A DNA stretch of 64,000 bases, taken from positions 55,246 through 119,245 of the forward strand of contig JAFZBK010000006.1 of NCBI GenBank assembly GCA_017561825.1, written 5' to 3'. The notes below the pieces were generated by a model. The model did not search any database, had not been told where the DNA came from, and was given only the letters and a program-made list of their open reading frames with translations. Origin of the DNA: Prevotella sp. GTDB taxonomy: Bacteria > Bacteroidota > Bacteroidia > Bacteroidales > Bacteroidaceae. Below are positions 1 through 64,000 of the stretch, piece by piece (positions within the stretch are counted from its first letter, which is position 1; every line of letters begins with the position of its first letter). Both the position numbers and the translations under genes were made by a program.

Positions 1-61
1 GTTTTGGTATGGCTCACCAGCCTTTGCCCCTTCGGGGTGAGCCATATCTCTTTTATCCCCC

Positions 62-117
62 TCCCTTTGACCGAGTCCCTTTGACCGTGTCCCTTTGACC
101 TCCTTCCTCCTTACTCC
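62..117. repeat. heptamer-type array (14-bp super-unit)
   Basis: Three copies of a 14-bp unit (TCCCTTTGACCGAG, then TCCCTTTGACCGTG, then TCCCTTTGACCTCC) followed by TTCCTCCTTACTCC, i.e. a multiple of the 7-bp period seen elsewhere in the window. It overlaps the stop codon of the minus-strand kinase gene. Confidence 0.85.
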
Positions 118-1079
118 GCAATCCCCCTCCTCTTGGAGGGGCTAGGGGTGGCTCCATGAAATGCAACAAGCCCTTCCAAAGGGCTTTTGGCCACCTTGCT
201 GAGGGTGTAGCCTTCTTCTGTTGCAACCTCCTGCAGCAGTTCGCGGTAATGATAGGCGATGCTACCGATGGCACCGATGCTGAGATCGGGGTGTTGATAC
301 TTTGCAATGTTCTTCCTAAAGAACGCGCGGAAATTATCCTTCACCAGTTCACGCAGCGCTGGCACATCCAGGTGTTCATATATATATATAGAGGTGGAGG
401 CCAAGAAACGGTTTGCCATCGGCTCACGATATACGCGCTGAATGATTTCGGGATAGGTAAGACCGCTCTTCTGCAGGAAATCCTCTTTCATGCTGACAGG
501 GAGTGAGCCTTTGAACAAGGCATTCAGAAAAAGTTTCCCTAACACCGCTCCACTACCTTCATCACCTAAGATATAGCCTAAAGGCGGAATATTCTCTACA
601 ATCTTGGTTCCGTCATAATAGCATGAATTTGAGCCCGTTCCGAGAATACATGCAAGTCCTTCTTGATGCTGACATACTGCCCTTGCTGCACCCAACAGAT
701 CGTTCTCCACCTCAATCTTTTCGGCCTCAGGAAACACCTTCTTCAGCACCTTTTCCACCCCCCCTTTCTTCTCGGGGATGCAGCCGGAACCATAGAAATT
801 GATAATTGAAAATTGAATTTTTGGAGCAGCGAGAGCCATCGTGCTTGCATGTTTGGCCGAGTCGTGACAAAAATCGACGTAGTCAAAATTGAAAATTATC
901 TCCTTACTCCTTTCTCCTTCCTCCTTACTCGGAAAAAGTTGTAAAACAACTTTTTCTATATCCTCCTCCGTCTGATGAACAGGATTAATGCCAGCGGTGG
1001 TGGCACGATGAACGATGGAACCATTCTCTATCCATGCCCAGTCGGTCTTGGTACTTCCGGAATCTGCGATGAGTATCAT
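111..1079 (-). CDS. N-acetylglucosamine kinase-like ATPase (BadF/BadG family)
   Basis: A 322-residue protein of the BadF/BadG/BcrA/BcrD sugar-kinase-type ATPase family, most like GlcNAc kinase: cytosolic phosphorylation of an amino sugar with ATP. The N-terminal phosphate-1 motif DSGSTKTDW (residues 6-14), a central GTGSNS and the following GDEGSG are visible, and the length is usual for the family. Three short repeat arrays lie within or at the end of the gene. They add peptide stretches near FPSKEEGERSKE and KIQFSIINF, and a tail ending SPSKRRGIAE that I infer is not native; the last conserved-looking residues are about SPLEGLVAFHG. The ATG at 1079 is supported by a promoter box 29 bp upstream. 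Transcribed divergently from the MscS gene. Exact sugar substrate is not established. Confidence 0.8.
   Translation of the reverse strand: MILIADSGSTKTDWAWIENGSIVHRATTAGINPVHQTEEDIEKVVLQLFPSKEEGERSKEIIFNFDYVDFCHDSAKHASTMALAAPKIQFSIINFYGSGCIPEKKGGVEKVLKKVFPEAEKIEVENDLLGAARAVCQHQEGLACILGTGSNSCYYDGTKIVENIPPLGYILGDEGSGAVLGKLFLNALFKGSLPVSMKEDFLQKSGLTYPEIIQRVYREPMANRFLASTSIYIYEHLDVPALRELVKDNFRAFFRKNIAKYQHPDLSIGAIGSIAYHYRELLQEVATEEGYTLSKVAKSPLEGLVAFHGATPSPSKRRGIAE
124..151. repeat. GC-rich hairpin element, copy 1
   Basis: CCCCTCC (124-130) pairs with GGAGGGG (135-141) and is followed by the tail CTAGGGGTGG. It forms the 3' end of the kinase reading frame. One of five similar elements in the window. 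Confidence 0.75.
797..820. repeat. heptamer array in the kinase gene
   Basis: AATTGAT, AATTGAA, AATTGAA in tandem, then a T-run. It is read through in frame by the minus-strand kinase gene as part of KIQFSIINF. Confidence 0.75.
901..935. repeat. heptamer array in the kinase gene
   Basis: TCCTTAC, TCCTTTC, TCCTTCC, TCCTTAC, TCGGAAA: five 7-bp units inside the kinase reading frame, encoding part of FPSKEEGERSKE. Confidence 0.8.
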
Positions 1080-1107
1080 ATTTTATAATAAATAAAAAAA
1101 TCCACTG

Positions 1108-1115
1108 CAAATATA
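1108..1115 (-). promoter_or_regulatory. promoter -7 box for the GlcNAc kinase-like gene
   Basis: TATATTTG on the minus strand matches the Bacteroidetes TAnnTTTG -7 consensus, 29 bp before the ATG. It is back to back with the MscS gene promoter. Confidence 0.75.
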
Positions 1116-1137
1116 CACATAATGCGGGAAAAATACG

Positions 1138-1145
1138 TATTTTTG
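1138..1145 (+). promoter_or_regulatory. promoter -7 box for the MscS gene
   Basis: TATTTTTG followed by CAGAC, 19 bp before the ATG at 1165, so the untranslated leader should be very short. Confidence 0.75.
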
Positions 1146-1164
1146 CAGACAAAAGACGAAGAAT

Positions 1165-3537
1165 ATGGTAAAAATCAATAGATGGGGAGGTTGTCTCCTA
1201 CTGATACTCTGCTGTTGGCTGTATGCTGAGCAGTCGTTTGCTGTTCTCAAGGAGAAAGATCTCAACGCCACGTTGACCATCCTCCGCCAAGAGCTGATGA
1301 ACAAACATGAAGAGCTGGAGAAACGGAATAAGATCTCGGCAGTGAGGAACGAGCGGATCATGAGTCAGTTCCGTCAGACCTACCATCTAAGTAACCAGAA
1401 CTCGCTGATGCTGTATTCGCAACGACCGGAGTATGTGTTCGACCTCACCTACGCCTGTCATGAGGCTACGAAGCAGTTCCAGGAGTTCACACGTCGATCC
1501 CTTCCCCTGAAGCGGTTCATTGAGAAGAACGATGCCGAGATTGCCCGTTACGACAGCCTGATTGGCAGTCTGGAGAAGATGATGCGCTTCGCGCAGATGG
1601 ATGAGAAGGCAAGGATCGACTGTAATGTCTGTCTGACCATGGCAACAAACATACGCAATTCGATGAAGGGAAACCGCGAGGACCTAAACGACTACGAGCG
1701 GTTGTACAAGCAGACGGGGCAGCGGTTGAAGAACCTGAACGACTATGCAAACAAACGGTATAATGAGATCCAGAGCAATATCTTCAAGAACGGCGGCGAC
1801 AGTTATTTCACCATTCTCTCGTCGTTGCGCCATAACCTGATGGCCACGGCAGAGACCGTAACCGACAAGTACCGTCCGCTGCATAATATCCAGTCGCAGT
1901 GGAACAGCAGGTTCATCCTCGATCTGTTCCTGGGTATCTTCATCTTTGCCTTTGTATCGGTGATCCTGAATTTCATAGCCTTCCGATTCTTGCCCAAGCG
2001 GTTCCATACTGTGGCGTTCCTGAAGAAACGCACCTGTATCATCCTGACCACTACTACCATCACGTTTGCCATTATCATTGGATTGCTCCGCATCTTCTCC
2101 AACCAGAACTTCCTGATCATGGCCAGTAACCTGCTGGTGGAATATGCGTGGCTGCTGTGCGTGATCCTGCTCTCCCTGCTACTTCGCGTGGAAGGGGATC
2201 AGATCAAAAATACGTTCCGCATCTATGCCCCGCTGATCTTCATGGGCTTCATCGTGATATCGTTCCGCATCGTACTGGTGCCTAACGATCTGGTGAACCT
2301 GATCTTCCCACCAATCCTGCTGCTTTGTACCATCTGGCAATGGAGCGTGATTCACAGGCATCATCAGCGCATCCCGAAGAGTGATATGATATATTCCTAT
2401 ATATCAATGATCATCTTCCTCATCAGCACCGTATGTGCGTGGGTTGGCTATACCTTGATGAGTGTTCAGCTGCTTATCTGGTGGATTATGCAGCTGGCCT
2501 TCATCCTCACCATCACCTGCATCGCCAGCTGGATGAAGGACTATAGTAGGCGTCACAAGATCTACGAACAGCCCATCACCAAGAACTGGTTCTTCCGACT
2601 GGTCTATGAGGTACTGCTGCCGGTCATGGCACTGCTTTCTATTCCCTTGAGCATCTATATGGCTGCCGATGTGTTCAACCTGAGTGCGCTCACGTGGCAG
2701 ATATTCACGAAGCCGTTCGTGGATGCGAAGAATTTCAGGGTGAGTCTGTTCAGCATGATTCAGGTGGCCGAGCTGTATTTCTTCTTCAAGTACCTGAACT
2801 CCGTCTGTCTGGAGCTGCTGCATCTGCATTTCAAGGGCAAGCACCACAGAACCAATGCCGGCTCTCGCGAGGTGATGGGAAAGAATGTCACGCAGGTGCT
2901 GGTATGGGGTGCTTGGCTGCTGATCAGCTTGTCGATCTTCCATATCGGCGGCACCTGGCTGGGCTATATCGCTGGTGGTCTCTCTACGGGTGTCGGCTTC
3001 GCCTCGAAGGATATCCTGGAGAACCTCTACTATGGCATCAACCTGATGGCAGGACGTGTGAAGGTAGGCGACTGGATTGAATGTGACGGTATCAAGGGAA
3101 AGGTGTCGAGCATCAGTTATACCAGTACGATGCTGGAGGCTATCGATGGCTCCATCATCGCCTTCACGAACTCACAGTTGTTTACGAAGAACTACAAGAA
3201 CCTCACTAAGAACCACGGCTATGTGCTCTCACTGATACCTTTCGGCGTTGCCTACGGCTCCAACATGAAGGATGTGACAACATTGGTGGAAGAGGCGGTG
3301 AACGGTTTGAATCATCCCTATCTCGATCCCAAGAAGCAGGTGAAGGTGGTGTTCACCGAGTTTGGTGATAGCAGTATTAACTTCCAGCTGCTCTGCTGGG
3401 TGGATGCGGTGAAGCAGATCTATGCGGTATCCGATGTGATGCAGTGCATCTACGATACGCTCGATGCCCATAACATCTCCATCCCGTTCCCGCAGTGTGA
3501 TGTACATGTGAAGGAGGCGATACAGACTACCATCTAA
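1165..3537 (+). CDS. large MscS-family mechanosensitive channel
   Basis: A 790-residue member of the multi-domain (MscK/YbdG-like) branch of the MscS family, an inner-membrane channel that opens under tension to relieve osmotic downshock. The N-terminus is a signal peptide (about residues 1-26, ending QSFA). A periplasmic, coiled-coil-rich region runs to about residue 245, followed by roughly ten hydrophobic segments. The C-terminal third carries the MscS pore and beta domain: a Gly/Ala-rich pore helix around GLSTGVGFASKD, then NLMAGRVKVGDWIE and the cytosolic vestibule. The ATG sits just after a consensus promoter. The gene stands alone, divergent from the kinase gene. Confidence 0.88.
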   Translation: MVKINRWGGCLLLILCCWLYAEQSFAVLKEKDLNATLTILRQELMNKHEELEKRNKISAVRNERIMSQFRQTYHLSNQNSLMLYSQRPEYVFDLTYACHEATKQFQEFTRRSLPLKRFIEKNDAEIARYDSLIGSLEKMMRFAQMDEKARIDCNVCLTMATNIRNSMKGNREDLNDYERLYKQTGQRLKNLNDYANKRYNEIQSNIFKNGGDSYFTILSSLRHNLMATAETVTDKYRPLHNIQSQWNSRFILDLFLGIFIFAFVSVILNFIAFRFLPKRFHTVAFLKKRTCIILTTTTITFAIIIGLLRIFSNQNFLIMASNLLVEYAWLLCVILLSLLLRVEGDQIKNTFRIYAPLIFMGFIVISFRIVLVPNDLVNLIFPPILLLCTIWQWSVIHRHHQRIPKSDMIYSYISMIIFLISTVCAWVGYTLMSVQLLIWWIMQLAFILTITCIASWMKDYSRRHKIYEQPITKNWFFRLVYEVLLPVMALLSIPLSIYMAADVFNLSALTWQIFTKPFVDAKNFRVSLFSMIQVAELYFFFKYLNSVCLELLHLHFKGKHHRTNAGSREVMGKNVTQVLVWGAWLLISLSIFHIGGTWLGYIAGGLSTGVGFASKDILENLYYGINLMAGRVKVGDWIECDGIKGKVSSISYTSTMLEAIDGSIIAFTNSQLFTKNYKNLTKNHGYVLSLIPFGVAYGSNMKDVTTLVEEAVNGLNHPYLDPKKQVKVVFTEFGDSSINFQLLCWVDAVKQIYAVSDVMQCIYDTLDAHNISIPFPQCDVHVKEAIQTTI

Positions 3538-3554
3538 CATAGCTTTTTCAATAA

Positions 3555-3832
3555 TCAATTAGGGTGCAGTCCACCAATGACTTTCTTGCCATTCTTGATG
3601 ACGATACCCTTATACGATGCATTTACTTTCTGACCAGCGAGGTTGTAGATGGCACCATCGACCTTCTCCCAGCCACCACTGAGTCTTGCGTTCCCGTACT
3701 CGATGAATCATTCACCTCTCGCTCCATACCCGGTCCGTCAAGAGGTTTGATGAACTGACAACTGGTCAGCAACCCTATTGCCAATAATATGCAGAAGTCT
3801 ATCAATTTGCGCACTTTGTTGTTTCCAAACAT
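3555..3832 (-). pseudogene. decayed secreted lipoprotein gene
   Basis: On the minus strand an ATG at 3832 opens a lipoprotein signal peptide (MFGNNKVRKLIDF, hydrophobic stretch, lipobox LLTSC), but the frame drifts into unrelated sequence and stops at about 3623. A different frame, ending at the TGA at 3555, encodes GAIYNLAGQKVNASYKG followed by IVIKNGKKV, the typical C-terminal tail of Bacteroidales secreted proteins. A TGA at about 3708 separates this tail from upstream sequence. Start and end of one surface protein are thus fused with the middle lost and the frame broken. A consensus promoter (TACATTTG at 3862-3869) remains. A short intact lipoprotein using only the first frame (about 69 residues from this ATG) is the alternative. 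Confidence 0.65.
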
Positions 3833-3861
3833 ATTCTTTAGATGATTTGTCTTTGCGAGTA

Positions 3862-3869
3862 CAAATGTA
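3862..3869 (-). promoter_or_regulatory. promoter -7 box of the decayed lipoprotein gene
   Basis: TACATTTG on the minus strand, 30 bp before the ATG at 3832. It still matches consensus although the gene behind it is broken. Confidence 0.6.
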
Positions 3870-3899
3870 GTCATTTATTTGCAACAACGCAAGTAAAGA

Positions 3900-4176
3900 G
3901 TACAAATTCCGAAAAAATTAGCACTAACTCATTTTAACCCACACTAAGCCTATCAGGAAGAAGCCTACTTACGATGTGCAAGTAGGCTACTTTCGACCTC
4001 TAACCAGGCTACTTTCTCTGTGTTCCCACGTTGGGAACATTTTATTCCCATGTTGGGAACGATTTGTTGGATTTCATCCGACCTTTTCTCGCCATGGCAA
4101 AGCCGAAACTAATTTCGCTTTGCTCATCTGGCTTAACGAAAACGTTCCCAACATGGGAATAATATATGATGTGGAA
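3900..4176. repeat. intergenic island with TTCCCA..TGGGAA palindromes
   Basis: Gene-free stretch. It holds a 9-bp perfect hairpin (AGCCTACTT at 3962-3970 with AAGTAGGCT at 3980-3988), then three near-identical 17-bp palindromes: GTTCCCACGTTGGGAAC (4022-4038), ATTCCCATGTTGGGAAC (4044-4060) and GTTCCCAACATGGGAAT (4144-4160). The last is the exact reverse complement of the second, with similarity extending outward to roughly 28-bp arms. An imperfect hairpin (GCAAAG..CTTTGC) lies between the arms. No coding potential was recognised. Confidence 0.75.
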
Positions 4177-5460
4177 TTATTCTCCGGTGAACTTACCTAC
4201 AAAGAGGATGACGCCAGAGGAGGCTTCGCTGATACAATAGACAAAGGGATGGTTGGCATGGAAGGTAGCTTTGGGATAATCCATGGGAGCTGCAGATGTG
4301 CAATTAGCCATACCAGCTACAGTAACTGCAGCTGCTTCCGAGCCTTCCTCATTCACCTTGATCTTGGCTTTTTGCCGCATCATGGCGATATAGAGGAAAC
4401 GACCCTCACACATATTAGGAATCTCTGCAAAAGTATCGTCGAAAGCCAGATGGATGCCCATACTCCGCATCAATCCAATGAGTCCCTTCTCAAGTTGGTT
4501 CGTGTCTGAGCTTGTCTCAAAGCGCGGGAGTTTAAGGTCAACCTCGTAAGCTCTGAAGTCACTATGGTTAATACCGTTTGCCGCTATATGGTTAATGACA
4601 TCGTCCGTGGTCTTTCCTTCCTCCGGAAGCAGTACCGTCATATTCCAATAACTATTGCCATAGGGAATCATAACAGCAGAGAACAAATCGTTGTTGACAT
4701 ATTGGATACGCACATTCTGGTGCATCAGAGGTAACTTGGTATTGCCCTTTTCTGTGGTGAAGGATTCTTCCTTGGTGTTCTTCTTGTCAAACTTCGTAGT
4801 CCAATCAGCCTTGAAGTAGATGGCATTGAGCAGATACGACACCATATATGGTTTCACTTCATCGAGGATGGAGGGAATCATACCGTTGGTCTTTTTGCTA
4901 CACCAGTCGTTGATATGACTCAGTGTCTTTGACGATGAGAAGTCGAGCGCCTCAGCCTTTGCATCATAATAGGTCTGCATATCCTGCTGGAACTGCTTCT
5001 TTAGCGTATAATCCTTGTTCAGGAACATGGCATTCGCAATATCTAACGTCACCTTGTTATCCACCTTCGGCAGACCGTCAATCAGCTTTTTGCAGTAGTC
5101 GTTCACGGCTTGTATGCCTCCCTCATGGAAGCCTAAGGTCTGTTCGAGTTCCTGCTCTGTGGTTCCTGTGGCCGCATCGTTCACCATACCTAATACATAG
5201 GTAATGCTCAGTGGTGAGTAGATGAAGCTCTTACCGCTCTGATCCGCATCGTTCACCGTCTTCAGGAAGTTCAGCGTAAAGCCGTTGTTATCATTGGCAA
5301 ACACCCGCTGCTCTTCTGTCAGTTGGATAGGCACAGGATCAGCAATCATATTCACCACTTTCTTGCTCTCGCCAAAATCAATCACATCTTCTGATGAGGA
5401 ACACGATGCCATCGCACTACTCAGCACCACGGCTGCAATTATAAATAATAACTTTCTCAT
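4177..5460 (-). CDS. serpin-family protease inhibitor lipoprotein
   Basis: A 427-residue serpin, a suicide-type inhibitor that traps serine or cysteine proteases. It begins with a lipoprotein signal peptide and lipobox MASC (residues 17-20), so it should be membrane anchored, probably at the cell surface. The serpin core is complete: FIYSPLSITYVLGMV near the N-terminus, the hinge EEGSEAAAVTVAG (from about residue 371), and the C-terminal HPFVYCISEASSGVILFVGK. Counting from the hinge Ser as P14 places P1 near Cys387 (N-C-T-S), only an estimate. The small Ala side chains of the hinge suggest an inhibitory serpin. It starts 2 bp after the stop of the lipocalin-like gene, so the two form an operon. 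Gut Bacteroidetes serpins of this kind are known to target neutrophil-type proteases; the target here is unknown. Confidence 0.92.
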   Translation of the reverse strand: MRKLLFIIAAVVLSSAMASCSSSEDVIDFGESKKVVNMIADPVPIQLTEEQRVFANDNNGFTLNFLKTVNDADQSGKSFIYSPLSITYVLGMVNDAATGTTEQELEQTLGFHEGGIQAVNDYCKKLIDGLPKVDNKVTLDIANAMFLNKDYTLKKQFQQDMQTYYDAKAEALDFSSSKTLSHINDWCSKKTNGMIPSILDEVKPYMVSYLLNAIYFKADWTTKFDKKNTKEESFTTEKGNTKLPLMHQNVRIQYVNNDLFSAVMIPYGNSYWNMTVLLPEEGKTTDDVINHIAANGINHSDFRAYEVDLKLPRFETSSDTNQLEKGLIGLMRSMGIHLAFDDTFAEIPNMCEGRFLYIAMMRQKAKIKVNEEGSEAAAVTVAGMANCTSAAPMDYPKATFHANHPFVYCISEASSGVILFVGKFTGE

Positions 5461-5462
5461 AT

Positions 5463-5873
5463 TTACTGTTTTTTTCGACTAAATTTTAGATATAGGCTAT
5501 TGTCACTCCCGTTAACAGGAATCTCATCCCATTCCATCCTGTCTTTCGATAAACTAACTATTATGTATTCAAATTCCGTCTGGCCATAATAGGTTTCCGT
5601 GTTCATAAGACGCAAAGTGATACGATTCCCTTCGATATGGTACCGGAAAGATCCTGTGGCTAATGGCCAACTGCCAGTACCATCGGCATTGAAAGTGAAG
5701 TCCCACTCGTCAGCAGTGTCAAAATATTTGGGATTCTTACTTTGATGACTTGCCTCCCATTCTCCAACTATCAGTTTAGAATTGGAAATAACATCATCAT
5801 CGCTACTGCAACTACTAACTCCTGCCATTAATATGAACAGGATGCCCATCCATAAGAAAATGCTCTTTTTCAT
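5463..5873 (-). CDS. small lipocalin-like lipoprotein
   Basis: A 136-residue lipoprotein. The start at 5873 is preferred over upstream in-frame codons because it gives a clean signal peptide MKKSIFLWMGILFILMAG followed by the lipobox VSSC and an SSDDD linker. The mature part resembles the lipocalin-like domain of Bacteroidetes secreted proteins: LIVGEWEAS, a DFTFNADGTGSW strand-turn and later RITLRLMNTETYYGQTEF. No catalytic motif is seen. It directly precedes the serpin gene (2-bp gap) and is probably co-expressed; a role in presenting or binding a ligand at the cell surface is speculation. Confidence 0.7.
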   Translation of the reverse strand: MKKSIFLWMGILFILMAGVSSCSSDDDVISNSKLIVGEWEASHQSKNPKYFDTADEWDFTFNADGTGSWPLATGSFRYHIEGNRITLRLMNTETYYGQTEFEYIIVSLSKDRMEWDEIPVNGSDNSLYLKFSRKKQ

Positions 5874-6003
5874 ATTTGTTTGTTTTGCTTGCATACTTTC
5901 TATTATTATAAATGCATGAATAGAGTAATTCTTGCCTGGGAAAGTGTTAAATAATTTAAAAGTAAACGATTTCATACAAACAAGTAACCTAATAAAGCAA
6001 AAA

Positions 6004-6034
6004 AATCCCGAGCACGAAAACCGTACCCGGGATT
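6004..6034 (-). terminator. terminator of the rpsF-rpsR-rplI operon
   Basis: AATCCCG (6004-6010) pairs with CGGGATT (6028-6034); the plus-strand A-run just left of it gives a U-run on the minus-strand transcript. Confidence 0.75.
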
Positions 6035-6064
6035 CTATCGATTGTGCTTTACAGCGCAAAGTTC

Positions 6065-6619
6065 TTACTCAGCAGCGGGAGCTTCCTCCTCTTCGATGGG
6101 AGCCTCTTCAATAACTTCCTCAACAGTCTCTTCTACTGCGGGAGCCTCCTCAACGGGAGCTTCCTCAACAACAGGAGCGTTCTCAGCAACCACCTTAACA
6201 GGAACGATTACCTCAACCTCCTTGTGGAAGTGAACAGTAGCCTCGTAGTCACCTACCTTCTTAGCATCGCGCATGGTGATGATCTTACGATCAACCTCAA
6301 TGCCGAGAGCCTTCAAAGCCTCAGCCACCTGAGCAGCACCTACGCTACCATAGGTAACACCTGTTGCAGAAACCTTTGCGGGAATCTCCAGAGCCACGCC
6401 CTCGAAAGCCTTAGCGCGATCTTCGGCAGCAGCCTTCAAAGCAGCGAGCTTATGAGCCTGCTGACGCAGGTTCTCTGCCAGCACCTTCTTGGCGCTCTCA
6501 CTAGCGATGACACCTTTTCCCTGAGGAATCAAATAGTTACGGCCATAGCCGCTCTTCACATTAACGATATCGTCCTTGTATCCCAAGCCGATAATATCTT
6601 CCTTCAATATAATCTCCAT
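6065..6619 (-). CDS. rplI: 50S ribosomal protein bL9 with acidic tail
   Basis: bL9 of 184 residues, which binds 23S rRNA at the base of the L1 stalk. The N-terminal domain is canonical (MEIILKEDIIGLGYKDDIV, NYLIPQGKGVIAS), followed by the long connecting helix and C-terminal domain. The usual length is about 150 residues; here an extra tail of about 35 residues consists almost only of Glu, Ala, Pro and Val (EEAPVEEAPAVEE type). This tail is read from the 3' end of the gene just before the terminator. Last gene of rpsF-rpsR-rplI. Confidence 0.95.
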   Translation of the reverse strand: MEIILKEDIIGLGYKDDIVNVKSGYGRNYLIPQGKGVIASESAKKVLAENLRQQAHKLAALKAAAEDRAKAFEGVALEIPAKVSATGVTYGSVGAAQVAEALKALGIEVDRKIITMRDAKKVGDYEATVHFHKEVEVIVPVKVVAENAPVVEEAPVEEAPAVEETVEEVIEEAPIEEEEAPAAE

Positions 6620-6636
6620 AATGTGTCCTCCTTCTT

Positions 6637-6903
6637 TTATTTCATCATGTCAGTTACATAAGGAAGCAATGCGATCTGGCGGGCACGCTTTACAGCCTGA
6701 GCCACACGACGCTGGTACTTCAAAGATGTTCCAGTGATACGACGGGGAAGAATCTTACCCTGCTCGTTGAGGAACTTCTTGAGGAACTCAGGATCCTTAT
6801 AGTCGATATACTTGATACCGCTCTTCTTGAAGCGGCAATACTTCTTCTTCTTCGTGTCGATAGAAGGAGCAGTCAAATAACGGATTTCTGATTGTTCTGC
6901 CAT
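6637..6903 (-). CDS. rpsR: 30S ribosomal protein bS18
   Basis: bS18, 88 residues, which forms a heterodimer with bS6 on the platform of the 30S subunit. Characteristic sequence includes [35 protein letters not shown] and the basic [12 protein letters not shown]. It lies between rpsF (2-bp gap) and rplI (17-bp gap), the standard bacterial order. Confidence 0.97.
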
Positions 6904-6905
6904 AA

Positions 6906-7250
6906 TTAAGCCTCCTCTTTTTTAGCAAGTTTGTTACGACGCTTCTCAGCATACTGTGCAGCATACTTGTCAAGCTTCACTGTCATGAAACGGATCACCT
7001 TCTCATCGCGGCGGAATCCAGTCTCGAGTGTTTTAATTACTGATGGCTCAGCCTTGAACTCAAGCAGGCAGTAGAAACCTGTCGACTTCTTCTCAATTGC
7101 ATAAGCCATCTTCTTCAGTCCCCAGGTCTCTTCATTCAGAATCTCTGCACCATTATCGGTGAGTATGCTCTTGAATTTAGCGACCGTTTCCTTCATCTGT
7201 TCATCAGACAAAACGGGAGTCAAAATGAAAACGGTTTCGTATTGATTCAT
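6906..7250 (-). CDS. rpsF: 30S ribosomal protein bS6
   Basis: bS6, 114 residues, partner of bS18. The start at 7250 ([18 protein letters not shown]) is chosen over an in-frame upstream start because it gives the canonical N-terminus and leaves a structured leader after the promoter at 7317-7324. [20 protein letters not shown] and the basic C-terminus are typical. First gene of the operon. The leader hairpin at 7281-7317 may bind the bS6:bS18 dimer as feedback control. Confidence 0.96.
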
Positions 7251-7280
7251 ACTCTTTAAAAAATTAATAATATAAAAAAT

Positions 7281-7317
7281 GCACTCGATTTGCCCCATTT
7301 AGGCAAAATGCGGGTGC
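7281..7317 (-). promoter_or_regulatory. rpsF leader hairpin, candidate bS6:bS18 autoregulatory site
   Basis: In the minus-strand transcript GCAC/GTGC closes an outer stem, an internal loop holds CCG, and TTTGCC/GGCAAA forms the inner stem. A hairpin with a conserved CCG in a loop or bulge is the hallmark of the bS6:bS18 leader motif known from many phyla. The assignment is by eye. Confidence 0.5.
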
Positions 7318-7324
7318 AAAGGTA
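7317..7324 (-). promoter_or_regulatory. promoter -7 box of the rpsF operon
   Basis: TACCTTTG on the minus strand, 66 bp before the rpsF start. Confidence 0.75.
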
Positions 7325-7384
7325 CTCATTTTCAGCGAGAACAAGAAGCAGATAACGGAGATGAAGGGTTACTTTTAATATTCT

Positions 7385-7576
7385 TTAATACTTTCCTCGC
7401 CGTTTTGTCTGTTTTACATCTACAACAATACCTATAATGATCATGAGCAGGGAGATGATAAGCACGGTATTAGAGCTTGACCATCCCACAATCAGACTCA
7501 CAACCAAAAGAAGGGCACCGGCTATCACCAGTGCCATTCCATAGTGTTCTTTGAATCTTGTTACCAAGGATTGCAT
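7385..7576 (-). CDS. small two-helix membrane protein
   Basis: A 63-residue protein with two predicted transmembrane segments (about MALVIAGALLLVVSLIVG and TVLIISLLMIIIGIVVDV) and a basic C-terminus KQTKRRGKY. The ATG at 7576 is preferred over a TTG two codons upstream. Similar small hypothetical membrane proteins are common near two-component genes in Bacteroidales, but no function can be read. A heptamer array separates it from the response regulator upstream, so cotranscription with rprX-rprY is possible. Confidence 0.6.
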   Translation of the reverse strand: MQSLVTRFKEHYGMALVIAGALLLVVSLIVGWSSSNTVLIISLLMIIIGIVVDVKQTKRRGKY

Positions 7577-7578
7577 TG

Positions 7579-7606
7579 TCAATTTTCAATTTTCAATTTT
7601 CAATTG
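7579..7606. repeat. intergenic heptamer array
   Basis: TCAATTT x3 then TCAATTG, four exact 7-bp steps, filling the gap between the small membrane protein start and the response-regulator stop. Confidence 0.9.
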
Positions 7607-7609
7607 ACT

Positions 7610-8308
7610 TCACTCCACTTCAGGAGTGATGAGTTTGTATCCCTTTCCATGAATATTGATAATCTCAATCTGACTGTCATCCTTCAGGTGCTTGCGCAGC
7701 TTCGTGATATACACATCCATGGAGCGAGCATTGAAGTAGTTGTCATCGATCCAGATGGTCTTCAGGGCGAAGTCGCGCTGCAGGATCTCGTTGGCATGAC
7801 TGCAGAGCAGGGCCAGCAGTTCGTTCTCCTTCGTGGTAAGCTTGGTCTGCTTGTCATCGATGGTCAGCAACTGCTTCTGGGTATCGAAGGTGAAACGACC
7901 GATACGATAAACGGTGCTCTCCTTGTTCTTCTTGCCCCTTACACGACGGAGGATAGCCTCAATACGGAAAACGAGCTCCTCCATAGAGAACGGTTTGGTG
8001 ATATAGTCGTCAGCACCCAGTCTGAATCCTTCGAGGATATCCTCTTTCAGGATCTTAGCGGTCAGGAAGATGATAGGCATCTCTGCGTTAGCCTGACGGA
8101 TCTCCTGTGCCAGGGTGAAGCCGTCTTTCTTCGGCATCATCACATCCAGCACGCAGATATCGAATTTGGTCTTCAGGAAGGCTTTGTATCCAGCCTCGCC
8201 GTCAACGCACAACTCTGCATTATAGCCCTTGGCCTGCAGATACTCGCGAAGCAGCATACCGAGGTTCTCGTCGTCTTCGCACAATAAGATTTTCAACTGA
8301 TCATCCAT
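7610..8308 (-). CDS. rprY: OmpR-family response regulator (RprY-like)
   Basis: A 232-residue response regulator. The receiver domain (about 1-120) shows the acidic pocket ILLCEDDE, the phosphoacceptor Asp in CVLDVMMPKKDG, a conserved T in FLTAK and the KPF motif. A linker leads to a winged-helix DNA-binding domain with TKENELLALLCSHANEILQR and RSMDVYITKLRKHLKDD. It resembles RprY of Bacteroides closely by eye. It lies 32 bp downstream of its partner kinase on the same strand, so both come from one transcript. Confidence 0.88.
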   Translation of the reverse strand: MDDQLKILLCEDDENLGMLLREYLQAKGYNAELCVDGEAGYKAFLKTKFDICVLDVMMPKKDGFTLAQEIRQANAEMPIIFLTAKILKEDILEGFRLGADDYITKPFSMEELVFRIEAILRRVRGKKNKESTVYRIGRFTFDTQKQLLTIDDKQTKLTTKENELLALLCSHANEILQRDFALKTIWIDDNYFNARSMDVYITKLRKHLKDDSQIEIINIHGKGYKLITPEVE

Positions 8309-8340
8309 AATGATTACTGTTTAAATTGTTAGTACTAATA

Positions 8341-9903
8341 TTAATCGTTCGAAATGACAGGGAGTGAGATCGTAAACGTGGTACCGTTACCATATTCGCT
8401 CTCCACTTTGATCTCCCCGTCGTGAAGGTCAACGATCTTCTTCACGTAGGCCAGTCCAAGACCGAAGCCCTTGGCATCGTGCCTGTTACCGGTATGTACG
8501 CGATAGAACTTATCGAAGATCTTCTTGAGGTTGTCTTTCTTGATGCCGATACCTGTATCACGGACAGACAGGAACAAACGACCCTTGTCATTCCATGTCT
8601 TCAGGTAGATATCAATCGGCTGATCGGGCTTGCGGTATTTCACCGCATTATCGAGCAGGTTATTGATCACATTCTGGAAGTGTACCTCATCCACAAAGAT
8701 GGCGGAATCCACTGCTCCAATATCGGTATAGATCTTACCGCCCGTATGCTCCACACGAAGCGTGAACGAGTTGGCAATGCTCTCCACCATTTCGTTCAGG
8801 TCGAGCTCCTTCTTCTTGAATACAGCCTTCTTCTTGTCGAACATCGACATCTGCAGCACCTTCTCCACCAGGAAGCGGAGGCGTTTCGACTCATCGTTCA
8901 CCACTCCACCCAGATGTTTGGTCAGGGCAGGACTCTTGGGTACCGACTCATCGTTGAGCATCTGTGCCGCCAGTGAGATGCTGGCGATTGGCGTCTTCAA
9001 CTCGTGCGTCATGTTATTGATGAAGTCGTTCTTGATCTCCGTGAGCTTCTTCTGACGGAACACCAGCACAAGGGTGATGATGAACGTGATGAGCAGCACG
9101 AAGGTGAAGATCACGCTGGGGATCACGAAACGCACACTGGAGAAGATATAGTTGTTCATGTCGGGGAAGTGGATACGCACCTCACCGGTCTTGTTCTGCG
9201 GATCATTCCTGAACAGCTGCTGCTTATAGACATATTCCTCACCTTCGTCAGAATAGTCGGGACAACGGTACACTTCCCGTCCGTCCTGTGTGTTCACGGT
9301 AAAGTGATAAGGAATATCCACGCCGTTGTTCATCAACTCCGTCTTCAACTCCTTGTCAAGCGTCTTGAAGTTGATACGTTCCTTCAGGGGCTTGTCACTG
9401 GCTGTGTAGAGGATACGATAGACCACATCGTCGAGCAACGCCCTCTGATACACATAGCGGTTCCTCACAATCTCACGCATCGACTTGGTAGCCTCATCGA
9501 TGGAGTTCTTGTCATTGCGCAGGATCAGGGCCTTGGGCACCTGTGAAGGCTTGAAGGCTGTGGTCTTGAGCGTGAACGACGTGTACATATTCCCGTTTTC
9601 GTCGGTCACGGAATACTGGTGCGACTGCTGTATGGAGCCGTCAACGTTTCCGCTTCTTGTTCCCAAGGAATCACGGCTATATGCCCGACGCTCCGTTTCG
9701 TTCACATCTTTCTCCAGATAGCGAAGCGTTTCATTAAGCTCGAGGTTACGCGATGTCTGATAGAGTGCCTTGTTGACAGACTCATCAAACTGCTCCTTCT
9801 TCATCTGAACCATCTCGTCGATGTATTTCAGCTGGAGGAAGAGCAGGGCCAGGAAACTGAAGCCCATGATAATCGCTATTGCCCAAATCGTAGTTTTCTT
9901 CAT
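8341..9903 (-). CDS. rprX: sensor histidine kinase (RprX-like)
   Basis: A 520-residue membrane histidine kinase, partner of RprY. Order: first transmembrane helix (about 7-25), a periplasmic sensor region of about 240 residues, second transmembrane helix, then HisKA with the phosphoacceptor His in HELKTPIASIS, and a HATPase_c domain with NLLDNAVKYR, DTGIGIKKDN and GFGLGLAYVKKIV. The start MKKTTIWAI at 9903 is chosen because the promoter box lies only 5 bp upstream, which makes the transcript leaderless or nearly so and rules out the upstream in-frame start. Confidence 0.88.
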   Translation of the reverse strand: MKKTTIWAIAIIMGFSFLALLFLQLKYIDEMVQMKKEQFDESVNKALYQTSRNLELNETLRYLEKDVNETERRAYSRDSLGTRSGNVDGSIQQSHQYSVTDENGNMYTSFTLKTTAFKPSQVPKALILRNDKNSIDEATKSMREIVRNRYVYQRALLDDVVYRILYTASDKPLKERINFKTLDKELKTELMNNGVDIPYHFTVNTQDGREVYRCPDYSDEGEEYVYKQQLFRNDPQNKTGEVRIHFPDMNNYIFSSVRFVIPSVIFTFVLLITFIITLVLVFRQKKLTEIKNDFINNMTHELKTPIASISLAAQMLNDESVPKSPALTKHLGGVVNDESKRLRFLVEKVLQMSMFDKKKAVFKKKELDLNEMVESIANSFTLRVEHTGGKIYTDIGAVDSAIFVDEVHFQNVINNLLDNAVKYRKPDQPIDIYLKTWNDKGRLFLSVRDTGIGIKKDNLKKIFDKFYRVHTGNRHDAKGFGLGLAYVKKIVDLHDGEIKVESEYGNGTTFTISLPVISND

Positions 9904-9908
9904 CGATG

Positions 9909-9916
9909 CAAAGATA
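9909..9916 (-). promoter_or_regulatory. promoter -7 box of rprXY
   Basis: TATCTTTG on the minus strand ending 5 bp before the rprX ATG; the predicted transcription start falls at or next to the start codon. Confidence 0.7.
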
Positions 9917-10032
9917 GACAATTATCCGTATCCTTGCATTCTTTTCGTTAATGAATTTCGTTAAATTTTGCTTAGTTAACCACAAATCGGTGTTATAATT
10001 GATAATAATCAACTTCTAAGCAAACTTGCCAA

Positions 10033-10060
10033 CAAAAAAAGGGGCGGAATAACCCGCCCC
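10033..10060 (-). terminator. terminator of the EF-G2 gene
   Basis: GGGGCGG (10041-10047) pairs with CCGCCCC (10054-10060), followed on the minus strand by a U-run (plus-strand A-run 10034-10040). Confidence 0.9.
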
Positions 10061-10078
10061 TCGAATTGTCAAGAACCA

Positions 10079-12238
10079 TTAGTCCTCATCCTTCATCTCT
10101 TCCTCGTGCTGCTTGATCAGTGCCTGCTGGATATCGTTCGGCACGAGCTCATAACTTGAGAAGCTCGTTGTGAACGAAGCACGACCACCGGTCAGCGAGC
10201 TGAGTGCGATGGAATAGCTAGCCAATTCCTTCAGAGGAATCTTAGCAGACAGTTTCTGATAGCCAGCCTCTGAATCCATACCCATGATGATGGCGCGGCG
10301 ACCCTGGAGGTCACTCATCACATCACCCATGTAGTCAGCGGGCACGAGTACTTCGAGGTCGTAGATTGGCTCCAGCACCTTCGGACCAGCCTCTTTGAAG
10401 GCTGCTGAGAAGGCGTTACGGGCAGCGAGCATAAACGAGAGCTCGTTTGAGTCAACCGGGTGCATCTTACCGTCATAAACGATAACACGAACGTCACGGG
10501 CATACGAACCAGTCAACGGTCCCTGCTCCATACGCTCCATCACACCCTTCAGGATAGCAGGCATGAAACGCACGTCGATAGCACCACCCACAACGGAGTT
10601 GATGAAGACGAGCTTTCCGCCCCACTCGAGGTCAACCTCTTCCTTGCCCTTGATATTCATCTTGAACTCCTGTCCATTAATCTTAAATGATGTAGGATCA
10701 GGCATTCCTTCTGAATACGGCTCAAGAATCAGGTGAACCTCACCGAACTGTCCTGCACCACCCGACTGCTTCTTGTGACGGTAGTCGGCACGTGCCATCT
10801 TCGTGATGGTCTCACGATACGGAATCTTCGGCTCCTGGAACTCAATCATGATTTTCTCGTTGTTCTCCATACGCCACTTCAGTGTACGCAGGTGGAACTC
10901 ACCCTGTCCGTGAACGATAATCTGGCGCAATTCCTTTGACTGCTCTACCACCCATGTGGGATCCTCCTGGCGCATCTTGGCCAGGGCAGCCATCATCTTC
11001 TCCGTCTCTGCCTCATTCACTGCCTTGATGGCACGAGAGAACTTAGAGTTCGGATACTTGATGAAATCGAACTTGTTGTCGCAGTCTTTCCCGTTGAGCG
11101 TGTTACCTGTCTTCACGTCCTTCAGCTTCACGGTACAGCCGATATCACCAGCATTGAGCTGATCTACCTGAACACGGTTGGCACCTGCACAAGCATACAA
11201 TGTACCGATACGCTCCTTAGAGCCACGGTCGGCATTGGTCAGGTCGTCACCGCTCTTCACGGATCCGCTCATTACCTTGAAGTAAGACACCTCACCGATG
11301 TGGGGCTCCACACCAGTCTTGAAGAAATACAGGGATGCGGGTGCATTCACCTCGGCGGGAACATCCTTTCCTGCTGTGTTCTGTACCACAGGCATGTCGC
11401 TCACAAAGGGAACCACATTACCCAGGAACTCCATCAGACGACGGACACCCATGTCACGACCAGCGCATACGCAGAATACGGGGAAGATGGAACGGGTTAC
11501 AAGACCCTTGCGAATACCTTCGCGCATCTCATCTTCCGAAAGATCTTCGGTCTCGAAGAACTTCTCCATCAGCGTATCATCACCGGCGGCGGCAGCCTCT
11601 ACGAGGGCAGCTTTCATCTCCTTGGCCTTCTCAAGCTCCTCTGCGGGAATGTCCTCAATGATGGGCGCTCCACCTTCGGGCTTCCATGAATACTTCTTCA
11701 TCAGCAGCACATCGATCACGGCATTAAAGCCAGCACCGGTGGCGATAGGATACTGTACGGGCACGCAATTCGGACCGTACACTTCTCTCAGCTGATTCAG
11801 GATGGAATCGAAGTCGCAGTTGTCGCGGTCAAGTTGGTTAACCAGGAAGATGACGGGCTTCTTCAGCTTCTCAGTGTTGCGGAATGCATTCATTGTGCCG
11901 ACCTCAGGACCGTACTGACCGTTCACAAGGATGACGGCCTGATCTGTTACGTTCAAGGCGGTGATGGCACCACCTACGAAGTCGTCAGATCCTGGACAGT
12001 CGATGATGTTGAGCTTCTTTCCGTTCCACTCCACATGGAAGACGGTGGAGAACACGCTGTAGCCATACTCCTGTTCCACAGGGAAGTAGTCACTTACAGT
12101 GTTCTTCTGCTCAACTGAGCCACGGCGCTTGATGATTCCAGCTCCATAAAGTAAACTCTCGGCAAGTGTGGTCTTGCCGCTACCCGCACTGCCAAGCAAG
12201 GCAATGTTCTTGATTTCGTTCGTTTGATATACTTTCAT
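10079..12238 (-). CDS. elongation factor G paralogue (EF-G2 type)
   Basis: A 719-residue EF-G paralogue with all five EF-G domains. The start MKVYQTNE at 12238 is used because upstream in-frame sequence overlaps the likely promoter. The GTPase signature is altered at key positions. The P-loop (residues 16-24) is GSAGSGKTT rather than GHIDHGKTT; the G3 motif (80-87) is DCPGSDDF, replacing the catalytic His of DTPGHVDF by Ser; the G4 motif (134-137) is NQLD instead of NKxD. Bacteroides thetaiotaomicron has such a paralogue, EF-G2, reported to work without GTP hydrolysis and to be needed for gut colonisation. This gene is very likely its orthologue. It has its own terminator and stands alone. 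Confidence 0.85.
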   Translation of the reverse strand: MKVYQTNEIKNIALLGSAGSGKTTLAESLLYGAGIIKRRGSVEQKNTVSDYFPVEQEYGYSVFSTVFHVEWNGKKLNIIDCPGSDDFVGGAITALNVTDQAVILVNGQYGPEVGTMNAFRNTEKLKKPVIFLVNQLDRDNCDFDSILNQLREVYGPNCVPVQYPIATGAGFNAVIDVLLMKKYSWKPEGGAPIIEDIPAEELEKAKEMKAALVEAAAAGDDTLMEKFFETEDLSEDEMREGIRKGLVTRSIFPVFCVCAGRDMGVRRLMEFLGNVVPFVSDMPVVQNTAGKDVPAEVNAPASLYFFKTGVEPHIGEVSYFKVMSGSVKSGDDLTNADRGSKERIGTLYACAGANRVQVDQLNAGDIGCTVKLKDVKTGNTLNGKDCDNKFDFIKYPNSKFSRAIKAVNEAETEKMMAALAKMRQEDPTWVVEQSKELRQIIVHGQGEFHLRTLKWRMENNEKIMIEFQEPKIPYRETITKMARADYRHKKQSGGAGQFGEVHLILEPYSEGMPDPTSFKINGQEFKMNIKGKEEVDLEWGGKLVFINSVVGGAIDVRFMPAILKGVMERMEQGPLTGSYARDVRVIVYDGKMHPVDSNELSFMLAARNAFSAAFKEAGPKVLEPIYDLEVLVPADYMGDVMSDLQGRRAIIMGMDSEAGYQKLSAKIPLKELASYSIALSSLTGGRASFTTSFSSYELVPNDIQQALIKQHEEEMKDED

Positions 12239-12353
12239 ATCTATCAGGTTTTTAGTTGATATTAGACACGTTAATAGGGGTGCTAAGTTACGCATTTTTA
12301 TGAAAACGGCAAAAGAAAAATATGAAAAGGTGTGATTTTTTTAAACTTATTAG

Positions 12354-12361
12354 TAATTTTG
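12354..12361 (+). promoter_or_regulatory. promoter -7 box of the hemW-like gene
   Basis: TAATTTTG, 17 bp before the ATG at 12379. Confidence 0.6.
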
Positions 12362-12516
12362 TGGCCAAATCATACGAAATGGCAGGTCTCTATATCCATA
12401 TTCCTTTTTGTAAAAGCCGGTGCATCTACTGCGCTTTCTACTCAACTACTCAACATGAGCGGATGGAAGAATATGTTGATTCTCTCTGCAAGGAAATGGA
12501 ACTGAGAAAAACTTCA

Positions 12517-12547
12517 CACTCCACATTCCACACTCCACACTCCACAC
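12517..12547. repeat. heptamer array at the hemW frameshift
   Basis: CACTCCA, CATTCCA, CACTCCA, CACTCCA and partial CAC. The reading frame of the conserved protein changes across this tract. Confidence 0.92.
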
Positions 12548-12984
12548 GATCTACCTCGGTGGCGGTACACCTTCACAACTGTCACCTGCCCTCCTTCGTC
12601 GTCTCTTTCATAATATATATAAGGTATATGAGGTGGCGACAGATGCGGAGATCACCATGGAGTGCAACCCCGATGATGTCACGCCCGACTATGCGAAAGT
12701 GATTGGCGAACTGCCTATTAACAGGGTGAGCATGGGTGCCCAGACATTCTCTGATGAGCGTTTGCGCTTCCTTCACCGTCGTCACACCAGCAGTCAGGTC
12801 AAGGAGGCAGTGGAGTTATTACGAAGGAACGGCATCCAGAATATCAGTATCGACCTGATGTTTGGGTTCCCTGGAGAGACACTGCAGGATTGGGAAGAAG
12901 ATATCTGCGAAGCCCTTGCACTGAATGTGGAACATCTGTCAGCCTATTCCTTGATGATTGAGGAAGGAACGGAGCTTTATCGGA

Positions 12985-13016
12985 GGTACGGGAGTACGGG
13001 GGTACGGGAGTTCGAG
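12985..13016. repeat. octamer array in the hemW-like gene
   Basis: GTACGGGA, GTACGGGG, GTACGGGA, GTTCGAGA (period 8, starting at 12986), read in frame as RYGSTGVREFENS. It is related in style to the heptamer arrays but has a different period. Confidence 0.7.
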
Positions 13017-13527
13017 AATAGTAAAGAGGATATGGAACGAGAGATGTACGAGACACTTATCGACCGGTTAGAGACTGCCGGTTTTGAGCATTATGAGATC
13101 TCGAACTTCGCCAAGAAAGGATTCCGTTCCCGTCATAACAGCAGCTATTGGAACGGCACACCCTATATCGGTTTGGGTGCCGCTGCCCACAGCTACGACA
13201 TAGAAACCCGTCATTGGAACATCGCCAATCTACAAACATACATCGAACGCATCCGTCAAGGGATCCTTCCCATCGAAGATACGGAAACCCTTGATGGCAC
13301 GACACGTTACAATGATCTGATCACTACTGCTCTTCGCACTCGCGAAGGCATCAACCTGACCACCCTACCCCCTTCCTTCCGCGACTACCTTTTGCAGAAC
13401 GCACAGAAAAACATTGTCCGTCATCTGCTTGAGATAACGGACAATCACCTTCACCTCACCCGTCAGGGACTATTTGTCAGCGACGACGTGATGAGCGATT
13501 TAATTCTTCTGGACTGAAGAGTAGAAA

Positions 13528-14328
13528 TTACTCCTCCACAATCGTCTTGAACTTATTCCAGCCCTCAACCGATTTGAAATCCTCAGCAGAGCCACGGGGA
13601 ACAATCACGCGGGCACTATTGAGCACGCCCTCTTCAAAGGCCATGCCAATACTGGCACGTGTCATGTTACAACGGATGGTCTGCAGCGGACAGCCATAGA
13701 AGGTGAAGTCGCTGACGCTCCAGATGCTGGCGGGCAACGTCACGCTCTTCAACGTTGAAACACCGCGGAAGGCACTCGGATAAATCTCGATGACGCCACG
13801 CGGCACCTCGTATGAATCCAGCTTCTTGGCCTGCGGACAACGCACCAAGCGCTCCTTGTCGGAGTTGAACAGGATACCGTCAACCGATACAAAGAACGGA
13901 CTGTTCTTGACTTTGATCTCTTCTAGGTTCGGACAAGATGAGAACGCATCGTTCGAAATAGACTGGACACTATTGGGAATCGTAATGCTACGGAAGGCAC
14001 CGCAGCCGTAGAAGAACAGGGTTGACAAGCGGTTATCTTCCGTATAGGCACTCTTATCCTCCTCCAATGGATAATAGCTGGCGCCACCCTTCACGATGGT
14101 AGCATCTGAGAGATCGAGCTCTGCCAGACGGGCCTTACCCATCTCACGAAGAACGAGGATATCATTACCATTCAGCGGACCAGAAACCTTAAGACTGGTA
14201 ATCGTAGCACGCTCTGCAGCAGAAATCTGGCTTCCCAGCGTTCCGGCTGTACTAACTGTCACACTCTTCTGAGCCCATGTCACCGACAGGGTCATCAGAC
14301 AAATCATTGAAAGAAAAAAACGTTTCAT
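13528..14328 (-). CDS. secreted BspA-type leucine-rich repeat protein
   Basis: A 266-residue exported protein with a signal peptide MKRFFLSMICLMTLSVTWAQ (ATG at 14328). It contains a few BspA-type (LRR_5) repeats of the form IxIPNSVxSISxxAFxxC, for example ITIPNSVQSISNDAFSSC and VTLPASIWSVSDFTFYGC, with a VDGILFNSDK turn between them. The C-terminal VIVPRGSAEDFKSVEGWN is the usual cap of this family. BspA proteins of oral and gut Bacteroidetes bind host or microbial surfaces; the ligand here is unknown. Its own promoter box lies at 14364-14371. Confidence 0.82.
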   Translation of the reverse strand: MKRFFLSMICLMTLSVTWAQKSVTVSTAGTLGSQISAAERATITSLKVSGPLNGNDILVLREMGKARLAELDLSDATIVKGGASYYPLEEDKSAYTEDNRLSTLFFYGCGAFRSITIPNSVQSISNDAFSSCPNLEEIKVKNSPFFVSVDGILFNSDKERLVRCPQAKKLDSYEVPRGVIEIYPSAFRGVSTLKSVTLPASIWSVSDFTFYGCPLQTIRCNMTRASIGMAFEEGVLNSARVIVPRGSAEDFKSVEGWNKFKTIVEE

Positions 14329-14363
14329 TGTCAAGTTGAGTTAAATGATTCATTATTGGAAAG

Positions 14364-14371
14364 CAAAGTTA
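14364..14371 (-). promoter_or_regulatory. promoter -7 box of the small BspA gene
   Basis: TAACTTTG on the minus strand, 35 bp before the ATG. Confidence 0.65.
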
Positions 14372-14455
14372 AACAAAAAGTAAGAGAATTGGTACAAATT
14401 TTACCTTTTATGAATTTTTTACATGTTTTTTTACATTACTATCAAAAGAAAATCG

Positions 14456-14463
14456 TATATTTG
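14456..14463 (+). promoter_or_regulatory. promoter -7 box of the lactate permease gene
   Basis: TATATTTG in an AT-rich region, 60 bp before the ATG at 14524. Confidence 0.65.
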
Positions 14464-14523
14464 TGCTGTTTTATACACCTAGGAAACTTATATAATAATA
14501 ATCATAACTAAAAATCACTTTTT

Positions 14524-16128
14524 ATGTCAGCATTAGTATCAGTAATCCCAATTGTATTACTCATCGTATTGATGATGGGTTTTAAGGTGTCAGGTTACAA
14601 GAGTGCAATCGTGACACTTATCGTTACTATTCTCCTGGCTTTGTTTGCAGCGCCAGCCATGGGCATCATCCCAGAGAAATTCGCCGATGCATCCATTTTC
14701 GGTCTTTCGCTTTGGTCGATCGTTGAAGGATTGCTCAAGGCCTGTTTCCCGATCATCCTGATCATTATCTGTGCCATCTTCAGTTACAATATCCTTTGCG
14801 AAACCAAGGAGATTGAGACCATCAAGACGCAGTTTATCCAGATGACCTCCGACAAGGGTCTTCTCGTACTGCTCCTTACTTGGGGTCTGGGTGGCGTTCT
14901 CGAGGGTATGGCCGGATTCGGTACCGCTGTGGCTATCCCCGCTGCCATCCTTATCGGACTCGGTTTCAAGCCGATGTTTTCAGCTGTGATCTGTTTGATT
15001 GCCAACACGGTGGCTGTAGGATTTGGTGCCGTAGGACTTCCTGCCACGACACTGGCCAACCAGGTGGCTGCCGAGGGTGTTGCTTCTCCTGAGATGCTCT
15101 GTGAAGTTGCTACCTTCATCATCATCCAGCTGGCGCTGATGTTCTACATCACACCGTTCCTAATCCTGATGATGACCGACCGCAAGAAGATCATGAAGAA
15201 CATCACATTGGCACTGTTTGTGGGTACGTTCTCCATCATCGTGCAGTTCTGCTGCGCCCACTTCATCGGTCCTGAGACACCTGCTATCTTGGGTTCTGTG
15301 GCTGCCATCATCGCTATGCTGATTTACAACAAACTGTTTATCCGTGATGAGAATCCAGCAGATGAGGTAATAGTGGAGAAGAAGAAGTTCGGTCTTACTA
15401 AGACCCTCAAGGCCTGGAGTGTATATGGTCTGATTATCTTCTTCATCCTTATCAGCAGTAAGATCGTTCCTGCCATCAATGCCGCACTGAACAGTACGTT
15501 GGTTACCCAGTTCGCATTACCTGTCACTAGTAACACCTTCAAGTTCGGATGGCTCTCCAATGCAGGTCTGATGATCTTCCTCGGTGCCGTTATCGGTGGT
15601 TTGATTCAGGGTATGAGCTTCGGCAGACTGATGAAGCTGCTGGCCAAGACAACCCTGAACTTGCAGAAGACGGCCGTTACCATCTGCTGCTTGGTAGCCA
15701 TGGCCATGCTGATGAACAATACGGGTATGACGAATGATATTGCCAAGGGCCTCGTTGCCCTTACCGGCACCTTCTTCCCGTTCTTCGCTCCGCTCATCGG
15801 TTCAATCGGTACCTTCGTTACGGGTAGTGCCACCAATGCGAACATCCTCTTCGGTAAGCTGCAGGCTACAGCTGCCAGCGATCTGGGCTTAGTGAACCAG
15901 AGCACCTTCTTCGGTGTGAGTGGTAACGAGACCAACTGGCTTGCTGCCGCCAACTGTGCCGGTTCTGAGGGTGGTAAGCTGCTCTCACCACAGAGTATCG
16001 CCATTGCTACAGCCGCCTGCGACATGGAAGGACAGGATGGTGATATCATGCGTAAGACCATGCCGTTCGCCATCTTCTGGATCCTGATGAACGGTCTGAT
16101 GGTGTTCTTAGGACTCCACGTATTCTAA
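14524..16128 (+). CDS. lctP: L-lactate permease family transporter
   Basis: A 534-residue polytopic inner-membrane protein of the lactate permease (LctP/LldP/GlcA) family, which imports lactate and related hydroxyacids with protons. More than ten hydrophobic helices are visible. The family hallmark GVLEGMAGFGTAVAIPAAIL lies around residues 122-141, and GSIGTFVTGSATNANILFG with VSGNETNWLAAANCAGSEGG in the C-terminal half. No lactate dehydrogenase gene is adjacent, so its physiological direction (uptake or export) cannot be told. It has its own promoter and a strong terminator. Confidence 0.9.
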   Translation: MSALVSVIPIVLLIVLMMGFKVSGYKSAIVTLIVTILLALFAAPAMGIIPEKFADASIFGLSLWSIVEGLLKACFPIILIIICAIFSYNILCETKEIETIKTQFIQMTSDKGLLVLLLTWGLGGVLEGMAGFGTAVAIPAAILIGLGFKPMFSAVICLIANTVAVGFGAVGLPATTLANQVAAEGVASPEMLCEVATFIIIQLALMFYITPFLILMMTDRKKIMKNITLALFVGTFSIIVQFCCAHFIGPETPAILGSVAAIIAMLIYNKLFIRDENPADEVIVEKKKFGLTKTLKAWSVYGLIIFFILISSKIVPAINAALNSTLVTQFALPVTSNTFKFGWLSNAGLMIFLGAVIGGLIQGMSFGRLMKLLAKTTLNLQKTAVTICCLVAMAMLMNNTGMTNDIAKGLVALTGTFFPFFAPLIGSIGTFVTGSATNANILFGKLQATAASDLGLVNQSTFFGVSGNETNWLAAANCAGSEGGKLLSPQSIAIATAACDMEGQDGDIMRKTMPFAIFWILMNGLMVFLGLHVF

Positions 16129-16149
16129 TAAGAAAAGGTATTCAATAGG

Positions 16150-16176
16150 AAAAGGCGGGAAATCCCGCCTTTTCTT
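16150..16176 (+). terminator. terminator after the lactate permease gene
   Basis: AAAAGGCGGG (16150-16159), loop AAAT, CCCGCCTTTT (16164-16173), then TTC/TT. The A/T symmetry makes it suitable for the convergent TonB receptor gene as well. Confidence 0.92.
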
Positions 16177-16177
16177 G

Positions 16178-18676
16178 TTAAAAATGAATCCTAAAATCAA
16201 TCCCTACCTGTAACGGGTTTGCCCGTTGGGCAAAATAGTGTGTTCCACCTGCAGCACTGCTTTGAACTGCAAAGGTGTTGTATTTTGTATCCGTGAGATT
16301 TCGGCCCCATAGAGAAACGATGACAGGTCCGAAGTCGTAATCTGCATGAGCGCCAAGCAAAGCATACAGTTTCTGGTAATAGGTATTAGCCTCATCCCAC
16401 CAGATCTTCCCTTGCCCTGTCATGTTCGCACCCAAGATGAACTTACCGATACGGTAGTCGGCCATCGCACTAAATGTATGCTGAGGTACGAAAGGAACAT
16501 AATTGTCCTTGAAATCCTGAGTTCTTAACACATACGAAGAAGTGAGATTCTGTTGCGGTATATCCTTGTATTCATCGAACTTCGCATTGGTAAAGGCATA
16601 GGTCACAGCCCAGTCGAGGGCGTTGTTGATGGCCTTGCCACGCAGGGAAGCCTCCAAACCACACGAATGACTCTTACCCGCGTTCACCATAATACGACCA
16701 TAGTTGCTGTTCGGCTCCATGATAGACAGTTGCTGATTGCGGATCTGCATGTAGAAGAGGGCGAGGTCGGCATGTACCTTTCCTTCGAAGAGGTTCAGGT
16801 GGGTGCCTATCTCGTAGTTCCATGATTCTTCCGGCTTATAGGCAATCGTCTCCTCGATGGCATTGTAATCCTGTGCTGTATGCTCCACATCATAGTCACC
16901 ACGCATGGCGTCCTGCTGATGTGCATTGAGGTCGGTCTGCAGAATGTCACTGAACATCTGGATATTATAGCCGCCAGCACGATAGCCCTTTGATACCAGC
17001 GCATATACATTGCCTAGGAACCCATCTAAATCATAAGTGAGACCGAACTTCGGCAGCAACTGGGTATAGGTCTTCTGTCGACTATCAACAACGTGAGAAG
17101 TAAGATGGTAGGTGGCCTGACGCTCGGCTGTTCCACCCGTCATGTTCATATAAGCCAATGCGTCGTACTCAATCTTCATCTTATCTACATTCAACCGCAA
17201 ACCAAGCGTGAGTTTCAATTTGTTGGTCAGCAGGATATTTGACTCATGATAGGCAGCAAAGGTCATCGAAGGAGTCTTGAATGTTTCAGGAACAGCCATC
17301 TCGGCACTCATCGACACACCTCCCAATGCAGCGTCCACAGCCTTCTGAGCCGCCGCAGCTGCCTGTTTCTCTGCCGCAGCCTGGGGCATACCCTGAGCGA
17401 GCATCTGCTCCAACATCTGCTGGTACATGCGGGGATACATAGATCCTTGCATGGCTCCCTTCATCGCATTGGTAATGGCAGCCCCAATAGGACCTGTAAT
17501 AGCGTCGCCGAAATAGACGGGAGCATCGGTGCGCAACCACTGGTAAGAACCGTAGAGTCCTGAGGTATGCTGCCAACGGGTATAAGCATGAGAGCGCAAC
17601 ACGAACTCCTGCGTAAGTGCGTTCATCTTCTGGTATTGTTCCAGTCGCAGATAATCTGGAGCCATGTAGTCCTGGTCCATCAGCATCATGTCATTCAGAT
17701 ACTGATAACTGGTGGTGGAGGTGAAAAGCAGGTTGCCCATGTCATAACCAATGGAAAGACCTGTATTCAACATATTGCGCTTATAACCGTTCATGATGGT
17801 CGTGGCAGGATCCTGCACAGGAAGGTATTTGGGGGCTGCTGAACTCTCATGTATAGGCTGGAACTCTCCATAACCGAAACCATTCTGGTTCACATACTGA
17901 TAATCAGCGGTCCAGTCGAAAGTGAGTTTCTTAGTAGGTGCGAAGATCAGACGAAGCTTACCACCCGCCTCATTCGTGAGATCATTCTTCTGGTCGAAGT
18001 TATGGTTGTTGATGAAACCATTCAGACCGCTATAGAAGCCAGCCACCGTGAATGCAAGTTGCTCACTGGGACGATGATGATGGGCTACCTCCACATTACT
18101 GTACAGACCCGTACCAATGCCCAAGTTGATATCTGTTCCCTGATAGTTCATCGGGTTCTTGGAGTAGATACGTACCAGACCGCCCTCGGTGTTCTGACCA
18201 TAAAGCGTTCCCTGCGGACCGCGAAGGATATCCACACGGTCGAGCATATAGAAATGGTTGTTGAATGCCGACTTCGACATCAATGGGATATTATCGTAAT
18301 ACACGCCCACGGCAGGATTGTTGATGCGAGAGCCTATGCCACGTACATACATGGATGAGGTGAGACGAGAGCCATAGGAAGGCATCACGAACGAGGGGAC
18401 GAATTGTGACAGCTGACTCAAATCGTGTACGTTCAGCTGCTGGAGTTGTGTTTCACCAAAGGCATTACTGCTCACCGGCTGGAAGCGCAACCGCACACTC
18501 TCCTTTGGCTGTGAGATCACCACCACTTCATCCAAGTCATATACCCTTGAAGTATCTGCCAGCGAACGCTCGTTGTTATTTACTGTTATCGTATTCTCAT
18601 GGAGAGGAAGGGCACAGACCATCATCTGCACACCCCATACCATCGTCAATAATCCGATCAATCTTTTCTTCATCAT
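16178..18676 (-). CDS. TonB-dependent outer-membrane receptor
   Basis: An 832-residue TonB-dependent receptor for energised uptake across the outer membrane. After the signal peptide a possible TonB box (LDEVVVISQ) leads into a plug domain with MYVRGIGSRINNPAVGVY and DRVDILRGPQGTLYGQNTEGG, then a 22-strand-type barrel ending in the aromatic-terminated GIDFRIHF. It lacks the N-terminal carboxypeptidase-like domain of SusC proteins and has no SusD neighbour, so a siderophore, heme or cobalamin-like substrate is more likely than a glycan. An odd Ala/Gln/Met-rich stretch (about residues 410-465, EKQAAAAAQKAVDAALGG type) interrupts the barrel. Two ATG codons lie at the start (18676, 18673). Confidence 0.9.
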   Translation of the reverse strand: MMKKRLIGLLTMVWGVQMMVCALPLHENTITVNNNERSLADTSRVYDLDEVVVISQPKESVRLRFQPVSSNAFGETQLQQLNVHDLSQLSQFVPSFVMPSYGSRLTSSMYVRGIGSRINNPAVGVYYDNIPLMSKSAFNNHFYMLDRVDILRGPQGTLYGQNTEGGLVRIYSKNPMNYQGTDINLGIGTGLYSNVEVAHHHRPSEQLAFTVAGFYSGLNGFINNHNFDQKNDLTNEAGGKLRLIFAPTKKLTFDWTADYQYVNQNGFGYGEFQPIHESSAAPKYLPVQDPATTIMNGYKRNMLNTGLSIGYDMGNLLFTSTTSYQYLNDMMLMDQDYMAPDYLRLEQYQKMNALTQEFVLRSHAYTRWQHTSGLYGSYQWLRTDAPVYFGDAITGPIGAAITNAMKGAMQGSMYPRMYQQMLEQMLAQGMPQAAAEKQAAAAAQKAVDAALGGVSMSAEMAVPETFKTPSMTFAAYHESNILLTNKLKLTLGLRLNVDKMKIEYDALAYMNMTGGTAERQATYHLTSHVVDSRQKTYTQLLPKFGLTYDLDGFLGNVYALVSKGYRAGGYNIQMFSDILQTDLNAHQQDAMRGDYDVEHTAQDYNAIEETIAYKPEESWNYEIGTHLNLFEGKVHADLALFYMQIRNQQLSIMEPNSNYGRIMVNAGKSHSCGLEASLRGKAINNALDWAVTYAFTNAKFDEYKDIPQQNLTSSYVLRTQDFKDNYVPFVPQHTFSAMADYRIGKFILGANMTGQGKIWWDEANTYYQKLYALLGAHADYDFGPVIVSLWGRNLTDTKYNTFAVQSSAAGGTHYFAQRANPLQVGIDFRIHF

Positions 18677-18699
18677 GTACAATTGCAAAATTACGGGTG

Positions 18700-18707
18700 C
18701 AAAGGTA
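18700..18707 (-). promoter_or_regulatory. promoter -7 box of the TonB receptor gene
   Basis: TACCTTTG on the minus strand, 23 bp before the first ATG; a second weaker match (TAATTTTG) lies closer at 18684-18691. Confidence 0.7.
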
Positions 18708-18750
18708 GAGAAAAACACCCGTTCCTGCAATCCTTATTTATGAGGATTTG

Positions 18751-19767
18751 TCATTCGTTCACCGACCCACAGTTAGGACAACGACCCTTCTGACGCATGG
18801 GTGTACCGCATTGACCGCAAATATACCGACAATGCGAGCTGCGGTAATAATGACGGAGGGCTAAATAGACATACACCACCAGGACTATGTATCCTATATA
18901 ATATAAGGTGGTAAGACTGAAGATGATGTAGTTGATGGCACATACTCCACCCAATCCGCAAAGATACAGCATCGCATCATTGAAAGGCAGATGTTGGCGG
19001 ACCACATCCACACAGGCTAACCCTAAGATCAACAACAGCCATACACAGACCAGAAACACCGTGAGGATCGGGGGAACACCAAAGGGGTTCAAGGTAGGAT
19101 GGAAATAGAACTGCTGCCACACATCCGGTGCGAACAGCTGAATACTGGAATACAAGGTGGCTGATATCGCCACAGTGAGTGCCAGCAGTGTGGGGTAGAT
19201 ACTGTCGATATCGTTGAAGTGCACGATCTTCGCGTTCTTCCTTCGAATGATATACAGCAGATAAGCCACGGCGATGATGCAGATCACAAACAGGAAGATC
19301 AGCAAATGGGTATCAGAGAACGTGGAGATAAACTGCGAGATAGGATCATCAGGCACCACCTTCGGTAGCAGCTCCGACTCATGTGCCCAACCGAACGTCA
19401 GCTGGTCGCGTGCCACCTGCACCCACACAGAGTCTATACTATCGTTCGGCAGGATGCGGATATCCGCCACCACCAAATGGTCATGACGAGTTACTGGGAA
19501 GGTGTCGATGGGCATCTGACTCACTGCTTCCTCTGGCTGCGAGCGCATCAGGTAAAGGGTATCAACCTTCACCACGAAGTTAAAGTTCTCAGAATAGTGA
19601 TGCTTACGGGCAAAGAGAAGAGAATCCTGTCGGCGAGCCAAGTGAGCGGAATCCAACACTTCCTCAGCGCGCAGCATATCACTGTCACCCCTACCCTTCT
19701 TCTCGTGGCAACCTGACAGTATCGTGATAGTCATGAACGCCACGACAACCAGCATCATTCTCTTCAT
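18751..19767 (-). CDS. membrane lipoprotein with C-terminal zinc ribbon
   Basis: A 338-residue protein not recognised as a named family. It starts with a lipoprotein signal peptide ending ITILSGC; a purine-rich AGGAG lies 5 bp before the ATG chosen at 19767 (the preceding ATG at 19770 is possible). About 125 residues of extracytoplasmic domain, with a strand-rich SVWVQVARDQLTFGWAHESEL segment reminiscent of SH3-like folds, are followed by five or so transmembrane helices. The C-terminus is a zinc ribbon, CGQCGTPMRQKGRCPNCG. It follows the U32 peptidase gene with a heptamer array between them. Function unknown. Confidence 0.7.
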   Translation of the reverse strand: MKRMMLVVVAFMTITILSGCHEKKGRGDSDMLRAEEVLDSAHLARRQDSLLFARKHHYSENFNFVVKVDTLYLMRSQPEEAVSQMPIDTFPVTRHDHLVVADIRILPNDSIDSVWVQVARDQLTFGWAHESELLPKVVPDDPISQFISTFSDTHLLIFLFVICIIAVAYLLYIIRRKNAKIVHFNDIDSIYPTLLALTVAISATLYSSIQLFAPDVWQQFYFHPTLNPFGVPPILTVFLVCVWLLLILGLACVDVVRQHLPFNDAMLYLCGLGGVCAINYIIFSLTTLYYIGYIVLVVYVYLALRHYYRSSHCRYICGQCGTPMRQKGRCPNCGSVNE

Positions 19768-19791
19768 CATATCTCCTTTCTTGCTCATATC

Positions 19792-19826
19792 TCTTGCTTC
19801 TTGCTTCTCACCTCTCACTTCTCACC
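19792..19826. repeat. intergenic heptamer array
   Basis: TCTTGCT x2, TCTCACC, TCTCACT, TCTCACC: five 7-bp units between the U32 peptidase stop and the zinc-ribbon gene start. Confidence 0.9.
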
Positions 19827-19827
19827 A

Positions 19828-21663
19828 CTAATCCTCCCCATACACATTCATCTGACACGCACTGCACTGGAACTCCAAGCGGAACCGTCTGCCATCATCC
19901 AATTTCAGATATAGCGGTTCCTTCCACGGCATCTTCTCTCCCCCTTGGCGCATGCAATAGCCCAGAATGTATTTCAGACAATGCCGACATTGCATGATCA
20001 ACGGATTCTTCACCGGCGAGAGCTCAAAGGCGGGAGCGATCACTTTCAGTCCTTGCTGTTCATAGAATGCGCGGGCCTGACGGTTGGAAATATTGTACAA
20101 GTAACTTCGTTGTGGGTTGACAAGAGAAAGTGGATAGTTAGACTTTTCACTCTCAGTTCTCCATTCTCCACGTTCCACCTCACACGCTCCACTCGTTACA
20201 CTTCTTCTCATCTCCGTCAGCACGCTGGATGGGATAAAGAAGGGGAAGTCGTGGGGTTCGAGATGTACGGAAGTACATTCGTAGGGGGTATTACCGAGTT
20301 TTGTCAGTTGACGGATGATGTTCTCATGCTGCGGTTTCTGCGCGATCTGTTTCTCCATGGGCATGCTGATACAACGAGAACCCATCTGCAGTTCAAAGCC
20401 GTTATCCGTTTCACGCAAGATCATCTCCACGGGAATCTTCCGCACAGCCGTCTTACCAGCCATCACACGCTGAAACTCCTGATCGTTGTTCCTATACAAT
20501 GCCGTTCCCGGCTTGAGATCGGAAGGCATCTGATAAGGGAACAAACGATTCCCTTCCACCCTATTCACACGGAATCCTTCCAATATACGCTTCTCGCCTC
20601 TTCCCCCTTTGAAGAAGCACAAGCCATCACCATTGGCAAACGAGGCTGTTCCTGCCACATTGAATGAATTACCGCGTATCTCCTTTACCTTTCCGACATA
20701 CTCACCTAAGGCTTTGGGAGTATCAGGCGAGAAGATATCCGGTTTACGTCCGAGCAGGAAATAGTCGGTGAAACCCCGATTGAATGTCTTCTGTAAGTTA
20801 GGCGTGAACGAATAGGTACAGGAACCCAAGGAGGCACGTTGGTATTTGTCAGGATGACGAGCAATGATTTCATTCAGTCGCTGACTATAGGCTGCCGTGA
20901 CGTTCTTCACATAGTCGATATCCTTCAGTCTTCCTTCAATCTTGAACGACACAGCCCCTGCCTCCATCAGCTCTTCCAGCATGTCGATGCGACACATATC
21001 TTTCAAAGAAAGCAGATGACGACCACGTTCTATCACGTTCCCGTCAGCATCTTCCAAATCGAAGGGCAACCGACAGAACTGTGCGCAGGCTCCCCTATTG
21101 GCACTCCTGCCGAAACAGTATTGCGATGCATAGCATTGTCCTGAATAACTCACGCACAGGGCACCATGCACGAACACCTCCAGTTCTACGTCGGGAACCG
21201 CCTGATGAATAGCTGCGATCTCTTTCAACGACAGTTCCCGTGCCAGTACCACCCTGCGGAAACCAATGGAACGCAGCCATTGCACCTTCTCGATGGTACG
21301 GTTATCGGTTTGGGTGGAAGCATGAAGGGGAATTGAAAATTTAGAATTGAAAATTGAAAATTGGGTAATAGCCATGTCCTGTACGAGGATGGCATCAACG
21401 CCAATATCGTTCAGATTACTGATCAACTGCTGCGTTTCTTCCAGTTCCTCATCATAGATGATGGTGTTGACAGTGACATACACCTTTGCGCCATACTGAT
21501 GGGCGTAGGTACAGAGTTGTGCAATATCCTCTACTGAGTTACCTGCCGCAACTCGGGCACCGAAGCGTTGTGCTCCGATATACACGGCATCAGCTCCATG
21601 ATCAATGGCCGCGATACCACATTCCAGGTTTTTGGCAGGAGCCAGTAGTTCGATCTTATCCAA
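19828..21663 (-). CDS. U32-family protein (RlhA/TrhP-type RNA hydroxylation)
   Basis: A 611-residue U32 peptidase-family protein with the DUF3656-like C-terminal part. Related enterobacterial proteins hydroxylate 23S rRNA (RlhA) or tRNA (TrhP). The U32 core EVFVHGALCVSYSGQC, then FGRSANRGACAQFCRLPFDL, is intact; further Cys pairs lie at MQCRHCLKYILGYC and FQCSACQMN at the C-terminus. No ATG is available upstream of the conserved LDKIELLAPAKNLECG, so I place the start at the TTG at 21663, which overlaps the metA stop by 8 bp after a GAGGAG. Two heptamer arrays are read in frame: QFSIFNSKFS, and a stretch around GACEVERGEWRTESEKS. Probably translated together with metA. Confidence 0.8.
   Translation of the reverse strand: MDKIELLAPAKNLECGIAAIDHGADAVYIGAQRFGARVAAGNSVEDIAQLCTYAHQYGAKVYVTVNTIIYDEELEETQQLISNLNDIGVDAILVQDMAITQFSIFNSKFSIPLHASTQTDNRTIEKVQWLRSIGFRRVVLARELSLKEIAAIHQAVPDVELEVFVHGALCVSYSGQCYASQYCFGRSANRGACAQFCRLPFDLEDADGNVIERGRHLLSLKDMCRIDMLEELMEAGAVSFKIEGRLKDIDYVKNVTAAYSQRLNEIIARHPDKYQRASLGSCTYSFTPNLQKTFNRGFTDYFLLGRKPDIFSPDTPKALGEYVGKVKEIRGNSFNVAGTASFANGDGLCFFKGGRGEKRILEGFRVNRVEGNRLFPYQMPSDLKPGTALYRNNDQEFQRVMAGKTAVRKIPVEMILRETDNGFELQMGSRCISMPMEKQIAQKPQHENIIRQLTKLGNTPYECTSVHLEPHDFPFFIPSSVLTEMRRSVTSGACEVERGEWRTESEKSNYPLSLVNPQRSYLYNISNRQARAFYEQQGLKVIAPAFELSPVKNPLIMQCRHCLKYILGYCMRQGGEKMPWKEPLYLKLDDGRRFRLEFQCSACQMNVYGED
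20151..20199. repeat. heptamer array in the U32 gene
   Basis: TCTCAGT, TCTCCAT, TCTCCAC, GTTCCAC, CTCACAC, GCTCCAC, TCGTTAC: seven degenerate 7-bp units in frame within the coding sequence. Confidence 0.75.
21331..21365. repeat. heptamer array in the U32 gene
   Basis: AATTGAA, AATTTAG, AATTGAA, AATTGAA, AATTGGG: five units, in frame, adding QFSIFNSKFS just before the conserved IPLHASTQ strand. Confidence 0.92.
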
Positions 21664-22573
21664 TCTCCTCGATATTATACGGAGTGGTCTGATAAACGTA
21701 GTAGTTGATCCAGTTGGAGAACAGCAGGTTGGCATGGGCACGCCAGCGTACCACAGGTCCCTTTGACGGTTCATCATCAAGGTAGTAGTTCTTCGGCATC
21801 TCCACATCGTCGCGCTTATCTTTGTCACGACGGTACTCATTGTCGAGCGTGTCAGGAGCATATTCCAGATGACCGGTGATGAAGAACTCACGACCTTCGC
21901 GAGCCATCACGATGCTGACACCGCTCTCCTTCCCTTCTGCAAGTAAAGTCAAGCGGTCGTCAGCTAGGATATCCTCGCGATGCAGTTCTGTATGACGACT
22001 ATGCGGCATGAAGAACACATCATCGAAGCCACGGAAAATCGGCATGCGCGGATAGAGGATATGCTGTTCGAAGATACCGAACATCTTTTTCTTCAACGGA
22101 TATTTCTGTATGCCATAATGATAGAAAAGACCAGCCTGTGCCGCCCAGCAGATATAGAACGTACTGGTTACATGCGTCTTCGCCCATTCAAAGATGCCAG
22201 ACACCTCATCCCAGTAGGTCACCTCCTTGAAATCAAACTGCTCCACGGGTGCTCCTGTGATAATCATCCCGTCGAACTTCTTGTTGCGAAGCTCGTCGAA
22301 ATCCTTGTAGAACATCATCATGTGTTCAATGGGGGTATTCTTCGGGGTATGACTCTTCAGTTTCATGAACGTGATGTCCATCTGAAGAGGGGTGTTCGAG
22401 AGCAGACGGATCAAATCAGTCTCTGTCGTAATCTTCAGCGGCATCAGGTTCAGGATCACGATCTTCAGCGGACGGATATCCTGCGTATGCGCCCTAGTAT
22501 CATCCATCACGAAGATATTCTCTTGCTTCAGAATATCTATCGCGGGTAATAGATCTGGTATTCTTAATGGCAT
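21656..22573 (-). CDS. metA: homoserine O-acyltransferase MetA
   Basis: A 305-residue MetA-family enzyme that acylates homoserine as the first committed step of methionine synthesis. The catalytic Cys lies in TFYICWAAQAGL, and the His-x-Glu in TGHLEYAPDTL. The specificity loop reads ITGAPVEQFDF: a Glu after GAPV, which in characterised relatives goes with acetyl-CoA use, where succinyltransferases have Gly. So despite the usual succinyltransferase label, homoserine O-acetyltransferase activity is more likely. It follows the M13 peptidase gene by 24 bp and overlaps the U32 gene, suggesting one transcript. Confidence 0.92.
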   Translation of the reverse strand: MPLRIPDLLPAIDILKQENIFVMDDTRAHTQDIRPLKIVILNLMPLKITTETDLIRLLSNTPLQMDITFMKLKSHTPKNTPIEHMMMFYKDFDELRNKKFDGMIITGAPVEQFDFKEVTYWDEVSGIFEWAKTHVTSTFYICWAAQAGLFYHYGIQKYPLKKKMFGIFEQHILYPRMPIFRGFDDVFFMPHSRHTELHREDILADDRLTLLAEGKESGVSIVMAREGREFFITGHLEYAPDTLDNEYRRDKDKRDDVEMPKNYYLDDEPSKGPVVRWRAHANLLFSNWINYYVYQTTPYNIEEIG

Positions 22574-22597
22574 ATTACGTTTACTTTATTAACAGGT

Positions 22598-24640
22598 TTA
22601 CCAGAGTTCCAAGCGTTCGCTCTTCGGGATGAACATCTTGTCACCCTGCTTGATGCCAAAGGCATCGTACCACATATCGATATGCGGGAGGGCACCGTTT
22701 ACACGCCACTCACCCAAAGAGTGCGGATCACTCTTGGTGCGGTTACGGATCTCCTTCTCGGTGATATTCTGTCCCCACACACCTGCATAAGCAAGGAAGA
22801 AACGTTGGTCGGCTGTGAGTCCGTCGATGGTGGGCAATGCAGCACTCTTGGTGGCGTTCTTATAAGCGTACCATGCCACCTGCAGACCGCCATGGTCGGC
22901 GAGGTTCTCACCCAATGTGAGCTTACCATTTGCATTCAGGTCGGGCAACACCTTGATGTTAGAGAAGAAGTCGGCATAACGACCCGTACGCTCCTCGAAG
23001 CCCTTCGCATCAGCCTCAGTCCACCAGTCGGTCATATTACCCACCTTATCAAAATGGCGACCCTGGTCGTCGAAGCCGTGTGTCATCTCATGACCAATCA
23101 CCACACCGATGGCACCATAGTTAAAGGCATCATCAGCTTCAGGATCAAAGAACGGGCGCTGCAGGATTCCTGCAGGGAAGCAGATCTCATTGGTTGTGGG
23201 GTTATAGTAAGCATTCACGGTCTGGGGAGTCATGAACCACTCCTCGTTATCCACCGGCTTACCAGCCTTCTCCTCAATCTCCTTGGCAGTCCAGAAACGA
23301 TTACACTCCATCACGTTCTCGAAGTATGTCTTCTTCGGGTCGATATCCAGTCCGCTAAGATCCTTCCACTTGTTCGGGTAACCGATCTTCACATAGAAGG
23401 TGCTGAGCTTGTCGAGAGCAGCCTGCTTGGTCTCATCGCTCATCCATGTCTGCGCCTTGATACGCTCACCCAGTGCAATCTGCAGGTTCTTCACCAACTG
23501 CTCCATGCGCTGCTTGGAGGTAGCAGGGAAGTAACGCTCGCAGTAGATCTTACCCAGGGCCTCACCCATCTGACTCTCCACCTGCTGTGTAGCACGTTTC
23601 CAGAGAGGATAATCCTCCTGACGACCATGAAGTGTCTTTCCGAAGAAGTCGAAGTTGGCTGCTGCCACCTCCTCAGAAAGATAACTGGAAGCGCCAAGGA
23701 TCACGCCCCACTGCATATAGGCACGGTATTCACCAGCTGTCATGTTCTTCACCAGCTGTTCAGCACCAGCGAGGAAGTCAGGCTGACCAACCACCAGTTC
23801 ACGATAGTCAGCTGCCTTCACACCGAGGGTCTCCATCTGCTGTGCAAGGCGCAGGTGCGGATAGTTGCGCTGGAACTCCTGCATCGTCATCTTGTTGTAG
23901 TTTGCCTCTACGTCGCGCAGTTCCGTACGACTCTTGCTGACCTTTGCCAAGGCGGTCTCCACTCTCATCACCTGATCCATCTTCTGCTTGGCTGTCATCT
24001 CATCATAGCCGAAAAGACGGAACATGCGGTAGATATGTGAGCGGTAAGCATCACGGATGCTGGTAGTGATGGAGTCGGTATCCAGGTAATACTCCTTCTG
24101 TCCCAAGGCGATACCACCCTGATAAACACTTAGGATATTGTTCTTACTGTCCTTCTCATCAGCCCCGAAGCCGAAGCGCATGAACTCCTGGTCACCATAC
24201 TGCAGCAGTCGCTGCTGAACAGCAAACAGGTCATCCTTCGTAGCAGCCTGCTCCATTTCCTTCAGGATAGGCTGAACGGGAGCAATACCCTCGCGGTTAC
24301 GACGCTTCTGGTCCATGGCCAGTTTGTAGAAGTCACCTAATTTCTGCTCTACAGAACCCTTCTGCAGTTTCTTCTTACCGCTTGACAGGTCCTTCAGGAT
24401 GCTGTTGATCCGTTTGTTGTTATCCTCCTGCAGCTGGTCGAAACTGCCGAAACGTGAATAAGCTGCAGGCAGCGGATTCTTCTTCATCCAGCCACCGCAA
24501 GCATACTGATAGAAGTCCTCTCCCGGCTTCACCGTCTGGTTGAGATTGGTGATGTCGATGCCCGACTTCAGTTGCTGTGCCTCAACGCCAACAGTGGCGG
24601 AAGCAATAAGCATCATACTCATGAATGTTCTGATTTTCAT
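22598..24640 (-). CDS. M13-family (neprilysin/PepO-like) zinc endopeptidase
   Basis: A 680-residue secreted M13 metallopeptidase that cleaves peptides in the periplasm or outside the cell. The signal peptide MKIRTFMSMMLIASATVGVEA supports the start at 24640 (an ATG four codons upstream is possible). The N-terminal M13 domain begins at VKPGEDFYQYACGGWMKK. The catalytic zinc site is complete: VIGHEMTHGFDDQG (HExxH) and GENLADHGGL (third ligand Glu), with a substrate-binding NAYYNP. The gene lies between the ABC-F gene and metA on the minus strand. Length is standard. Confidence 0.93.
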   Translation of the reverse strand: MKIRTFMSMMLIASATVGVEAQQLKSGIDITNLNQTVKPGEDFYQYACGGWMKKNPLPAAYSRFGSFDQLQEDNNKRINSILKDLSSGKKKLQKGSVEQKLGDFYKLAMDQKRRNREGIAPVQPILKEMEQAATKDDLFAVQQRLLQYGDQEFMRFGFGADEKDSKNNILSVYQGGIALGQKEYYLDTDSITTSIRDAYRSHIYRMFRLFGYDEMTAKQKMDQVMRVETALAKVSKSRTELRDVEANYNKMTMQEFQRNYPHLRLAQQMETLGVKAADYRELVVGQPDFLAGAEQLVKNMTAGEYRAYMQWGVILGASSYLSEEVAAANFDFFGKTLHGRQEDYPLWKRATQQVESQMGEALGKIYCERYFPATSKQRMEQLVKNLQIALGERIKAQTWMSDETKQAALDKLSTFYVKIGYPNKWKDLSGLDIDPKKTYFENVMECNRFWTAKEIEEKAGKPVDNEEWFMTPQTVNAYYNPTTNEICFPAGILQRPFFDPEADDAFNYGAIGVVIGHEMTHGFDDQGRHFDKVGNMTDWWTEADAKGFEERTGRYADFFSNIKVLPDLNANGKLTLGENLADHGGLQVAWYAYKNATKSAALPTIDGLTADQRFFLAYAGVWGQNITEKEIRNRTKSDPHSLGEWRVNGALPHIDMWYDAFGIKQGDKMFIPKSERLELW

Positions 24641-24668
24641 TGTTCTAATCATTTATTTGGTTTATATA

Positions 24669-26654
24669 TTATTCGTTTATCTGAAGCTGTTCCAGTTCCT
24701 CATACAGATGCTCCCAGCGTTCCGTATGCTGGTCGATGAGTTTCCTGATACTGGTATATTCCGTAACGACAGTCATATCTGACGCTCCCTCAGGGGTGCA
24801 GAGGATTTCATCCAGTTCCTTGATACGCGCTTCCAACTGCTGGATCTTCGTCTCCACCTCTTTGATACTCTTCTCCACGCGTTTCACTTTCTTCTGTTGC
24901 TCCTTACGTTCCAAATAAGCAATGGCCCCTTCCGAACCTCCCCCCGTAGGGGAGGCCTTAACAGTTTGTTTCTGCGCTTGAGAACTGCTCATGCTTAGCC
25001 TTTCGTCGATAGTCATGGAACTTTCTGACACTCCCCCTACGGGGGGGAGATGGAGGGGGGCTTTCAGCCAGTCGTAGATACCGCCAAGGTGTTCCCAGAC
25101 CTTCCCGCCACCGAACTCATACACCTTCGTTACCAGTCCGTCAAGGAACTCTCGGTCGTGACTCACCACGATAACTGTTCCGTCGAAAGCCTTGATGGCT
25201 TCCTTCAAGACATCCTTCGACTGCATGTCGAGATGGTTTGTGGGCTCATCGAGGATAAGCAGATTCACTGGTTCCAGCAGCAGTCTGATCATGGCCAGAC
25301 GACTCCTTTCGCCACCGCTCAACACCTTCACCTTCTTATCAGCATTCTCGCCACCGAACATAAAGGCGCCGAGTATATCATTGATCCTCAGTCGTATATC
25401 CCCTTTCGCTACACGATCGATTGTATCAAAAACCGTCAACGACTCATCCAACAGTTGTGCCTGGTTCTGGGCGAAATAGCCGATCTGTATGTTATGTCCT
25501 ATCTTCAGGTTTCCCGTGAAGGGAATCTCGCCCATGATGCATTTCACCAGTGTTGACTTACCCTCACCGTTCTTACCCACGAACGCCACCTTCTCCCCAC
25601 GTTTGATGGTGAAGGTGACATCACTGAACACCAGATGATCACCGTATTTCTTCTCCACCTCCTCACAGATAACGGGGTAGTCGCCACTGCGCAGACACGG
25701 CGGGAATTTCAGTCGCATAGCACTGCGGTCCACCTCATCAATCTCAATGGGCACGATCTTCTCCAGTTGCTTGATCTTCTGCTGCACCTGCACCGCCTTC
25801 GTGGCCTGATAACGGAAACGATCGATGAACGCCCGCATGTCGGCTATCTCCTTCTGCTGGTTCTCATAGGCACGGATCTGCTGTTCGCGGCGCTCCTTTC
25901 TAAGCTCTACGTATTCATCGTACTTCACCTGATAGTCGATGATCTTCCCGCAGGAAATCTCCAGCGTGCGGTTCGTCACATTATTGATAAAGGCACGGTC
26001 GTGACTGACCAGTACAACAGCCTTGGCCGACTGTATCAGAAACTGCTCCAGCCACTGGATACTCTCAATGTCAAGATGGTTCGTGGGCTCGTCGAGCAAG
26101 AGCACATCAGGCTTCTGCAACAAGATCTTCGCCAGTTCGATACGCATACGCCAGCCACCCGAGAACTCATTAGTAGGTCGCTCCAGATCAGCACGTGTAA
26201 AGCCGAGTCCCATCAGCGTACGCTCAATCTCCGCCTCGTAGTTCTCCGCCCCCATCATCATGTAACGCTCATGCTCCTCGGTGTAGCGCTCCACCAACGA
26301 CATATACTCATTACTCTCGTAGTCGGTGCGCTCAGCCAGCTCATTGTTCATCTTATCGAGACGCTCCTTCAGTCGGATCATCCCGGCAAAGGCCTTCCGC
26401 GCCTCTTCCCTCACCGTGGTATCATCCTGCAGGATCATCACCTGCGGCAGATAACCGATGGTCGTCTCGTTGGGTATGGAGACGACTCCTGCTGTAGGTT
26501 TCTGCTTGCCGCACAGGATCTTCAGCAACGTCGATTTGCCCGCCCCGTTCTTACCCACCAGGGCAATGCGGTCGCGGTCGTTCACGACGAAACTAGCACC
26601 ACTGAAGAGCGGCACCACACTGAATTCAACGGTCAGACCTTCAACAGATATCAT
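24669..26654 (-). CDS. ABC-F family ATPase with repeat-derived linker insertions
   Basis: A 661-residue ABC-F protein, with two ATPase cassettes and no membrane domain; the family acts on ribosomes. Cassette 1: Walker A GKNGAGKST, signature FSGGWRMR, Walker B VLLLDEPTNHLD. Cassette 2: GKNGEGKST, LSGGERSRL, LLILDEPTNHLD. A charged inter-domain linker precedes the second cassette and the C-terminal coiled coil starts near LERKEQQKKVKRVEK. Between cassette 2 and the coiled coil about 55 residues (APLHLPPVGGVSESS and KASPTGGGSEGA) come from two GC-rich hairpin elements inserted in frame within about 125 bp. Resembles the Uup/YdiF subgroup; the exact subgroup is uncertain. Confidence 0.9.
   Translation of the reverse strand: MISVEGLTVEFSVVPLFSGASFVVNDRDRIALVGKNGAGKSTLLKILCGKQKPTAGVVSIPNETTIGYLPQVMILQDDTTVREEARKAFAGMIRLKERLDKMNNELAERTDYESNEYMSLVERYTEEHERYMMMGAENYEAEIERTLMGLGFTRADLERPTNEFSGGWRMRIELAKILLQKPDVLLLDEPTNHLDIESIQWLEQFLIQSAKAVVLVSHDRAFINNVTNRTLEISCGKIIDYQVKYDEYVELRKERREQQIRAYENQQKEIADMRAFIDRFRYQATKAVQVQQKIKQLEKIVPIEIDEVDRSAMRLKFPPCLRSGDYPVICEEVEKKYGDHLVFSDVTFTIKRGEKVAFVGKNGEGKSTLVKCIMGEIPFTGNLKIGHNIQIGYFAQNQAQLLDESLTVFDTIDRVAKGDIRLRINDILGAFMFGGENADKKVKVLSGGERSRLAMIRLLLEPVNLLILDEPTNHLDMQSKDVLKEAIKAFDGTVIVVSHDREFLDGLVTKVYEFGGGKVWEHLGGIYDWLKAPLHLPPVGGVSESSMTIDERLSMSSSQAQKQTVKASPTGGGSEGAIAYLERKEQQKKVKRVEKSIKEVETKIQQLEARIKELDEILCTPEGASDMTVVTEYTSIRKLIDQHTERWEHLYEELEQLQINE
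24937..24955. repeat. GC-rich hairpin element, copy 2
   Basis: CCTCCCC (24937-24943) pairs with GGGGAGG (24949-24955), inside the ABC-F gene and read in frame. Confidence 0.8.
25031..25061. repeat. GC-rich hairpin element, copy 3
   Basis: CTCCCCC, loop TACGG, GGGGGAG, then the G-rich tail ATGGAGGGGGGC, inside the ABC-F gene in opposite orientation to copy 2. Confidence 0.8.
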
Positions 26655-26676
26655 CTATCCTATTTAATAAATCGTG

Positions 26677-26684
26677 CAAAAGTA
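26677..26684 (-). promoter_or_regulatory. promoter -7 box of the ABC-F gene
   Basis: TACTTTTG on the minus strand, 22 bp before the ATG at 26654. Confidence 0.6.
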
Positions 26685-26742
26685 ATCATTTTCCATGATT
26701 CCTGCAAACAGATGAGGTAAAAACACACCACTTTATCTCACT

Positions 26743-26774
26743 CTTCATTCCACATTCCACATTCCTCATTCCAC
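26743..26774. repeat. intergenic heptamer array
   Basis: CTTCATT, CCACATT, CCACATT, CCTCATT, CCAC: 7-bp period between the ABC-F and Tyr-rich lipoprotein promoters. Confidence 0.9.
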
Positions 26775-26859
26775 AAAGTAAGGGAAATCCCCCCGCAAGT
26801 TTAGGGTTTTTCCCATCCCGTTTTATGGATATTCCTTTTCAAGCCATAGATTCTTGTCG

Positions 26860-26867
26860 TATCTTTG
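26860..26867 (+). promoter_or_regulatory. promoter -7 box of the Tyr-rich lipoprotein gene
   Basis: TATCTTTG, a perfect consensus, 46 bp before the ATG at 26914. Confidence 0.75.
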
Positions 26868-26913
26868 CAGCGAGAAAAGAAAAATATTAGCAACCATTTA
26901 AAACCATACGATT

Positions 26914-27486
26914 ATGAAAAAGTTTACTTCAATCATCACCCTGATGCTCATCGCAGCGATGGCATTTACTTTCACCTCTTGCGAGGATGAGTATATCGCC
27001 GATAACCTGAGCGGCGGTACTTTCTACGGAAAGACATGGCAGGGAACGATCCGGCAGTACTACCACGATCGTTGGGGTCTCACCGGAAACCACTACCGCA
27101 CCGTGATGCAGTTCAACAGCGACGGCTTCACATCGGGTACTGGTTATGAGGTGGACTACGATCTCGACGACCCCTACGGAAGCTACTACTACAGCGAGTT
27201 CGACTGGAATGTATATGATGGTGTCATCACACTCCGTTATGCGGATACCTATTATGAGCCCGTTTACATCTACGACTACACGCTGAGCAGCAACTACTTC
27301 GAGGGATACTTCGATGACGGAACGGCATCAGACATCTCCTTCCGCCTGCATGCCATCAACAGCTTCGACTGGGATCCTTACTGGTACGACTACGACTACT
27401 ACTACGATTACTATGCTAAGCCGCTAACACGTGGCGCAGGTAATAGCAAGATGAAGTCGGGCGCCAAGGGAGCCTTCGCAAAATAA
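26914..27486 (+). CDS. Tyr/Asp-rich lipoprotein
   Basis: A 190-residue lipoprotein of unknown function. The signal peptide MKKFTSIITLMLIAAMAFTF ends in the lipobox TSC (Cys23), followed by EDE, a typical anchor start. The mature protein looks like an all-beta, lipocalin-like fold (GKTWQGTIRQYYHDRWG, MQFNSDGFTSGTGYEVDYD), with an unusual density of Tyr and Asp. Near the end there is a tract DWDPYWYDYDYYYDYYAK and a basic tail KMKSGAKGAFAK. It stands alone between its own promoter and terminator. Confidence 0.72.
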   Translation: MKKFTSIITLMLIAAMAFTFTSCEDEYIADNLSGGTFYGKTWQGTIRQYYHDRWGLTGNHYRTVMQFNSDGFTSGTGYEVDYDLDDPYGSYYYSEFDWNVYDGVITLRYADTYYEPVYIYDYTLSSNYFEGYFDDGTASDISFRLHAINSFDWDPYWYDYDYYYDYYAKPLTRGAGNSKMKSGAKGAFAK

Positions 27487-27521
27487 TACAAGACTCAGTT
27501 TTTAGGGAAAGCGTAATGAAG

Positions 27522-27556
27522 GAGGGGGAGCCGTCGAACGACGACTCTCCCTCTAC
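27522..27556 (+). terminator. terminator after the Tyr-rich lipoprotein gene
   Basis: AGGGGGAGCCGT pairs with ACGACTCTCCCT with one mismatch and a G-T pair, followed by CTACTTTT. Confidence 0.75.
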
Positions 27557-27595
27557 TTTTATATCATTACGTTTGGTCGTTTGACGAAAAACACC

Positions 27596-27603
27596 TACCT
27601 TTG
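27596..27603 (+). promoter_or_regulatory. promoter -7 box of tex
   Basis: TACCTTTG, 20 bp before the ATG at 27624. Confidence 0.7.
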
Positions 27604-27623
27604 TAGCAAAATCATTCTACAAC

Positions 27624-29774
27624 ATGAATCCATTTACCAAAAGAATAGCGCAAGTATTAGGACTCCCTGAAAAGGGTGTTGACAACACGTTGGCCCTGCT
27701 GGATGAGGGCTGCACCATCCCCTTCATCTCACGTTACAGAAAGGAACGGACAGGCGGACTCGATGAGGTTCAGATCACCCGCATTGCCGACATGAACGAA
27801 AAACTGAAGGAACTGGTCAAGCGGAAGGAGACCATCATCAAGACCATCACCGAACAGGAGAAGATGACCGATGAGTTGCGGAAACGCATAGATGACTGCT
27901 GGGATAGTACGGAACTGGAGGATATCTACCTGCCCTTCCGTCCGAAACGCAGGACGCGTGCTTCCGTGGCGAAGGAACAAGGACTGGAGCCGCTGGCCAC
28001 TCTTCTGCTCATGCAGCGCGAGCCCAATCCCAAGCAGGCGGCACAACGGTTCGTGAAAGGGGATGTGCCTGATGTGGACGCAGCCTTGAAGGGAGCGCAG
28101 GACATCATTGCCGAGATGGTGAGTGAGGATGAACGCAACCGCAATATCGTCAGACAAGCCTTCCGTCGTTTCTCCACCATCTCCAGTAAGGTGGTGAAGG
28201 CGAAGAAAGACACGGAGGAAGCCGCTAAATATTCCGACTATTTCGACTGGAGCGAACCGCTCAAGCGCTGCTCCTCCCACCGTCTGCTGGCCATGCGCCG
28301 CGGAGAGAGTGAGGGCATCCTGCGTGTGAATATCCAGACGGATGATGAGCAATGCATCTCCCGTCTGCAGAGAAACTACGTGAAAGGATACGGTAAGTGC
28401 CAGTCGTTGGTGGCTGAAGCCGTGGAGGATGGCTACAGACGATTATTAGAGCCGAGCATCGAGACGGAGTTTGCTGCCCTGAGTAAGGAGCAGGCGGATG
28501 ATGAGGCCATTCAGGTGTTCACATCAAACCTCCGTCAGTTGCTGATGGATGCGCCGTTAGGACAGAAAAGGGTGATGGGCGTGGATCCCGGCTTCCGTAC
28601 CGGTTGTAAGGTGGTGTGCCTTGACGCACAGGGTAACCTGCTGCACCATGAGGCCATCTTCCCCCACCCGCCTGTGAACCATCGTATGCAGGCCACCATG
28701 CATGTCATGCAGATGCTCAAGGACTATGATATCGAGGCCGTTGCCATTGGTAACGGAACAGCCAGCAGGGAAACCAAAGAGTTCATGCAAGATGTCATCT
28801 CCTCACTCCCCACTACACACTCCTCACTCCCCACGCCACAAGTATTCGTGGTCAGCGAGGATGGTGCCTCTGTCTATTCCGCTTCCAAGACCGCCCGCGA
28901 GGAGTTCCCTGATGAGGACGTCACGGTGCGCGGAGCCGTCAGTATCGGTCGTAGGTTGATGGATCCGTTGGCTGAGCTGGTGAAGATCGACCCGAAGAGC
29001 ATTGGTGTAGGACAGTATCAGCATGATGTTGACCAAGGAAAGCTGAAGAGGAGTCTTGACCAGACCGTTGAGAGCTGCGTCAACCTTGTGGGTGTGAACC
29101 TCAACACCGCCAGTCACCACCTCCTTACCTACGTCAGCGGATTAGGTCCAACGTTAGCCAAGAACATCGTTACCTACCGCAGCGAGAACGGTCCTTTCTC
29201 ATCCCGGGCCCAGCTCAAGAAAGTACCGCGGTTAGGTCCTTCCGCCTTCGAGCAGTGTGCGGGCTTCCTCCGCATCCCTGGTGCAACCAATCCGCTCGAT
29301 AATTCTGCTGTACATCCCGAGCGCTACCATCTGGTGGAGCAGATGGCGAAGGATCAGCATTGCACCGTCAGACAGCTCATCGAGGAGAAAGACAGAAGGG
29401 AGTCTATCAATATTAATAAGTATGTAACGGATGAGGTGGGCATTCCCACCCTGACGGATATCATGCAGGAGTTGGAAAAGCCCGGACGCGATCCACGAGA
29501 GCAAGTGGAGGTCTTCGAGTTCGACCCGAATGTGAAAGAGGTAGATGACTTGGTAGAAGGGATGATCTTACCTGGTATCGTAACGAATATCACCAACTTC
29601 GGTGCCTTCGTGGATATCGGTGTACATCAAGACGGACTGGTACATATCTCTCAGTTAGCCAATAAGTTCGTAAAAGATCCTAACGAGATTGTTCACCTGC
29701 ATCAGCATGTGCAAGTCAAGGTGGTGGAGATTGATAGGAGAAGGAACCGCATCTCGCTCACCATGCGCATCTAA
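27624..29774 (+). CDS. tex: Tex-family RNA-binding transcription accessory protein
   Basis: A 716-residue Tex protein, an S1-domain nucleic-acid-binding factor linked to transcription and ribosome stability. The Tex N-terminal domain starts at NPFTKRIAQVLGLPEKGVD, with GCTIPFISRYRKERTGGLDE. The YqgF-like nuclease fold contains VDPGFRTGCK and VAIGNGTASRETKEF; helix-hairpin-helix motifs follow (HLLTYVSGLGPTLAKNIV, LGPSAFEQCAGFLRI); the C-terminal S1 domain contains GMILPGIVTNITNFGAFVDI. A heptamer array at 28802-28836 adds about 11 residues (LPTTHSSLPTP) just before the conserved VFVVSEDGAS strand. Otherwise the length and order are standard. Confidence 0.93.
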   Translation: MNPFTKRIAQVLGLPEKGVDNTLALLDEGCTIPFISRYRKERTGGLDEVQITRIADMNEKLKELVKRKETIIKTITEQEKMTDELRKRIDDCWDSTELEDIYLPFRPKRRTRASVAKEQGLEPLATLLLMQREPNPKQAAQRFVKGDVPDVDAALKGAQDIIAEMVSEDERNRNIVRQAFRRFSTISSKVVKAKKDTEEAAKYSDYFDWSEPLKRCSSHRLLAMRRGESEGILRVNIQTDDEQCISRLQRNYVKGYGKCQSLVAEAVEDGYRRLLEPSIETEFAALSKEQADDEAIQVFTSNLRQLLMDAPLGQKRVMGVDPGFRTGCKVVCLDAQGNLLHHEAIFPHPPVNHRMQATMHVMQMLKDYDIEAVAIGNGTASRETKEFMQDVISSLPTTHSSLPTPQVFVVSEDGASVYSASKTAREEFPDEDVTVRGAVSIGRRLMDPLAELVKIDPKSIGVGQYQHDVDQGKLKRSLDQTVESCVNLVGVNLNTASHHLLTYVSGLGPTLAKNIVTYRSENGPFSSRAQLKKVPRLGPSAFEQCAGFLRIPGATNPLDNSAVHPERYHLVEQMAKDQHCTVRQLIEEKDRRESININKYVTDEVGIPTLTDIMQELEKPGRDPREQVEVFEFDPNVKEVDDLVEGMILPGIVTNITNFGAFVDIGVHQDGLVHISQLANKFVKDPNEIVHLHQHVQVKVVEIDRRRNRISLTMRI
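28802..28836. repeat. heptamer array in tex
   Basis: CTCACTC, CCCACTA, CACACTC, CTCACTC, CCCACGC: five 7-bp units read in frame in a loop of the YqgF-like domain. Confidence 0.9.
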
Positions 29775-29780
29775 CCCTCC

Positions 29781-30509
29781 TCAATTACTGATTTTCAGTC
29801 GTCGCCACAACCCATTGGGAATCATTCGCCAGAGCGGTACCAGCAAACGGTAACGCCAGTCGATAATGCGTACATGTTTCTGCTTATTGACAGCCTGCAG
29901 GATTTCCTTCACCACCTTATCCACATCCATCAGCAACGGGTATTTCTTCCCGTCACCCAACAGCGGTGTATCCACGAAGCCAGGACGAATATCCGTAAAG
30001 CGGATGGGCAGTTTCCGCATGTGAGCTTGCTGCTCCAAGGCCTGGATATAGGTGTTCTGATAAGCCTTGGTAGCACTGTACGACGGGGCAGCACCGAGTC
30101 CTTTGGTACCTGCAATCGAAGAGATTACTGCTATATGACCGCCCCCATGCTCACTCATATATGCAAACACGGTATCCACCATCCGTGTGAATCCCAACGC
30201 ATTGGTCATCACCGTCTGCCGTTCAATCTCCTCATCCAGCTGCATGTTCTGCTTCCCGATGCCTGAAGCGTGGAAGTACAAGTCAATGCCGCCCATCCTA
30301 TCGATCAGCTCCAGCAGTCGCTGGGGTGCCTCATCAGTCATCACGTCAATCTGCATCACCTCCACCCTGCCGGGAAAGGCTTCCGCCAGTTCGTTCAACA
30401 CATCGATTCTTCTTGCAGCGACCCCTACTCGCCACCCTTCATCGAGCAACTTTCGACTCACTTTTTGCCCCATTCCCGAAGAGGCTCCCAACACTATTGC
30501 CTGTTTCAT
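29781..30509 (-). CDS. short-chain dehydrogenase/reductase
   Basis: A 242-residue SDR oxidoreductase with an NAD(P)-binding Rossmann fold: glycine motif GASSGMGQK near the N-terminus, ASGIG in place of NNAG, the catalytic Ser in VISSIAG, and YSATK containing the Tyr and Lys. Substrate not predictable. The ATG at 30509 (or the adjacent one at 30512) follows the promoter box by only a few bases, so the mRNA is probably leaderless; the longer frame upstream is therefore unlikely. Convergent with tex, divergent from sppA. Confidence 0.88.
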   Translation of the reverse strand: MKQAIVLGASSGMGQKVSRKLLDEGWRVGVAARRIDVLNELAEAFPGRVEVMQIDVMTDEAPQRLLELIDRMGGIDLYFHASGIGKQNMQLDEEIERQTVMTNALGFTRMVDTVFAYMSEHGGGHIAVISSIAGTKGLGAAPSYSATKAYQNTYIQALEQQAHMRKLPIRFTDIRPGFVDTPLLGDGKKYPLLMDVDKVVKEILQAVNKQKHVRIIDWRYRLLVPLWRMIPNGLWRRLKISN

Positions 30510-30516
30510 CATACGG

Positions 30517-30524
30517 CAAAAATA
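30517..30524 (-). promoter_or_regulatory. promoter -7 box of the SDR gene
   Basis: TATTTTTG on the minus strand ending 4 bp before the first of two adjacent ATG codons; predicts a leaderless transcript. Confidence 0.7.
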
Positions 30525-30608
30525 CGAAAAAATAGTGAAAGAAGGCGTCAAATAGACTTTTTTTTGCAAAATATCTGCTCCTAAACGCCTGTTCTCAACT
30601 TTTTTATA

Positions 30609-30616
30609 TATCTTTG
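30609..30616 (+). promoter_or_regulatory. promoter -7 box of the sppA operon
   Basis: TATCTTTG, 45 bp before the sppA ATG at 30662. Confidence 0.75.
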
Positions 30617-30661
30617 CGAATGATTTCGCGAAATGTTTAACAACTTGTTTAAGGATTGTTT

Positions 30662-32437
30662 ATGAAAAAATTCTTTTTGAACGTGCTTGCCACAGTGGTG
30701 GGCATCATTGTTTTTCTGCTGTTGATTGGTTTCTTCGGCATGATGAGTATTGTAGGCATGGTTGCTTCCTCTGATGCCACCACCAAGGTGAAAGACAACA
30801 GTGTGTTGGTATTGAAGATGGATGGTTCGCTCGAGGAGCGTGCCAGCGATGACATCATGAGTCAGTTTGCAGGCGTGGTCGGCGAGACCATCGGTCTGGA
30901 CGAGACGCTGAATGCCATCAAGAAAGCCAAGGAGAATGACCATATCAAAGGTATATATATCGAAGGCGGAATGTTCAGTGGCATCCCCGCCTCCCAACAG
31001 GAACTGCGCGACGCGCTCGTGGATTTCAAGAAGAGTGGCAAGTGGATCGTGGCCTATGCTGATCAGTATTCACAGAGCTCCTACTACCTGGCCAGCGTGG
31101 CTGATAAGGTTTGGCTGAACCCGCAGGGAATGGTAGATTGGCACGGTCTGATCTCCCAGCCCTACTACCTGAAGGATATGCTGGAGAAGTTCGGTGTGAA
31201 AATGCAGCTGGCCAAGGTCGGTGCTTACAAGAGTGCCCCCGAGACCTACATCTCCGACCACATGAGCGACCCCAACCGCGAGCAGATTACGGCCTACCTG
31301 ACTGGTATCTGGGATAACATGCTGAACGATGTGTCTGCCAGTCGTAAGATCAGCAAGGAGACACTGAACGCCCTGGCCGACGGTGTAGTGATGCTGGCTG
31401 ACCCACAGGACCTTATCAAGAACAAGCTCGTTGACAAGCTCATGTACGGCGAGGAAGTGAAAGGTGAAGTGAAGAAGCTGCTGGGCATTGACGACGACAA
31501 GGACATCAGTCAGATCAACATCGAGCAGATGCAGAACGTGAAAGAGAGTCGTAAGGGCGATGAGATTGCCGTTTACTATGCCTATGGTAACATCGTGGAC
31601 GATGCATCCACTGGTTCCCTGACCACCACCGAGCACCTGATCGTGGGTAAGGATGTGAGCAAGGATCTGGAGAAGCTCGCCAAGGACGACAAGGTGAAGG
31701 CTGTGGTACTGCGTGTGAACAGTGGCGGTGGTTCTGCCTACGCCTCTGAGCAGATCTGGCATGCGATGATGAACCTCAAGGCCAAGAAGCCCGTCGTGGT
31801 ATCCATGGGCGGCATGGCTGCCTCTGGCGGTTACTATATCAGCTGTCCGGCCAACTGGATCGTGGCCGAGCCCACCACCATCACGGGTAGCATCGGTATC
31901 TTCGGCCTGTTCCCGGATTTCAGCGGACTGCTCACGCAGAAGCTGGGTGTTAAGTTCGACGAGGTGAAGACCAACAAGAATGCGGGCTTCGGCACCATGT
32001 CTCGTCCGTTCAACGAGGAGGAGATGAGTTATCTCAACAGCTATATCGACCGTGGCTATAAGCTGTTCCGTCAGCGTGTGGCCGATGGTAGAAAGCAGTC
32101 GGTTGATGCCATCGAGGAGATTGCACAGGGTCATGTATGGCTGGGCAAGGATGCCCTCGGCATCAAGCTCGTCGATCAGCTCGGTAACCTCGACGATGCA
32201 GTGAAGAAAGCAGCCGAGTTGGCTAAGGTGTCTGAATACCACACCTCTTCCTATCCCGGCAAACCCGACCTCTTCGACGAGATTATGAACAGCATGTCGA
32301 ATGCTGGCGATAACTACCTCAACGCGCAGATGCGTGCCACCTTGGGTGAGTACTACGAGCCGTTCATGCTGATCAAGAACATCAACAAACAGAATGCCAT
32401 CCAGGCAAGAATACCGTTCTATATGAATATCAAGTAA
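30662..32437 (+). CDS. sppA: signal peptide peptidase SppA, 67K type
   Basis: A 591-residue membrane-bound serine-lysine peptidase that degrades released signal peptides. The ATG at 30662 is preferred over a TTG two codons earlier because AAGGA lies at the right distance. The N-terminus is a transmembrane anchor (residues 4-32). Both S49 repeats are present: the N-terminal one holds the general-base Lys in AKVGAYKSAPE, and the C-terminal one the nucleophile Ser in MGGMAASGGYYIS. The tandem arrangement identifies the long SppA form. First gene of a tight cluster: the lpxK start lies 2 bp after its stop. Confidence 0.94.
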   Translation: MKKFFLNVLATVVGIIVFLLLIGFFGMMSIVGMVASSDATTKVKDNSVLVLKMDGSLEERASDDIMSQFAGVVGETIGLDETLNAIKKAKENDHIKGIYIEGGMFSGIPASQQELRDALVDFKKSGKWIVAYADQYSQSSYYLASVADKVWLNPQGMVDWHGLISQPYYLKDMLEKFGVKMQLAKVGAYKSAPETYISDHMSDPNREQITAYLTGIWDNMLNDVSASRKISKETLNALADGVVMLADPQDLIKNKLVDKLMYGEEVKGEVKKLLGIDDDKDISQINIEQMQNVKESRKGDEIAVYYAYGNIVDDASTGSLTTTEHLIVGKDVSKDLEKLAKDDKVKAVVLRVNSGGGSAYASEQIWHAMMNLKAKKPVVVSMGGMAASGGYYISCPANWIVAEPTTITGSIGIFGLFPDFSGLLTQKLGVKFDEVKTNKNAGFGTMSRPFNEEEMSYLNSYIDRGYKLFRQRVADGRKQSVDAIEEIAQGHVWLGKDALGIKLVDQLGNLDDAVKKAAELAKVSEYHTSSYPGKPDLFDEIMNSMSNAGDNYLNAQMRATLGEYYEPFMLIKNINKQNAIQARIPFYMNIK

Positions 32438-32439
32438 TC

Positions 32440-33612
32440 ATGGAAGGTGATTTCATCAAGATACGCGAATGGCTGCTGCCTGTCAGCTGGCTCTACGGTC
32501 TCGGTGTACGGTTCCGCAACCAACTGTTTGAGATGGGCGTACTGAAAAGTCGTTCATTCAAGATCCCCGTCATCTCGGTGGGGAACATCACAGTGGGCGG
32601 CTCGGGAAAGACACCGCACGTGGAGCACCTTGTGCGCCTGTTGCAAGACAAGACCAAGGTGGCTGTGCTCAGCAGGGGGTATAAGCGGAAGAGTCATGGC
32701 TATGTGCTGGCCGACAAGGACGCCACCTCGCGTATGATTGGTGATGAACCTTATCAGATGAAGAAGAAGTTCCCTGATATCTATGTGGCTGTCGACCGCA
32801 AGCGCTGTCATGGTATCGAGCGTCTTACGGGAGATGAGGAAACGAAGGACACGGATGTGATCCTGCTTGATGATGCCTTCCAGCATCGCTACGTCAAGCC
32901 GGGCATCAATATCCTGTTGGTTGACTACCACCGTCTGATCATCTACGACAAGCTCTTACCGGCTGGTATGCTGCGTGAGCCGAAGCAGGGCAAGAACCGG
33001 GCCGACATCGTGATCATCACCAAGTGTCCGCGCAACCTCAAGCCCATGGAGTTCCGTGTGCTCACCAGGGCGATGAGTCTGTATCCCTACCAGAAGCTCT
33101 TCTTCACCACGATTAAATACAACAAGCTCAAACCGCTCTATTATGGCGAAGACCGTCTCCTGAGCGATATCACACCGGATATGAACATCCTGCTGCTTAC
33201 AGGCATTGCCTCGCCCAAGCAGATGATCATCGATCTGGAGCCCTACAGCACGAATATCACACCCCTCACCTTCCCTGATCACCATGCCTTCAAGAAGAAG
33301 GATATCCAGCTGATCAACGAGACCTTCGCGGCCATGCCCGAACCCAAGATGGTGATCACCACCGAGAAAGACAATGCCCGTCTGTTCGGCATAGAAGGAC
33401 TGTCGGATGAGGTGCGACAGCATATCTATATGCTGCCCATGGAGATCGAGTTCATGCTGAATCAACAAGAAGAGTTTAACGAAAAAATCATTGGCTATGT
33501 ACGAAAAAATTCAAGAAACAGCGTCCTGGCTAAAGCAAAGGATGAAAACAAGTCCAACAACCGCCATCATACTGGGAACGGGACTCGGACAATTAGCTTC
33601 AGAAATAACTGA
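32440..33612 (+). CDS. lpxK: tetraacyldisaccharide 4'-kinase LpxK
   Basis: A 390-residue kinase that phosphorylates the 4' position of the lipid A disaccharide at the inner membrane. The P-loop VGNITVGGSGKTPHVEHL (about residues 48-65) is canonical, followed by SRGYKRKSHGYV, the GDEPYQMKKKFP motif and LDDAFQHRYVKPGINILL. The last 116 bp (VRKNSRNSVLAKAKD and a polar tail) lie on top of the start of the punA gene in a different frame, unusually long for a tandem overlap. The tail past about residue 350 may carry little function and its composition is dictated by punA. Confidence 0.93.
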   Translation: MEGDFIKIREWLLPVSWLYGLGVRFRNQLFEMGVLKSRSFKIPVISVGNITVGGSGKTPHVEHLVRLLQDKTKVAVLSRGYKRKSHGYVLADKDATSRMIGDEPYQMKKKFPDIYVAVDRKRCHGIERLTGDEETKDTDVILLDDAFQHRYVKPGINILLVDYHRLIIYDKLLPAGMLREPKQGKNRADIVIITKCPRNLKPMEFRVLTRAMSLYPYQKLFFTTIKYNKLKPLYYGEDRLLSDITPDMNILLLTGIASPKQMIIDLEPYSTNITPLTFPDHHAFKKKDIQLINETFAAMPEPKMVITTEKDNARLFGIEGLSDEVRQHIYMLPMEIEFMLNQQEEFNEKIIGYVRKNSRNSVLAKAKDENKSNNRHHTGNGTRTISFRNN

Positions 33613-34306
33613 TACGTATGAGTTCCCCTATGGGGACATCCCCAACTTCCCTGTATCCACCGTTGAGGGACACTCAGGCAAGCTGATCTTCGGAAAGCTC
33701 GGTAACAAGGATATCATGGCCATGCAGGGCCGCTTCCACTTCTACGAGGGCTACAGCATGAAGGAAGTCACCTTCCCCATCCGTGTGATGTACGAGCTGG
33801 GCATCAAGACCCTCTTCGTGAGCAATGCCTCAGGTGGCATGAACCCATCGTTCAAAATCGGCGACCTGATGATCATCACCGACCATATCAACTTCTTCCC
33901 CGAGCATCCACTGCGTGGTAAGAACTTCCCAACGGGTCCTCGTTTCCCTGATATGCACGAGCCGTACGACCTTGGCTTGGTGGCCGAGGCCGACAAGATT
34001 GCTGAGGAGAAGGGCATCCGTGTGGTGCATGGCGTATATGTAGGCGTACAAGGTCCTACCTTCGAAACGCCCACGGAGTACAGGATGTACCGCGTCTTAG
34101 GCGGTGATGCTGTGGGAATGAGTACGGTACCCGAGGTCATCGTGGCCCGTCATTGCGGCATCAAGGTGTTCGGCGTGTCTGTCATCACCGACCTCGGCGG
34201 CTTCGACGTACCCGTGGCTGTAAGTCATGAGGAGGTGCAGGAAGCAGCCAACAAGGCACAGCCACTGATGACCGAGATCATGCGCGAGATGATCAACCGC
34301 GCTTAA
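33497..34306 (+). CDS. punA: purine nucleoside phosphorylase
   Basis: A 269-residue trimeric-type (family I) purine nucleoside phosphorylase for inosine and guanosine salvage. The ATG at 33497 gives MYEKIQETASWLKQRM; a TTG two codons earlier is possible. Family motifs: phosphate-binding GTGLGQLAS, VEGHSGKL, MQGRFHFYEGYSM, SNASGGMNP with the active-site region, and GVQGPTFETPTEYRMYRVLGG. Its start codon lies inside lpxK, so translation is probably coupled. thiL follows after 15 bp. Confidence 0.94.
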   Translation: MYEKIQETASWLKQRMKTSPTTAIILGTGLGQLASEITDTYEFPYGDIPNFPVSTVEGHSGKLIFGKLGNKDIMAMQGRFHFYEGYSMKEVTFPIRVMYELGIKTLFVSNASGGMNPSFKIGDLMIITDHINFFPEHPLRGKNFPTGPRFPDMHEPYDLGLVAEADKIAEEKGIRVVHGVYVGVQGPTFETPTEYRMYRVLGGDAVGMSTVPEVIVARHCGIKVFGVSVITDLGGFDVPVAVSHEEVQEAANKAQPLMTEIMREMINRA

Positions 34307-34321
34307 ATCAAAGAATAAAAG

Positions 34322-35440
34322 ATGGAAATAGCAAAGATCGGTGAGTTCGGACTGATTGACCGTCTTACCGAAGGAATCAAGCCGCAGAACGTCTCCACCC
34401 TCAAGGGGGTGGGCGACGACTGTGCCGTGATGCACTACCCCGACACGGAGGTGCTGGTAACCACCGACATGCTCATGGAGGGTGTGCATTTCGACCTTAC
34501 CTATATCGATCTGCAGCATTTAGGGTATAAGTCGGCCATGGTGAATATCTCGGATATCTTCGCCATGAACGGAATACCCAGGCAGATGACCGTCAGCTTG
34601 GCACTCAGCAAACGGTTCTCGGTAGAAGACATGGAACTGTTCTACAGCGGACTGCGGATGGCGTGCGACAAATGGAATGTTGACATCGTGGGCGGAGATA
34701 CCACGTCATCACTCACGGGCTTGGCCATCAGCATCACCTGTATCGGCGAGGCACGCAAGGAGGATATCGTGTACCGCAATGGGGCGCAGGATACCGATCT
34801 GATCTGCGTGAGTGGCGATCTGGGGGCAGCCTATATGGGACTGCAGCTGCTGGAGCGTGAGAAGACTGTCTATTACCAGCAGATCGACGAGCTCAACCAG
34901 AAGGTGAAGGCGGCCAAGGCCGACAGTACCTACGAGCAGAAGAAAGAGATGTTCCAGAAGCAGTGGGCACTGACCAAGGATTTCCAGCCTGATTTCTCTG
35001 GTAAGGAATACCTGCTGCAACGACAGCTGAAGCCTGAGGCACGCGGAGATATCATCCGTCAGCTGCGCGAGGCCAATATCCGTCCTACGTCCATGATGGA
35101 CATCAGCGACGGTCTGTCGAGCGAGCTGCTGCACATCTGCAAGCAGTCTGGCACAGGTTGTCGTATCTACGAGAAGAATATACCCATCGACTACCAGACA
35201 GCCGTGATGGCTGAGGAGCTGAATATGAATGTCACCACCTGCGCCATGAACGGAGGTGAGGACTATGAGCTGCTCTTCACGGTGCCCATTGGTGATCACG
35301 AGAAGATCGAGGCCATGGAAGACGTCAAGCTCATCGGACATGTCACACGCAAGGAGCTGGGCATGATGCTGGTGAGCCGCGACGGTCAGGAGTTTGAGAT
35401 TACTGCACAGGGGTGGAACCCGCTTAGAGGTGAGAAGTGA
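34322..35440 (+). CDS. thiL: thiamine-monophosphate kinase
   Basis: A 372-residue ThiL that converts thiamine phosphate to thiamine pyrophosphate. Visible motifs: VGDDCAVM, TTDMLMEGVHFDLTY, GYKSAMVNISDIFAMNG and NVDIVGGDTTSS for metal and ATP binding, MDISDGLSSELLHI and MNGGEDYELLFTV in the second half. It is longer than the usual 310-345 residues because of a charged, helical stretch (about 185-235, QQIDELNQKVKAAKADS onward). The stop TGA at 35438-35440 lies inside a heptamer array, so the last residues (RGEK) are repeat-derived. Last gene of sppA-lpxK-punA-thiL. Confidence 0.92.
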   Translation: MEIAKIGEFGLIDRLTEGIKPQNVSTLKGVGDDCAVMHYPDTEVLVTTDMLMEGVHFDLTYIDLQHLGYKSAMVNISDIFAMNGIPRQMTVSLALSKRFSVEDMELFYSGLRMACDKWNVDIVGGDTTSSLTGLAISITCIGEARKEDIVYRNGAQDTDLICVSGDLGAAYMGLQLLEREKTVYYQQIDELNQKVKAAKADSTYEQKKEMFQKQWALTKDFQPDFSGKEYLLQRQLKPEARGDIIRQLREANIRPTSMMDISDGLSSELLHICKQSGTGCRIYEKNIPIDYQTAVMAEELNMNVTTCAMNGGEDYELLFTVPIGDHEKIEAMEDVKLIGHVTRKELGMMLVSRDGQEFEITAQGWNPLRGEK

Positions 35441-35496
35441 GAAGTGAGAAGTACGATGTAATGGGAAGAAGTTTGAAGTTAGAGGTACGAAGTATT
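35427..35496. repeat. long heptamer array at the thiL stop
   Basis: GAGGTGA, GAAGTGA x2, GAAGTAC, GATGTAA, TGGGAAG, AAGTTTG, AAGTTAG, AGGTACG, AAGTATT: about ten degenerate 7-bp units. The thiL stop codon is part of the second unit. Confidence 0.85.
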
Positions 35497-35571
35497 CTGT
35501 GAAAAAACGTTAAGATTAGAAAGTTTTTCATATTTCAATGTTCTGTTCTCAATTTTATTTGTACCTTTGCA

Positions 35572-35579
35572 CACGCTAA
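35572..35579 (+). promoter_or_regulatory. promoter -7 box of tRNA-Phe
   Basis: TACCTTTG, 11 bp before the tRNA 5' end. Confidence 0.75.
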
Positions 35580-35590
35580 TCAAAACCAAT

Positions 35591-35663
<73 letters not shown>

Positions 35664-35679
35664 CTCCTCCTTTCATTTG

Positions 35680-35713
35680 GCCCCTGTCAGTGATTCGTCG
35701 CTGCAGGGGCTTC
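35680..35713 (+). terminator. possible terminator after tRNA-Phe
   Basis: GCCCCTG (35680-35686) pairs with CAGGGGC (35704-35710), with an inner CAG/CTG. The following TTCCTC tract is only weakly U-rich. Confidence 0.5.
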
Positions 35714-35769
35714 CTCATATAAAACGGATATACAACATAATCATTTAATAACCCTTTCATAACCTAATT

Positions 35770-37971
35770 ATGACAAGAAAAGCTATCTTCTCCATGGTCA
35801 TCCTGACCGTGATGAGCGTACTCCCCACATTTGCCTGGAAAGGTGATATCGTGATGAACACCCCTAACACCTCTTTGGTGATGTATGCCAACGAGGGCGG
35901 AAACCTGCGCTTTGCCTATTACGGCGACAAGCTCAGTAATGCGGAGGTGGAACAGCTGAAAGGCTCTAACATGGATCTGAACCAGACCGCCTATCCGGCC
36001 TTCGGACAGAACGACATGCTCGACCTGCCCGCCATACAGGTGCTGCACTCCGACGGACAGTGGACACTCTACCCCACCGTGGACAATGTATCCACCACCA
36101 CCGAGGGCAATGCCACCGTTACCACGGTTACCATGACCGACAAGCAGTATCCCGTCACGCTGAAGGTGTTCTACAAGGCCTATAGCACCGTGGACATGAT
36201 TGAGACATGGACCGAGATCTCGCACCGTGAGAAGAAAGCCATCACCTTGAAACGCTACGACTCCGGTCATCTGGTCATCCCGCAGGGTAACCTCTATATG
36301 CTCCACATGCATGGCAACTGGAACTCCGAGACCTACCCCACCTGCGAGCCTATCAACCCAGGACTGAAGATCATCCGTAACTCCGACGGTGTGCGCAACG
36401 CCCATAACGATGCGCCTGAGATGATGCTTTCGCTCGATGGTAAGCCGAAGGAGAACAGCGGACGCGTCATCGGTGCCGCCCTCTGTTGGAGCGGTAACTA
36501 CGAGCTGCGCGTGAACAACTCCAGTGATAACCGCTACGCCCATTTCTATGCAGGCATCGATCCGCAGACCGGTGATTATATCCTCGAGCCCAAGGAAGTG
36601 TTCACCACGCCCAAACTGGCCTTCTCGTTCTCTAAGGAAGGACTGAGTGGCGTGTCGCGTAACTTCCACCGTTGGGCACGCTACGAAGGATGGCTGCACC
36701 AGGGCGACCAGACACGTAAGATCCTGCTGAACTCATGGGAAGGTGTGTATTTCGACATCAACGAGGAAGGCATGTTCCAGATGATGGAGGATATCCAGTC
36801 GATGGGCGGCGAGCTCTTCGTGATGGATGACGGATGGTTTGGCGATAAGTACCAGCGCAATGATGATGTGAGCACGTTAGGCGACTGGATGGTTGACAAG
36901 AAGAAGCTGCCCAATGGCGTGGCCTCACTGGTGCGTAAAGCCAAGAGCTTAGGCATCGAGTTCGGCATCTGGATAGAGCCTGAGAGTGCCAACACCAAGA
37001 GCGAGTTCTTTGAGAAGCATCCCGACTGGGTGCTGCAGGAAAAGAACCGCGACCTGAAGCTCGGACGCGGTGGCACACAGATGCTGCTCGACCTCTGTAA
37101 CCCCAAGGTGCAGGACTTCGTCTTCCGGGTAGTGGATGATCTGATGACCGAGAATCCCGAGATCTACTATATCAAGTGGGATGCCAACTGCGCCCTGCAG
37201 AACTTCGGCAGCAACTACCTGCCCGCCAACAAACAGAGTCATCTGTACATCGAGTACCACCGCGGACTCATCAAGACGCTCCAGCGCATCCGCGCCAAAT
37301 ATCCCAAGCTGGTCATCCAGTGCTGCTCCAGCGGTGGCGGACGCGTCAACTACGGTCTGCTGCCCTACTTCGAGGAGTTCTGGACCAGCGATAACAACGA
37401 TCCCTACCAGCGTGTGTTCATCCAGTGGGGCACCAGCTATTTCTTCCCCTCAAACGCCATGGCACAGCATATCGCCCACTCACCTTATTGGAACACGGGA
37501 CGCACCACACCCATCAAGTACCGCACCGACGTAGCGATGTCTGGTCGTTTGGGTATGGAGCTGCAGCCGAGGAAGATGACTGATGAAGAACGTGAGCAAT
37601 GTCGTCGTGCCATCAACGACTACAAGCCGCTGCGCGAGCTCATCCAGTTAGGTAACCTCTACCGTCTCATCTCACCCTACGACAATGAGGGTATCGCCTC
37701 GCTGATGTACACCAACGATGCCAAGACGAAGGCTGTGCTCTTCGCCTATCGCGTACAATACTTATATAATATGAAGACGCCGCGTATCTACCTGGCAGGT
37801 CTTGATGCCAACAAGAACTACCGTCTGCGCGAGCTGAACGTGAAGGTAGGCAGTCAGCCCTCACCTCTCAACGGAAAGGTGTTCAGCGGCAAGCTCCTCA
37901 AGGAGCAGGGTTTGTACCTCCCGCTCCTCAAGGACTATAACAGCTGCGTGTTCGAACTGACGGCTGAATAA
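35770..37971 (+). CDS. secreted GH36 alpha-galactosidase
   Basis: A 733-residue glycoside hydrolase of family 36 that removes terminal alpha-1,6-galactose from raffinose-type sugars and galactomannans. Signal peptide about residues 1-22 (VMSVLPTFA). The N-terminal beta-supersandwich domain is followed by a (beta/alpha)8 barrel with LLNSWEGVYFDINEE and ELFVMDDGWFG. The nucleophile Asp is in YIKWDANC (about residue 470), the acid/base Asp in EEFWTSDNND (about 540), with CSSGGGRVNYGLLPYFE between. A C-terminal beta domain follows. No operon partner or promoter box is evident upstream. Confidence 0.93.
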   Translation: MTRKAIFSMVILTVMSVLPTFAWKGDIVMNTPNTSLVMYANEGGNLRFAYYGDKLSNAEVEQLKGSNMDLNQTAYPAFGQNDMLDLPAIQVLHSDGQWTLYPTVDNVSTTTEGNATVTTVTMTDKQYPVTLKVFYKAYSTVDMIETWTEISHREKKAITLKRYDSGHLVIPQGNLYMLHMHGNWNSETYPTCEPINPGLKIIRNSDGVRNAHNDAPEMMLSLDGKPKENSGRVIGAALCWSGNYELRVNNSSDNRYAHFYAGIDPQTGDYILEPKEVFTTPKLAFSFSKEGLSGVSRNFHRWARYEGWLHQGDQTRKILLNSWEGVYFDINEEGMFQMMEDIQSMGGELFVMDDGWFGDKYQRNDDVSTLGDWMVDKKKLPNGVASLVRKAKSLGIEFGIWIEPESANTKSEFFEKHPDWVLQEKNRDLKLGRGGTQMLLDLCNPKVQDFVFRVVDDLMTENPEIYYIKWDANCALQNFGSNYLPANKQSHLYIEYHRGLIKTLQRIRAKYPKLVIQCCSSGGGRVNYGLLPYFEEFWTSDNNDPYQRVFIQWGTSYFFPSNAMAQHIAHSPYWNTGRTTPIKYRTDVAMSGRLGMELQPRKMTDEEREQCRRAINDYKPLRELIQLGNLYRLISPYDNEGIASLMYTNDAKTKAVLFAYRVQYLYNMKTPRIYLAGLDANKNYRLRELNVKVGSQPSPLNGKVFSGKLLKEQGLYLPLLKDYNSCVFELTAE

Positions 37972-37975
37972 ACAA

Positions 37976-38473
37976 TCAGCGTAGCTCCATGTTCCCTGTG
38001 AACGAGATGGGATCGCGGTTATACGATGACACATCGAGCGTGGAGCTACCGTTATCGAACACCTCCAGGATGTAGCGGTACTGGGCTTCGTCGTTCTCTA
38101 CACCCATCACTACGCGGAACAGTCCTGCCTTGGCCTGGTAAGCCTCGTAGGCGATGAGATGACCCACGAAGTTCAGTCCTTTACCCCCACCATACGGCAC
38201 ATTCCTCACCTCACCGAAATACGGGAGGTAGGAGATGATGGTGTCACCACAGACCTCCAAGGAATAGTCGGTGGTGAGATGACGACTGTTACCGCGGAAC
38301 GGGTGCATCGACTTCATGTTGATCACGAACTGACGACTGGCAAGGTTCTGCTCCACCTTCTGAGCCGCCCACACGCTATACTCCTCTTTTGTCACCTGCT
38401 TTCCGTCGATGGTGTAAGAGGCGCACGACACCATCGCGATGGTCGTTACTAATAATACAATATACTTTTTCAT
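37976..38473 (-). CDS. DUF4251-like lipoprotein
   Basis: A 165-residue lipoprotein with signal peptide MKKYIVLLVTTIAMVSC (lipobox MVSC at residues 14-17). The mature part resembles the DUF4251 family of Bacteroidetes, with the conserved DYSLEVCGDTIISYLPYFGE and VPYGGGKGLNF segments and further beta strands to the C-terminus. No function is known for this family. The gene is convergent with the GH36 gene (4-bp gap between stops). Confidence 0.75.
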   Translation of the reverse strand: MKKYIVLLVTTIAMVSCASYTIDGKQVTKEEYSVWAAQKVEQNLASRQFVINMKSMHPFRGNSRHLTTDYSLEVCGDTIISYLPYFGEVRNVPYGGGKGLNFVGHLIAYEAYQAKAGLFRVVMGVENDEAQYRYILEVFDNGSSTLDVSSYNRDPISFTGNMELR

Positions 38474-38540
38474 ACGGTTAGTGTTATTAAGGGTATATAA
38501 TTATAGCTTTCAATACGATCGTTTTCAGAGAAAATGATGC

Positions 38541-39599
38541 TTACAGCACCGGCAATAGGAACTCCCAGATGATATCCATATAGGGCTGATAGAGCGACGA
38601 TGAAGTGGTGAGCACCAGTACGGCATCCCTGTCGGGGAACATCATGAAATACTGTCCAGCATAGCCGTCGGCGCGATACGCGTTATGACGGCACATCCAC
38701 ATCTGGTATCCGTAGCCCTGCACCCATTCGTTATTGTTCTTATTCAGTCCCACCTTCTCCAGGTCCTCGAAGCGCGTACCAGAGGGAGCCGACGGCACCT
38801 GATAGCTCGACATCTCCTTGAGCCATGCGGCAGGAACAAGCTGCTTACCGTTCCACTTTCCCTTCTGCAGGAACAGCTGTCCCATCTTGGCCATATCCTC
38901 GGTCTTCAGCATCAAGCCCCATCCGCCGCAGTTCACGCCCTGCGGACTCTCATCCCAATGCGGGCGGGCGATATGCAGGGGCTGGAACAGTCGTGTGTCC
39001 AGATAGTCGATCAACTTCTCGCCCGTCACCTTCTGCACGATTTCCGCAAGCATATAGGTACCCATCGAGTTATACAGGTAATACTCACCCGGCTTATGCA
39101 GCACGGGCCATGCCAGGAAGGCCTTCGCCCAGTCCGACTGTCCTCGGCGGTTACATTCCGTATCATGTCCGCACGTCATCGTCAGCAGGTCGCGTACCGT
39201 CATCGCCTTCAGGTTCTCGCTCGGCGAAGCAGGCAGCTTGTCGGGGAAGAATTTGATCACAGGGTCATTCAGGTTCAGTTTCCCCTCGTTGATGGCCAGT
39301 CCTACGGCCGTTGCCGTGAACGTCTTGCTCACCGAATGCATGGCATGGGGCCGCTCGGCCGACTGTCCGTTGAACCATTTCTCGTACACCACCTTACCGT
39401 GTTTCAGGATCATGACACTGTGAATGGAAATCGAATCAGGTTTCACAGGACGCGTCTGTGTGGCTTTTACAAACGCATCCACTGCCGCCTCCACCTTTGA
39501 AGGAGTCGTTGTTCTTGGCAGGTTCACGATCTCTTGCTGTGCCTTGCAACCTGTCAACAACAGGATGACCAGTGCGATAAATGGAATACCTCTTCTCAT
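38541..39599 (-). CDS. serine hydrolase of the beta-lactamase (class C) fold
   Basis: A 352-residue lipoprotein in the beta-lactamase/esterase/D-aminopeptidase superfamily. The start at 39599 (MRRGIPFIALVILLLTGC) gives a proper lipobox. The catalytic SxxK is in HAMHSVSKTFTA, the Tyr motif in YYLYNSMGTYML, and a GYQMWMC/DGYAGQYF stretch stands near the third active-site region. Substrate cannot be told; peptide or ester hydrolysis is as likely as beta-lactam resistance. It starts 32 bp after the stop of the M6 protease gene on the same strand, with a heptamer array filling the junction, so cotranscription is likely. Confidence 0.85.
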   Translation of the reverse strand: MRRGIPFIALVILLLTGCKAQQEIVNLPRTTTPSKVEAAVDAFVKATQTRPVKPDSISIHSVMILKHGKVVYEKWFNGQSAERPHAMHSVSKTFTATAVGLAINEGKLNLNDPVIKFFPDKLPASPSENLKAMTVRDLLTMTCGHDTECNRRGQSDWAKAFLAWPVLHKPGEYYLYNSMGTYMLAEIVQKVTGEKLIDYLDTRLFQPLHIARPHWDESPQGVNCGGWGLMLKTEDMAKMGQLFLQKGKWNGKQLVPAAWLKEMSSYQVPSAPSGTRFEDLEKVGLNKNNNEWVQGYGYQMWMCRHNAYRADGYAGQYFMMFPDRDAVLVLTTSSSLYQPYMDIIWEFLLPVL

Positions 39600-39625
39600 A
39601 TTTTCTTTATTTATAGTGTAATCAT

Positions 39626-39660
39626 AATTCTTCATTCTTCATTCTTAATTCTTAATTTCT
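39626..39660. repeat. heptamer array at the M6 protease stop
   Basis: AATTCTT, CATTCTT x2, AATTCTT, AATTTCT: five units. The stop codon of the M6 protease and its last residues (RIKNEE) are made of this array. Confidence 0.9.
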
Positions 39661-41236
39661 TCCTCCCTTCATACAGATAAATCCCCGACTTGCTCGGCTT
39701 CCCCGCAAGTCGGCGCCCATCAATCGTGTACCAGTTCTCCCATTGACCTTCGACCGAGTCCCTTTGACCTTCGACCTTCGACCTTTGACCATCATCTTGA
39801 AGCGAAGCCTCATTAATGCCCGTTGTTTCCATCGTGAAATCAAAGGATACGGTACCATCATCAGCAACACGTATATTGGAAATCGATTTCCCGAATTGCG
39901 TACTGCCTTCGGCATTTTCGTTGAACATCACCACAGTGGGAACAGAAGTATCTGTCAGGCAATCGTTCTCAGTCTCTGTAGCGCTGTCGCACCAGGGATA
40001 GGGAGAAGTGCTGAGATGCCTGTTGTACAACAACTGTTCCTGATCGACATATTGCAGCTCGTCCTTTTCGTGCGGATAGAGTTTGTCCCAATCTTCGTAG
40101 TCCAGATTGTCGGCATGAACAATGTCGTATCGAAAATGATTATCCTTTACATTGATCGTGTTATTGCGCCAGCTCTTTTCAGAGTAATCGATATGGAAGA
40201 TGAGGAGTCCGCTGCCAGGAATAGCCGCATCCCATCCCTTGCGCTGACGGTTCTCCAAGAGCAGATACTCGGTGTCGGTATGGTGGATGATGTACGACGT
40301 ACCGCCGTCTGAAAGCGATTCCATGCCACTGATGGTTGTGGTCGCATCAAGTTCCACTGGTGTCGCCCAGCCCAGATACATCTTCTCCATGGCCGTAAGG
40401 TTGGGCGGGCACCAGCCCCAGTTCGTGTAATTCCCTCCGTCCATGAGGTCGAACTCGTCGCAGACCGAGAAGAATGATGAACTAGATGTAGGATATACAT
40501 CGGGCAGAGCGAGGCAGTGGGAATACTCATGACAGATGGTACCGATACCGTTCTTCATCCCATTTCCCCATAGTTCACCGCTACTCGAGGAGAAGTTTAT
40601 CTTCAGTCCGTCGGGAGTCGTATGTTCTCTTATCAATCCCGTATTGGGCCAGATAAAGCCCGACGCCTGGTTTCCCGAAAGACTGGCAAACACCACCACC
40701 ACCTGATCAATGTAACCGTTATCATCCCAGTCGTAAGGTGTATAATCCATGTCAGAATGCTCGGCTATCATCATTTCGATAGCATCCCCTATTTCATCGT
40801 CACCATAATTATAAGCCCCCTTTTTCTTGGCGGTACCCTGTACCTGGTAAGGCCCCATGATGTCAAACTGTAGATTGCAAATACCGCCCGACTGGTCGCG
40901 GAAGTAGTCGGCTACACAGCCAGGACCGATGCCTTCATTGTAGCCCTGCTCGTTGAAGAGCCGGTCGTAGTATTCATGGGGGTTCTCGCAACTGAACGTG
41001 GAGTCGCTGAACTCCATCAGTATAACCAGTTGCCTATAGATACGCGTGGCATCCCATTCCTTGGGGGTAAACAGTATCGAATAATCGTCGCTGCGGGTTT
41101 CTGGCTCGCCGCCCAGGTTCCTCATACAACCCATGCGCCTTGGGAACAGATCATCGTTCTGTGCCTGTACGTTCATGGTGACCATCATAGTGGTTATGAC
41201 AATCAGCAATAATTTTCTTATCACTTGTATTTTCAT
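39632..41236 (-). CDS. secreted M6-family metalloprotease
   Basis: A 534-residue secreted protease of the M6 (immune inhibitor A-like) family. The start MKIQVIRKLLL at 41236 gives a signal peptide ending VQAQ. The zinc site HEYSHCLALPD (HExxHxxxxxD) is intact, with a downstream DLMDGGNYTNWGWCPPNL Met-turn-like region. Calcium-like acidic loops (DYTPYDWDDNGYID) precede it. The C-terminus WYTIDGRRLAGKPSKSG and following strand resemble a sorting tail. Just before this tail a heptamer array adds about 16 residues (GQRSKVEGQRDSVEGQ), and the extreme C-terminus derives from a second array. Secreted, likely for digestion of protein. Confidence 0.88.
   Translation of the reverse strand: MKIQVIRKLLLIVITTMMVTMNVQAQNDDLFPRRMGCMRNLGGEPETRSDDYSILFTPKEWDATRIYRQLVILMEFSDSTFSCENPHEYYDRLFNEQGYNEGIGPGCVADYFRDQSGGICNLQFDIMGPYQVQGTAKKKGAYNYGDDEIGDAIEMMIAEHSDMDYTPYDWDDNGYIDQVVVVFASLSGNQASGFIWPNTGLIREHTTPDGLKINFSSSSGELWGNGMKNGIGTICHEYSHCLALPDVYPTSSSSFFSVCDEFDLMDGGNYTNWGWCPPNLTAMEKMYLGWATPVELDATTTISGMESLSDGGTSYIIHHTDTEYLLLENRQRKGWDAAIPGSGLLIFHIDYSEKSWRNNTINVKDNHFRYDIVHADNLDYEDWDKLYPHEKDELQYVDQEQLLYNRHLSTSPYPWCDSATETENDCLTDTSVPTVVMFNENAEGSTQFGKSISNIRVADDGTVSFDFTMETTGINEASLQDDGQRSKVEGQRDSVEGQWENWYTIDGRRLAGKPSKSGIYLYEGRKKLRIKNEE
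39743..39791. repeat. heptamer array in the M6 protease gene
   Basis: TTGACCT, TCGACCG, AGTCCCT, TTGACCT, TCGACCT, TCGACCT, TTGACCA: seven units read in frame. The units match the array at 62-117. Confidence 0.92.
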
Positions 41237-41261
41237 GAGGTTATTTGTTCCAAATCCGCTA

Positions 41262-41269
41262 CAAATATA
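41262..41269 (-). promoter_or_regulatory. promoter -7 box of the M6 protease gene
   Basis: TATATTTG on the minus strand, 25 bp before the ATG at 41236. Confidence 0.7.
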
Positions 41270-41332
41270 ACGATTATTTCGCAATAGACAATAAAAATGC
41301 GCCTGAAATTATCGGCATAAGAAAAGAATGTG

Positions 41333-41340
41333 TATATTTG
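41333..41340 (+). promoter_or_regulatory. promoter -7 box of the CE15 gene
   Basis: TATATTTG followed by CAGAAAAG, 19 bp before the ATG at 41360. Confidence 0.7.
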
Positions 41341-41359
41341 CAGAAAAGATCATATGGTT

Positions 41360-42718
41360 ATGAAAACTTGGAAGTACTTGGTAGGGATCATGCTGATGAC
41401 TTGCATCCCGTTTACAGCGAATGCACAAAGGATGGGATTCGGTGGCGGAAACCGCCAGAATCAGGACAGTCTGCGTAAGATTGCGGCAGCCGACTATGCC
41501 GATATGCTGGCTAAGGTGGGTGTAGGACAGCCCCGCGAAGGTCGTCAGCCCAACAGTCAGGACGAGAGCAAGCACCCCAACTACGATGAGCTCACGGCCA
41601 ACCCCTACCCTTTCTACCCTGATCCGCTCATAACGGAAAGTGGCAAGAAGGTAACCAGCGCCAAGATGTGGAAAAAGGTGCGCCGCCCGGAGATTGTTCG
41701 TCTGTTCGAGGATAATGTCTATGGTCGCATACCTGCCAATGTGCCTGGCGTGAAATGGGAGGTGACCAACGAGGAGAAACGTGACTATGCAGGAACGCAG
41801 GTGGTTATCCGTTATCTCAAAGGCGTGGTCGATAACGCCAGCTATCCCTCCATCAAGGTGGAGATTCAGGCCAATGTGGTATATCCAGAAGGTAAACAGA
41901 ACATACCTGTCATCATCGAGTTCGGATTCGGAGGCGGTGATCCCCTCCGCACCTTTGGCGGAGGCGTGTCGTGGAAGCAGATGGTGATCGAACGTGGCTG
42001 GGCTGCCGCCACCATCAACCCCTCGTCCATCCAAGCCGATTCAGGCTCAGGACTCACCAACGGCATCATCGGTTTGTGCAACAAGGGTGAGCACCGTCAG
42101 CCAACCGACTGGGGTTCGCTGCGTGCATGGGGTTGGGGATTGTCGCGCTTGATTGACTATTTCGAGGCCGACAAGACCTTCGATGCCACCAAGTGCGCCA
42201 TCGAGGGCGTCTCGCGTTATGGCAAGGCTTCGCTCGTGGCCATGGCATTCGATGAGCGCGTCGCAGCAGGCTTCATCGCCTCATCGGGTAAGGCTGGCGC
42301 AGCAGGCTGGCGTCGCGACTGTGGTGAGAGCATCGGCAATATCGTCTCGCACGAGGAATACCACTGGGTGTGCGGCAACCTGATCAAATACGGTACAGAC
42401 CCGATGACGGAGAACGACCTGCCCGTGGATCAGCACGAGCTCATAGCCCTCTGTGCTCCACGTGCCTGTTTCATCTCTACCGGCAGTTGGAACGGTGACA
42501 AATGGCAGGATGTGGTGGGCTCGTTCATCTCGGCCTCAAAGGCATCACCCGTCTATGAGTTGTTCGGCTATAAGGGCGTTGGCACCGATCTCTTCCCTGG
42601 AATGGACAACGGATTGATGGAAGGTCGCCTCACCTATCGTCAGCACCATGGCGGTCATGAAGCAGGTCCTAACTGGCCCTACTTCCTCGACTTCTTTGAG
42701 CGGGAAATGGTAAGATAG
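41360..42718 (+). CDS. CE15 glucuronoyl esterase
   Basis: A 452-residue secreted carbohydrate esterase of family 15, which cuts the ester between glucuronic acid on xylan and lignin alcohols. The ATG at 41360 (MKTWKYLVGIMLMTC) gives a signal peptide ending TANAQ; a second ATG two codons earlier is possible. The alpha/beta-hydrolase core shows IPVIIEFGFGGGDP, the nucleophile Ser in EGVSRYGKASL (about residue 285), CAPRACFISTGSWNGDKW and the catalytic His in QHHGGHEAGPNWPYF (about 430). The family is typical of gut and rumen degraders of lignified plant walls. Its own promoter, divergent from the M6 protease. Confidence 0.9.
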   Translation: MKTWKYLVGIMLMTCIPFTANAQRMGFGGGNRQNQDSLRKIAAADYADMLAKVGVGQPREGRQPNSQDESKHPNYDELTANPYPFYPDPLITESGKKVTSAKMWKKVRRPEIVRLFEDNVYGRIPANVPGVKWEVTNEEKRDYAGTQVVIRYLKGVVDNASYPSIKVEIQANVVYPEGKQNIPVIIEFGFGGGDPLRTFGGGVSWKQMVIERGWAAATINPSSIQADSGSGLTNGIIGLCNKGEHRQPTDWGSLRAWGWGLSRLIDYFEADKTFDATKCAIEGVSRYGKASLVAMAFDERVAAGFIASSGKAGAAGWRRDCGESIGNIVSHEEYHWVCGNLIKYGTDPMTENDLPVDQHELIALCAPRACFISTGSWNGDKWQDVVGSFISASKASPVYELFGYKGVGTDLFPGMDNGLMEGRLTYRQHHGGHEAGPNWPYFLDFFEREMVR

Positions 42719-42784
42719 GATGTAACAGGTTCATATATGTATTCAAAAACATGCATCCATGCATGTTTCAATTGATTTACCCCC

Positions 42785-43231
42785 CAACATATCCCGTAAA
42801 TCTCTTGAAACGCCCATGTGTAGAGGGTTTAGTCAACGGGATATGTTGTTCAAACATATCCCGTACATATAACCAACATATCCCGTTGAACCACCCCTCT
42901 CATTGCTTACAATAGTCTTCCAGGTTACCCCTTCATAATTTGCAGCTGCAAAGTTACAAAAAATATTTACAATCTCCAAATTTCACCCCTCTATAACTCG
43001 TAAAAATAAGTTAACAGAATAGGCTTGTTGTGTTAAAAAACACTGAATGACGCAAACGCTCCTAGAGAATGACGTTCCCTCTATCAGCGTTTGATGCACT
43101 TTTTACAAAATAAAGAGCGGAACATGTTAGGTACATGTATGGGATATGAACGGGATATGTCTGGGCAACATATCCCGTTGGTCAAACCCTTTACACATCA
43201 ACATCTCAAGAGATTTACGGGATATGTTGTG
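42785..43231. repeat. inverted-repeat element with AACATATCCCGT boxes (MITE-like)
   Basis: Lies in the 871-bp gap between the CE15 gene and the next gene. Left arm 42785-42886 and right arm 43138-43231 are imperfect inverted copies: both read AACATATCCCGTAAATCTCTTGA, then a GTGTAGAGGGTTT-like stretch, then ACGGGATATGTTG. The 12-mer AACATATCCCGT or its complement occurs at 42786, 42836, 42853, 42875, 43149 (one end base off), 43167 and 43217. The core of about 250 bp has no gene, but holds a palindromic AACGCTC..AGCGTTT pair. It has the shape of a non-autonomous mobile element; no target duplication was identified. Confidence 0.7.
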
Positions 43232-43330
43232 GAAAAGAGACTCACTTTTGTATGGTTTCAAAGGGTGATGTGATAATAACAACGGGACTATACCATAAGG
43301 AATAAGGGATAAAACCACCGTTTTCACATC

Positions 43331-43390
43331 GTTTGCCTATACTCAAACGATCGTGCGCCTATAGCCAAACGATCTGTCGCCTATACCCAA
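43331..43390. repeat. 22-bp tandem repeat
   Basis: Three copies spaced exactly 22 bp, anchored on GCCTATA at 43335, 43357 and 43379, with CAAACGAT in copies one and two; the third decays after CCCAA. Located between the inverted-repeat element and the next gene. Confidence 0.75.
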
Positions 43391-43426
43391 TTTGAAACAT
43401 CATTTTGAAATCACTTTTTCTATTCT

Positions 43427-43458
43427 CCCCTCCCATCTCAGGGGAGGGGTCGGGGGCT
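43427..43458. repeat. GC-rich hairpin element, copy 4
   Basis: CCCCTCCC, loop ATCTCA, GGGGAGGGG and tail TCGGGGGCT, intergenic. The nearby stretch to 43550 shows a second pair (CTTGTCAACA-type) but no gene. Confidence 0.75.
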
Positions 43459-43550
43459 CTTGTCCTCAGGGCGTGTCGTGTTGTTGACAAGGAATCTTGT
43501 CAACAGGGTGTTTTTTTGAATAAGAACAACAATATTTTAAAAAGAATGTG

Positions 43551-43558
43551 TAATTTTG
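43551..43558 (+). promoter_or_regulatory. promoter -7 box of the 43.6-kb secreted protein gene
   Basis: TAATTTTG followed by CAGAAATG, 31 bp before the ATG at 43590. Confidence 0.6.
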
Positions 43559-43589
43559 CAGAAATGTAATATTTATAGATTTAGGTAAT

Positions 43590-44150
43590 ATGAAGAGAGT
43601 ATTGGTTTCTATGGTTTTTGCATGCTCGGCATGGGGAATGTTGGGGGCAAAGGTTGGTGATGACTATGTGCCTCAGCGTAGTGACTATAATATAAGGACG
43701 GAAGTGACGACGAGAGATGACGACGGGTCTATCATCTACGACAGGGTGATTACCTACTTGACGGATGATCGCAACCATACTGATACGCTGCAGAGCGAGG
43801 CCTTGCCGCTTGATACGGCCGATTGGAGTAGGCAAGCGTTTGGCGAGATCATGGAGCAGGACTTCAATTTCGACGGGATTCCTGACCTTCAGATAGGTAC
43901 AGGACCAATGAATAGTTCTGGCAACTTTACCTACGATGTCTTTATCTGGGATGATTATGTACACCGCTTTTTGCATCTGGAGGATCAGCCGCCTTTGTTT
44001 GATCCCTACGTGGATGAATCCCAGGAACAGATTGTCAGTACCTTCGAACTGGATGGTGAGTTAGAAATCGTCAGGTATCAGTGGAAGGACGGTAAACTGG
44101 TGGAAGTAAGCAAGGAAATCATTGATGACTCCGAATTGACTGAGGATTAG
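43590..44150 (+). CDS. secreted protein of unknown function
   Basis: A 186-residue exported protein (signal peptide MKRVLVSMVFACSAWGMLGA). The mature part is acidic. It contains MEQDFNFDGIPDLQIGTGP, a DxDxDG-like calcium-binding turn as in FG-GAP/XAC2610-type proteins, then a Tyr/Trp-rich YDVFIWDDYVHRFLHLED strand pair and a strongly acidic C-terminus (EIIDDSELTED). No catalytic motif recognised. It has its own promoter. Confidence 0.7.
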   Translation: MKRVLVSMVFACSAWGMLGAKVGDDYVPQRSDYNIRTEVTTRDDDGSIIYDRVITYLTDDRNHTDTLQSEALPLDTADWSRQAFGEIMEQDFNFDGIPDLQIGTGPMNSSGNFTYDVFIWDDYVHRFLHLEDQPPLFDPYVDESQEQIVSTFELDGELEIVRYQWKDGKLVEVSKEIIDDSELTED

Positions 44151-44197
44151 TTGTGACTTTTCTGTAAGTATTATTTGGAAGTTTCAAATAATAGTTG

Positions 44198-44205
44198 TAT
44201 TTTTG
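44198..44205 (+). promoter_or_regulatory. promoter of the Nudix gene
   Basis: -7 box TATTTTTG, with a -33 TTTG at 44174-44177 at good spacing, 23 bp before the ATG at 44229. Confidence 0.72.
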
Positions 44206-44228
44206 CAGCGTGATAATTACGCATCATT

Positions 44229-44927
44229 ATGGGAGAGTTAAAATATCATTACGAGTACCCCCACCCTTGCGTCACTACCGACTGTGTGATTTTCGGGTTC
44301 GACGGTACGAGACTCAATGTCCTGCTCATAGAAAGAGGCGTTGAACCGTTTAAAGGCCAGTGGGCATTCCCTGGCGGTTTCCTGAAGATGGCTGAGACGG
44401 CACTGGAGGGTGCCAAGCGCGAGTTGTTTGAGGAGACGGGATTGAAGGATGCCTACATCCAGCAGTTCCACACCTTTACCGACCCTCAGCGGGATATCCG
44501 TGATGGCGCAAGAGTCATCACCATTGCTTATTACGCGCTGGTGAAGAAGAGTGAGGTGATGGGTGGTGACGATGCAGCCAAGGCTCAGTGGTTCCCTCTC
44601 GACAAGGTTCCTTCGTTAGCGTTCGATCATGACAAGATTCTTCGTGAGGCCACTCATGCGCTGCGCCGACAGATTCACTTTGAACCTATCGGTTTCGAGT
44701 TGTTGCCCGAGCCGTTCACCATGACGGAGCTGCAGCGACTGTATGAGGCGATCCTCAACGTGAAGTTCGACCGTCGTAACTTCTGCAACAAAATGCTGAA
44801 ACTGGGTATCCTGAACCAACTGGAAGAGACGCGCTTGATGCCCAACAAGAAGGAGGCGTTCCTTTATACATTCAACCCGGAGAACTATAGCGAGTTGAAA
44901 GAAAAGGGGTTCCGGTTGGAGTTCTGA
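44229..44927 (+). CDS. Nudix hydrolase with winged-helix C-terminus (NrtR-like)
   Basis: A 232-residue protein with a Nudix domain (about 1-145) joined to a winged-helix DNA-binding domain (about 150-232, MTELQRLYEAILNVKFDRRNF, NKMLKLGIL). This is the architecture of NrtR regulators (NAD metabolism) and of AraR, the arabinose regulator of gut Bacteroidetes. The Nudix box GGFLKMAETALEGAKRELFE then ETGL fits GX5EX7REUXEEXGU fully, so hydrolase activity (ADP-ribose-type substrates) may be kept, in contrast to regulators with a decayed box. The GH127 arabinofuranosidase gene nearby makes an arabinose link attractive, but that is inference. Confidence 0.82.
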   Translation: MGELKYHYEYPHPCVTTDCVIFGFDGTRLNVLLIERGVEPFKGQWAFPGGFLKMAETALEGAKRELFEETGLKDAYIQQFHTFTDPQRDIRDGARVITIAYYALVKKSEVMGGDDAAKAQWFPLDKVPSLAFDHDKILREATHALRRQIHFEPIGFELLPEPFTMTELQRLYEAILNVKFDRRNFCNKMLKLGILNQLEETRLMPNKKEAFLYTFNPENYSELKEKGFRLEF

Positions 44928-44929
44928 GA

Positions 44930-45046
44930 GAGAGGAATTGGCTCCGCCGATCCCTTACGCTCGCCGCGGGGCCGCGGTAAAAGGAGCCCCTTGCGAGAGG
45001 AATTGGCTGCGCCGATCCCTTGCGCTCGCCGCGGGGCCGTAGTAAA
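44930..45046. repeat. 65-bp direct repeat, two copies
   Basis: Copies at 44930-44981 and 44995-45046, each beginning GAGAGGAATTGGCT and containing CGCCGATCCCTT, then CGCTCGCCGCGGGGCCG and AGTAAA or CGGTAAA. Offset is exactly 65 bp with about 90 percent identity; GC content is above the surroundings. Open frames across it are repeat artefacts. Confidence 0.85.
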
Positions 45047-45091
45047 TAAATGAACTGTGCGATGCACATGTTTTTTATTTCTTGGCAGCTT

Positions 45092-45109
45092 GGCAAAACG
45101 AGTTTTGCC
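45092..45109. repeat. 18-bp perfect palindrome
   Basis: GGCAAAAC, GA, GTTTTGCC, between the direct repeat and the tRNA-Ser terminator. Could be a small hairpin or an operator. Confidence 0.6.
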
Positions 45110-45120
45110 CGCTACCAAAA

Positions 45121-45154
45121 ACAAAAAACTGGTTGAGAATAATCTCAACCAGTT
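45121..45154 (-). terminator. terminator of tRNA-Ser
   Basis: AACTGGTTGAGA (45127-45138), loop ATAA, TCTCAACCAGTT (45143-45154); the minus-strand transcript then runs into UUUUUUGU. Confidence 0.92.
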
Positions 45155-45164
45155 CATTTATTTG

Positions 45165-45249
45165 CGGAGAGAGAGGGATTCGAACCCCCGGTGCCTCTCA
45201 GCACGACGGTTTTCAAGACCGTTGTAATCGACCACTCTACCATCTCTCC
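45165..45249 (-). tRNA. tRNA-Ser (TGA)
   Basis: An 85-base tRNA with acceptor GGAGAGA/TCTCTCC, anticodon arm ACGGTCTTGAAAACCGT with anticodon TGA, a long variable arm (GTGCTGAGAGGCAC) typical of serine tRNAs, and T-arm GGGGGTTCGAATCCC. CCA is not encoded. Confidence 0.97.
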
Positions 45250-45286
45250 TTCAGTCAGTGACTGGCTCTTGGTCGGAAAAGCGGTG

Positions 45287-45294
45287 CAAAGGTA
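45287..45294 (-). promoter_or_regulatory. promoter -7 box of tRNA-Ser
   Basis: TACCTTTG on the minus strand, 37 bp before the tRNA 5' end. Confidence 0.72.
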
Positions 45295-45386
45295 GTCTAT
45301 TTTTTTTGAATGACCAAATATTTTCCTCAGTTTTTGTTGCATCTCTTAAAAATAACTAATTCAGACGATTATTGGAGAATCTTTCG

Positions 45387-45394
45387 TATTTTTG
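45387..45394 (+). promoter_or_regulatory. promoter -7 box of the rhodanese-thioredoxin gene
   Basis: TATTTTTG, 25 bp before the ATG at 45420. Confidence 0.7.
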
Positions 45395-45419
45395 TAGCAG
45401 AAATCAAGTAATCACAGAT

Positions 45420-46214
45420 ATGAAGAAGATCTTCACATGTTTATTGGCCGCATTAGGACTGAATACAGCCTGTGGTCAGCAGGATTTTGAGAACAAGGAT
45501 GCCAACGGGTTTGCTGAGCTGATAGCAGATACCAATGTGGTTGTTCTTGACGTAAGAACGGCCAGCGAGTTCGAGGAGGGACACATCAAGAACGCCACGA
45601 ACATCGATTACTACCAGAACGACTTCCTGGAGAAGGCGAAGGCTGCGTTACCTACCGATAAGACCATCGCCGTGTATTGCCGCAGCGGGAAACGGTCGGC
45701 CAATGCCGCCGGAAAACTGGCAGCCGAGGGTTACCAGGTGGTAAACCTCAAGGGAGGAATCATCGCTTGGAAAGAGGCCTTCCCTACCCGAATCATCAAG
45801 AAGGTGTACGACGAGGATATCAACTCCCTCGAACAGATTGAGCAGGCCGTGGCAAAAGCAAAGGCGGAAGGCAAGAACGTGATCTGTCAGGTGGGTGGCA
45901 ACTGGTGCCCATGGTGCCTAAGGTTCGCTTACTTCATCACCAACGACAGTGCTATCAGCAAGGTGATTGCCGACAACTATGTGTATATCCATGTGAACTA
46001 CAACCCGAGGAAATCAGGCGGTGAAGCCAAGAAGGAACTGGCGGAGGCCATGATGAAGCGTCTCGGCGATCCAGGGAAATATGGCTATCCCGTACTTGTC
46101 GTACTCAACGGCGAGGGACAAGTAATCCATATCCAAGAAACAGGCGTTCTTGAAGAAGGAAAGGATTACAACCAAGAGAAGGTCATGGCCTTCTTCAACA
46201 GTTGGAAGCCGTAA
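45420..46214 (+). CDS. exported rhodanese-thioredoxin fusion protein
   Basis: A 264-residue protein with an N-terminal lipoprotein-like signal (MKKIFTCLLAALGLNTAC). The first half is a rhodanese domain: VVVLDVRTASEFEEGHI and the active-site loop YCRSGKRS containing the sulfur-carrying Cys. The second half is a thioredoxin-fold domain with CQVGGNWCPWCLRF (a CPWC redox pair, about residues 161-164) and a cis-Pro-like GYPVLVVL. The fusion suggests periplasmic sulfur or thiol chemistry in which one domain hands on to the other; substrate unknown. The start at 45420 is chosen because the promoter lies 25 bp upstream. Confidence 0.87.
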   Translation: MKKIFTCLLAALGLNTACGQQDFENKDANGFAELIADTNVVVLDVRTASEFEEGHIKNATNIDYYQNDFLEKAKAALPTDKTIAVYCRSGKRSANAAGKLAAEGYQVVNLKGGIIAWKEAFPTRIIKKVYDEDINSLEQIEQAVAKAKAEGKNVICQVGGNWCPWCLRFAYFITNDSAISKVIADNYVYIHVNYNPRKSGGEAKKELAEAMMKRLGDPGKYGYPVLVVLNGEGQVIHIQETGVLEEGKDYNQEKVMAFFNSWKP

Positions 46215-46233
46215 AAAACGGCTTCCTTTTTTT
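46204..46233 (+). terminator. terminator after the rhodanese-thioredoxin gene
   Basis: GGAAGCCGT (46204-46212), A-rich loop, ACGGCTTCC (46218-46226), then TTTTTTT. The left arm includes the first base of the stop codon. Confidence 0.93.
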
Positions 46234-47065
46234 ATCTTACTACTTGTGTGAATACAGGTGCCTGACCCTCTTCCACGGTTACATACACCTTCATCTCACC
46301 ACCCGGAGGCATCTGCGGACCGCCCTCGCGGGGAAGGTCAACGGCTGTGAACAGATACTCCGTGCCTTCAGGAATGGCTCTTGAAGCAACGGTGGAAGCC
46401 TTGGCGTGAATCATGGGATAGTCCTTGACGGCTGCATCGAAGATGGCTGCTTCCTCCTCGCTCACTGCATGCTGCTCGGGGAAGTCCTCCAACTTGACAT
46501 ACTCGCCCTCAATGAAACCTCCTGCCTTCAGGAACTGATCCACCTCCTTGGATACTGCTGCGATACGTGCTGCACGAACGCCATAGCCCGGAAGGATGTT
46601 CGCATTCGGCTGCTTCTTAGTCAGATCCTTCACGCTGGAATCCAGTCCGCCACTACCAAAGGTACAGAACGGAACAACCTTCTTACCACTCAGATCCACC
46701 TTGTCGAGGAAGGCGGCAACGGGAGGTGCATAGGTGCCGAACCATACAGGATAACCGATAAAGATGGTGGAATAGTCATCGAGGTTGGCAGCAATGGCAT
46801 TGATCTCAGGGGTGATACCCTGCTCACGCTCTTGGTTGCAGCGCTCAATGGTAGCCTGGAAATCACCGTCATAGGGCTTCACAGGAACAATCTCCTCGAT
46901 ATCTGCACCTAACTTGTTGGCAATCTCCTGTGCCACGGTCTTGGTGTTCGATGTCTGAGAGTAATAGAGAACCAGCACCTTTTCAGGCGCCTCTTTCTTT
47001 GGGTTGCAGGAAGCAACGACTACCGCAACGGCCACAAGGGCCAGCATCATTGTTAATGTTTTCAT
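46232..47065 (-). CDS. flavodoxin-like lipoprotein
   Basis: A 277-residue lipoprotein: signal peptide MKTLTMMLALVAVAVVV with lipobox ASC, then a flavodoxin domain. The FMN phosphate loop is VLVLYYSQTSNTKTVAQEIA, and the ring-binding loops are FIGYPVWFGTYAPPVAAFLD and FCTFGSGGLDSSVKDL, as in long-type NADPH-flavodoxin-like reductases. A C-terminal extension of about 90 residues follows (VKLEDFPEQHAVSEEEAAIF onward). Being exported, it must get FMN and electrons outside the cytoplasm, which is unusual. ATG at 47065; another in-frame ATG lies three codons upstream. Confidence 0.85.
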   Translation of the reverse strand: MKTLTMMLALVAVAVVVASCNPKKEAPEKVLVLYYSQTSNTKTVAQEIANKLGADIEEIVPVKPYDGDFQATIERCNQEREQGITPEINAIAANLDDYSTIFIGYPVWFGTYAPPVAAFLDKVDLSGKKVVPFCTFGSGGLDSSVKDLTKKQPNANILPGYGVRAARIAAVSKEVDQFLKAGGFIEGEYVKLEDFPEQHAVSEEEAAIFDAAVKDYPMIHAKASTVASRAIPEGTEYLFTAVDLPREGGPQMPPGGEMKVYVTVEEGQAPVFTQVVR

Positions 47066-47102
47066 ACCTTTCATAAGTTTTATAGAAGTGAGTATTTGAT
47101 GG

Positions 47103-47110
47103 CAAAGATA
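47103..47110 (-). promoter_or_regulatory. promoter -7 box of the flavodoxin-like gene
   Basis: TATCTTTG on the minus strand, 37 bp before the ATG. Confidence 0.72.
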
Positions 47111-47159
47111 AGGAAAAACCATCAATCATGCAAGAAATAGCGGTTATTTGTGTAGCTTT

Positions 47160-47302
47160 TGTTTGGTATTTCGCTCGCTTAATCGTCGCTCGGCTTGCCG
47201 CTTTCGAAGTTTACGGAGAAAGAACTTTGACTTCGTCGAACTTACTCACGTTCGGAAAAACCCAAATAAATTTGGTTTTTCACTCACTTAATCGTAACTT
47301 TG
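47160..47302 (+). repeat. repeat-like element carrying a promoter
   Basis: Contains two versions of TTTCGCTCGCTTAATCGT (47171 region) and TTTCACTCACTTAATCGT (47278 region), a small inverted pair AACCCAAAT..ATTTGGTT, and ends in the consensus -7 box TAACTTTG at 47295-47302. It looks like a dispersed Bacteroidales intergenic element that supplies the GH127 promoter. Confidence 0.55.
47295..47302 (+). promoter_or_regulatory. promoter -7 box of the GH127 gene
   Basis: TAACTTTG followed by CACAAC, 27 bp before the ATG at 47330; it is the last part of the repeat-like element. Confidence 0.7.
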
Positions 47303-47329
47303 CACAACATTTGAAAACTGTAATAAAAA

Positions 47330-49744
47330 ATGAGAAAACTCGTAACCCTTTCTGTCCTTCTGCTCTTCGTTATGACGAGCAGGGCACAGGACAAACTCTA
47401 TGCCGATGAGTTCCCCCTCGGCGATGTAACCCTGTTAGACGGTCCGCTGAAGAAAGCGCGCGATTTGAACATCAAGACCTTGTTGCAATACGACTGCGAC
47501 CGATTGTTAGCTCCCTACCGTAAGGAGGCGGGGTTGGAACCGAGAGCCAAGACCTATCCTAACTGGGACGGACTTGACGGTCATGTGGGCGGTCATTACC
47601 TCACAGCCATGGCGATGAATGCCGCAACAGGAAACACCGAATGTCGCAAACGCATGGAGTATATGATCAGCGAACTGCAGCTTTGTGCCGACGCCAACAA
47701 CAAGAACCATCCCGACTGGGGTAAGGGCTACGTGGGCGGAATGCCTAACAGCGAAAGGATCTGGAGTACCTTCAAGAAAGGCGACTTCAGGGTATATTTC
47801 GGTTCATGGGCGCCGTTCTATAATCTTCATAAGATGTATGCGGGTTTGCGTGATGCATGGCTTTATTGTGGTAACGAACAAGCCAAGAAGTTGTTCTTAG
47901 GCTTTTGCGACTGGGCCATCGACCTGACAGCCGGTCTTAGCGATGCGCAGATGGAGAATATGCTGGGTAATGAGCATGGTGGTATGAACGAGGTGCTGGT
48001 GGATGCCTATGCTATTACAGGAGAGAAGAAATACCTTGACGTGGCCAAGCGGTTCTCACACCGCAGACTGCTCACGCCAATGTCGCAACGACAGGATAAT
48101 CTCGACAATATGCATGCCAATACCCAGGTGCCGAAGGTGGTAGGCTTTGAGCGTATCAGTGAGCTGAGCGGTGATGAGAGCTATCACAATGCAGCCGACT
48201 TCTTCTGGGATATCGTGACAGGAGAACGGTCATTGGCCTTTGGCGGTAACTCACGCCGTGAGCACTTCCCCAGCAAGGAAGCCTGCATGGATTTCATCAA
48301 CGATATCGACGGTCCTGAAACCTGTAACACCAATAACATGCTGAAGCTCACGGAGGATATGCACCGCAGGAACCCCGAGGCACGCTATGCCGACTACTAC
48401 GAGCTGGCTACCTTCAACCATATCCTCTCGTCGCAGCATCCTGAGCACGGCGGTTATGTGTATTTCACCCCTGCCCGTCCGCGCCACTACCGTAACTACT
48501 CCGCTCCCAACGAGGCGATGTGGTGCTGTGTGGGAACAGGTATGGAGAACCACGGTAAGTACGGACAGTTTATCTACACCCATGTGGGCGATGCCCTCTA
48601 CGTGAACCTCTTTGTGGCCTCTGAACTGAACTGGAAGGAGAAAGGTATCACCTTAAAGCAGGAAACTGCGTTCCCGTACGGCGAAAGCAGTAGAATAACT
48701 ATCACAAAAGCCCCCTCCCTACGGGGGAGGGCGGGGGGAGAGGCCTTTCCCCTATTGGTGCGTTATCCGGGTTGGGTGAAGCCGGGACAGTTCTCCGTGA
48801 AGGTGAATGGCAAGGCGGTGGATATCATCAGCGGTCCTTCGAGCTATGTTGCCATCGACCGCCAGTGGAAGAAGGGTGATGTGGTGGATATTGAGTTCCC
48901 CATGCACAACAGCATCAAGTACTTGCCCAACGTGCCGCAATATATCGCCCTGATGCACGGTCCTATCCTGCTGGGTATGAAGACGGGCACGGAAGATCTG
49001 GCGCACCTCGTGGCTGACGACAGTCGTTTCGGACAGTATGCCAGTGGCAAGAAACTACCCATCAACGAGGCACCGATCCTCATCAACGATAACATCGAAG
49101 ACATTGCCAACCAGCTAACGCCCATTGAGGGCAAGCCCTTGCACTTCATGCTGGAAACAAAAATGGTTAATGAGCCCAGTGAGGCAAATAAGCCCCATGT
49201 ACTCCAGCCCTTCTTCGAGATTCACGACAGTCGTTATATGATGTACTGGCTCGCCCTCTCAGAGGACAGTTACAAGGGTTATCTCGATGATTTGGCTAAG
49301 AAGGAACAGGAGCAACAGGCCTTGGAGGCCCGCACCGTTGATAAGGTGCAGCCTGGTGAGCAACAGCCAGAGACGGATCATAAGATGGAGACCGACCGCT
49401 CGCAGGTAGGCAATAACAACGATGTGTTCTTCCGTGATGCCAGTAATGGTCATTTCTTCAGCTATCTGATGCAGACCGGTGGACAAACCGATCTCTCGCT
49501 CCGTCTGAAGTACTGGGGCGTTGGCGAGTGGAAGACCCATGAGTTTGACATCTTCGTAGATGACGTCTTGGTGAAGGAAGTGAACAACACAGGTAAGTAC
49601 CGTATCTCGGAATTCAAGTACGAGACCTACCCTATCCCATCCGACCTTCTGAAAGGCAAGCAGCAGGTACGCGTAAAGTTCGTGGCTAAGTCGGGTAAGC
49701 AGATCGGCGAGATCTATGAGGTACGACTGGTGAAGAACGAATAA
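47330..49744 (+). CDS. secreted GH127 beta-L-arabinofuranosidase
   Basis: An 804-residue glycoside hydrolase of family 127 (DUF1680) that releases L-arabinofuranose from plant glycans or glycoproteins. Signal peptide MRKLVTLSVLLLFVMTSRAQ. The (alpha/alpha)6 domain starts at DVTLLDGPLKKARDLN and includes WDGLDGHVGGHYLTAMAM. The cysteine-zinc active site MWCCVGTGMENHGKYGQ lies around residues 396-412, with ETCNTNNMLKLTEDM upstream. Beta domains and a DUF4986-like C-terminus follow. A GC-rich hairpin element is inserted in frame, adding KAPSLRGRAGGEA ahead of FPLLVRYPGW. Confidence 0.93.
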   Translation: MRKLVTLSVLLLFVMTSRAQDKLYADEFPLGDVTLLDGPLKKARDLNIKTLLQYDCDRLLAPYRKEAGLEPRAKTYPNWDGLDGHVGGHYLTAMAMNAATGNTECRKRMEYMISELQLCADANNKNHPDWGKGYVGGMPNSERIWSTFKKGDFRVYFGSWAPFYNLHKMYAGLRDAWLYCGNEQAKKLFLGFCDWAIDLTAGLSDAQMENMLGNEHGGMNEVLVDAYAITGEKKYLDVAKRFSHRRLLTPMSQRQDNLDNMHANTQVPKVVGFERISELSGDESYHNAADFFWDIVTGERSLAFGGNSRREHFPSKEACMDFINDIDGPETCNTNNMLKLTEDMHRRNPEARYADYYELATFNHILSSQHPEHGGYVYFTPARPRHYRNYSAPNEAMWCCVGTGMENHGKYGQFIYTHVGDALYVNLFVASELNWKEKGITLKQETAFPYGESSRITITKAPSLRGRAGGEAFPLLVRYPGWVKPGQFSVKVNGKAVDIISGPSSYVAIDRQWKKGDVVDIEFPMHNSIKYLPNVPQYIALMHGPILLGMKTGTEDLAHLVADDSRFGQYASGKKLPINEAPILINDNIEDIANQLTPIEGKPLHFMLETKMVNEPSEANKPHVLQPFFEIHDSRYMMYWLALSEDSYKGYLDDLAKKEQEQQALEARTVDKVQPGEQQPETDHKMETDRSQVGNNNDVFFRDASNGHFFSYLMQTGGQTDLSLRLKYWGVGEWKTHEFDIFVDDVLVKEVNNTGKYRISEFKYETYPIPSDLLKGKQQVRVKFVAKSGKQIGEIYEVRLVKNE
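48711..48743. repeat. GC-rich hairpin element, copy 5
   Basis: CCCCCTCCC, loop TAC, GGGGGAGGG, then CGGGGGGAGAGG, inside the GH127 gene and read in frame as APSLRGRAGGEA. Confidence 0.88.
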
Positions 49745-49749
49745 AATAA

Positions 49750-49783
49750 AAGACCATCGCTTCGTTCAGAAAGCAATGGTCTT
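49750..49783. terminator. bidirectional terminator between GH127 and phytase-like genes
   Basis: AAGACCATCGCTT pairs with AAGCAATGGTCTT with one mismatch; A/T-rich flanks on both sides. The right arm encodes the last residues (KTIAF) of the minus-strand phytase-like gene. Confidence 0.75.
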
Positions 49784-50740
49784 AAACCAATCTTTGAGTC
49801 GGCCCTTATACTGATTCTGGGAATCGGCAACAAGGATGAGAAGTTGTCGTCCGTCAGTCAATCGGGGTCCGGCACAGATACCTTCGAAATTAGCAAAGTT
49901 GCGCTTGGTGAGATTCATCCTGGTGCGGAACGAGGTGAGCAGTTGCTTTTGAAGCTGTTCACCTTGTTGGTGTTTGGAGGGATCCACCAAGTAGAGCTTG
50001 ACCTGTACGAAGGAGCCAATGCCTTTGGTTGTCTTGCGGACTTCCCGCTCGAGCACAACCAACCGTCCGTCATCCAAGGCCACCAATCCGCTGGCACCAA
50101 GGGTGGTAGTACCTTTCACGCCCTTGACGGAAGGAGAATCGGTGGTGTACCAGTATTGGGCAACGGGCTGCAGATCATCATTAAAGCACTGAAAGCGCAG
50201 ACGGTTAGCCACCTTATGTTGGATATCCGGCTTCTCGCCATCACTCTTCAAGGAGTTCTCCGTGGTTGTCCAGAACCGATGAGTGACGGCATTGTAGGTC
50301 AGCGCCTCGAATCCGCGGTTGCTATTGGTATCACGAAAGACGTTGGGAATGCTCAGCTTCCGCCCCGTCAAACGACCGTCCAGAGCGTATTCAATGATCT
50401 TTCCATCCCCTTCCCCACTGACAAAGAGCGTGTGGGTATGGGGTACATAACAGATTCCTTCCTCGTCACGGTTCGGCAGGTTGCTGGTCATGAAGACCTC
50501 AGCACGCACATCAAGGATTTTCCCTGAAACACTATCGGTAAGGATGGTCATCAGGTGGAAGCCAGCCGTAGGCGACTTATCATTAGCCACCGCATAACGA
50601 TTGCCACCTAACCATGTGATACCGCTGTAGTTTCCCGCAGGAACAGTATTGGGGAAATGACGCTGTCTGTTCAGCTCGACCTGTTGGGCCATGAGTTGAA
50701 CAGACAGCAGTAGGAAGAAGGGTATAAACCTGATTCTCAT
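49766..50740 (-). CDS. phytase-like / esterase-like beta-propeller protein
   Basis: A 324-residue exported protein (signal peptide MRIRFIPFFLLLSVQLMAQ) of the phytase-like family (Pfam Phytase-like type). Recognisable stretches: GNYSGITWLGGNRYAVANDKS, NRDEEGICYVPHTHTLFVSGEG, RGFEALTYNAVTHRFWTTTEN, NFANFEGICAGPRL. The repeated EGI/EAL acidic motifs fit a calcium-binding propeller. Catalytic activity of this group is poorly defined. Its start lies 9 bp after the stop of the two-domain esterase gene on the same strand, so they are an operon. Confidence 0.82.
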   Translation of the reverse strand: MRIRFIPFFLLLSVQLMAQQVELNRQRHFPNTVPAGNYSGITWLGGNRYAVANDKSPTAGFHLMTILTDSVSGKILDVRAEVFMTSNLPNRDEEGICYVPHTHTLFVSGEGDGKIIEYALDGRLTGRKLSIPNVFRDTNSNRGFEALTYNAVTHRFWTTTENSLKSDGEKPDIQHKVANRLRFQCFNDDLQPVAQYWYTTDSPSVKGVKGTTTLGASGLVALDDGRLVVLEREVRKTTKGIGSFVQVKLYLVDPSKHQQGEQLQKQLLTSFRTRMNLTKRNFANFEGICAGPRLTDGRQLLILVADSQNQYKGRLKDWFKTIAF

Positions 50741-50749
50741 GAAAGAAAA

Positions 50750-52183
50750 CTATTTCAGTGCGCCAGCAACAATCTCAGCGATGCGACGAACACCCTTCTC
50801 GTCGGGATGGATACCATCGTCGAGCATCTTGTCACCATCGTTGGCAAACTGTGTATGGAGGTCGATCACCTCCAGACCAAATTTCTGTGCCACCTCTTTC
50901 TGGATAGGGATGATCTCATTGGTGATCACCTCGTCACTGATATCCCATGTTGACTTGAATGCAGGAATCGGTGTGCAGAGAAGGATACGCGGCTTGGCGG
51001 GCTGCACGGTCTTGGCCTTCTTTCCTTTTTTCTTACCAGTATTAGCCAGGTCAGGACGGAGCGTGGTAATCATCTGCTCCAAGTCGGTCTTGAACTCAGC
51101 ACCATATTTCCAGTTATAGGGCTTTGAATCATTTGTTCCCAGCTTGATCACCACAATATCAGGATTGAAAGCCAATGCATCCTTCCATGCGGTTTCGTTC
51201 ATATAGGGATAATCGCCTTTATTGAGCATGGTACGAGCACTCACACCAAAATTCTTCACCCAGTAGTCCTTACCCAACATCCGCTGCAACTGGGCGGGAT
51301 AGCCACGTTGCGGAGCCAGGTCGATACCATGTCCATCAGTGATGCTGTTACCGATACAAGCCACGCGGATAGCATTTGTCTGGGGAACCTGACGAGCTTT
51401 CAACCATTTGCCCAGTGTGCCGAGCATCTCGTCGCGATAAGCGAACCAGGGTCCGAAGCCATAGCCATGACCACCTGAAGGATAGATCATCAAGGCACAA
51501 TCGTTACCGGCGTTGCGCATGGCCTTATAGTACTCAAGACCGTTGGTGACAGGCGGTACCAGGTTGTCATCGGTTGACATGATGATGATGGCGGGAGGTG
51601 TCAGATGGCGCTGCACGGCATTCTGTGTGGAGTACTTGCGTACCATCTCAGGATTCTTCTGGTCCTCGCCAAGGAAGTTACGGCACGACCACATGTGTGA
51701 TACCTTCTCATCCATGGAGATGACAGGATAGAACAGGATGGTGAAATTAGGACGTACATCATAGTCAGAAAGTGTGGAGATGACCGAGGCCAGGTGTCCA
51801 CCTGCGGAGAAGCCCATGATGCCCACATCGTCAGGATTGATGCCCCAGATGGCGGCTGAGTCGCGAACGATACGGATACCTTTCTGCACATCACCCATCG
51901 GCTTGGTACGATCGCCTTCTGGCATGCGGTAGTTCACCACGAAGTAGGCAATGCCCTGCTCGTTCAGCCAATCGGATGCCATGTAGCCTTCATGAGAGTT
52001 TGATAGAACGGAGTAGCCGCCGCCCGGCACGCCCACGATGGCCTTACCTGATGATTTCTCAGGAAGGAAACAAACCATTTGCGCCTTTCCGTCTTCGGTC
52101 AGGTCGAGTGTGAACTTTCTTGCTGTCTGTGCCTGTACTGTCACTGAGAGCAGTAACAAGCTGAATACCAATAGTTTTTTCAT
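50750..52183 (-). CDS. two-domain carbohydrate esterase (alpha/beta hydrolase + SGNH)
   Basis: A 477-residue exported protein joining two esterases. After the signal peptide MKKLLVFSLLLLSVTVQAQ comes an alpha/beta-hydrolase domain with the oxyanion segment VGVPGGGYSVLS, the nucleophile elbow GFSAGGHLAS (about residue 127), STDDNLVPP and the catalytic His in GGHGYGFGPW. The second half is an SGNH/GDSL domain: block I GNSITDGHG, block III IKLGTNDSKP, and block V DGIHPDEKG near the C-terminus. Such bimodular enzymes deacetylate xylan and pectin. The start at 52183 follows a promoter at 52216-52223. Operon with the phytase-like gene. Confidence 0.88.
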   Translation of the reverse strand: MKKLLVFSLLLLSVTVQAQTARKFTLDLTEDGKAQMVCFLPEKSSGKAIVGVPGGGYSVLSNSHEGYMASDWLNEQGIAYFVVNYRMPEGDRTKPMGDVQKGIRIVRDSAAIWGINPDDVGIMGFSAGGHLASVISTLSDYDVRPNFTILFYPVISMDEKVSHMWSCRNFLGEDQKNPEMVRKYSTQNAVQRHLTPPAIIIMSTDDNLVPPVTNGLEYYKAMRNAGNDCALMIYPSGGHGYGFGPWFAYRDEMLGTLGKWLKARQVPQTNAIRVACIGNSITDGHGIDLAPQRGYPAQLQRMLGKDYWVKNFGVSARTMLNKGDYPYMNETAWKDALAFNPDIVVIKLGTNDSKPYNWKYGAEFKTDLEQMITTLRPDLANTGKKKGKKAKTVQPAKPRILLCTPIPAFKSTWDISDEVITNEIIPIQKEVAQKFGLEVIDLHTQFANDGDKMLDDGIHPDEKGVRRIAEIVAGALK

Positions 52184-52215
52184 GTAATAATAGTTGATTG
52201 ATTTTATTTCCGCAG

Positions 52216-52223
52216 CAAAGTTA
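52216..52223 (-). promoter_or_regulatory. promoter -7 box of the two-domain esterase operon
   Basis: TAACTTTG on the minus strand, 32 bp before the ATG at 52183. Confidence 0.72.
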
Positions 52224-52304
52224 TAAAAAAATGTAATAATAAATAAATGATTGATTGTTTTTTTTTTTGAATTCAATTAAACCTTATCTGACTTTCTTCG
52301 TCTA

Positions 52305-52323
52305 AAGGATGACGTGCATCCTT
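52305..52323. promoter_or_regulatory. small inverted repeat upstream of the 52.4-kb gene
   Basis: AAGGATG, ACGTG, CATCCTT: a perfect 7-bp palindrome about 75 bp before the next ATG. May be an operator or leader hairpin. No perfect TAnnTTTG box is present; TAACTTTT at 52363-52370 is the closest. Confidence 0.4.
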
Positions 52324-52396
52324 CAATCTCTTTTCAAGGAGTTGTAGATCCACTGAAACATCTAACTTTTTATTATATCTTAATTATTTAACAACA

Positions 52397-52936
52397 ATGA
52401 AAAAATCAATGAAAAAAGCAGTTATGATGCTTGCCATGCTCGCAGTTCCTTTCGCTCTGCAGGCACAAACAAAGTTCCACGATGTTGAACTCAATGAGGC
52501 AACAGGTCCCGTGAAGTCTATCACACAGGCTGGTATGATGGGCCGCGGCGAGCAGGTAGTTAAATTCTCTCAGGACGGTAAGATGGAAGCTGAGGGTATG
52601 ACCGGTTTGGTTTATGACGATAACGGTTACCTGCAGAAGGCAGAGAGAGCCATTGAGACTCCTCAGGGCGACATGAAGATCGTTACCACTTACAAGTGGG
52701 AGAACGGTAAGGTGGTTAGCCAGTCAATGGACTTCGGTCAGGGCGCTATGACTCAGGTTTACAAGTACGACGAGAAGGGTGTTCCCACATCTATGTCAAT
52801 GGATATGATGGGTCAGCAGATGGAAACTCCGTACACCGACTATAAGTTTGACGATCACGGCAACTGGATCAGTCGCAAGACTTCCATGATGGGTCAGGAT
52901 ATGGAGCAGACTCGTAAGATTGAGTACTATCAGTAA
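52397..52936 (+). CDS. secreted YD-repeat-like small protein
   Basis: A 179-residue exported protein (signal peptide MKKSMKKAVMMLAMLAVPFALQAQ). The mature part is built of short beta-hairpin units with [VY]xYDDNGY, YKWENGKVVS, YKYDEKGVP and YKFDDHGNWISRK, like the YD-type hairpins of RHS-like lipoproteins; Met- and Gly-rich (SMDMMGQQM, SMMGQDM). No catalytic residues recognised. Codon use looks highly biased, suggesting good expression. A strong terminator follows. Confidence 0.7.
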   Translation: MKKSMKKAVMMLAMLAVPFALQAQTKFHDVELNEATGPVKSITQAGMMGRGEQVVKFSQDGKMEAEGMTGLVYDDNGYLQKAERAIETPQGDMKIVTTYKWENGKVVSQSMDFGQGAMTQVYKYDEKGVPTSMSMDMMGQQMETPYTDYKFDDHGNWISRKTSMMGQDMEQTRKIEYYQ

Positions 52937-52977
52937 AATGAAACAATACCCTAACGGGTTACTTTCATACAAAACAG

Positions 52978-53012
52978 AACGAGGGCGTGCTAATGCATGC
53001 CCTCGTTTTATT
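52978..53012. terminator. bidirectional terminator
   Basis: AACGAGGGC (52978-52986) pairs with GCCCTCGTT (52999-53007) around TGCTAATGCAT, followed by TTATTATT; serves the plus-strand secreted protein gene and the minus-strand GH31 gene. Confidence 0.88.
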
Positions 53013-53028
53013 ATTATATGTCATCAGA

Positions 53029-55365
53029 CTAAAGCTTGATCGTAGTTGCTGTGCCATTGTAATCCACAGTCTGTGTGGTTCCGTTGGGTAATACGAGTGT
53101 GAACTTTCTCGACTGCAACATACCCGGATAAGAACCCTGACGAGCACCGATGGTGAGTGTGCTTTGCTTGTCCATCCATACAAAAGGAATGGTAGCATAG
53201 ACACCCTTCTCGTAGTTGTAGCTGTCACCCTCATCCTCATAAAGCGTGAACTGACCGTCGGCTCCAGGATAGACACGAATTTCCAAGTTATCCCATGCCT
53301 TCTCTCCCACGTACTGCATCTCAGGGCCGAGTGGCAGAATGCTTCCTGCTCGTACGAACATCGGTACTTGTTGCAATGTGGTATTACAGTGGATATTCTG
53401 ACCACCCTTATAACGTTTTCCCGTCCAGAAGTCGTACCAGTCAGTTCCCTTGGGCAGGTACTTCGTAGCCATCTTCATATCATTCCAATTAATTGTCAAT
53501 TGTTCATTGTCAATTGTCAATTGATTCTTATCCCATCCCGTCATGGCATTGGTACGGATAATCTTCTCTTCGGTGTATTGCGGGTCAACGATGGGGGCAG
53601 CAAGGATGCTACGACCGAACATGAACTCATCCGTCATGTTCCATACATTCTTGTCTGAAGCGAAGTCGGCAAACAGCGGACGCATATAACTGTCGTTATT
53701 ACTCGTCACCTGCCAGGCGGTACTATATAAATAAGGTATCAGACGGTAGCGCAGACGGATGGTCTTCTCGATGGCATCATAAACGGGCTCGCCCTTCTTA
53801 CCAAACTGCCAGATCTCACGGGGCGCGTCGGCACCATGACTGCGGAACACAGGACAGAACAGTCCGTACTGCATCCAGCGCACATAGAGCTCCTGGAACT
53901 GCGGATTCTTGGGGGCTGAGCCTGCACCCTTGGTGTTGTAGGAGCTACAGAAGAAACCACCGATATCGGTATTGAAGTTAGGATCACCCGTCAGCGTGAA
54001 ACTGAGTCCTGCGGGAACCTGCTTCCTCAGCATATCCCACGAGGAGTTCACATCACCGCTCCACATGTTCGAGCCGTAGTGCTGCTGTCCTGCAAAGGCG
54101 GAGCGGGTCATGATGAAGACACGCTTCTCGCTGGAATTTCCGGATTCCTTACGCTGAGCCTGATACACACCACGCACGGTTTCCAAGGGGAAGGCGTTGC
54201 GCTGAGAGCGCCAGGTGCCACCATACACCTGATGTTCGTAATCGCTCTCACGTGGATTGAAGAAATCTGGATCGGTAGAGTCCATCCACCAGGCATCCGT
54301 ACCGTAGTCGTATAGTCTCTTGAGGTATTTCCAGTAGATATCACGGGCCTCAGGACTGAAAGCGTCATATACCTTCACGCCAGATGGATAGTCTCTCATC
54401 GGCGGCCAGACATGTGAGATACCACTCTGCGGCCAAGTCTCGAAAGGCATGAGCAAACCCTTCGCATCAAGCTCGCGGAACTGCTGGGTCTGCGGACCAA
54501 AGCTGGCCCAGATGGAGATCATGAAATGAGCGTGTTTCTGATGAACGTTCTTGATGAGCTGCTTGCCATTGGAGAAATCCTCTGACAGGAAATCCATGGC
54601 ATTCCACAGATAGTTACTTCCCCAGTACTGCCAGTCCTGAATGATGCCATCGAGCGGCACCTGCAGCTCACGGTACTTGTCAACAATGCTCTCCGTCTCT
54701 GCGGCTGTCTTGTAACGCTCTTTCGACTGCCAGAAACCGAAGGTCCACAACGGGAACATCGGCACATCACCACTGAGGTAACGCATCTGGGCAATCACAC
54801 CATCAGCCGAACCGCCATACATGAAGTAGTAGTCGATACCCTCGCCCACCTCGGAAGTGAACGACATACCGTTGGCATCATCATCAAACTGCGTGGGTGA
54901 ATAGTTCTCCCAGTAGATGCCCCAGCCCTTGATGCTCTGCAACACGTTCTGGAAATCCTCCAGGTTCGACTGCTCCATACGCTTGTGTTCACCACGACGG
55001 TTCATCTTTCCGTTCTGAATGGTACCTAATCCGTAGATAGCCTCATCCTTATCCAGCACAAACGACTGTCGCACTTTGGTGATATCATGACTCTTCTCGC
55101 GCAACAACACCTGTCCTTTTGCGGTCAGGAATGTCAGACAGCCTGTCTTTGGGTCCTGACGTACCGTCAGCTCCCCACTCGACTGCTCATTGCCCTTACG
55201 ACTGATGGTTACGTCTTCGGGCTTCGCGGTTATCACAAGTGTCTTGGTGGGCTGTCCTTTGACCACATGGACAATTCTGGGCGTAACAAAGGTTACCTTT
55301 ACCTGTTGCGACCAGCAGACTGCACTTGTCATGATCAGAGACATGACTAGAAAGATCTTCTTCAT
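53029..55365 (-). CDS. secreted GH31 glycoside hydrolase
   Basis: A 778-residue family 31 enzyme, an alpha-glucosidase or alpha-xylosidase. Signal peptide MKKIFLVMSLIMTSAVCWSQ (ATG at 55365). After the N-terminal beta domain the barrel shows VPLDGIIQDWQYWG, the nucleophile Asp in WWMDSTDPDF (about residue 362), the acid/base Asp in MWSGDVNSSWDML (about 438) and GGFFCSSY. Downstream lie beta domains, with a DUF5110-type end (IRVYPGADGQFTLYEDEGD). A heptamer array adds NQLTIDNEQLTINWND ahead of the KYLPKGTDWYDFWTGKRY segment. It follows the Lrp gene by 43 bp on the same strand with no clear promoter, so it may depend on that transcript. Confidence 0.92.
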   Translation of the reverse strand: MKKIFLVMSLIMTSAVCWSQQVKVTFVTPRIVHVVKGQPTKTLVITAKPEDVTISRKGNEQSSGELTVRQDPKTGCLTFLTAKGQVLLREKSHDITKVRQSFVLDKDEAIYGLGTIQNGKMNRRGEHKRMEQSNLEDFQNVLQSIKGWGIYWENYSPTQFDDDANGMSFTSEVGEGIDYYFMYGGSADGVIAQMRYLSGDVPMFPLWTFGFWQSKERYKTAAETESIVDKYRELQVPLDGIIQDWQYWGSNYLWNAMDFLSEDFSNGKQLIKNVHQKHAHFMISIWASFGPQTQQFRELDAKGLLMPFETWPQSGISHVWPPMRDYPSGVKVYDAFSPEARDIYWKYLKRLYDYGTDAWWMDSTDPDFFNPRESDYEHQVYGGTWRSQRNAFPLETVRGVYQAQRKESGNSSEKRVFIMTRSAFAGQQHYGSNMWSGDVNSSWDMLRKQVPAGLSFTLTGDPNFNTDIGGFFCSSYNTKGAGSAPKNPQFQELYVRWMQYGLFCPVFRSHGADAPREIWQFGKKGEPVYDAIEKTIRLRYRLIPYLYSTAWQVTSNNDSYMRPLFADFASDKNVWNMTDEFMFGRSILAAPIVDPQYTEEKIIRTNAMTGWDKNQLTIDNEQLTINWNDMKMATKYLPKGTDWYDFWTGKRYKGGQNIHCNTTLQQVPMFVRAGSILPLGPEMQYVGEKAWDNLEIRVYPGADGQFTLYEDEGDSYNYEKGVYATIPFVWMDKQSTLTIGARQGSYPGMLQSRKFTLVLPNGTTQTVDYNGTATTIKL
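53489..53523. repeat. heptamer array in the GH31 gene
   Basis: TTAATTG, TCAATTG, TTCATTG, TCAATTG, TCAATTG: five units read in frame as QLTIDNEQLTI. Confidence 0.93.
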
Positions 55366-55408
55366 AAACAACTTTTCTTATTGATTTGGTTAATTGACTT
55401 TGGAATCA

Positions 55409-55870
55409 TTAAATACTGATGGCATAATCCTGTTTCACCTCGCTCATCACAAAGGTGCTCTCGATGGAACTCAGGCTATCCAGTTCACCCAATTTATTCA
55501 GCACGAAGTCTTGGTACTGTTTCATGTCCCTCGCGCGTACCTTTAATAAATAGTCATAGGCGCCCGACGTGTTATAACACTCGGTCACTTCTGGTATACG
55601 TAGAATACGACGGGTGAAGGCATCGGCAATCTCATGGTTGATCTGTTTCAGTTTCACCTTACAGAACACCTGTAGTCCTAACCCCAACTTATCCGCATCG
55701 AGCACCGCTACATACTTTTTGATGTAGCCACGACGCTCCAAACGCTTCTGTCGTTCAAAGACGGGCGTTGGTGTCAGATTCACTTTATCGGCCAACTCCT
55801 TGGTTGTCAACTTCGCATTCTTCTGCAGCGTTCTCAATATCTGCAAGTCAGTTTCATCTAATACTTCCAT
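55409..55870 (-). CDS. Lrp/AsnC-family transcriptional regulator
   Basis: A 153-residue Lrp/AsnC regulator: N-terminal helix-turn-helix (ILRTLQKNAKLTTKELADKV, TPTPVFERQKRLERRGYI) and a C-terminal RAM/Lrp ligand domain (VFCKVKLKQINHE, TECYNTSGAYDYLLKVRARD, LSSIESTFVMSEV). Such proteins form octamers and respond to amino acids. Targets are unknown; the adjacent GH31 gene on the same strand may share its transcript. Promoter box at 55941-55948 leaves a leader of about 70 bases. Confidence 0.93.
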   Translation of the reverse strand: MEVLDETDLQILRTLQKNAKLTTKELADKVNLTPTPVFERQKRLERRGYIKKYVAVLDADKLGLGLQVFCKVKLKQINHEIADAFTRRILRIPEVTECYNTSGAYDYLLKVRARDMKQYQDFVLNKLGELDSLSSIESTFVMSEVKQDYAISI

Positions 55871-55940
55871 AACTTTGCATAAACTAAGTGTAACCCCGGA
55901 TGATTTGCTTGGTATGTAGAATAGAATTCTATATGATGTG

Positions 55941-55948
55941 CAAAAATA
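55941..55948 (-). promoter_or_regulatory. promoter -7 box of the Lrp gene
   Basis: TATTTTTG on the minus strand, 70 bp before the ATG at 55870. Confidence 0.65.
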
Positions 55949-56119
55949 GTCATTTTTTCTGAGAAAAGCAAGAATAAAGGCAGATCCTTACAAAAAAACA
56001 TTTCGGATACAAAACCAGTACCCATCGGAAGTGTAAAAATGTGTGATAGACATCAGAGAAAAAAACACAAATTTAAAACTTTTTAATGAATTGATTGTGT
56101 CGCATATTGGATTTTTTTG

Positions 56120-56127
56120 TATCTTTG
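56120..56127 (+). promoter_or_regulatory. promoter -7 box of nrdDG
   Basis: TATCTTTG, perfect consensus, 121 bp before the nrdD ATG; the leader contains the two palindromes at 56139-56203. Confidence 0.75.
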
Positions 56128-56138
56128 CAAACGATTAG

Positions 56139-56203
56139 AGTTTTCCAAAACGGGAAACTTTTTTCTATTCAAAAATTGAAAAGTTGTCCAAAACGGAAAA
56201 CTT
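56139..56203 (+). promoter_or_regulatory. paired palindromes in the nrdD leader
   Basis: Two related imperfect palindromes: AGTTTTCCAAAACGGGAAACTT (half-sites at 56139-56146 and 56152-56160) and AAGTTGTCC with GGAAAACTT (56181-56189 and 56195-56203). Both share the core TCCAAAACGG, exactly 43 bp apart, about four helical turns. They lie just downstream of the promoter, a good position for a repressor or an RNA hairpin pair. They do not match the NrdR box. Confidence 0.55.
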
Positions 56204-56248
56204 ATACTCGGGGAAAGAAGAAGTCAATAACTAAAAACGAACCATACA

Positions 56249-58357
56249 ATGGAGATCAAGAACTTTACCATTACGAAGCGCGACAGCTCTAAAGACCGCT
56301 TTTCGCTAGACAAAATCATGAATGCCATCGTGAAGGCATTTGACAGTGTTCAAGAACCTGCTGAATTAGGAACTATCTCAAAGATTCTCAGCCACTTAGA
56401 TATGAAGGACGATATCAAGGTTGAGGACATTCAGAATCAGGTAGAAGAGGCTCTGATGCGCGAAGGATACTACAAAGTGGCCAAGTCGTTCATGCTCTAT
56501 CGACAGGCTCACAGCGAGGATCGTGAGACCTTGGCAAAGTTGCAGTTCCTTTCCGAATACTGTGATTCAGTGAATGCGGCGACTGGTTCAAAGTATGACG
56601 CAAATGCAAACGTCGAGCACAAAAATATTGCCACACTGATCGGAGAGTTGCCCAAATCGAACTTCATCCGACTGAACCGCCGTCTGCTGACCGATCGTAT
56701 CAAGAAGATGTATGGAAAGTCACTCGCCGATGAGTATATCGACAAGCTGACACACCACTTTATATATAAGAACGACGAGACGAGTCTGGCCAACTATTGC
56801 GCTTCGATCACCATGTATCCCTGGCTGATCGGTGGCACGGCCTCCATTGGTGGTAACTCCACAGCCCCCACAAACCTGAAGAGTTTCTGCGGCGGCTTCG
56901 TCAATATGGTCTTCATGGTTTCCAGTATGCTCTCTGGTGCTTGCGCCACGCCAGAGTTCCTGATGTACATGAACTACTTCATCGGCAAGGAATACGGACA
57001 GGATTACTATAAGCGTGTAAACGACCAGGCCGACCTGAGTCTGAAGAAGCGCACCATCGATAAGGTGATTACCGACTACTTCGAGCAGATCGTGTATTCA
57101 CTCAACCAGCCGACAGGTGCCCGTAACTATCAGGCAGTGTTCTGGAATGTGGCTTATTACGACAAGTACTATTTCGAGAGTATCTTCGGTGACTTCTACT
57201 TCCCCGATGGTACCAAGCCCGATTGGGAGAGTCTGTCATGGCTGCAGAAGCGCTTCATGAAGTGGTTCAACAAGGAACGTACGAAGACGCTCCTCACCTT
57301 CCCCGTAGAGACCATGGCCCTGCTTACCACCAAAGAGGGTGAGCCCATGGATCCTGAATGGGGTGACTTCACCGCTGAGATGTATTCAGAAGGACACTCG
57401 TTCTTTACTTATATGAGCGACAATGCCGACTCACTCAGTTCCTGCTGTCGTCTGCGCAACGAGATTACCGACAATGGCTTCAGCTACACCTTAGGTGCTG
57501 GCGGTGTATCAACTGGTTCAAAGAGCGTGCTCACCATCAACCTGAACCGTTGCATCCAGTATGCTGTGAACCACAAGATTGATTATCTCGAGTACTTAGG
57601 AACGGTGATCGATCTCTGTCATAAGGTACAATTGGCCTACAACGAGAACCTGAAGGAACTGCAGGCACACGGTATGTTGCCGCTCTTCGATGCAGGTTAC
57701 ATCAATATCAGTCGCCAGTATCTCACCATTGGTATCAACGGACTGGTAGAGGCTGCTGAGTTCATGGGACTGAAGATTACGCCTAATGATGAGTACCTGC
57801 ACTTTGTTCAGGGCATCTTAGGACTCATCGAGAAGTACAACAAGCAGTACCGTACCAAGGATGTGATGTTCAACTGCGAGATGATCCCGGCAGAGAACGT
57901 GGGTGTGAAGCATGCCAAGTGGGACCGTGAGGATGGTTATTTCGTGCCTCGCGACTGCTACAACAGCTATTTCTATGTAGTGGAGGATGAGTCACTCAGC
58001 GTGATTGACAAGTTCAAGCTCCATGGCGCACCGTATATCGAGCACCTCACAGGTGGTTCCGCCCTGCACATGAACCTCGACGAGCACCTTTCCAAGGAGC
58101 AATATGCCCACTTGCTGAAGGTGGCTGCCAAGGAAGGCTGTAACTACTTCACCTTCAATATCCCGAATACAGTATGTAACGAGTGCGGCCATATCGACAA
58201 GCGCTACCTGAAGGAGTGTCCTCACTGTCATTCAAAGGATGTGGATTACATGACTCGTATTATCGGCTACCTGAAACGTGTCAGCAACTTCTCGCAGGCC
58301 CGTCAGGAGGAGGCAGCACGCCGCTTCTATGCACATGCCGATGAAAAGGAATCATAG
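56249..58357 (+). CDS. nrdD: anaerobic ribonucleoside-triphosphate reductase
   Basis: A 702-residue class III ribonucleotide reductase that makes dNTPs without oxygen by glycyl-radical chemistry. An N-terminal ATP-cone (KRDSSKDRFSLDKIMNAIVK) is followed by the barrel with the active-site region SGACATPEFLMYMNYF and SLSSCCRLRNEI. The C-terminal zinc site has two Cys pairs, TVCNECGHID and KECPHCHS. The radical Gly lies in TRIIGYLKRVSNFS near residue 685. nrdG follows after 4 bp. Regulated from the promoter at 56120 through a 120-base leader. Confidence 0.96.
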   Translation: MEIKNFTITKRDSSKDRFSLDKIMNAIVKAFDSVQEPAELGTISKILSHLDMKDDIKVEDIQNQVEEALMREGYYKVAKSFMLYRQAHSEDRETLAKLQFLSEYCDSVNAATGSKYDANANVEHKNIATLIGELPKSNFIRLNRRLLTDRIKKMYGKSLADEYIDKLTHHFIYKNDETSLANYCASITMYPWLIGGTASIGGNSTAPTNLKSFCGGFVNMVFMVSSMLSGACATPEFLMYMNYFIGKEYGQDYYKRVNDQADLSLKKRTIDKVITDYFEQIVYSLNQPTGARNYQAVFWNVAYYDKYYFESIFGDFYFPDGTKPDWESLSWLQKRFMKWFNKERTKTLLTFPVETMALLTTKEGEPMDPEWGDFTAEMYSEGHSFFTYMSDNADSLSSCCRLRNEITDNGFSYTLGAGGVSTGSKSVLTINLNRCIQYAVNHKIDYLEYLGTVIDLCHKVQLAYNENLKELQAHGMLPLFDAGYINISRQYLTIGINGLVEAAEFMGLKITPNDEYLHFVQGILGLIEKYNKQYRTKDVMFNCEMIPAENVGVKHAKWDREDGYFVPRDCYNSYFYVVEDESLSVIDKFKLHGAPYIEHLTGGSALHMNLDEHLSKEQYAHLLKVAAKEGCNYFTFNIPNTVCNECGHIDKRYLKECPHCHSKDVDYMTRIIGYLKRVSNFSQARQEEAARRFYAHADEKES

Positions 58358-58361
58358 TTGA

Positions 58362-58829
58362 ATGCTGAAGTACGTCAATACGGGTATCGTCTTTCAGGAA
58401 ATCCCTGACGAGGTGACACTGGCCATCAATATCTCCAATTGTCCGTGCCACTGTCCGGGTTGCCATAGTCATTACCTTTGGGAAGATATCGGTCTGCCGT
58501 TAGACACTGATGCCATTGATGCCTTCGTGGAGAAATATGGCAACGATATCACCTGCATCGCCTTCATGGGTGGTGACAACGATCCCAAGGGTGTTAACCA
58601 ACTGGCGTTGTATATCCACGAAGACCATCCAGAATTTAAGGTGGCATGGTATAGCGGACGGACGCTGTTCAGTCCGCTGATCAACAAGGCGGATTTCGAC
58701 TACATCAAGATCGGACCGTATATCCGGCATCTCGGTCCGCTGAGTAAGCCTACCACCAACCAACGACTGTACAAGCACATCGGGAATGGGGAGTTAGAGG
58801 ACATCACCTCAAGGTTCTGGAAAAAATAA
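58362..58829 (+). CDS. nrdG: anaerobic ribonucleotide reductase-activating protein
   Basis: A 155-residue radical SAM activase that generates the glycyl radical on NrdD. The cluster motif is INISNCPCHCPGCHSHYLW: CxxxCxxC after an extra Cys, with the usual aromatic next to the cluster. GGDNDPKG takes the place of the GGE motif. It starts 4 bp after nrdD and is clearly translated with it. Confidence 0.95.
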   Translation: MLKYVNTGIVFQEIPDEVTLAINISNCPCHCPGCHSHYLWEDIGLPLDTDAIDAFVEKYGNDITCIAFMGGDNDPKGVNQLALYIHEDHPEFKVAWYSGRTLFSPLINKADFDYIKIGPYIRHLGPLSKPTTNQRLYKHIGNGELEDITSRFWKK

Positions 58830-58857
58830 ACACGTAATAATAAGTCTATCCATCGTA

Positions 58858-58909
58858 TGCAACTCGGTTGCAAAAAGATCCCATCCAGGTCTTTTGCAAC
58901 TGGGTTGCA
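58858..58909 (+). promoter_or_regulatory. twin TGCAAC-N3-GTTGCA operators of the P-type ATPase gene
   Basis: Two perfect 15-bp palindromes, TGCAACTCGGTTGCA (58858-58872) and TGCAACTGGGTTGCA (58895-58909), centres 37 bp apart. The inner halves can also pair (TTGCAAAAAGA with TCTTTTGCAA). The second covers the -33 region of the promoter at 58922-58929. The form suits a dimeric metal regulator such as a Fur/Zur-type protein; the regulator gene is not in this window. Confidence 0.8.
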
Positions 58910-58921
58910 TCGTTTTTGTCG

Positions 58922-58929
58922 TACCTTTG
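58922..58929 (+). promoter_or_regulatory. promoter -7 box of the P-type ATPase gene
   Basis: TACCTTTG, 26 bp before the ATG at 58956 and 12 bp after the second operator. Confidence 0.75.
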
Positions 58930-58955
58930 CACCAGAATAAACAAAAAATAGGATT

Positions 58956-60977
58956 ATGTCACATCATCACCACGACAGCGAATGCTGTCACGAGCACGAA
59001 CACCATCATGAGCATCATCATGAAGGTTCGTTAAAAAGTAAGATCATCCGCATCATCATTGCCGCCATCTTGCTGATAGCCGCTGTTCTCATTGAGAAGA
59101 ACAGTAGTCTATCCACCTGGCAGCTCCTGCTTGTCTTTCTGATACCTTATTTATTTATAGGGTTCGACACGTTGAAGGAAGCTGCTGAAGGAATCTTCCA
59201 TGGCGACCTGTTCAACGAACATTTCCTGATGTCGATAGCCACCATCGGTGCCTTGCTCATCGGATTCCTGCCAGGAGCAGAGACGCAGTTCCCCGAGGCG
59301 GTCTTTGTCATGCTCTTCTTCCAGGTAGGCGAACTCTTTGAAGGCTATGCCGAAGGGAAGAGTCGTGAGAGTATTACCCACCTGATGGATATCCGACCGG
59401 ATATCGTACATATAGCCACCACTGACCCCTCCATAGAGGAGGGGGAACTGAAGGATGTGGAGCCTGAAATGGTGGAGGTGGGCTCTATCATCTTGGTCCG
59501 CCCTGGTGAGAAGGTGCCGTTAGATGGCGTGGTTCTGGAGGGTAGTTCGGCCCTTAACACCGTAGCGCTGACGGGTGAGAGTATGCCGCGCGACATTACT
59601 GTTGGCGACGAAGTGATCTCTGGATGCATCAACTTATCTGGTGTGATAAGGGTTCGCACCACGAAGCCTTTCAGCGAGAGCAACGTTTCCAAGATCATCA
59701 GTCTGGTGGAGAATGCCAGCGAGCATAAGTCGAAGAGTGAGACCTTCATCACTCGCTTTGCCCGCATCTACACCCCCATCGTAGTGTTCGCTGCCATCGC
59801 TCTGGCCCTCATACCCCCCGCTTTATCATTTGTCATTTATCATTTGTCCTTTAGCGAATCATTCCCTACCTGGCTCTACCGCGCCCTGATGTTCCTTGTA
59901 GTATCCTGTCCTTGTGCATTGGTCATCAGCGTTCCCCTCACCTTCTTCGGTGGTATCGGCGGAGCATCTCGTCACGGCATCCTCATCAAGGGAGCCAACT
60001 ACATGGATATCCTGGCCAAGGTGAAAACCGTTGTCTTTGACAAGACCGGTACCCTCACCCACGGACAGTTCGCCGTAGAAGCCGTCCACGGAAATTCAGA
60101 ACAAAAGACTATTAACTGTCAATTGTCCACTATCAATTGTCAATTATTACATCTCGCTGCTCACGTCGAGCATTTCTCCTCCCACCCCATCGCAGCCGCT
60201 CTTCGTGATGCCTTCCCTGAAGCAGCACATGACGAGTGCGAGGTGAGCGACATCAAGGAGTTCGCCGGTCATGGTATTCAGGCCCGAGTAGGTAACGATA
60301 TCGTTTGTGTGGGTAACACGAAGATGATGGACAGCTTGGGAATGGCTTGGCACGACTGTCATCTACCGGGAACCATCATTCATGTAGCCATCAACGGGGA
60401 GTATGCTGGACATATCGTCATCAACGACATGATCAAGGATGACAGTGCCGAAGCCATCCGACAACTGAAGGAGTTGGGAGTGGAAAGAACTGTTATGCTG
60501 ACGGGTGACCGCCAAGGCGTGGCCGACCATGTGGCAAAGGAATTAGGTATCACTGAATACCATGCCGAACTGCTCCCTGCCGATAAAGTCACCTTCGTTG
60601 AGCAGGAGTTATCTCACCCCTCACCTCTCACCTCTCACCTCTCAAAGGTGGCCTTTGTGGGCGACGGCATCAACGATGCTCCTGTACTGGCCCGCGCAGA
60701 TATCGGTATTGCCATGGGAGGATTAGGAAGTGATGCGGCCATTGAAGCGGCAGACGTTGTACTTATGGACGACCAGCCATCGAAGATTGCTCAGGCCATC
60801 CAAATTGCTCGTCGCACCATTGCCATTGCCCGACAGAACGTGTGGTTCGCCATTGATGTTAAGATCGCCGTACTCATCCTCGCCACCTTCGGTCTTAGCA
60901 CCATGTGGATGGCCGTCTTTGCCGACGTAGGTGTCACCGTACTGGCCGTGCTCAACGCTATGCGAGCCATGCGGTAA
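58956..60977 (+). CDS. Zn/Cd/Pb-type P1B ATPase (ZntA-like)
   Basis: A 673-residue heavy-metal-exporting P-type ATPase. The N-terminus is a metal-binding His/Cys tail (SHHHHDSECCHEHEHHHEHH) in place of a folded HMA domain. Transmembrane helices follow; the actuator motif is ALTGESMPRD, the ion site VVSCPCALVISVP (CPC, as in Zn/Cd pumps), the phosphorylation site VFDKTGTLTHG, the N-domain HP in FSSHPIAAAL, and the hinge VGDGINDAPVLARAD. Three heptamer arrays are read in frame at loops: LSFVIYHLSF before the CPC helix, KTINCQLSTINCQLL in the nucleotide domain, and LSHPSPLTSHLS before the hinge. Two palindromic operators upstream point to metal-dependent control. Confidence 0.92.
   Translation: MSHHHHDSECCHEHEHHHEHHHEGSLKSKIIRIIIAAILLIAAVLIEKNSSLSTWQLLLVFLIPYLFIGFDTLKEAAEGIFHGDLFNEHFLMSIATIGALLIGFLPGAETQFPEAVFVMLFFQVGELFEGYAEGKSRESITHLMDIRPDIVHIATTDPSIEEGELKDVEPEMVEVGSIILVRPGEKVPLDGVVLEGSSALNTVALTGESMPRDITVGDEVISGCINLSGVIRVRTTKPFSESNVSKIISLVENASEHKSKSETFITRFARIYTPIVVFAAIALALIPPALSFVIYHLSFSESFPTWLYRALMFLVVSCPCALVISVPLTFFGGIGGASRHGILIKGANYMDILAKVKTVVFDKTGTLTHGQFAVEAVHGNSEQKTINCQLSTINCQLLHLAAHVEHFSSHPIAAALRDAFPEAAHDECEVSDIKEFAGHGIQARVGNDIVCVGNTKMMDSLGMAWHDCHLPGTIIHVAINGEYAGHIVINDMIKDDSAEAIRQLKELGVERTVMLTGDRQGVADHVAKELGITEYHAELLPADKVTFVEQELSHPSPLTSHLSKVAFVGDGINDAPVLARADIGIAMGGLGSDAAIEAADVVLMDDQPSKIAQAIQIARRTIAIARQNVWFAIDVKIAVLILATFGLSTMWMAVFADVGVTVLAVLNAMRAMR
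59822..59856. repeat. heptamer array 1 in the P-type ATPase gene
   Basis: TTTATCA, TTTGTCA, TTTATCA, TTTGTCC, TTTAGCG: five units, in frame, in the segment before the CPC helix. Confidence 0.88.
60112..60146. repeat. heptamer array 2 in the P-type ATPase gene
   Basis: TTAACTG, TCAATTG, TCCACTA, TCAATTG, TCAATTA: five units, in frame, encoding TINCQLSTINCQL. Confidence 0.9.
60612..60646. repeat. heptamer array 3 in the P-type ATPase gene
   Basis: TCTCACC, CCTCACC, TCTCACC, TCTCACC, TCTCAAA: five units, in frame, encoding SHPSPLTSHLS. Confidence 0.92.
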
Positions 60978-61023
60978 GACAAAAATCCTCCACTTTTGGC
61001 CCAAACTTTAGCACCAAACTAAT

Positions 61024-61060
61024 AATTCTCCCCCAAAGATCGTGTCTTTAGGGGAGAATT
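61024..61060 (+). terminator. terminator after the P-type ATPase gene
   Basis: AATTCTCCCC (61024-61033) with GGGGAGAATT (61051-61060), extended inside by AAAGA/TCTTT around TCGTG. Only a short T-tract follows. Confidence 0.75.
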
Positions 61061-61166
61061 TGTTAATGCCTTTATATATTCTTATTTCTATAAAATCTTT
61101 TGAATCTGGTTGCACATTTTATTTGTTTTGTGCAAGAATTCACGTTTTTATGCCCTCAAAAGCAAA

Positions 61167-61204
61167 ATGGACAAAATGGACTTGTCAAATGGACAAAAAT
61201 GGAC
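61167..61204. repeat. four ATGGAC repeats before the BspA-dockerin promoter
   Basis: ATGGAC at 61167, 61176, 61189 and 61199, each in an AAATGGACAAA-like context with 9-13 bp spacing, ending 25 bp before the -7 box. Could be an activator or repressor binding array. The remainder of the 320-bp gap holds the terminator and an AT-rich stretch with nothing else recognised. Confidence 0.55.
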
Positions 61205-61228
61205 TCGTTGTGATTGAAAGGGTTTTTG

Positions 61229-61236
61229 TATCTTTG
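61229..61236 (+). promoter_or_regulatory. promoter -7 box of the BspA-dockerin gene
   Basis: TATCTTTG, 61 bp before the ATG at 61298. Confidence 0.75.
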
Positions 61237-61297
61237 TCCACAGAATTTAAGTTTGTAGTAGATCATTATAGAACTAAAAACATAAAACAATACAATC

Positions 61298-64000
61298 ATG
61301 AAGAAAAAACTACTATTAACCCTGTTGGCAGTTATTCTATCCATTCTGCCAACATTTGTGAATGCAGAAAACGTGAATATTGATGGTATCTACTATATCT
61401 TTGATTCAAGTAATTCAACTGCTGAAGTGACACATAGCGTATATCCTTCTTTGAACCGTTATAAAGGAGATGTCAACATCCCGCCAAGCGTTATTTATCA
61501 AGGGGTCGTTTATAACGTGACATCTATTGGCGAAAGTGCTTTCGAGGATTGCAGGGGCCTAACATCTGTTACCTTTACTAACAGCGTGACAACAATCGGC
61601 GAATATGCTTTCAAAAATTGCTGCGGCCTGACATCTATTACTATTCCCAACAGCGTGACCTTCATCGGCCATAACGCTTTCGTGGATTGCAGCGGTCTAA
61701 CCTCCGTCAACATCTCAGATTTGGCAGCATGGTGCAACATTTCTTTTGATGGTTCTGGTTCTTTTTCTTTTAACTCAAATCCTCTTTATTATGCCCATCA
61801 TCTGTTCTTAAATGGAACAGAAGTCACAGATTTGGTCATCCCCAACAGCGTGACATCTATTGGCAGTTATGCTTTTTATGGTTGCAGTGGCCTGACCTCC
61901 GTCACCATACCCAACAGCGTGACAACAATCGGCGAATATGCTTTCGCGTATAGCGGTCTGACATCTATTGACATCCCCAACAGCGTGACATCAATCAGCA
62001 AATGTACTTTCTCTGGTTGCAGCGGTCTGACCTCCGTGACCATCCCCAACAGCGTGACATCTATTGGCGAAAGTGCTTTTGAGGGTTGCAGCGGGCTGAC
62101 CTCAGTCACCATCGGCAACAGCGTGAAATCAATAGGTGATAGTGCTTTCTGTGGTTGCAGCGGGCTGACCTCTATTTTGATCCCCAATAGCGTCTCTTTA
62201 ATAGGTACAGGAGGTATTGGCTATTATGGAGGGAGTTCATTCAATGGTTGTAGTAGTCTGACATCCATAATTGTAGAAAGTGGGAATATGGTTTATGATT
62301 CAAGAAACAACTGCAATGCAATTATCGAGACCCAAACCAACACACTTATCAAGGGTTGTAATACCACATCCATCCCCAATAGTGTAACATCCATTGGCGA
62401 TTATGCTTTTGGGGGATGTGCCATCAACTTTATAAGAATTGGTGAGAACGTGACTTCTATAGGCAACCGTGCTTTTGACTGTGATTTCAGTGCATTGATA
62501 ATTGATAATCCTGTTCCACCCCAAATTGAGAATTCTTTTCCTTCTAAACAAAGAGTTTATTTGATGGTGCCCAGTGGCAGTGAAGAGGCATATGCTGTTG
62601 ATGATGAATGGAATAAGTCTTTTATCAATATATATCCCTATGAAGAATTGACAAACATCAGATTTCCTGATTCACACGTTAAAGAGATTTGTTTGGCTAA
62701 CTGGGACATTGATAATGATGGTGAGTTAAGCAATTGGGAGGCACTAGCAGTAACAAGTATCGACAATAAGTTTAAAAGCAAAACACAGATTATAAAATTT
62801 GATGAATTCAGGTATTTCCGGAGTGTTACTAATATTTCCGGAGAAGCCTTTACAGATTGTACTAATCTTCGGGCGCTAACATTGCCTGAAGGAATAACAA
62901 AGATTGAGAGCAAGTATGAAACAGCAAGTACCAAAACTGGTGCCTTTTGGGGTTGTTCTAGCCTAACCTCTATCAATATTCCTAAAAGTGTGAATACCAT
63001 CATGGGAAGGGCCTTTCAAGGATGTTGTTTGCAGGCTGTACATATCACCGACCTAACCGCCTGGTGCAATATTGAGTTCCGTAATTATGAAAAAACTAAT
63101 CCTTTAGAATTTGCTCATCATCTTTTTCTTAATGGAGAAGAAGTGACAGAGCTGGTTATACCTGTCGAAGTAACTGAGATTAAAAACCAAACATTTCGTG
63201 GTTGTGAAGGTCTTACCTCAGTGATTATCCATGATGATGTGACATCTATCGGCGAGGCATCTTTCTATAAATGTACAGGATTAACATCGTTGAGCATCCC
63301 TGAGAGTGTGACAACTATCGGTAATAATGCTTTTTCGAGAAGCACGGGTTTAACGTCGGTGGAAATACCAAGCAGTATTACTACTATCAGTAGTAATGTT
63401 TTCAACGGTTGCACAGGATTAACATCAGTTATTATTCCCGAAGGTGTGATCAACATCATGGACGGTGCTTTCTCCAATACGAATCTTCAAAGTCTCACGA
63501 TACCCCTCAGCGTCAATTTCATTGGTTCCAGTGCCTTTGGCAACAAATTAAAATCAGTAAAGGTAATTAGTGATGAGCCCATTCTGATTTCTGAAGGAAC
63601 CTTCCCCAACCGATCAAGCGCCGTGCTATGTGTGCCACCAGGTAGCAAAGGAGCATATGAAGCAGAAGACTATTGGAATGAATTCAGTGCAATTGTAGAA
63701 TACCCGGACTGCGATGTGAATTTAGACGGTACGATCAATGTGGTAGATGTCGTGGATATTGCCCGTTTTGTAGTGGGGACTCCGGCTTCTACTTTCATTG
63801 AAGGCTTAGCCGATTTGAATAGCGATAATTTGGTAAACGTAGCTGATGCCATTATCTTGGTGAATGAGATTGCCGGTGACACGCAATTCGCAAAACCTGC
63901 CCTCGCACCGAGAAAGACTGCCAATGATGTATTGACACTGTTTGGAGACGGTAGCAACCTGTCACTACAGATGGAAGGAGCTGGAGAATATGCTGCATTC
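61298..64000 (+). CDS. BspA-type leucine-rich repeat protein with dockerin-like domain (partial)
   Basis: Open from the ATG at 61298 to the window edge: 901 codons, no stop. Signal peptide [20 protein letters not shown], then many BspA (LRR_5) repeats of about 23 residues, for example [20 protein letters not shown] and [20 protein letters not shown]. The array is broken twice by a [15 protein letters not shown](T/E)EVT(D/E)LVIP module (about residues 143-185 and 590-630). Near the end a dockerin-like domain has paired calcium loops [17 protein letters not shown] and [20 protein letters not shown]. An exposed adhesin or cell-surface binding protein is likely; the C-terminal sorting signal is beyond the window. 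The repeated DNA invites recombination and copy-number change. Confidence 0.9.

What the first reader, a model, noticed from the sequence alone, without database searches (positions are those of the whole stretch)
62..60646. Window-wide family of degenerate 7-bp tandem arrays, many inside genes
Seen directly: at least 17 arrays with exact period 7 (62, 797, 901, 7579, 12517, 19792, 20151, 21331, 26743, 28802, 35427, 39626, 39743, 53489, 59822, 60112, 60612). Many are five units (35 bp). Units fall into sequence classes (TCAATTG/TCAATTT; CACTCCA/TCTCACC/CTCACTC; TTGACCT/TCGACCT), yet the period is constant while the sequence varies. About eleven lie inside or at the ends of conserved genes and are translated in frame. 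Cyanobacterial STRR heptanucleotide repeats are the nearest analogue I know; I do not know of a described mechanism in Bacteroidales. Constant period with varied unit suggests an active generating process (templated synthesis or slippage by a dedicated enzyme) rather than simple copying.
Basis: partly seen in the sequence, partly recalled or inferred. Interest (0 to 1): 0.82.

Follow-up and report, generated by a model that had tools for sequence, protein, structure and literature searches.

The report
Seven-base repeats filling bacterial gene junctions
This bacterium carries short patches of seven-base tandem repeats, mostly placed where its genome tolerates change (between genes and in variable protein loops); such repeats are a known kind of bacterial DNA, but these have a preferred length and, in the main type, one freely varying base per unit, for which I found no tested explanation.

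Summary
Tandem Repeats Finder reports 16 of the 17 listed arrays; 12 pass a stricter test and none appears in 10 shuffles. In 985 kb of the same genome, period 7 gives 155 segments, period 8 gives 20. Heptanucleotide repeats (cyanobacterial STRRs, TAACTGA of Beggiatoaceae, GGGNATC of Xanthomonas) are an established kind, and the unit AATTNTC occurs in several phyla, so I file this as a new variant of a known kind. Unusual details: the commonest length is 32 bp (five 4-bp blocks), with a sharp drop above five; in the main class six bases are almost fixed and the seventh nearly free; density is 16-fold higher outside genes, typically from one stop codon to the next start codon; in-gene arrays sit in variable loops that other species fill mostly with other unit classes. 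Between near-identical phages the core of all blocks can differ together, or the spacer can be unrelated. Best-supported mechanism: seven-base slippage turnover plus purifying selection. A dedicated templating enzyme is not excluded, but RVT_1 reverse-transcriptase genes do not track array abundance (this genome has one; six array-rich relatives show none).

The parts
62..117 (+). array: 14-bp unit TCCCTTTGACCGAG x2.8 running into CCTCCTT x2.7
796..817 (-). AAATTGA x3.1 (TCAATTN class on - strand), inside ORF 111-1079(-), no Pfam match
900..930 (+). CTCCTTH x4.4, antisense inside ORF 111-1079(-), followed by a hairpin AAAAAGTTGT/ACAACTTTTT
7575..7605 (+). ATTGTCAATTTTCAATT... 4.4 units, 4 bp beyond the stop codon of a response-regulator gene (7610-8308, -)
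12511..12547 (+). ACTCCAC-type x5.3 in the hemW-like gene; the reading frame differs on its two sides
19792..19826 (+). TCTTGCT passing into TCTCACY, between the stop of the U32 gene and the start of the next gene
20151..20190 (+). degenerate TCTCCAY-type array, antisense, in frame in U32 peptidase loop 2 (weak: not reported by TRF)
21331..21363 (-). TCAATTN class x4.7, in frame in U32 peptidase loop 1
26746..26775 (+). CATTCCA x4.3, intergenic by my gene calls
28799..28840 (+). CTCCCCA-type x5.1, in frame in a variable-length loop of Tex
35426..35452 (-). YTCTCAC class x3.9; holds the stop of the AIRS-domain gene 34322-35440(+)
39627..39662 (+). ATTCTTM x5, antisense; holds the stop of the M6-like gene and the called start of the next gene
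39743..39790 (+). TTGACCT/TCGACCT array (period 21 x2.3; 39761-39790 period 7 x4.3), antisense, in frame near the end of the M6-like gene
53491..53523 (+). AATTGTC x4.7, antisense, in frame in a GH31 gene
59822..59853 (+). TTTRTCA x4.6, in frame, P-type ATPase loop 1
60112..60145 (+). degenerate TGTCAAT-type x4.1, in frame, P-type ATPase loop 2
60612..60644 (+). TCTCACC x4.7, in frame, P-type ATPase loop 3 just before VAFVGDGIND

Best explanation
These are heptanucleotide tandem arrays of the STRR / long-SSR kind. I infer that they are born and continually rewritten by slippage of the copying machinery in seven-base (sometimes eight-base) steps, at sites throughout the chromosome. [quoted passage not shown] Shown here: the excess of period 7, the location bias, the preferred size, the single free base in the main unit class, the reuse of one loop by different arrays in different species, and the difference in arrays between near-identical phages. 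Inferred: that slippage is the generator and that position is mostly tolerance rather than function. Why seven is preferred, why growth stops near five blocks and why one base is free are not explained by this model.
For: Excess of period 7 over other periods. Period-8 segments exist, 9 of 20 with the same AATT block, as a relaxed stepping process predicts. Density is 16-fold higher outside CDS, and the aligned in-gene arrays (Tex, U32, P-type ATPase, hemW) lie in variable loops. Other species carry period-7 sequence, mostly of other unit classes, in the same loops: 3 of 28 scored for hemW, 6 of 29 for U32 loop 2, 5 of 29 for ATPase loop 1, 1 of 29 for ATPase loop 3, 0 of 29 for Tex. Concerted change: at one phage junction contigs about 97% identical have AATT in all five blocks in one and AACT in all five in the other. 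16 of 58 contig ends tested lie within 100 bp of a period-7 segment, against 2.4% of interior 100-bp windows, which suggests variation within the population. The same unit occurs in several phyla. Literature: heptanucleotides are reported as the most abundant long-SSR class in most genomes, with polymerase slippage proposed (Mrazek 2007, seen only as cited in PMC4679880 and PMC4692102); 7-nt indels between close Cyanothece strains are reported for TAACTGA repeats (PMC4679880).
Against: Block counts for AATT.TC in the 985-kb sample are 2:19, 3:9, 4:13, 5:25, 6:2, 7:2; plain slippage predicts a falling distribution without a ceiling. Within arrays the free base shows no order: matches at lags 1, 2 and 3 are 0.395, 0.390 and 0.429, and the within-array order test gives p = 0.53, whereas stepwise duplication predicts decay with lag. 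Homogenisation should also homogenise the free base, yet adjacent units differ there in 71 of 134 comparisons against 18 of 875 at the other six positions. At phage junction A the non-array alleles of the closest contigs are a different spacer without an obvious seed. I saw no clean +7/-7 event in the pairs.
Confidence: 0.55

Rival explanations
1. Arrays are selected cis-acting elements. Six of seven bases per unit are read by a protein or by the ribosome at gene junctions, and the seventh is free. They would work as a translation-initiation or intercistronic spacer (or, as inverted pairs, as a terminator-like hairpin).
For: Near-identical phages: ungapped orthologous arrays differ at 41 of 136 free-base sites, 15 of 988 other array sites and 267 of 5139 flank sites (43 of the 63 pairs, which are not independent). 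Adjacent free bases differ mostly by transitions (90 of 132 mismatches in named Bacteroidetes loci, 43 of 74 in G000, 124 of 209 in viral contigs), as expected of neutral drift. Arrays fill stop-to-start gaps, and the sense strand is purine-rich in 59 of 82 codirectional cases (p = 9e-5). Inverted partners within 150 bp for 18 of 140 G000 arrays, direct partners for 0. PMC4679880 proposes translational regulation for TAACTGA repeats.
Against: Many unit classes coexist in one genome (18 by my clustering). Both orientations occur. 39 of 146 arrays lie inside CDS, about evenly on either strand. The core of all blocks can differ in concert, and the phage junctions have no array in close relatives.
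Confidence: 0.22
2. Dedicated templated synthesis: an enzyme copies a six-base template, adds one untemplated base, realigns and repeats for about four cycles, leaving a patch of fixed size.
For: Six nearly fixed bases plus one nearly free base in the main class; sharp ceiling at five blocks, also in viral contigs that were retrieved with a 4-block pattern (4:75, 5:58, 6:4, 7 or more:5); first and last bases coincide with block edges in 27 and 31 of 47 arrays; no order of the free base within arrays; whole spacers differ between phage alleles.
Against: Units vary between arrays, so no single template serves; period-8 versions exist; RVT_1 has no match in six array-rich draft genomes (G000 itself has one); adjacent free bases differ mainly by transitions, which points to later mutation; no candidate gene or template RNA was found (only RVT_1 and MutS_V were searched).
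Confidence: 0.1
3. Arrays spread as mobile cassettes or by gene conversion between junctions.
For: Two different junctions in related phages carry the same 36-nt array including its edges, apart from one base (I did not find both in one contig). Inverted partners share unit and often variable bases. Some inverted pairs flank a related centre with TGAGATACA. In named loci 16 of 181 arrays also have a direct partner, and 5 of 54 in congeners.
Against: In G000, identical 5-block arrays of the main class are near chance (3 pairs, 1.8 expected), the printed 12-bp flanks look unrelated, and direct partners are 0 of 140.
Confidence: 0.08
4. Chance low complexity or an assembly artefact.
For: The genome is a draft in 69 contigs and contig ends fall at arrays.
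Against: 0 in 10 shuffles; reversed pattern 0 against 172; the same arrays in isolate genomes and several phyla.
Confidence: 0.01

Closest known systems
Cyanobacterial heptanucleotide STRRs (Mazel 1990, recalled; a Calothrix case is mentioned in a passage of PMC4692102)
   Same: Tandem 7-bp units, several unit types per genome, mostly intergenic (recalled); the 32-bp AATT(NTCAATT)4 pattern itself occurs in Okeania, Symploca, Chamaesiphon and Sphaerospermopsis
   Different: In the nine cyanobacterial AATTNTC arrays examined the seventh base is nearly uniform (3 of 28 adjacent mismatches against 74 of 128 in this genome), and arrays can be far longer (239 bp in Symploca)
TAACTGA repeats of Beggiatoaceae, Cyanobacteria and five Bacteroidetes (MacGregor 2015, PMC4679880)
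   Different: One unit sequence there; many classes here and no tandem TAACTGA in the 985-kb sample; arrays in internal loops of several conserved proteins and a free base are not described in the sections I read (3, 10, 15, 23)
GGGNATC / GGGGA(C/T)T repeats of Xanthomonas and Nostoc (Rehm 2015, PMC4692102, passages read)
   Same: Heptamers with a degenerate position, most commonly four units in Xanthomonas, same genes in two related species with changed length and sequence, some inverted pairs
   Different: G-rich and quadruplex-forming there; G-poor on one strand here
Phase-variable contingency repeats (recalled)
   Same: A 7-bp unit inside a gene shifts frame on each gain or loss; hemW is split at its array
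   Different: No unit-number variation was demonstrated, and the host genes identified here are mostly housekeeping or metabolic

Membership tests
Heptanucleotide STRR / long simple sequence repeats | Head-to-tail units of 7 bp in excess over chance | tested here: met
Heptanucleotide STRR / long simple sequence repeats | Many dispersed arrays, enriched outside genes | tested here: met
   146 arrays classified, 107 intergenic or straddling a gene edge although 90% of bases are coding; density ratio 16
Heptanucleotide STRR / long simple sequence repeats | Unit-number variation between strains | tested here: inconclusive
   No same-species genome was compared; indirect sign from contig ends; phage alleles vary in unit class and presence
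Heptanucleotide STRR / long simple sequence repeats | Open-ended length distribution expected of slippage | tested here: not met
   Mode at five blocks, sharp drop at six. This is a prediction of the mechanism, not a defining trait of the family
TAACTGA repeat family | Tandem TAACTGA units | tested here: not met
   0 tandem pairs on either strand in 985 kb, 53 single copies
Reverse-transcriptase-templated repeats (telomerase-like) | A reverse transcriptase gene in array-rich genomes | tested here: not met
   No RVT_1 match in G007, G018, G022, G027, G033, G057 (incomplete drafts; RTs outside RVT_1 not tested); one match in G000
Transposon / MITE | Near-identical copies with conserved ends | tested here: not met
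   Identical arrays of the main class near chance; a minority of inverted pairs with a shared centre remains open
Phase-variable contingency locus | On/off frame switching by unit number | tested here: inconclusive
   hemW-like gene is out of frame across its array; no variants seen

The most novel reading that the evidence does not exclude
A genome-wide patch-making process writes DNA in seven-base steps: six bases set by the neighbouring unit and one free, stopping near 32 bp. It writes in place of existing sequence rather than merely inserting, and so keeps supplying new intergenic spacers and new protein-loop sequence across Bacteroidales, phages and several other phyla.
Probability: 0.15. 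Interest if true: 0.82.

Novelty: new variant of a known kind. Interest (0 to 1): 0.52.

Why it matters
A heptanucleotide excess in bacteria has been in print since 2007 (as cited in PMC4679880 and PMC4692102), with a mechanism proposed but, in the passages I read, not tested. Genomes with many arrays of preferred size, one free base per unit in the main class and matched phage alleles make the question testable: is the unit set by polymerase slippage, by selection or by a dedicated enzyme? The arrays also repeatedly supply loop sequence to conserved proteins (Tex, U32 peptidase, HemW, a P-type ATPase), a concrete case of protein sequence arising from DNA repeat dynamics.

Tried and rejected
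Rejected on evidence. Chance. Copy-and-paste of whole arrays in the bacterium (main class only). RVT_1 reverse transcriptase as a necessary partner. Loss of MutS: MutS_V matches in 59 of 60 genomes; the one without is array-rich G022, 81% complete. A third, shorter (~600 aa) MutS_V protein looked rarer in array-rich genomes, but this roughly follows distance from G000 (by eye) and G027 contradicts it, so it was dropped. Replication-strand bias: pyrimidine strand on + against - was 30/33 in stretches of positive GC skew and 35/30 in negative ones. Hairpins beside arrays as part of one element: enriched (stem of 6 or more on the right in 8 of 72, on the left in 4 of 72, control 2 of 432), but the control was mostly coding DNA and terminators may explain it. 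Inverted pairs only at convergent genes: 3 of 9 pairs examined. tRNA anticodon or T-loops (7 nt) as templates: considered on paper only; several unit classes do not fit.

Led nowhere. Paper searches for Prevotella or Bacteroides with heptanucleotide terms returned nothing, nor did the STRR wording; one search listed five papers that use the term STRR (listing only); the Mrazek 2007 paper is not held; PMC4060949 had one irrelevant passage.

Limits. Gene calls are my own ORF scorer, not a standard caller. Array thresholds vary between calls (9, 10, 12, 13; in the scripts). Block counts by regular expression require a perfect core, which understates core variation. The phage comparison counts are not independent, and 20 of 63 pairs (gapped or with more than four core changes) were set aside before the count. 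Of the 58 contig ends, three were added because I already held them and two of these were known to end in arrays; without them it is 14 of 55 (10 of 40 starts of C1-C40, 4 of 15 ends); a few other array-bearing starts were also known beforehand, but C1-C40 were taken as a block. Sets retrieved with a 4- or 5-block pattern bias the lower block counts. A few loops were cut short by the regular expression (e.g. L085, L092, L103 at ATPase site 3).


Full report
OBSERVATION. Tandem Repeats Finder reports 16 of 17. A stricter score finds 12 segments in the window and none in 10 dinucleotide-preserving shuffles. The window is G000:C51:55246-119245 of a 2.98-Mb draft in 69 contigs. The three-unit pattern TCAATTNTCAATTNTCAATT matches 87 + 85 times in that genome (overlapping matches counted), while the same pattern read backwards matches 0 times. 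In 985 kb sampled from it, period 7 gives 155 segments against 20 for period 8 and 0-12 for the other periods up to 12. Of 100 genomes searched (own and 99 relatives), 44 have the pattern. Counts inside the genus run from 0 to 145 in the relatives, and some relatives match the backward pattern instead, so the unit class differs by species.

ANATOMY. The commonest array length is 32 bp (32 of 142 arrays; 31-33 bp: 54 of 142). It reads as five 4-bp blocks joined by four 3-bp linkers, e.g. AATT(NTCAATT)x4, or CATT(CCACATT)x4. For the AATT.TC class the block counts are 2:19, 3:9, 4:13, 5:25, 6:2, 7:2, and the first and last bases fall on block edges in 27 and 31 of 47 arrays. In the main class one base of the seven is nearly free: adjacent units differ there in 71 of 134 comparisons and in 18 of 875 at the other six positions. 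Several other classes also have one most variable position (YTCTYRC 29/50; CTCCTTH 12/27; CATTCCW 10/34); some, such as the TTTTAAC cluster, do not. The free base has no order within arrays (within-array permutation p = 0.53) but is more alike within than between arrays (p = 0.0025). It changes mainly by transitions: 43 of 74 adjacent mismatches in this genome, 90 of 132 in named Bacteroidetes loci, 124 of 209 in viral contigs. Of 20 period-8 segments, 9 contain the same block with a 4-bp linker.

LOCATION. With my own gene calls (90% coding), 146 arrays fall as 39 inside CDS, 57 straddling a CDS edge and 50 intergenic. Array bases are 16 times denser outside CDS. Of 515 codirectional junctions of up to 300 bp, 64 carry an array. 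Typically the array starts within a few bases of the upstream stop codon, or contains it, and often ends close to the next ATG. The sense strand is the purine-rich one in 59 of 82 codirectional cases (p = 9e-5). There is no bias with GC skew. In G000, 18 of 140 arrays have an inverted partner within 150 bp, none a direct partner and none a reversed-control match; in congener loci the counts are 10, 5 and 0 of 54, and in named genome loci 45, 16 and 3 of 181. In four orthologous U32 loops (L053, L057, L063, L073) the coding loop itself shows both inverted arms, each with a different unit class (read by eye from the sequences).

IN GENES. The arrays in Tex, the U32 peptidase (two), the P-type ATPase (three), the GH31 gene and the M6-like gene are translated in frame. 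Alignments show that the Tex, U32 and ATPase arrays lie in loops whose length varies between species; the GH31 and M6-like genes were not aligned. Other species have period-7 sequence (score 10 or more) in the same loops, mostly of other unit classes: 3 of 28 loops scored for hemW, 6 of 29 for U32 loop 2, 5 of 29 for ATPase loop 1 (one of them, L086, of the window's own class), 1 of 29 for ATPase loop 3 and 0 of 29 for Tex. One ATPase orthologue (L084) carries a perfect CAACTCT array yet its site is 3 bp shorter than the commonest length (54 against 57), so the array seems to have taken the place of other sequence rather than only adding to it; a previously shorter loop cannot be excluded. The hemW-like gene is the exception: its N-terminal part and its C-terminal part lie in different frames on the two sides of the 12511-12547 array, while the 29 aligned orthologues are continuous there.

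PHAGE ALLELES. Near-identical viral contigs give the closest comparisons. At junction A, 5 of 32 loci carry the array between stop and ATG in two versions that differ, within the array, only at free bases (for example TAATTTTCAATTTTCAATTCTCAATTATCAATTAGA), five close relatives have a different 26-nt spacer (counting the stop codon), and the 22 more distant loci have still other spacers or almost none. At junction B, 2 of 11 loci carry an array. At a third junction, AATT in all five blocks corresponds to AACT in all five blocks of contigs about 97% identical. Over 43 ungapped array pairs (of 63 found; 20 with gaps or more than four core changes set aside, the AATT/AACT case among them; not independent), free bases differ at 41 of 136 sites, the other array bases at 15 of 988 and flanks at 267 of 5139. 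The arrays of junctions A and B, found in related but different contigs, are the same over 36 nt apart from one base.

SPREAD. The free base is nearly uniform in the nine cyanobacterial arrays (3 of 28 adjacent mismatches), the six of Acidobacteria (1 of 19) and two of non-Bacteroidales Bacteroidetes (0 of 13), but free in Firmicutes (14 of 33) and the mixed remainder (14 of 27), so it is not peculiar to Bacteroidales.

ACTIVITY. 16 of 58 contig ends tested (of 138) have a period-7 segment within 100 bp, against 225 of 9312 interior 100-bp windows (p = 4e-13); without three ends added afterwards it is 14 of 55. The simplest reading is that arrays vary within the sequenced population. The same effect may hide very long arrays, so the upper tail of the length distribution is a lower bound.

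MECHANISM. Slippage in seven-base steps with purifying selection accounts for the period, the location, the period-8 relatives, the concerted core difference and the presence in several phyla. It does not account for the ceiling at five blocks, the free base or the lack of order. Selection on a six-base core accounts for the free base and its transition bias, but not for the many classes, both orientations and in-gene copies. A dedicated enzyme (six templated bases plus one) accounts for the size and the free base, but not for unit diversity; RVT_1, the one enzyme family tested for it, has no match in six array-rich genomes, though G000 has one. I rank them 0.55, 0.22 and 0.10.

LITERATURE. 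PMC4679880 (abstract, introduction, sections 10, 15 and 23 read) describes TAACTGA heptamer repeats in Beggiatoaceae, Cyanobacteria and five Bacteroidetes, mostly near start codons, some overlapping upstream stop codons or inside ORFs, and cites Mrazek 2007 for heptanucleotides being the most abundant class and for a polymerase-contact explanation. PMC4692102 (passages read) describes GGGNATC-type repeats with a degenerate position, a mode of four units and inverted pairs. Searches found no paper on such repeats in Prevotella or Bacteroides, and one search found only PMC4679880 for Bacteroidetes, within the library searched.

Noticed in passing
window 12322-13517: hemW-like gene (Radical_SAM + HemN_C) is split into two reading frames at the 12511-12547 array; aligned orthologues are continuous. 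Could be a broken gene, a population variant or a switchable locus.
   Followed up: partly
window 43328-43390 and 23 other places in the G000 sample: A second family of constant period: about two to four copies of a 22-bp unit, often palindromic (e.g. TTCCCAACGTGGGAA), 23 of 24 wholly intergenic by my gene calls, with several unrelated unit sequences (a 25th segment is explained by period 7).
   Followed up: partly
L119:6212-6324, L006:8228-8345, L111:5480-5606, L112:7823-7925, L022:1297-1460: Inverted array pairs flank a centre of some 40-60 bp that in several cases contains a related GAGATACAG- or GTATCTC-like sequence, although the arms belong to different unit classes.
   Followed up: partly
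ends of G000 contigs (e.g. C9, C12, C15, C28, C36, C37): Assembly breaks coincide with heptamer arrays: 16 of 58 ends tested.
   Followed up: yes
viral loci L402, L416 (junction A) and L428-L431, L433 (junction B): A similar hairpin spacer (CCCAGCCGTTCTCGGCTGGG-type) sits at two different gene junctions in related phages, so spacers are exchanged in other forms too.
   Followed up: no
L090, L095, L109 (ATPase loops); L028, L032, L042 (Tex loop): Another G/C-rich, palindrome-like repeat (coding LEGAGGG / SPFGEGAG-type peptides) seems to have entered the same variable loops.
   Followed up: no
G007 stretches L144, L145, L147; G037 stretches L140, L142: Several arrays lie directly next to a TAccTTTG-like element (Bacteroidetes -7 promoter motif, recalled), i.e. 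in a promoter spacer or upstream region.
   Followed up: no
genus-wide: A ~600-aa MutS_V-domain protein looks rarer in array-rich congeners, but this roughly follows distance from G000 and G027 contradicts it.
   Followed up: partly
window 61516-62172: 69-bp tandem repeats, probably a leucine-rich-repeat (BspA-like, recalled) surface protein gene.
   Followed up: no
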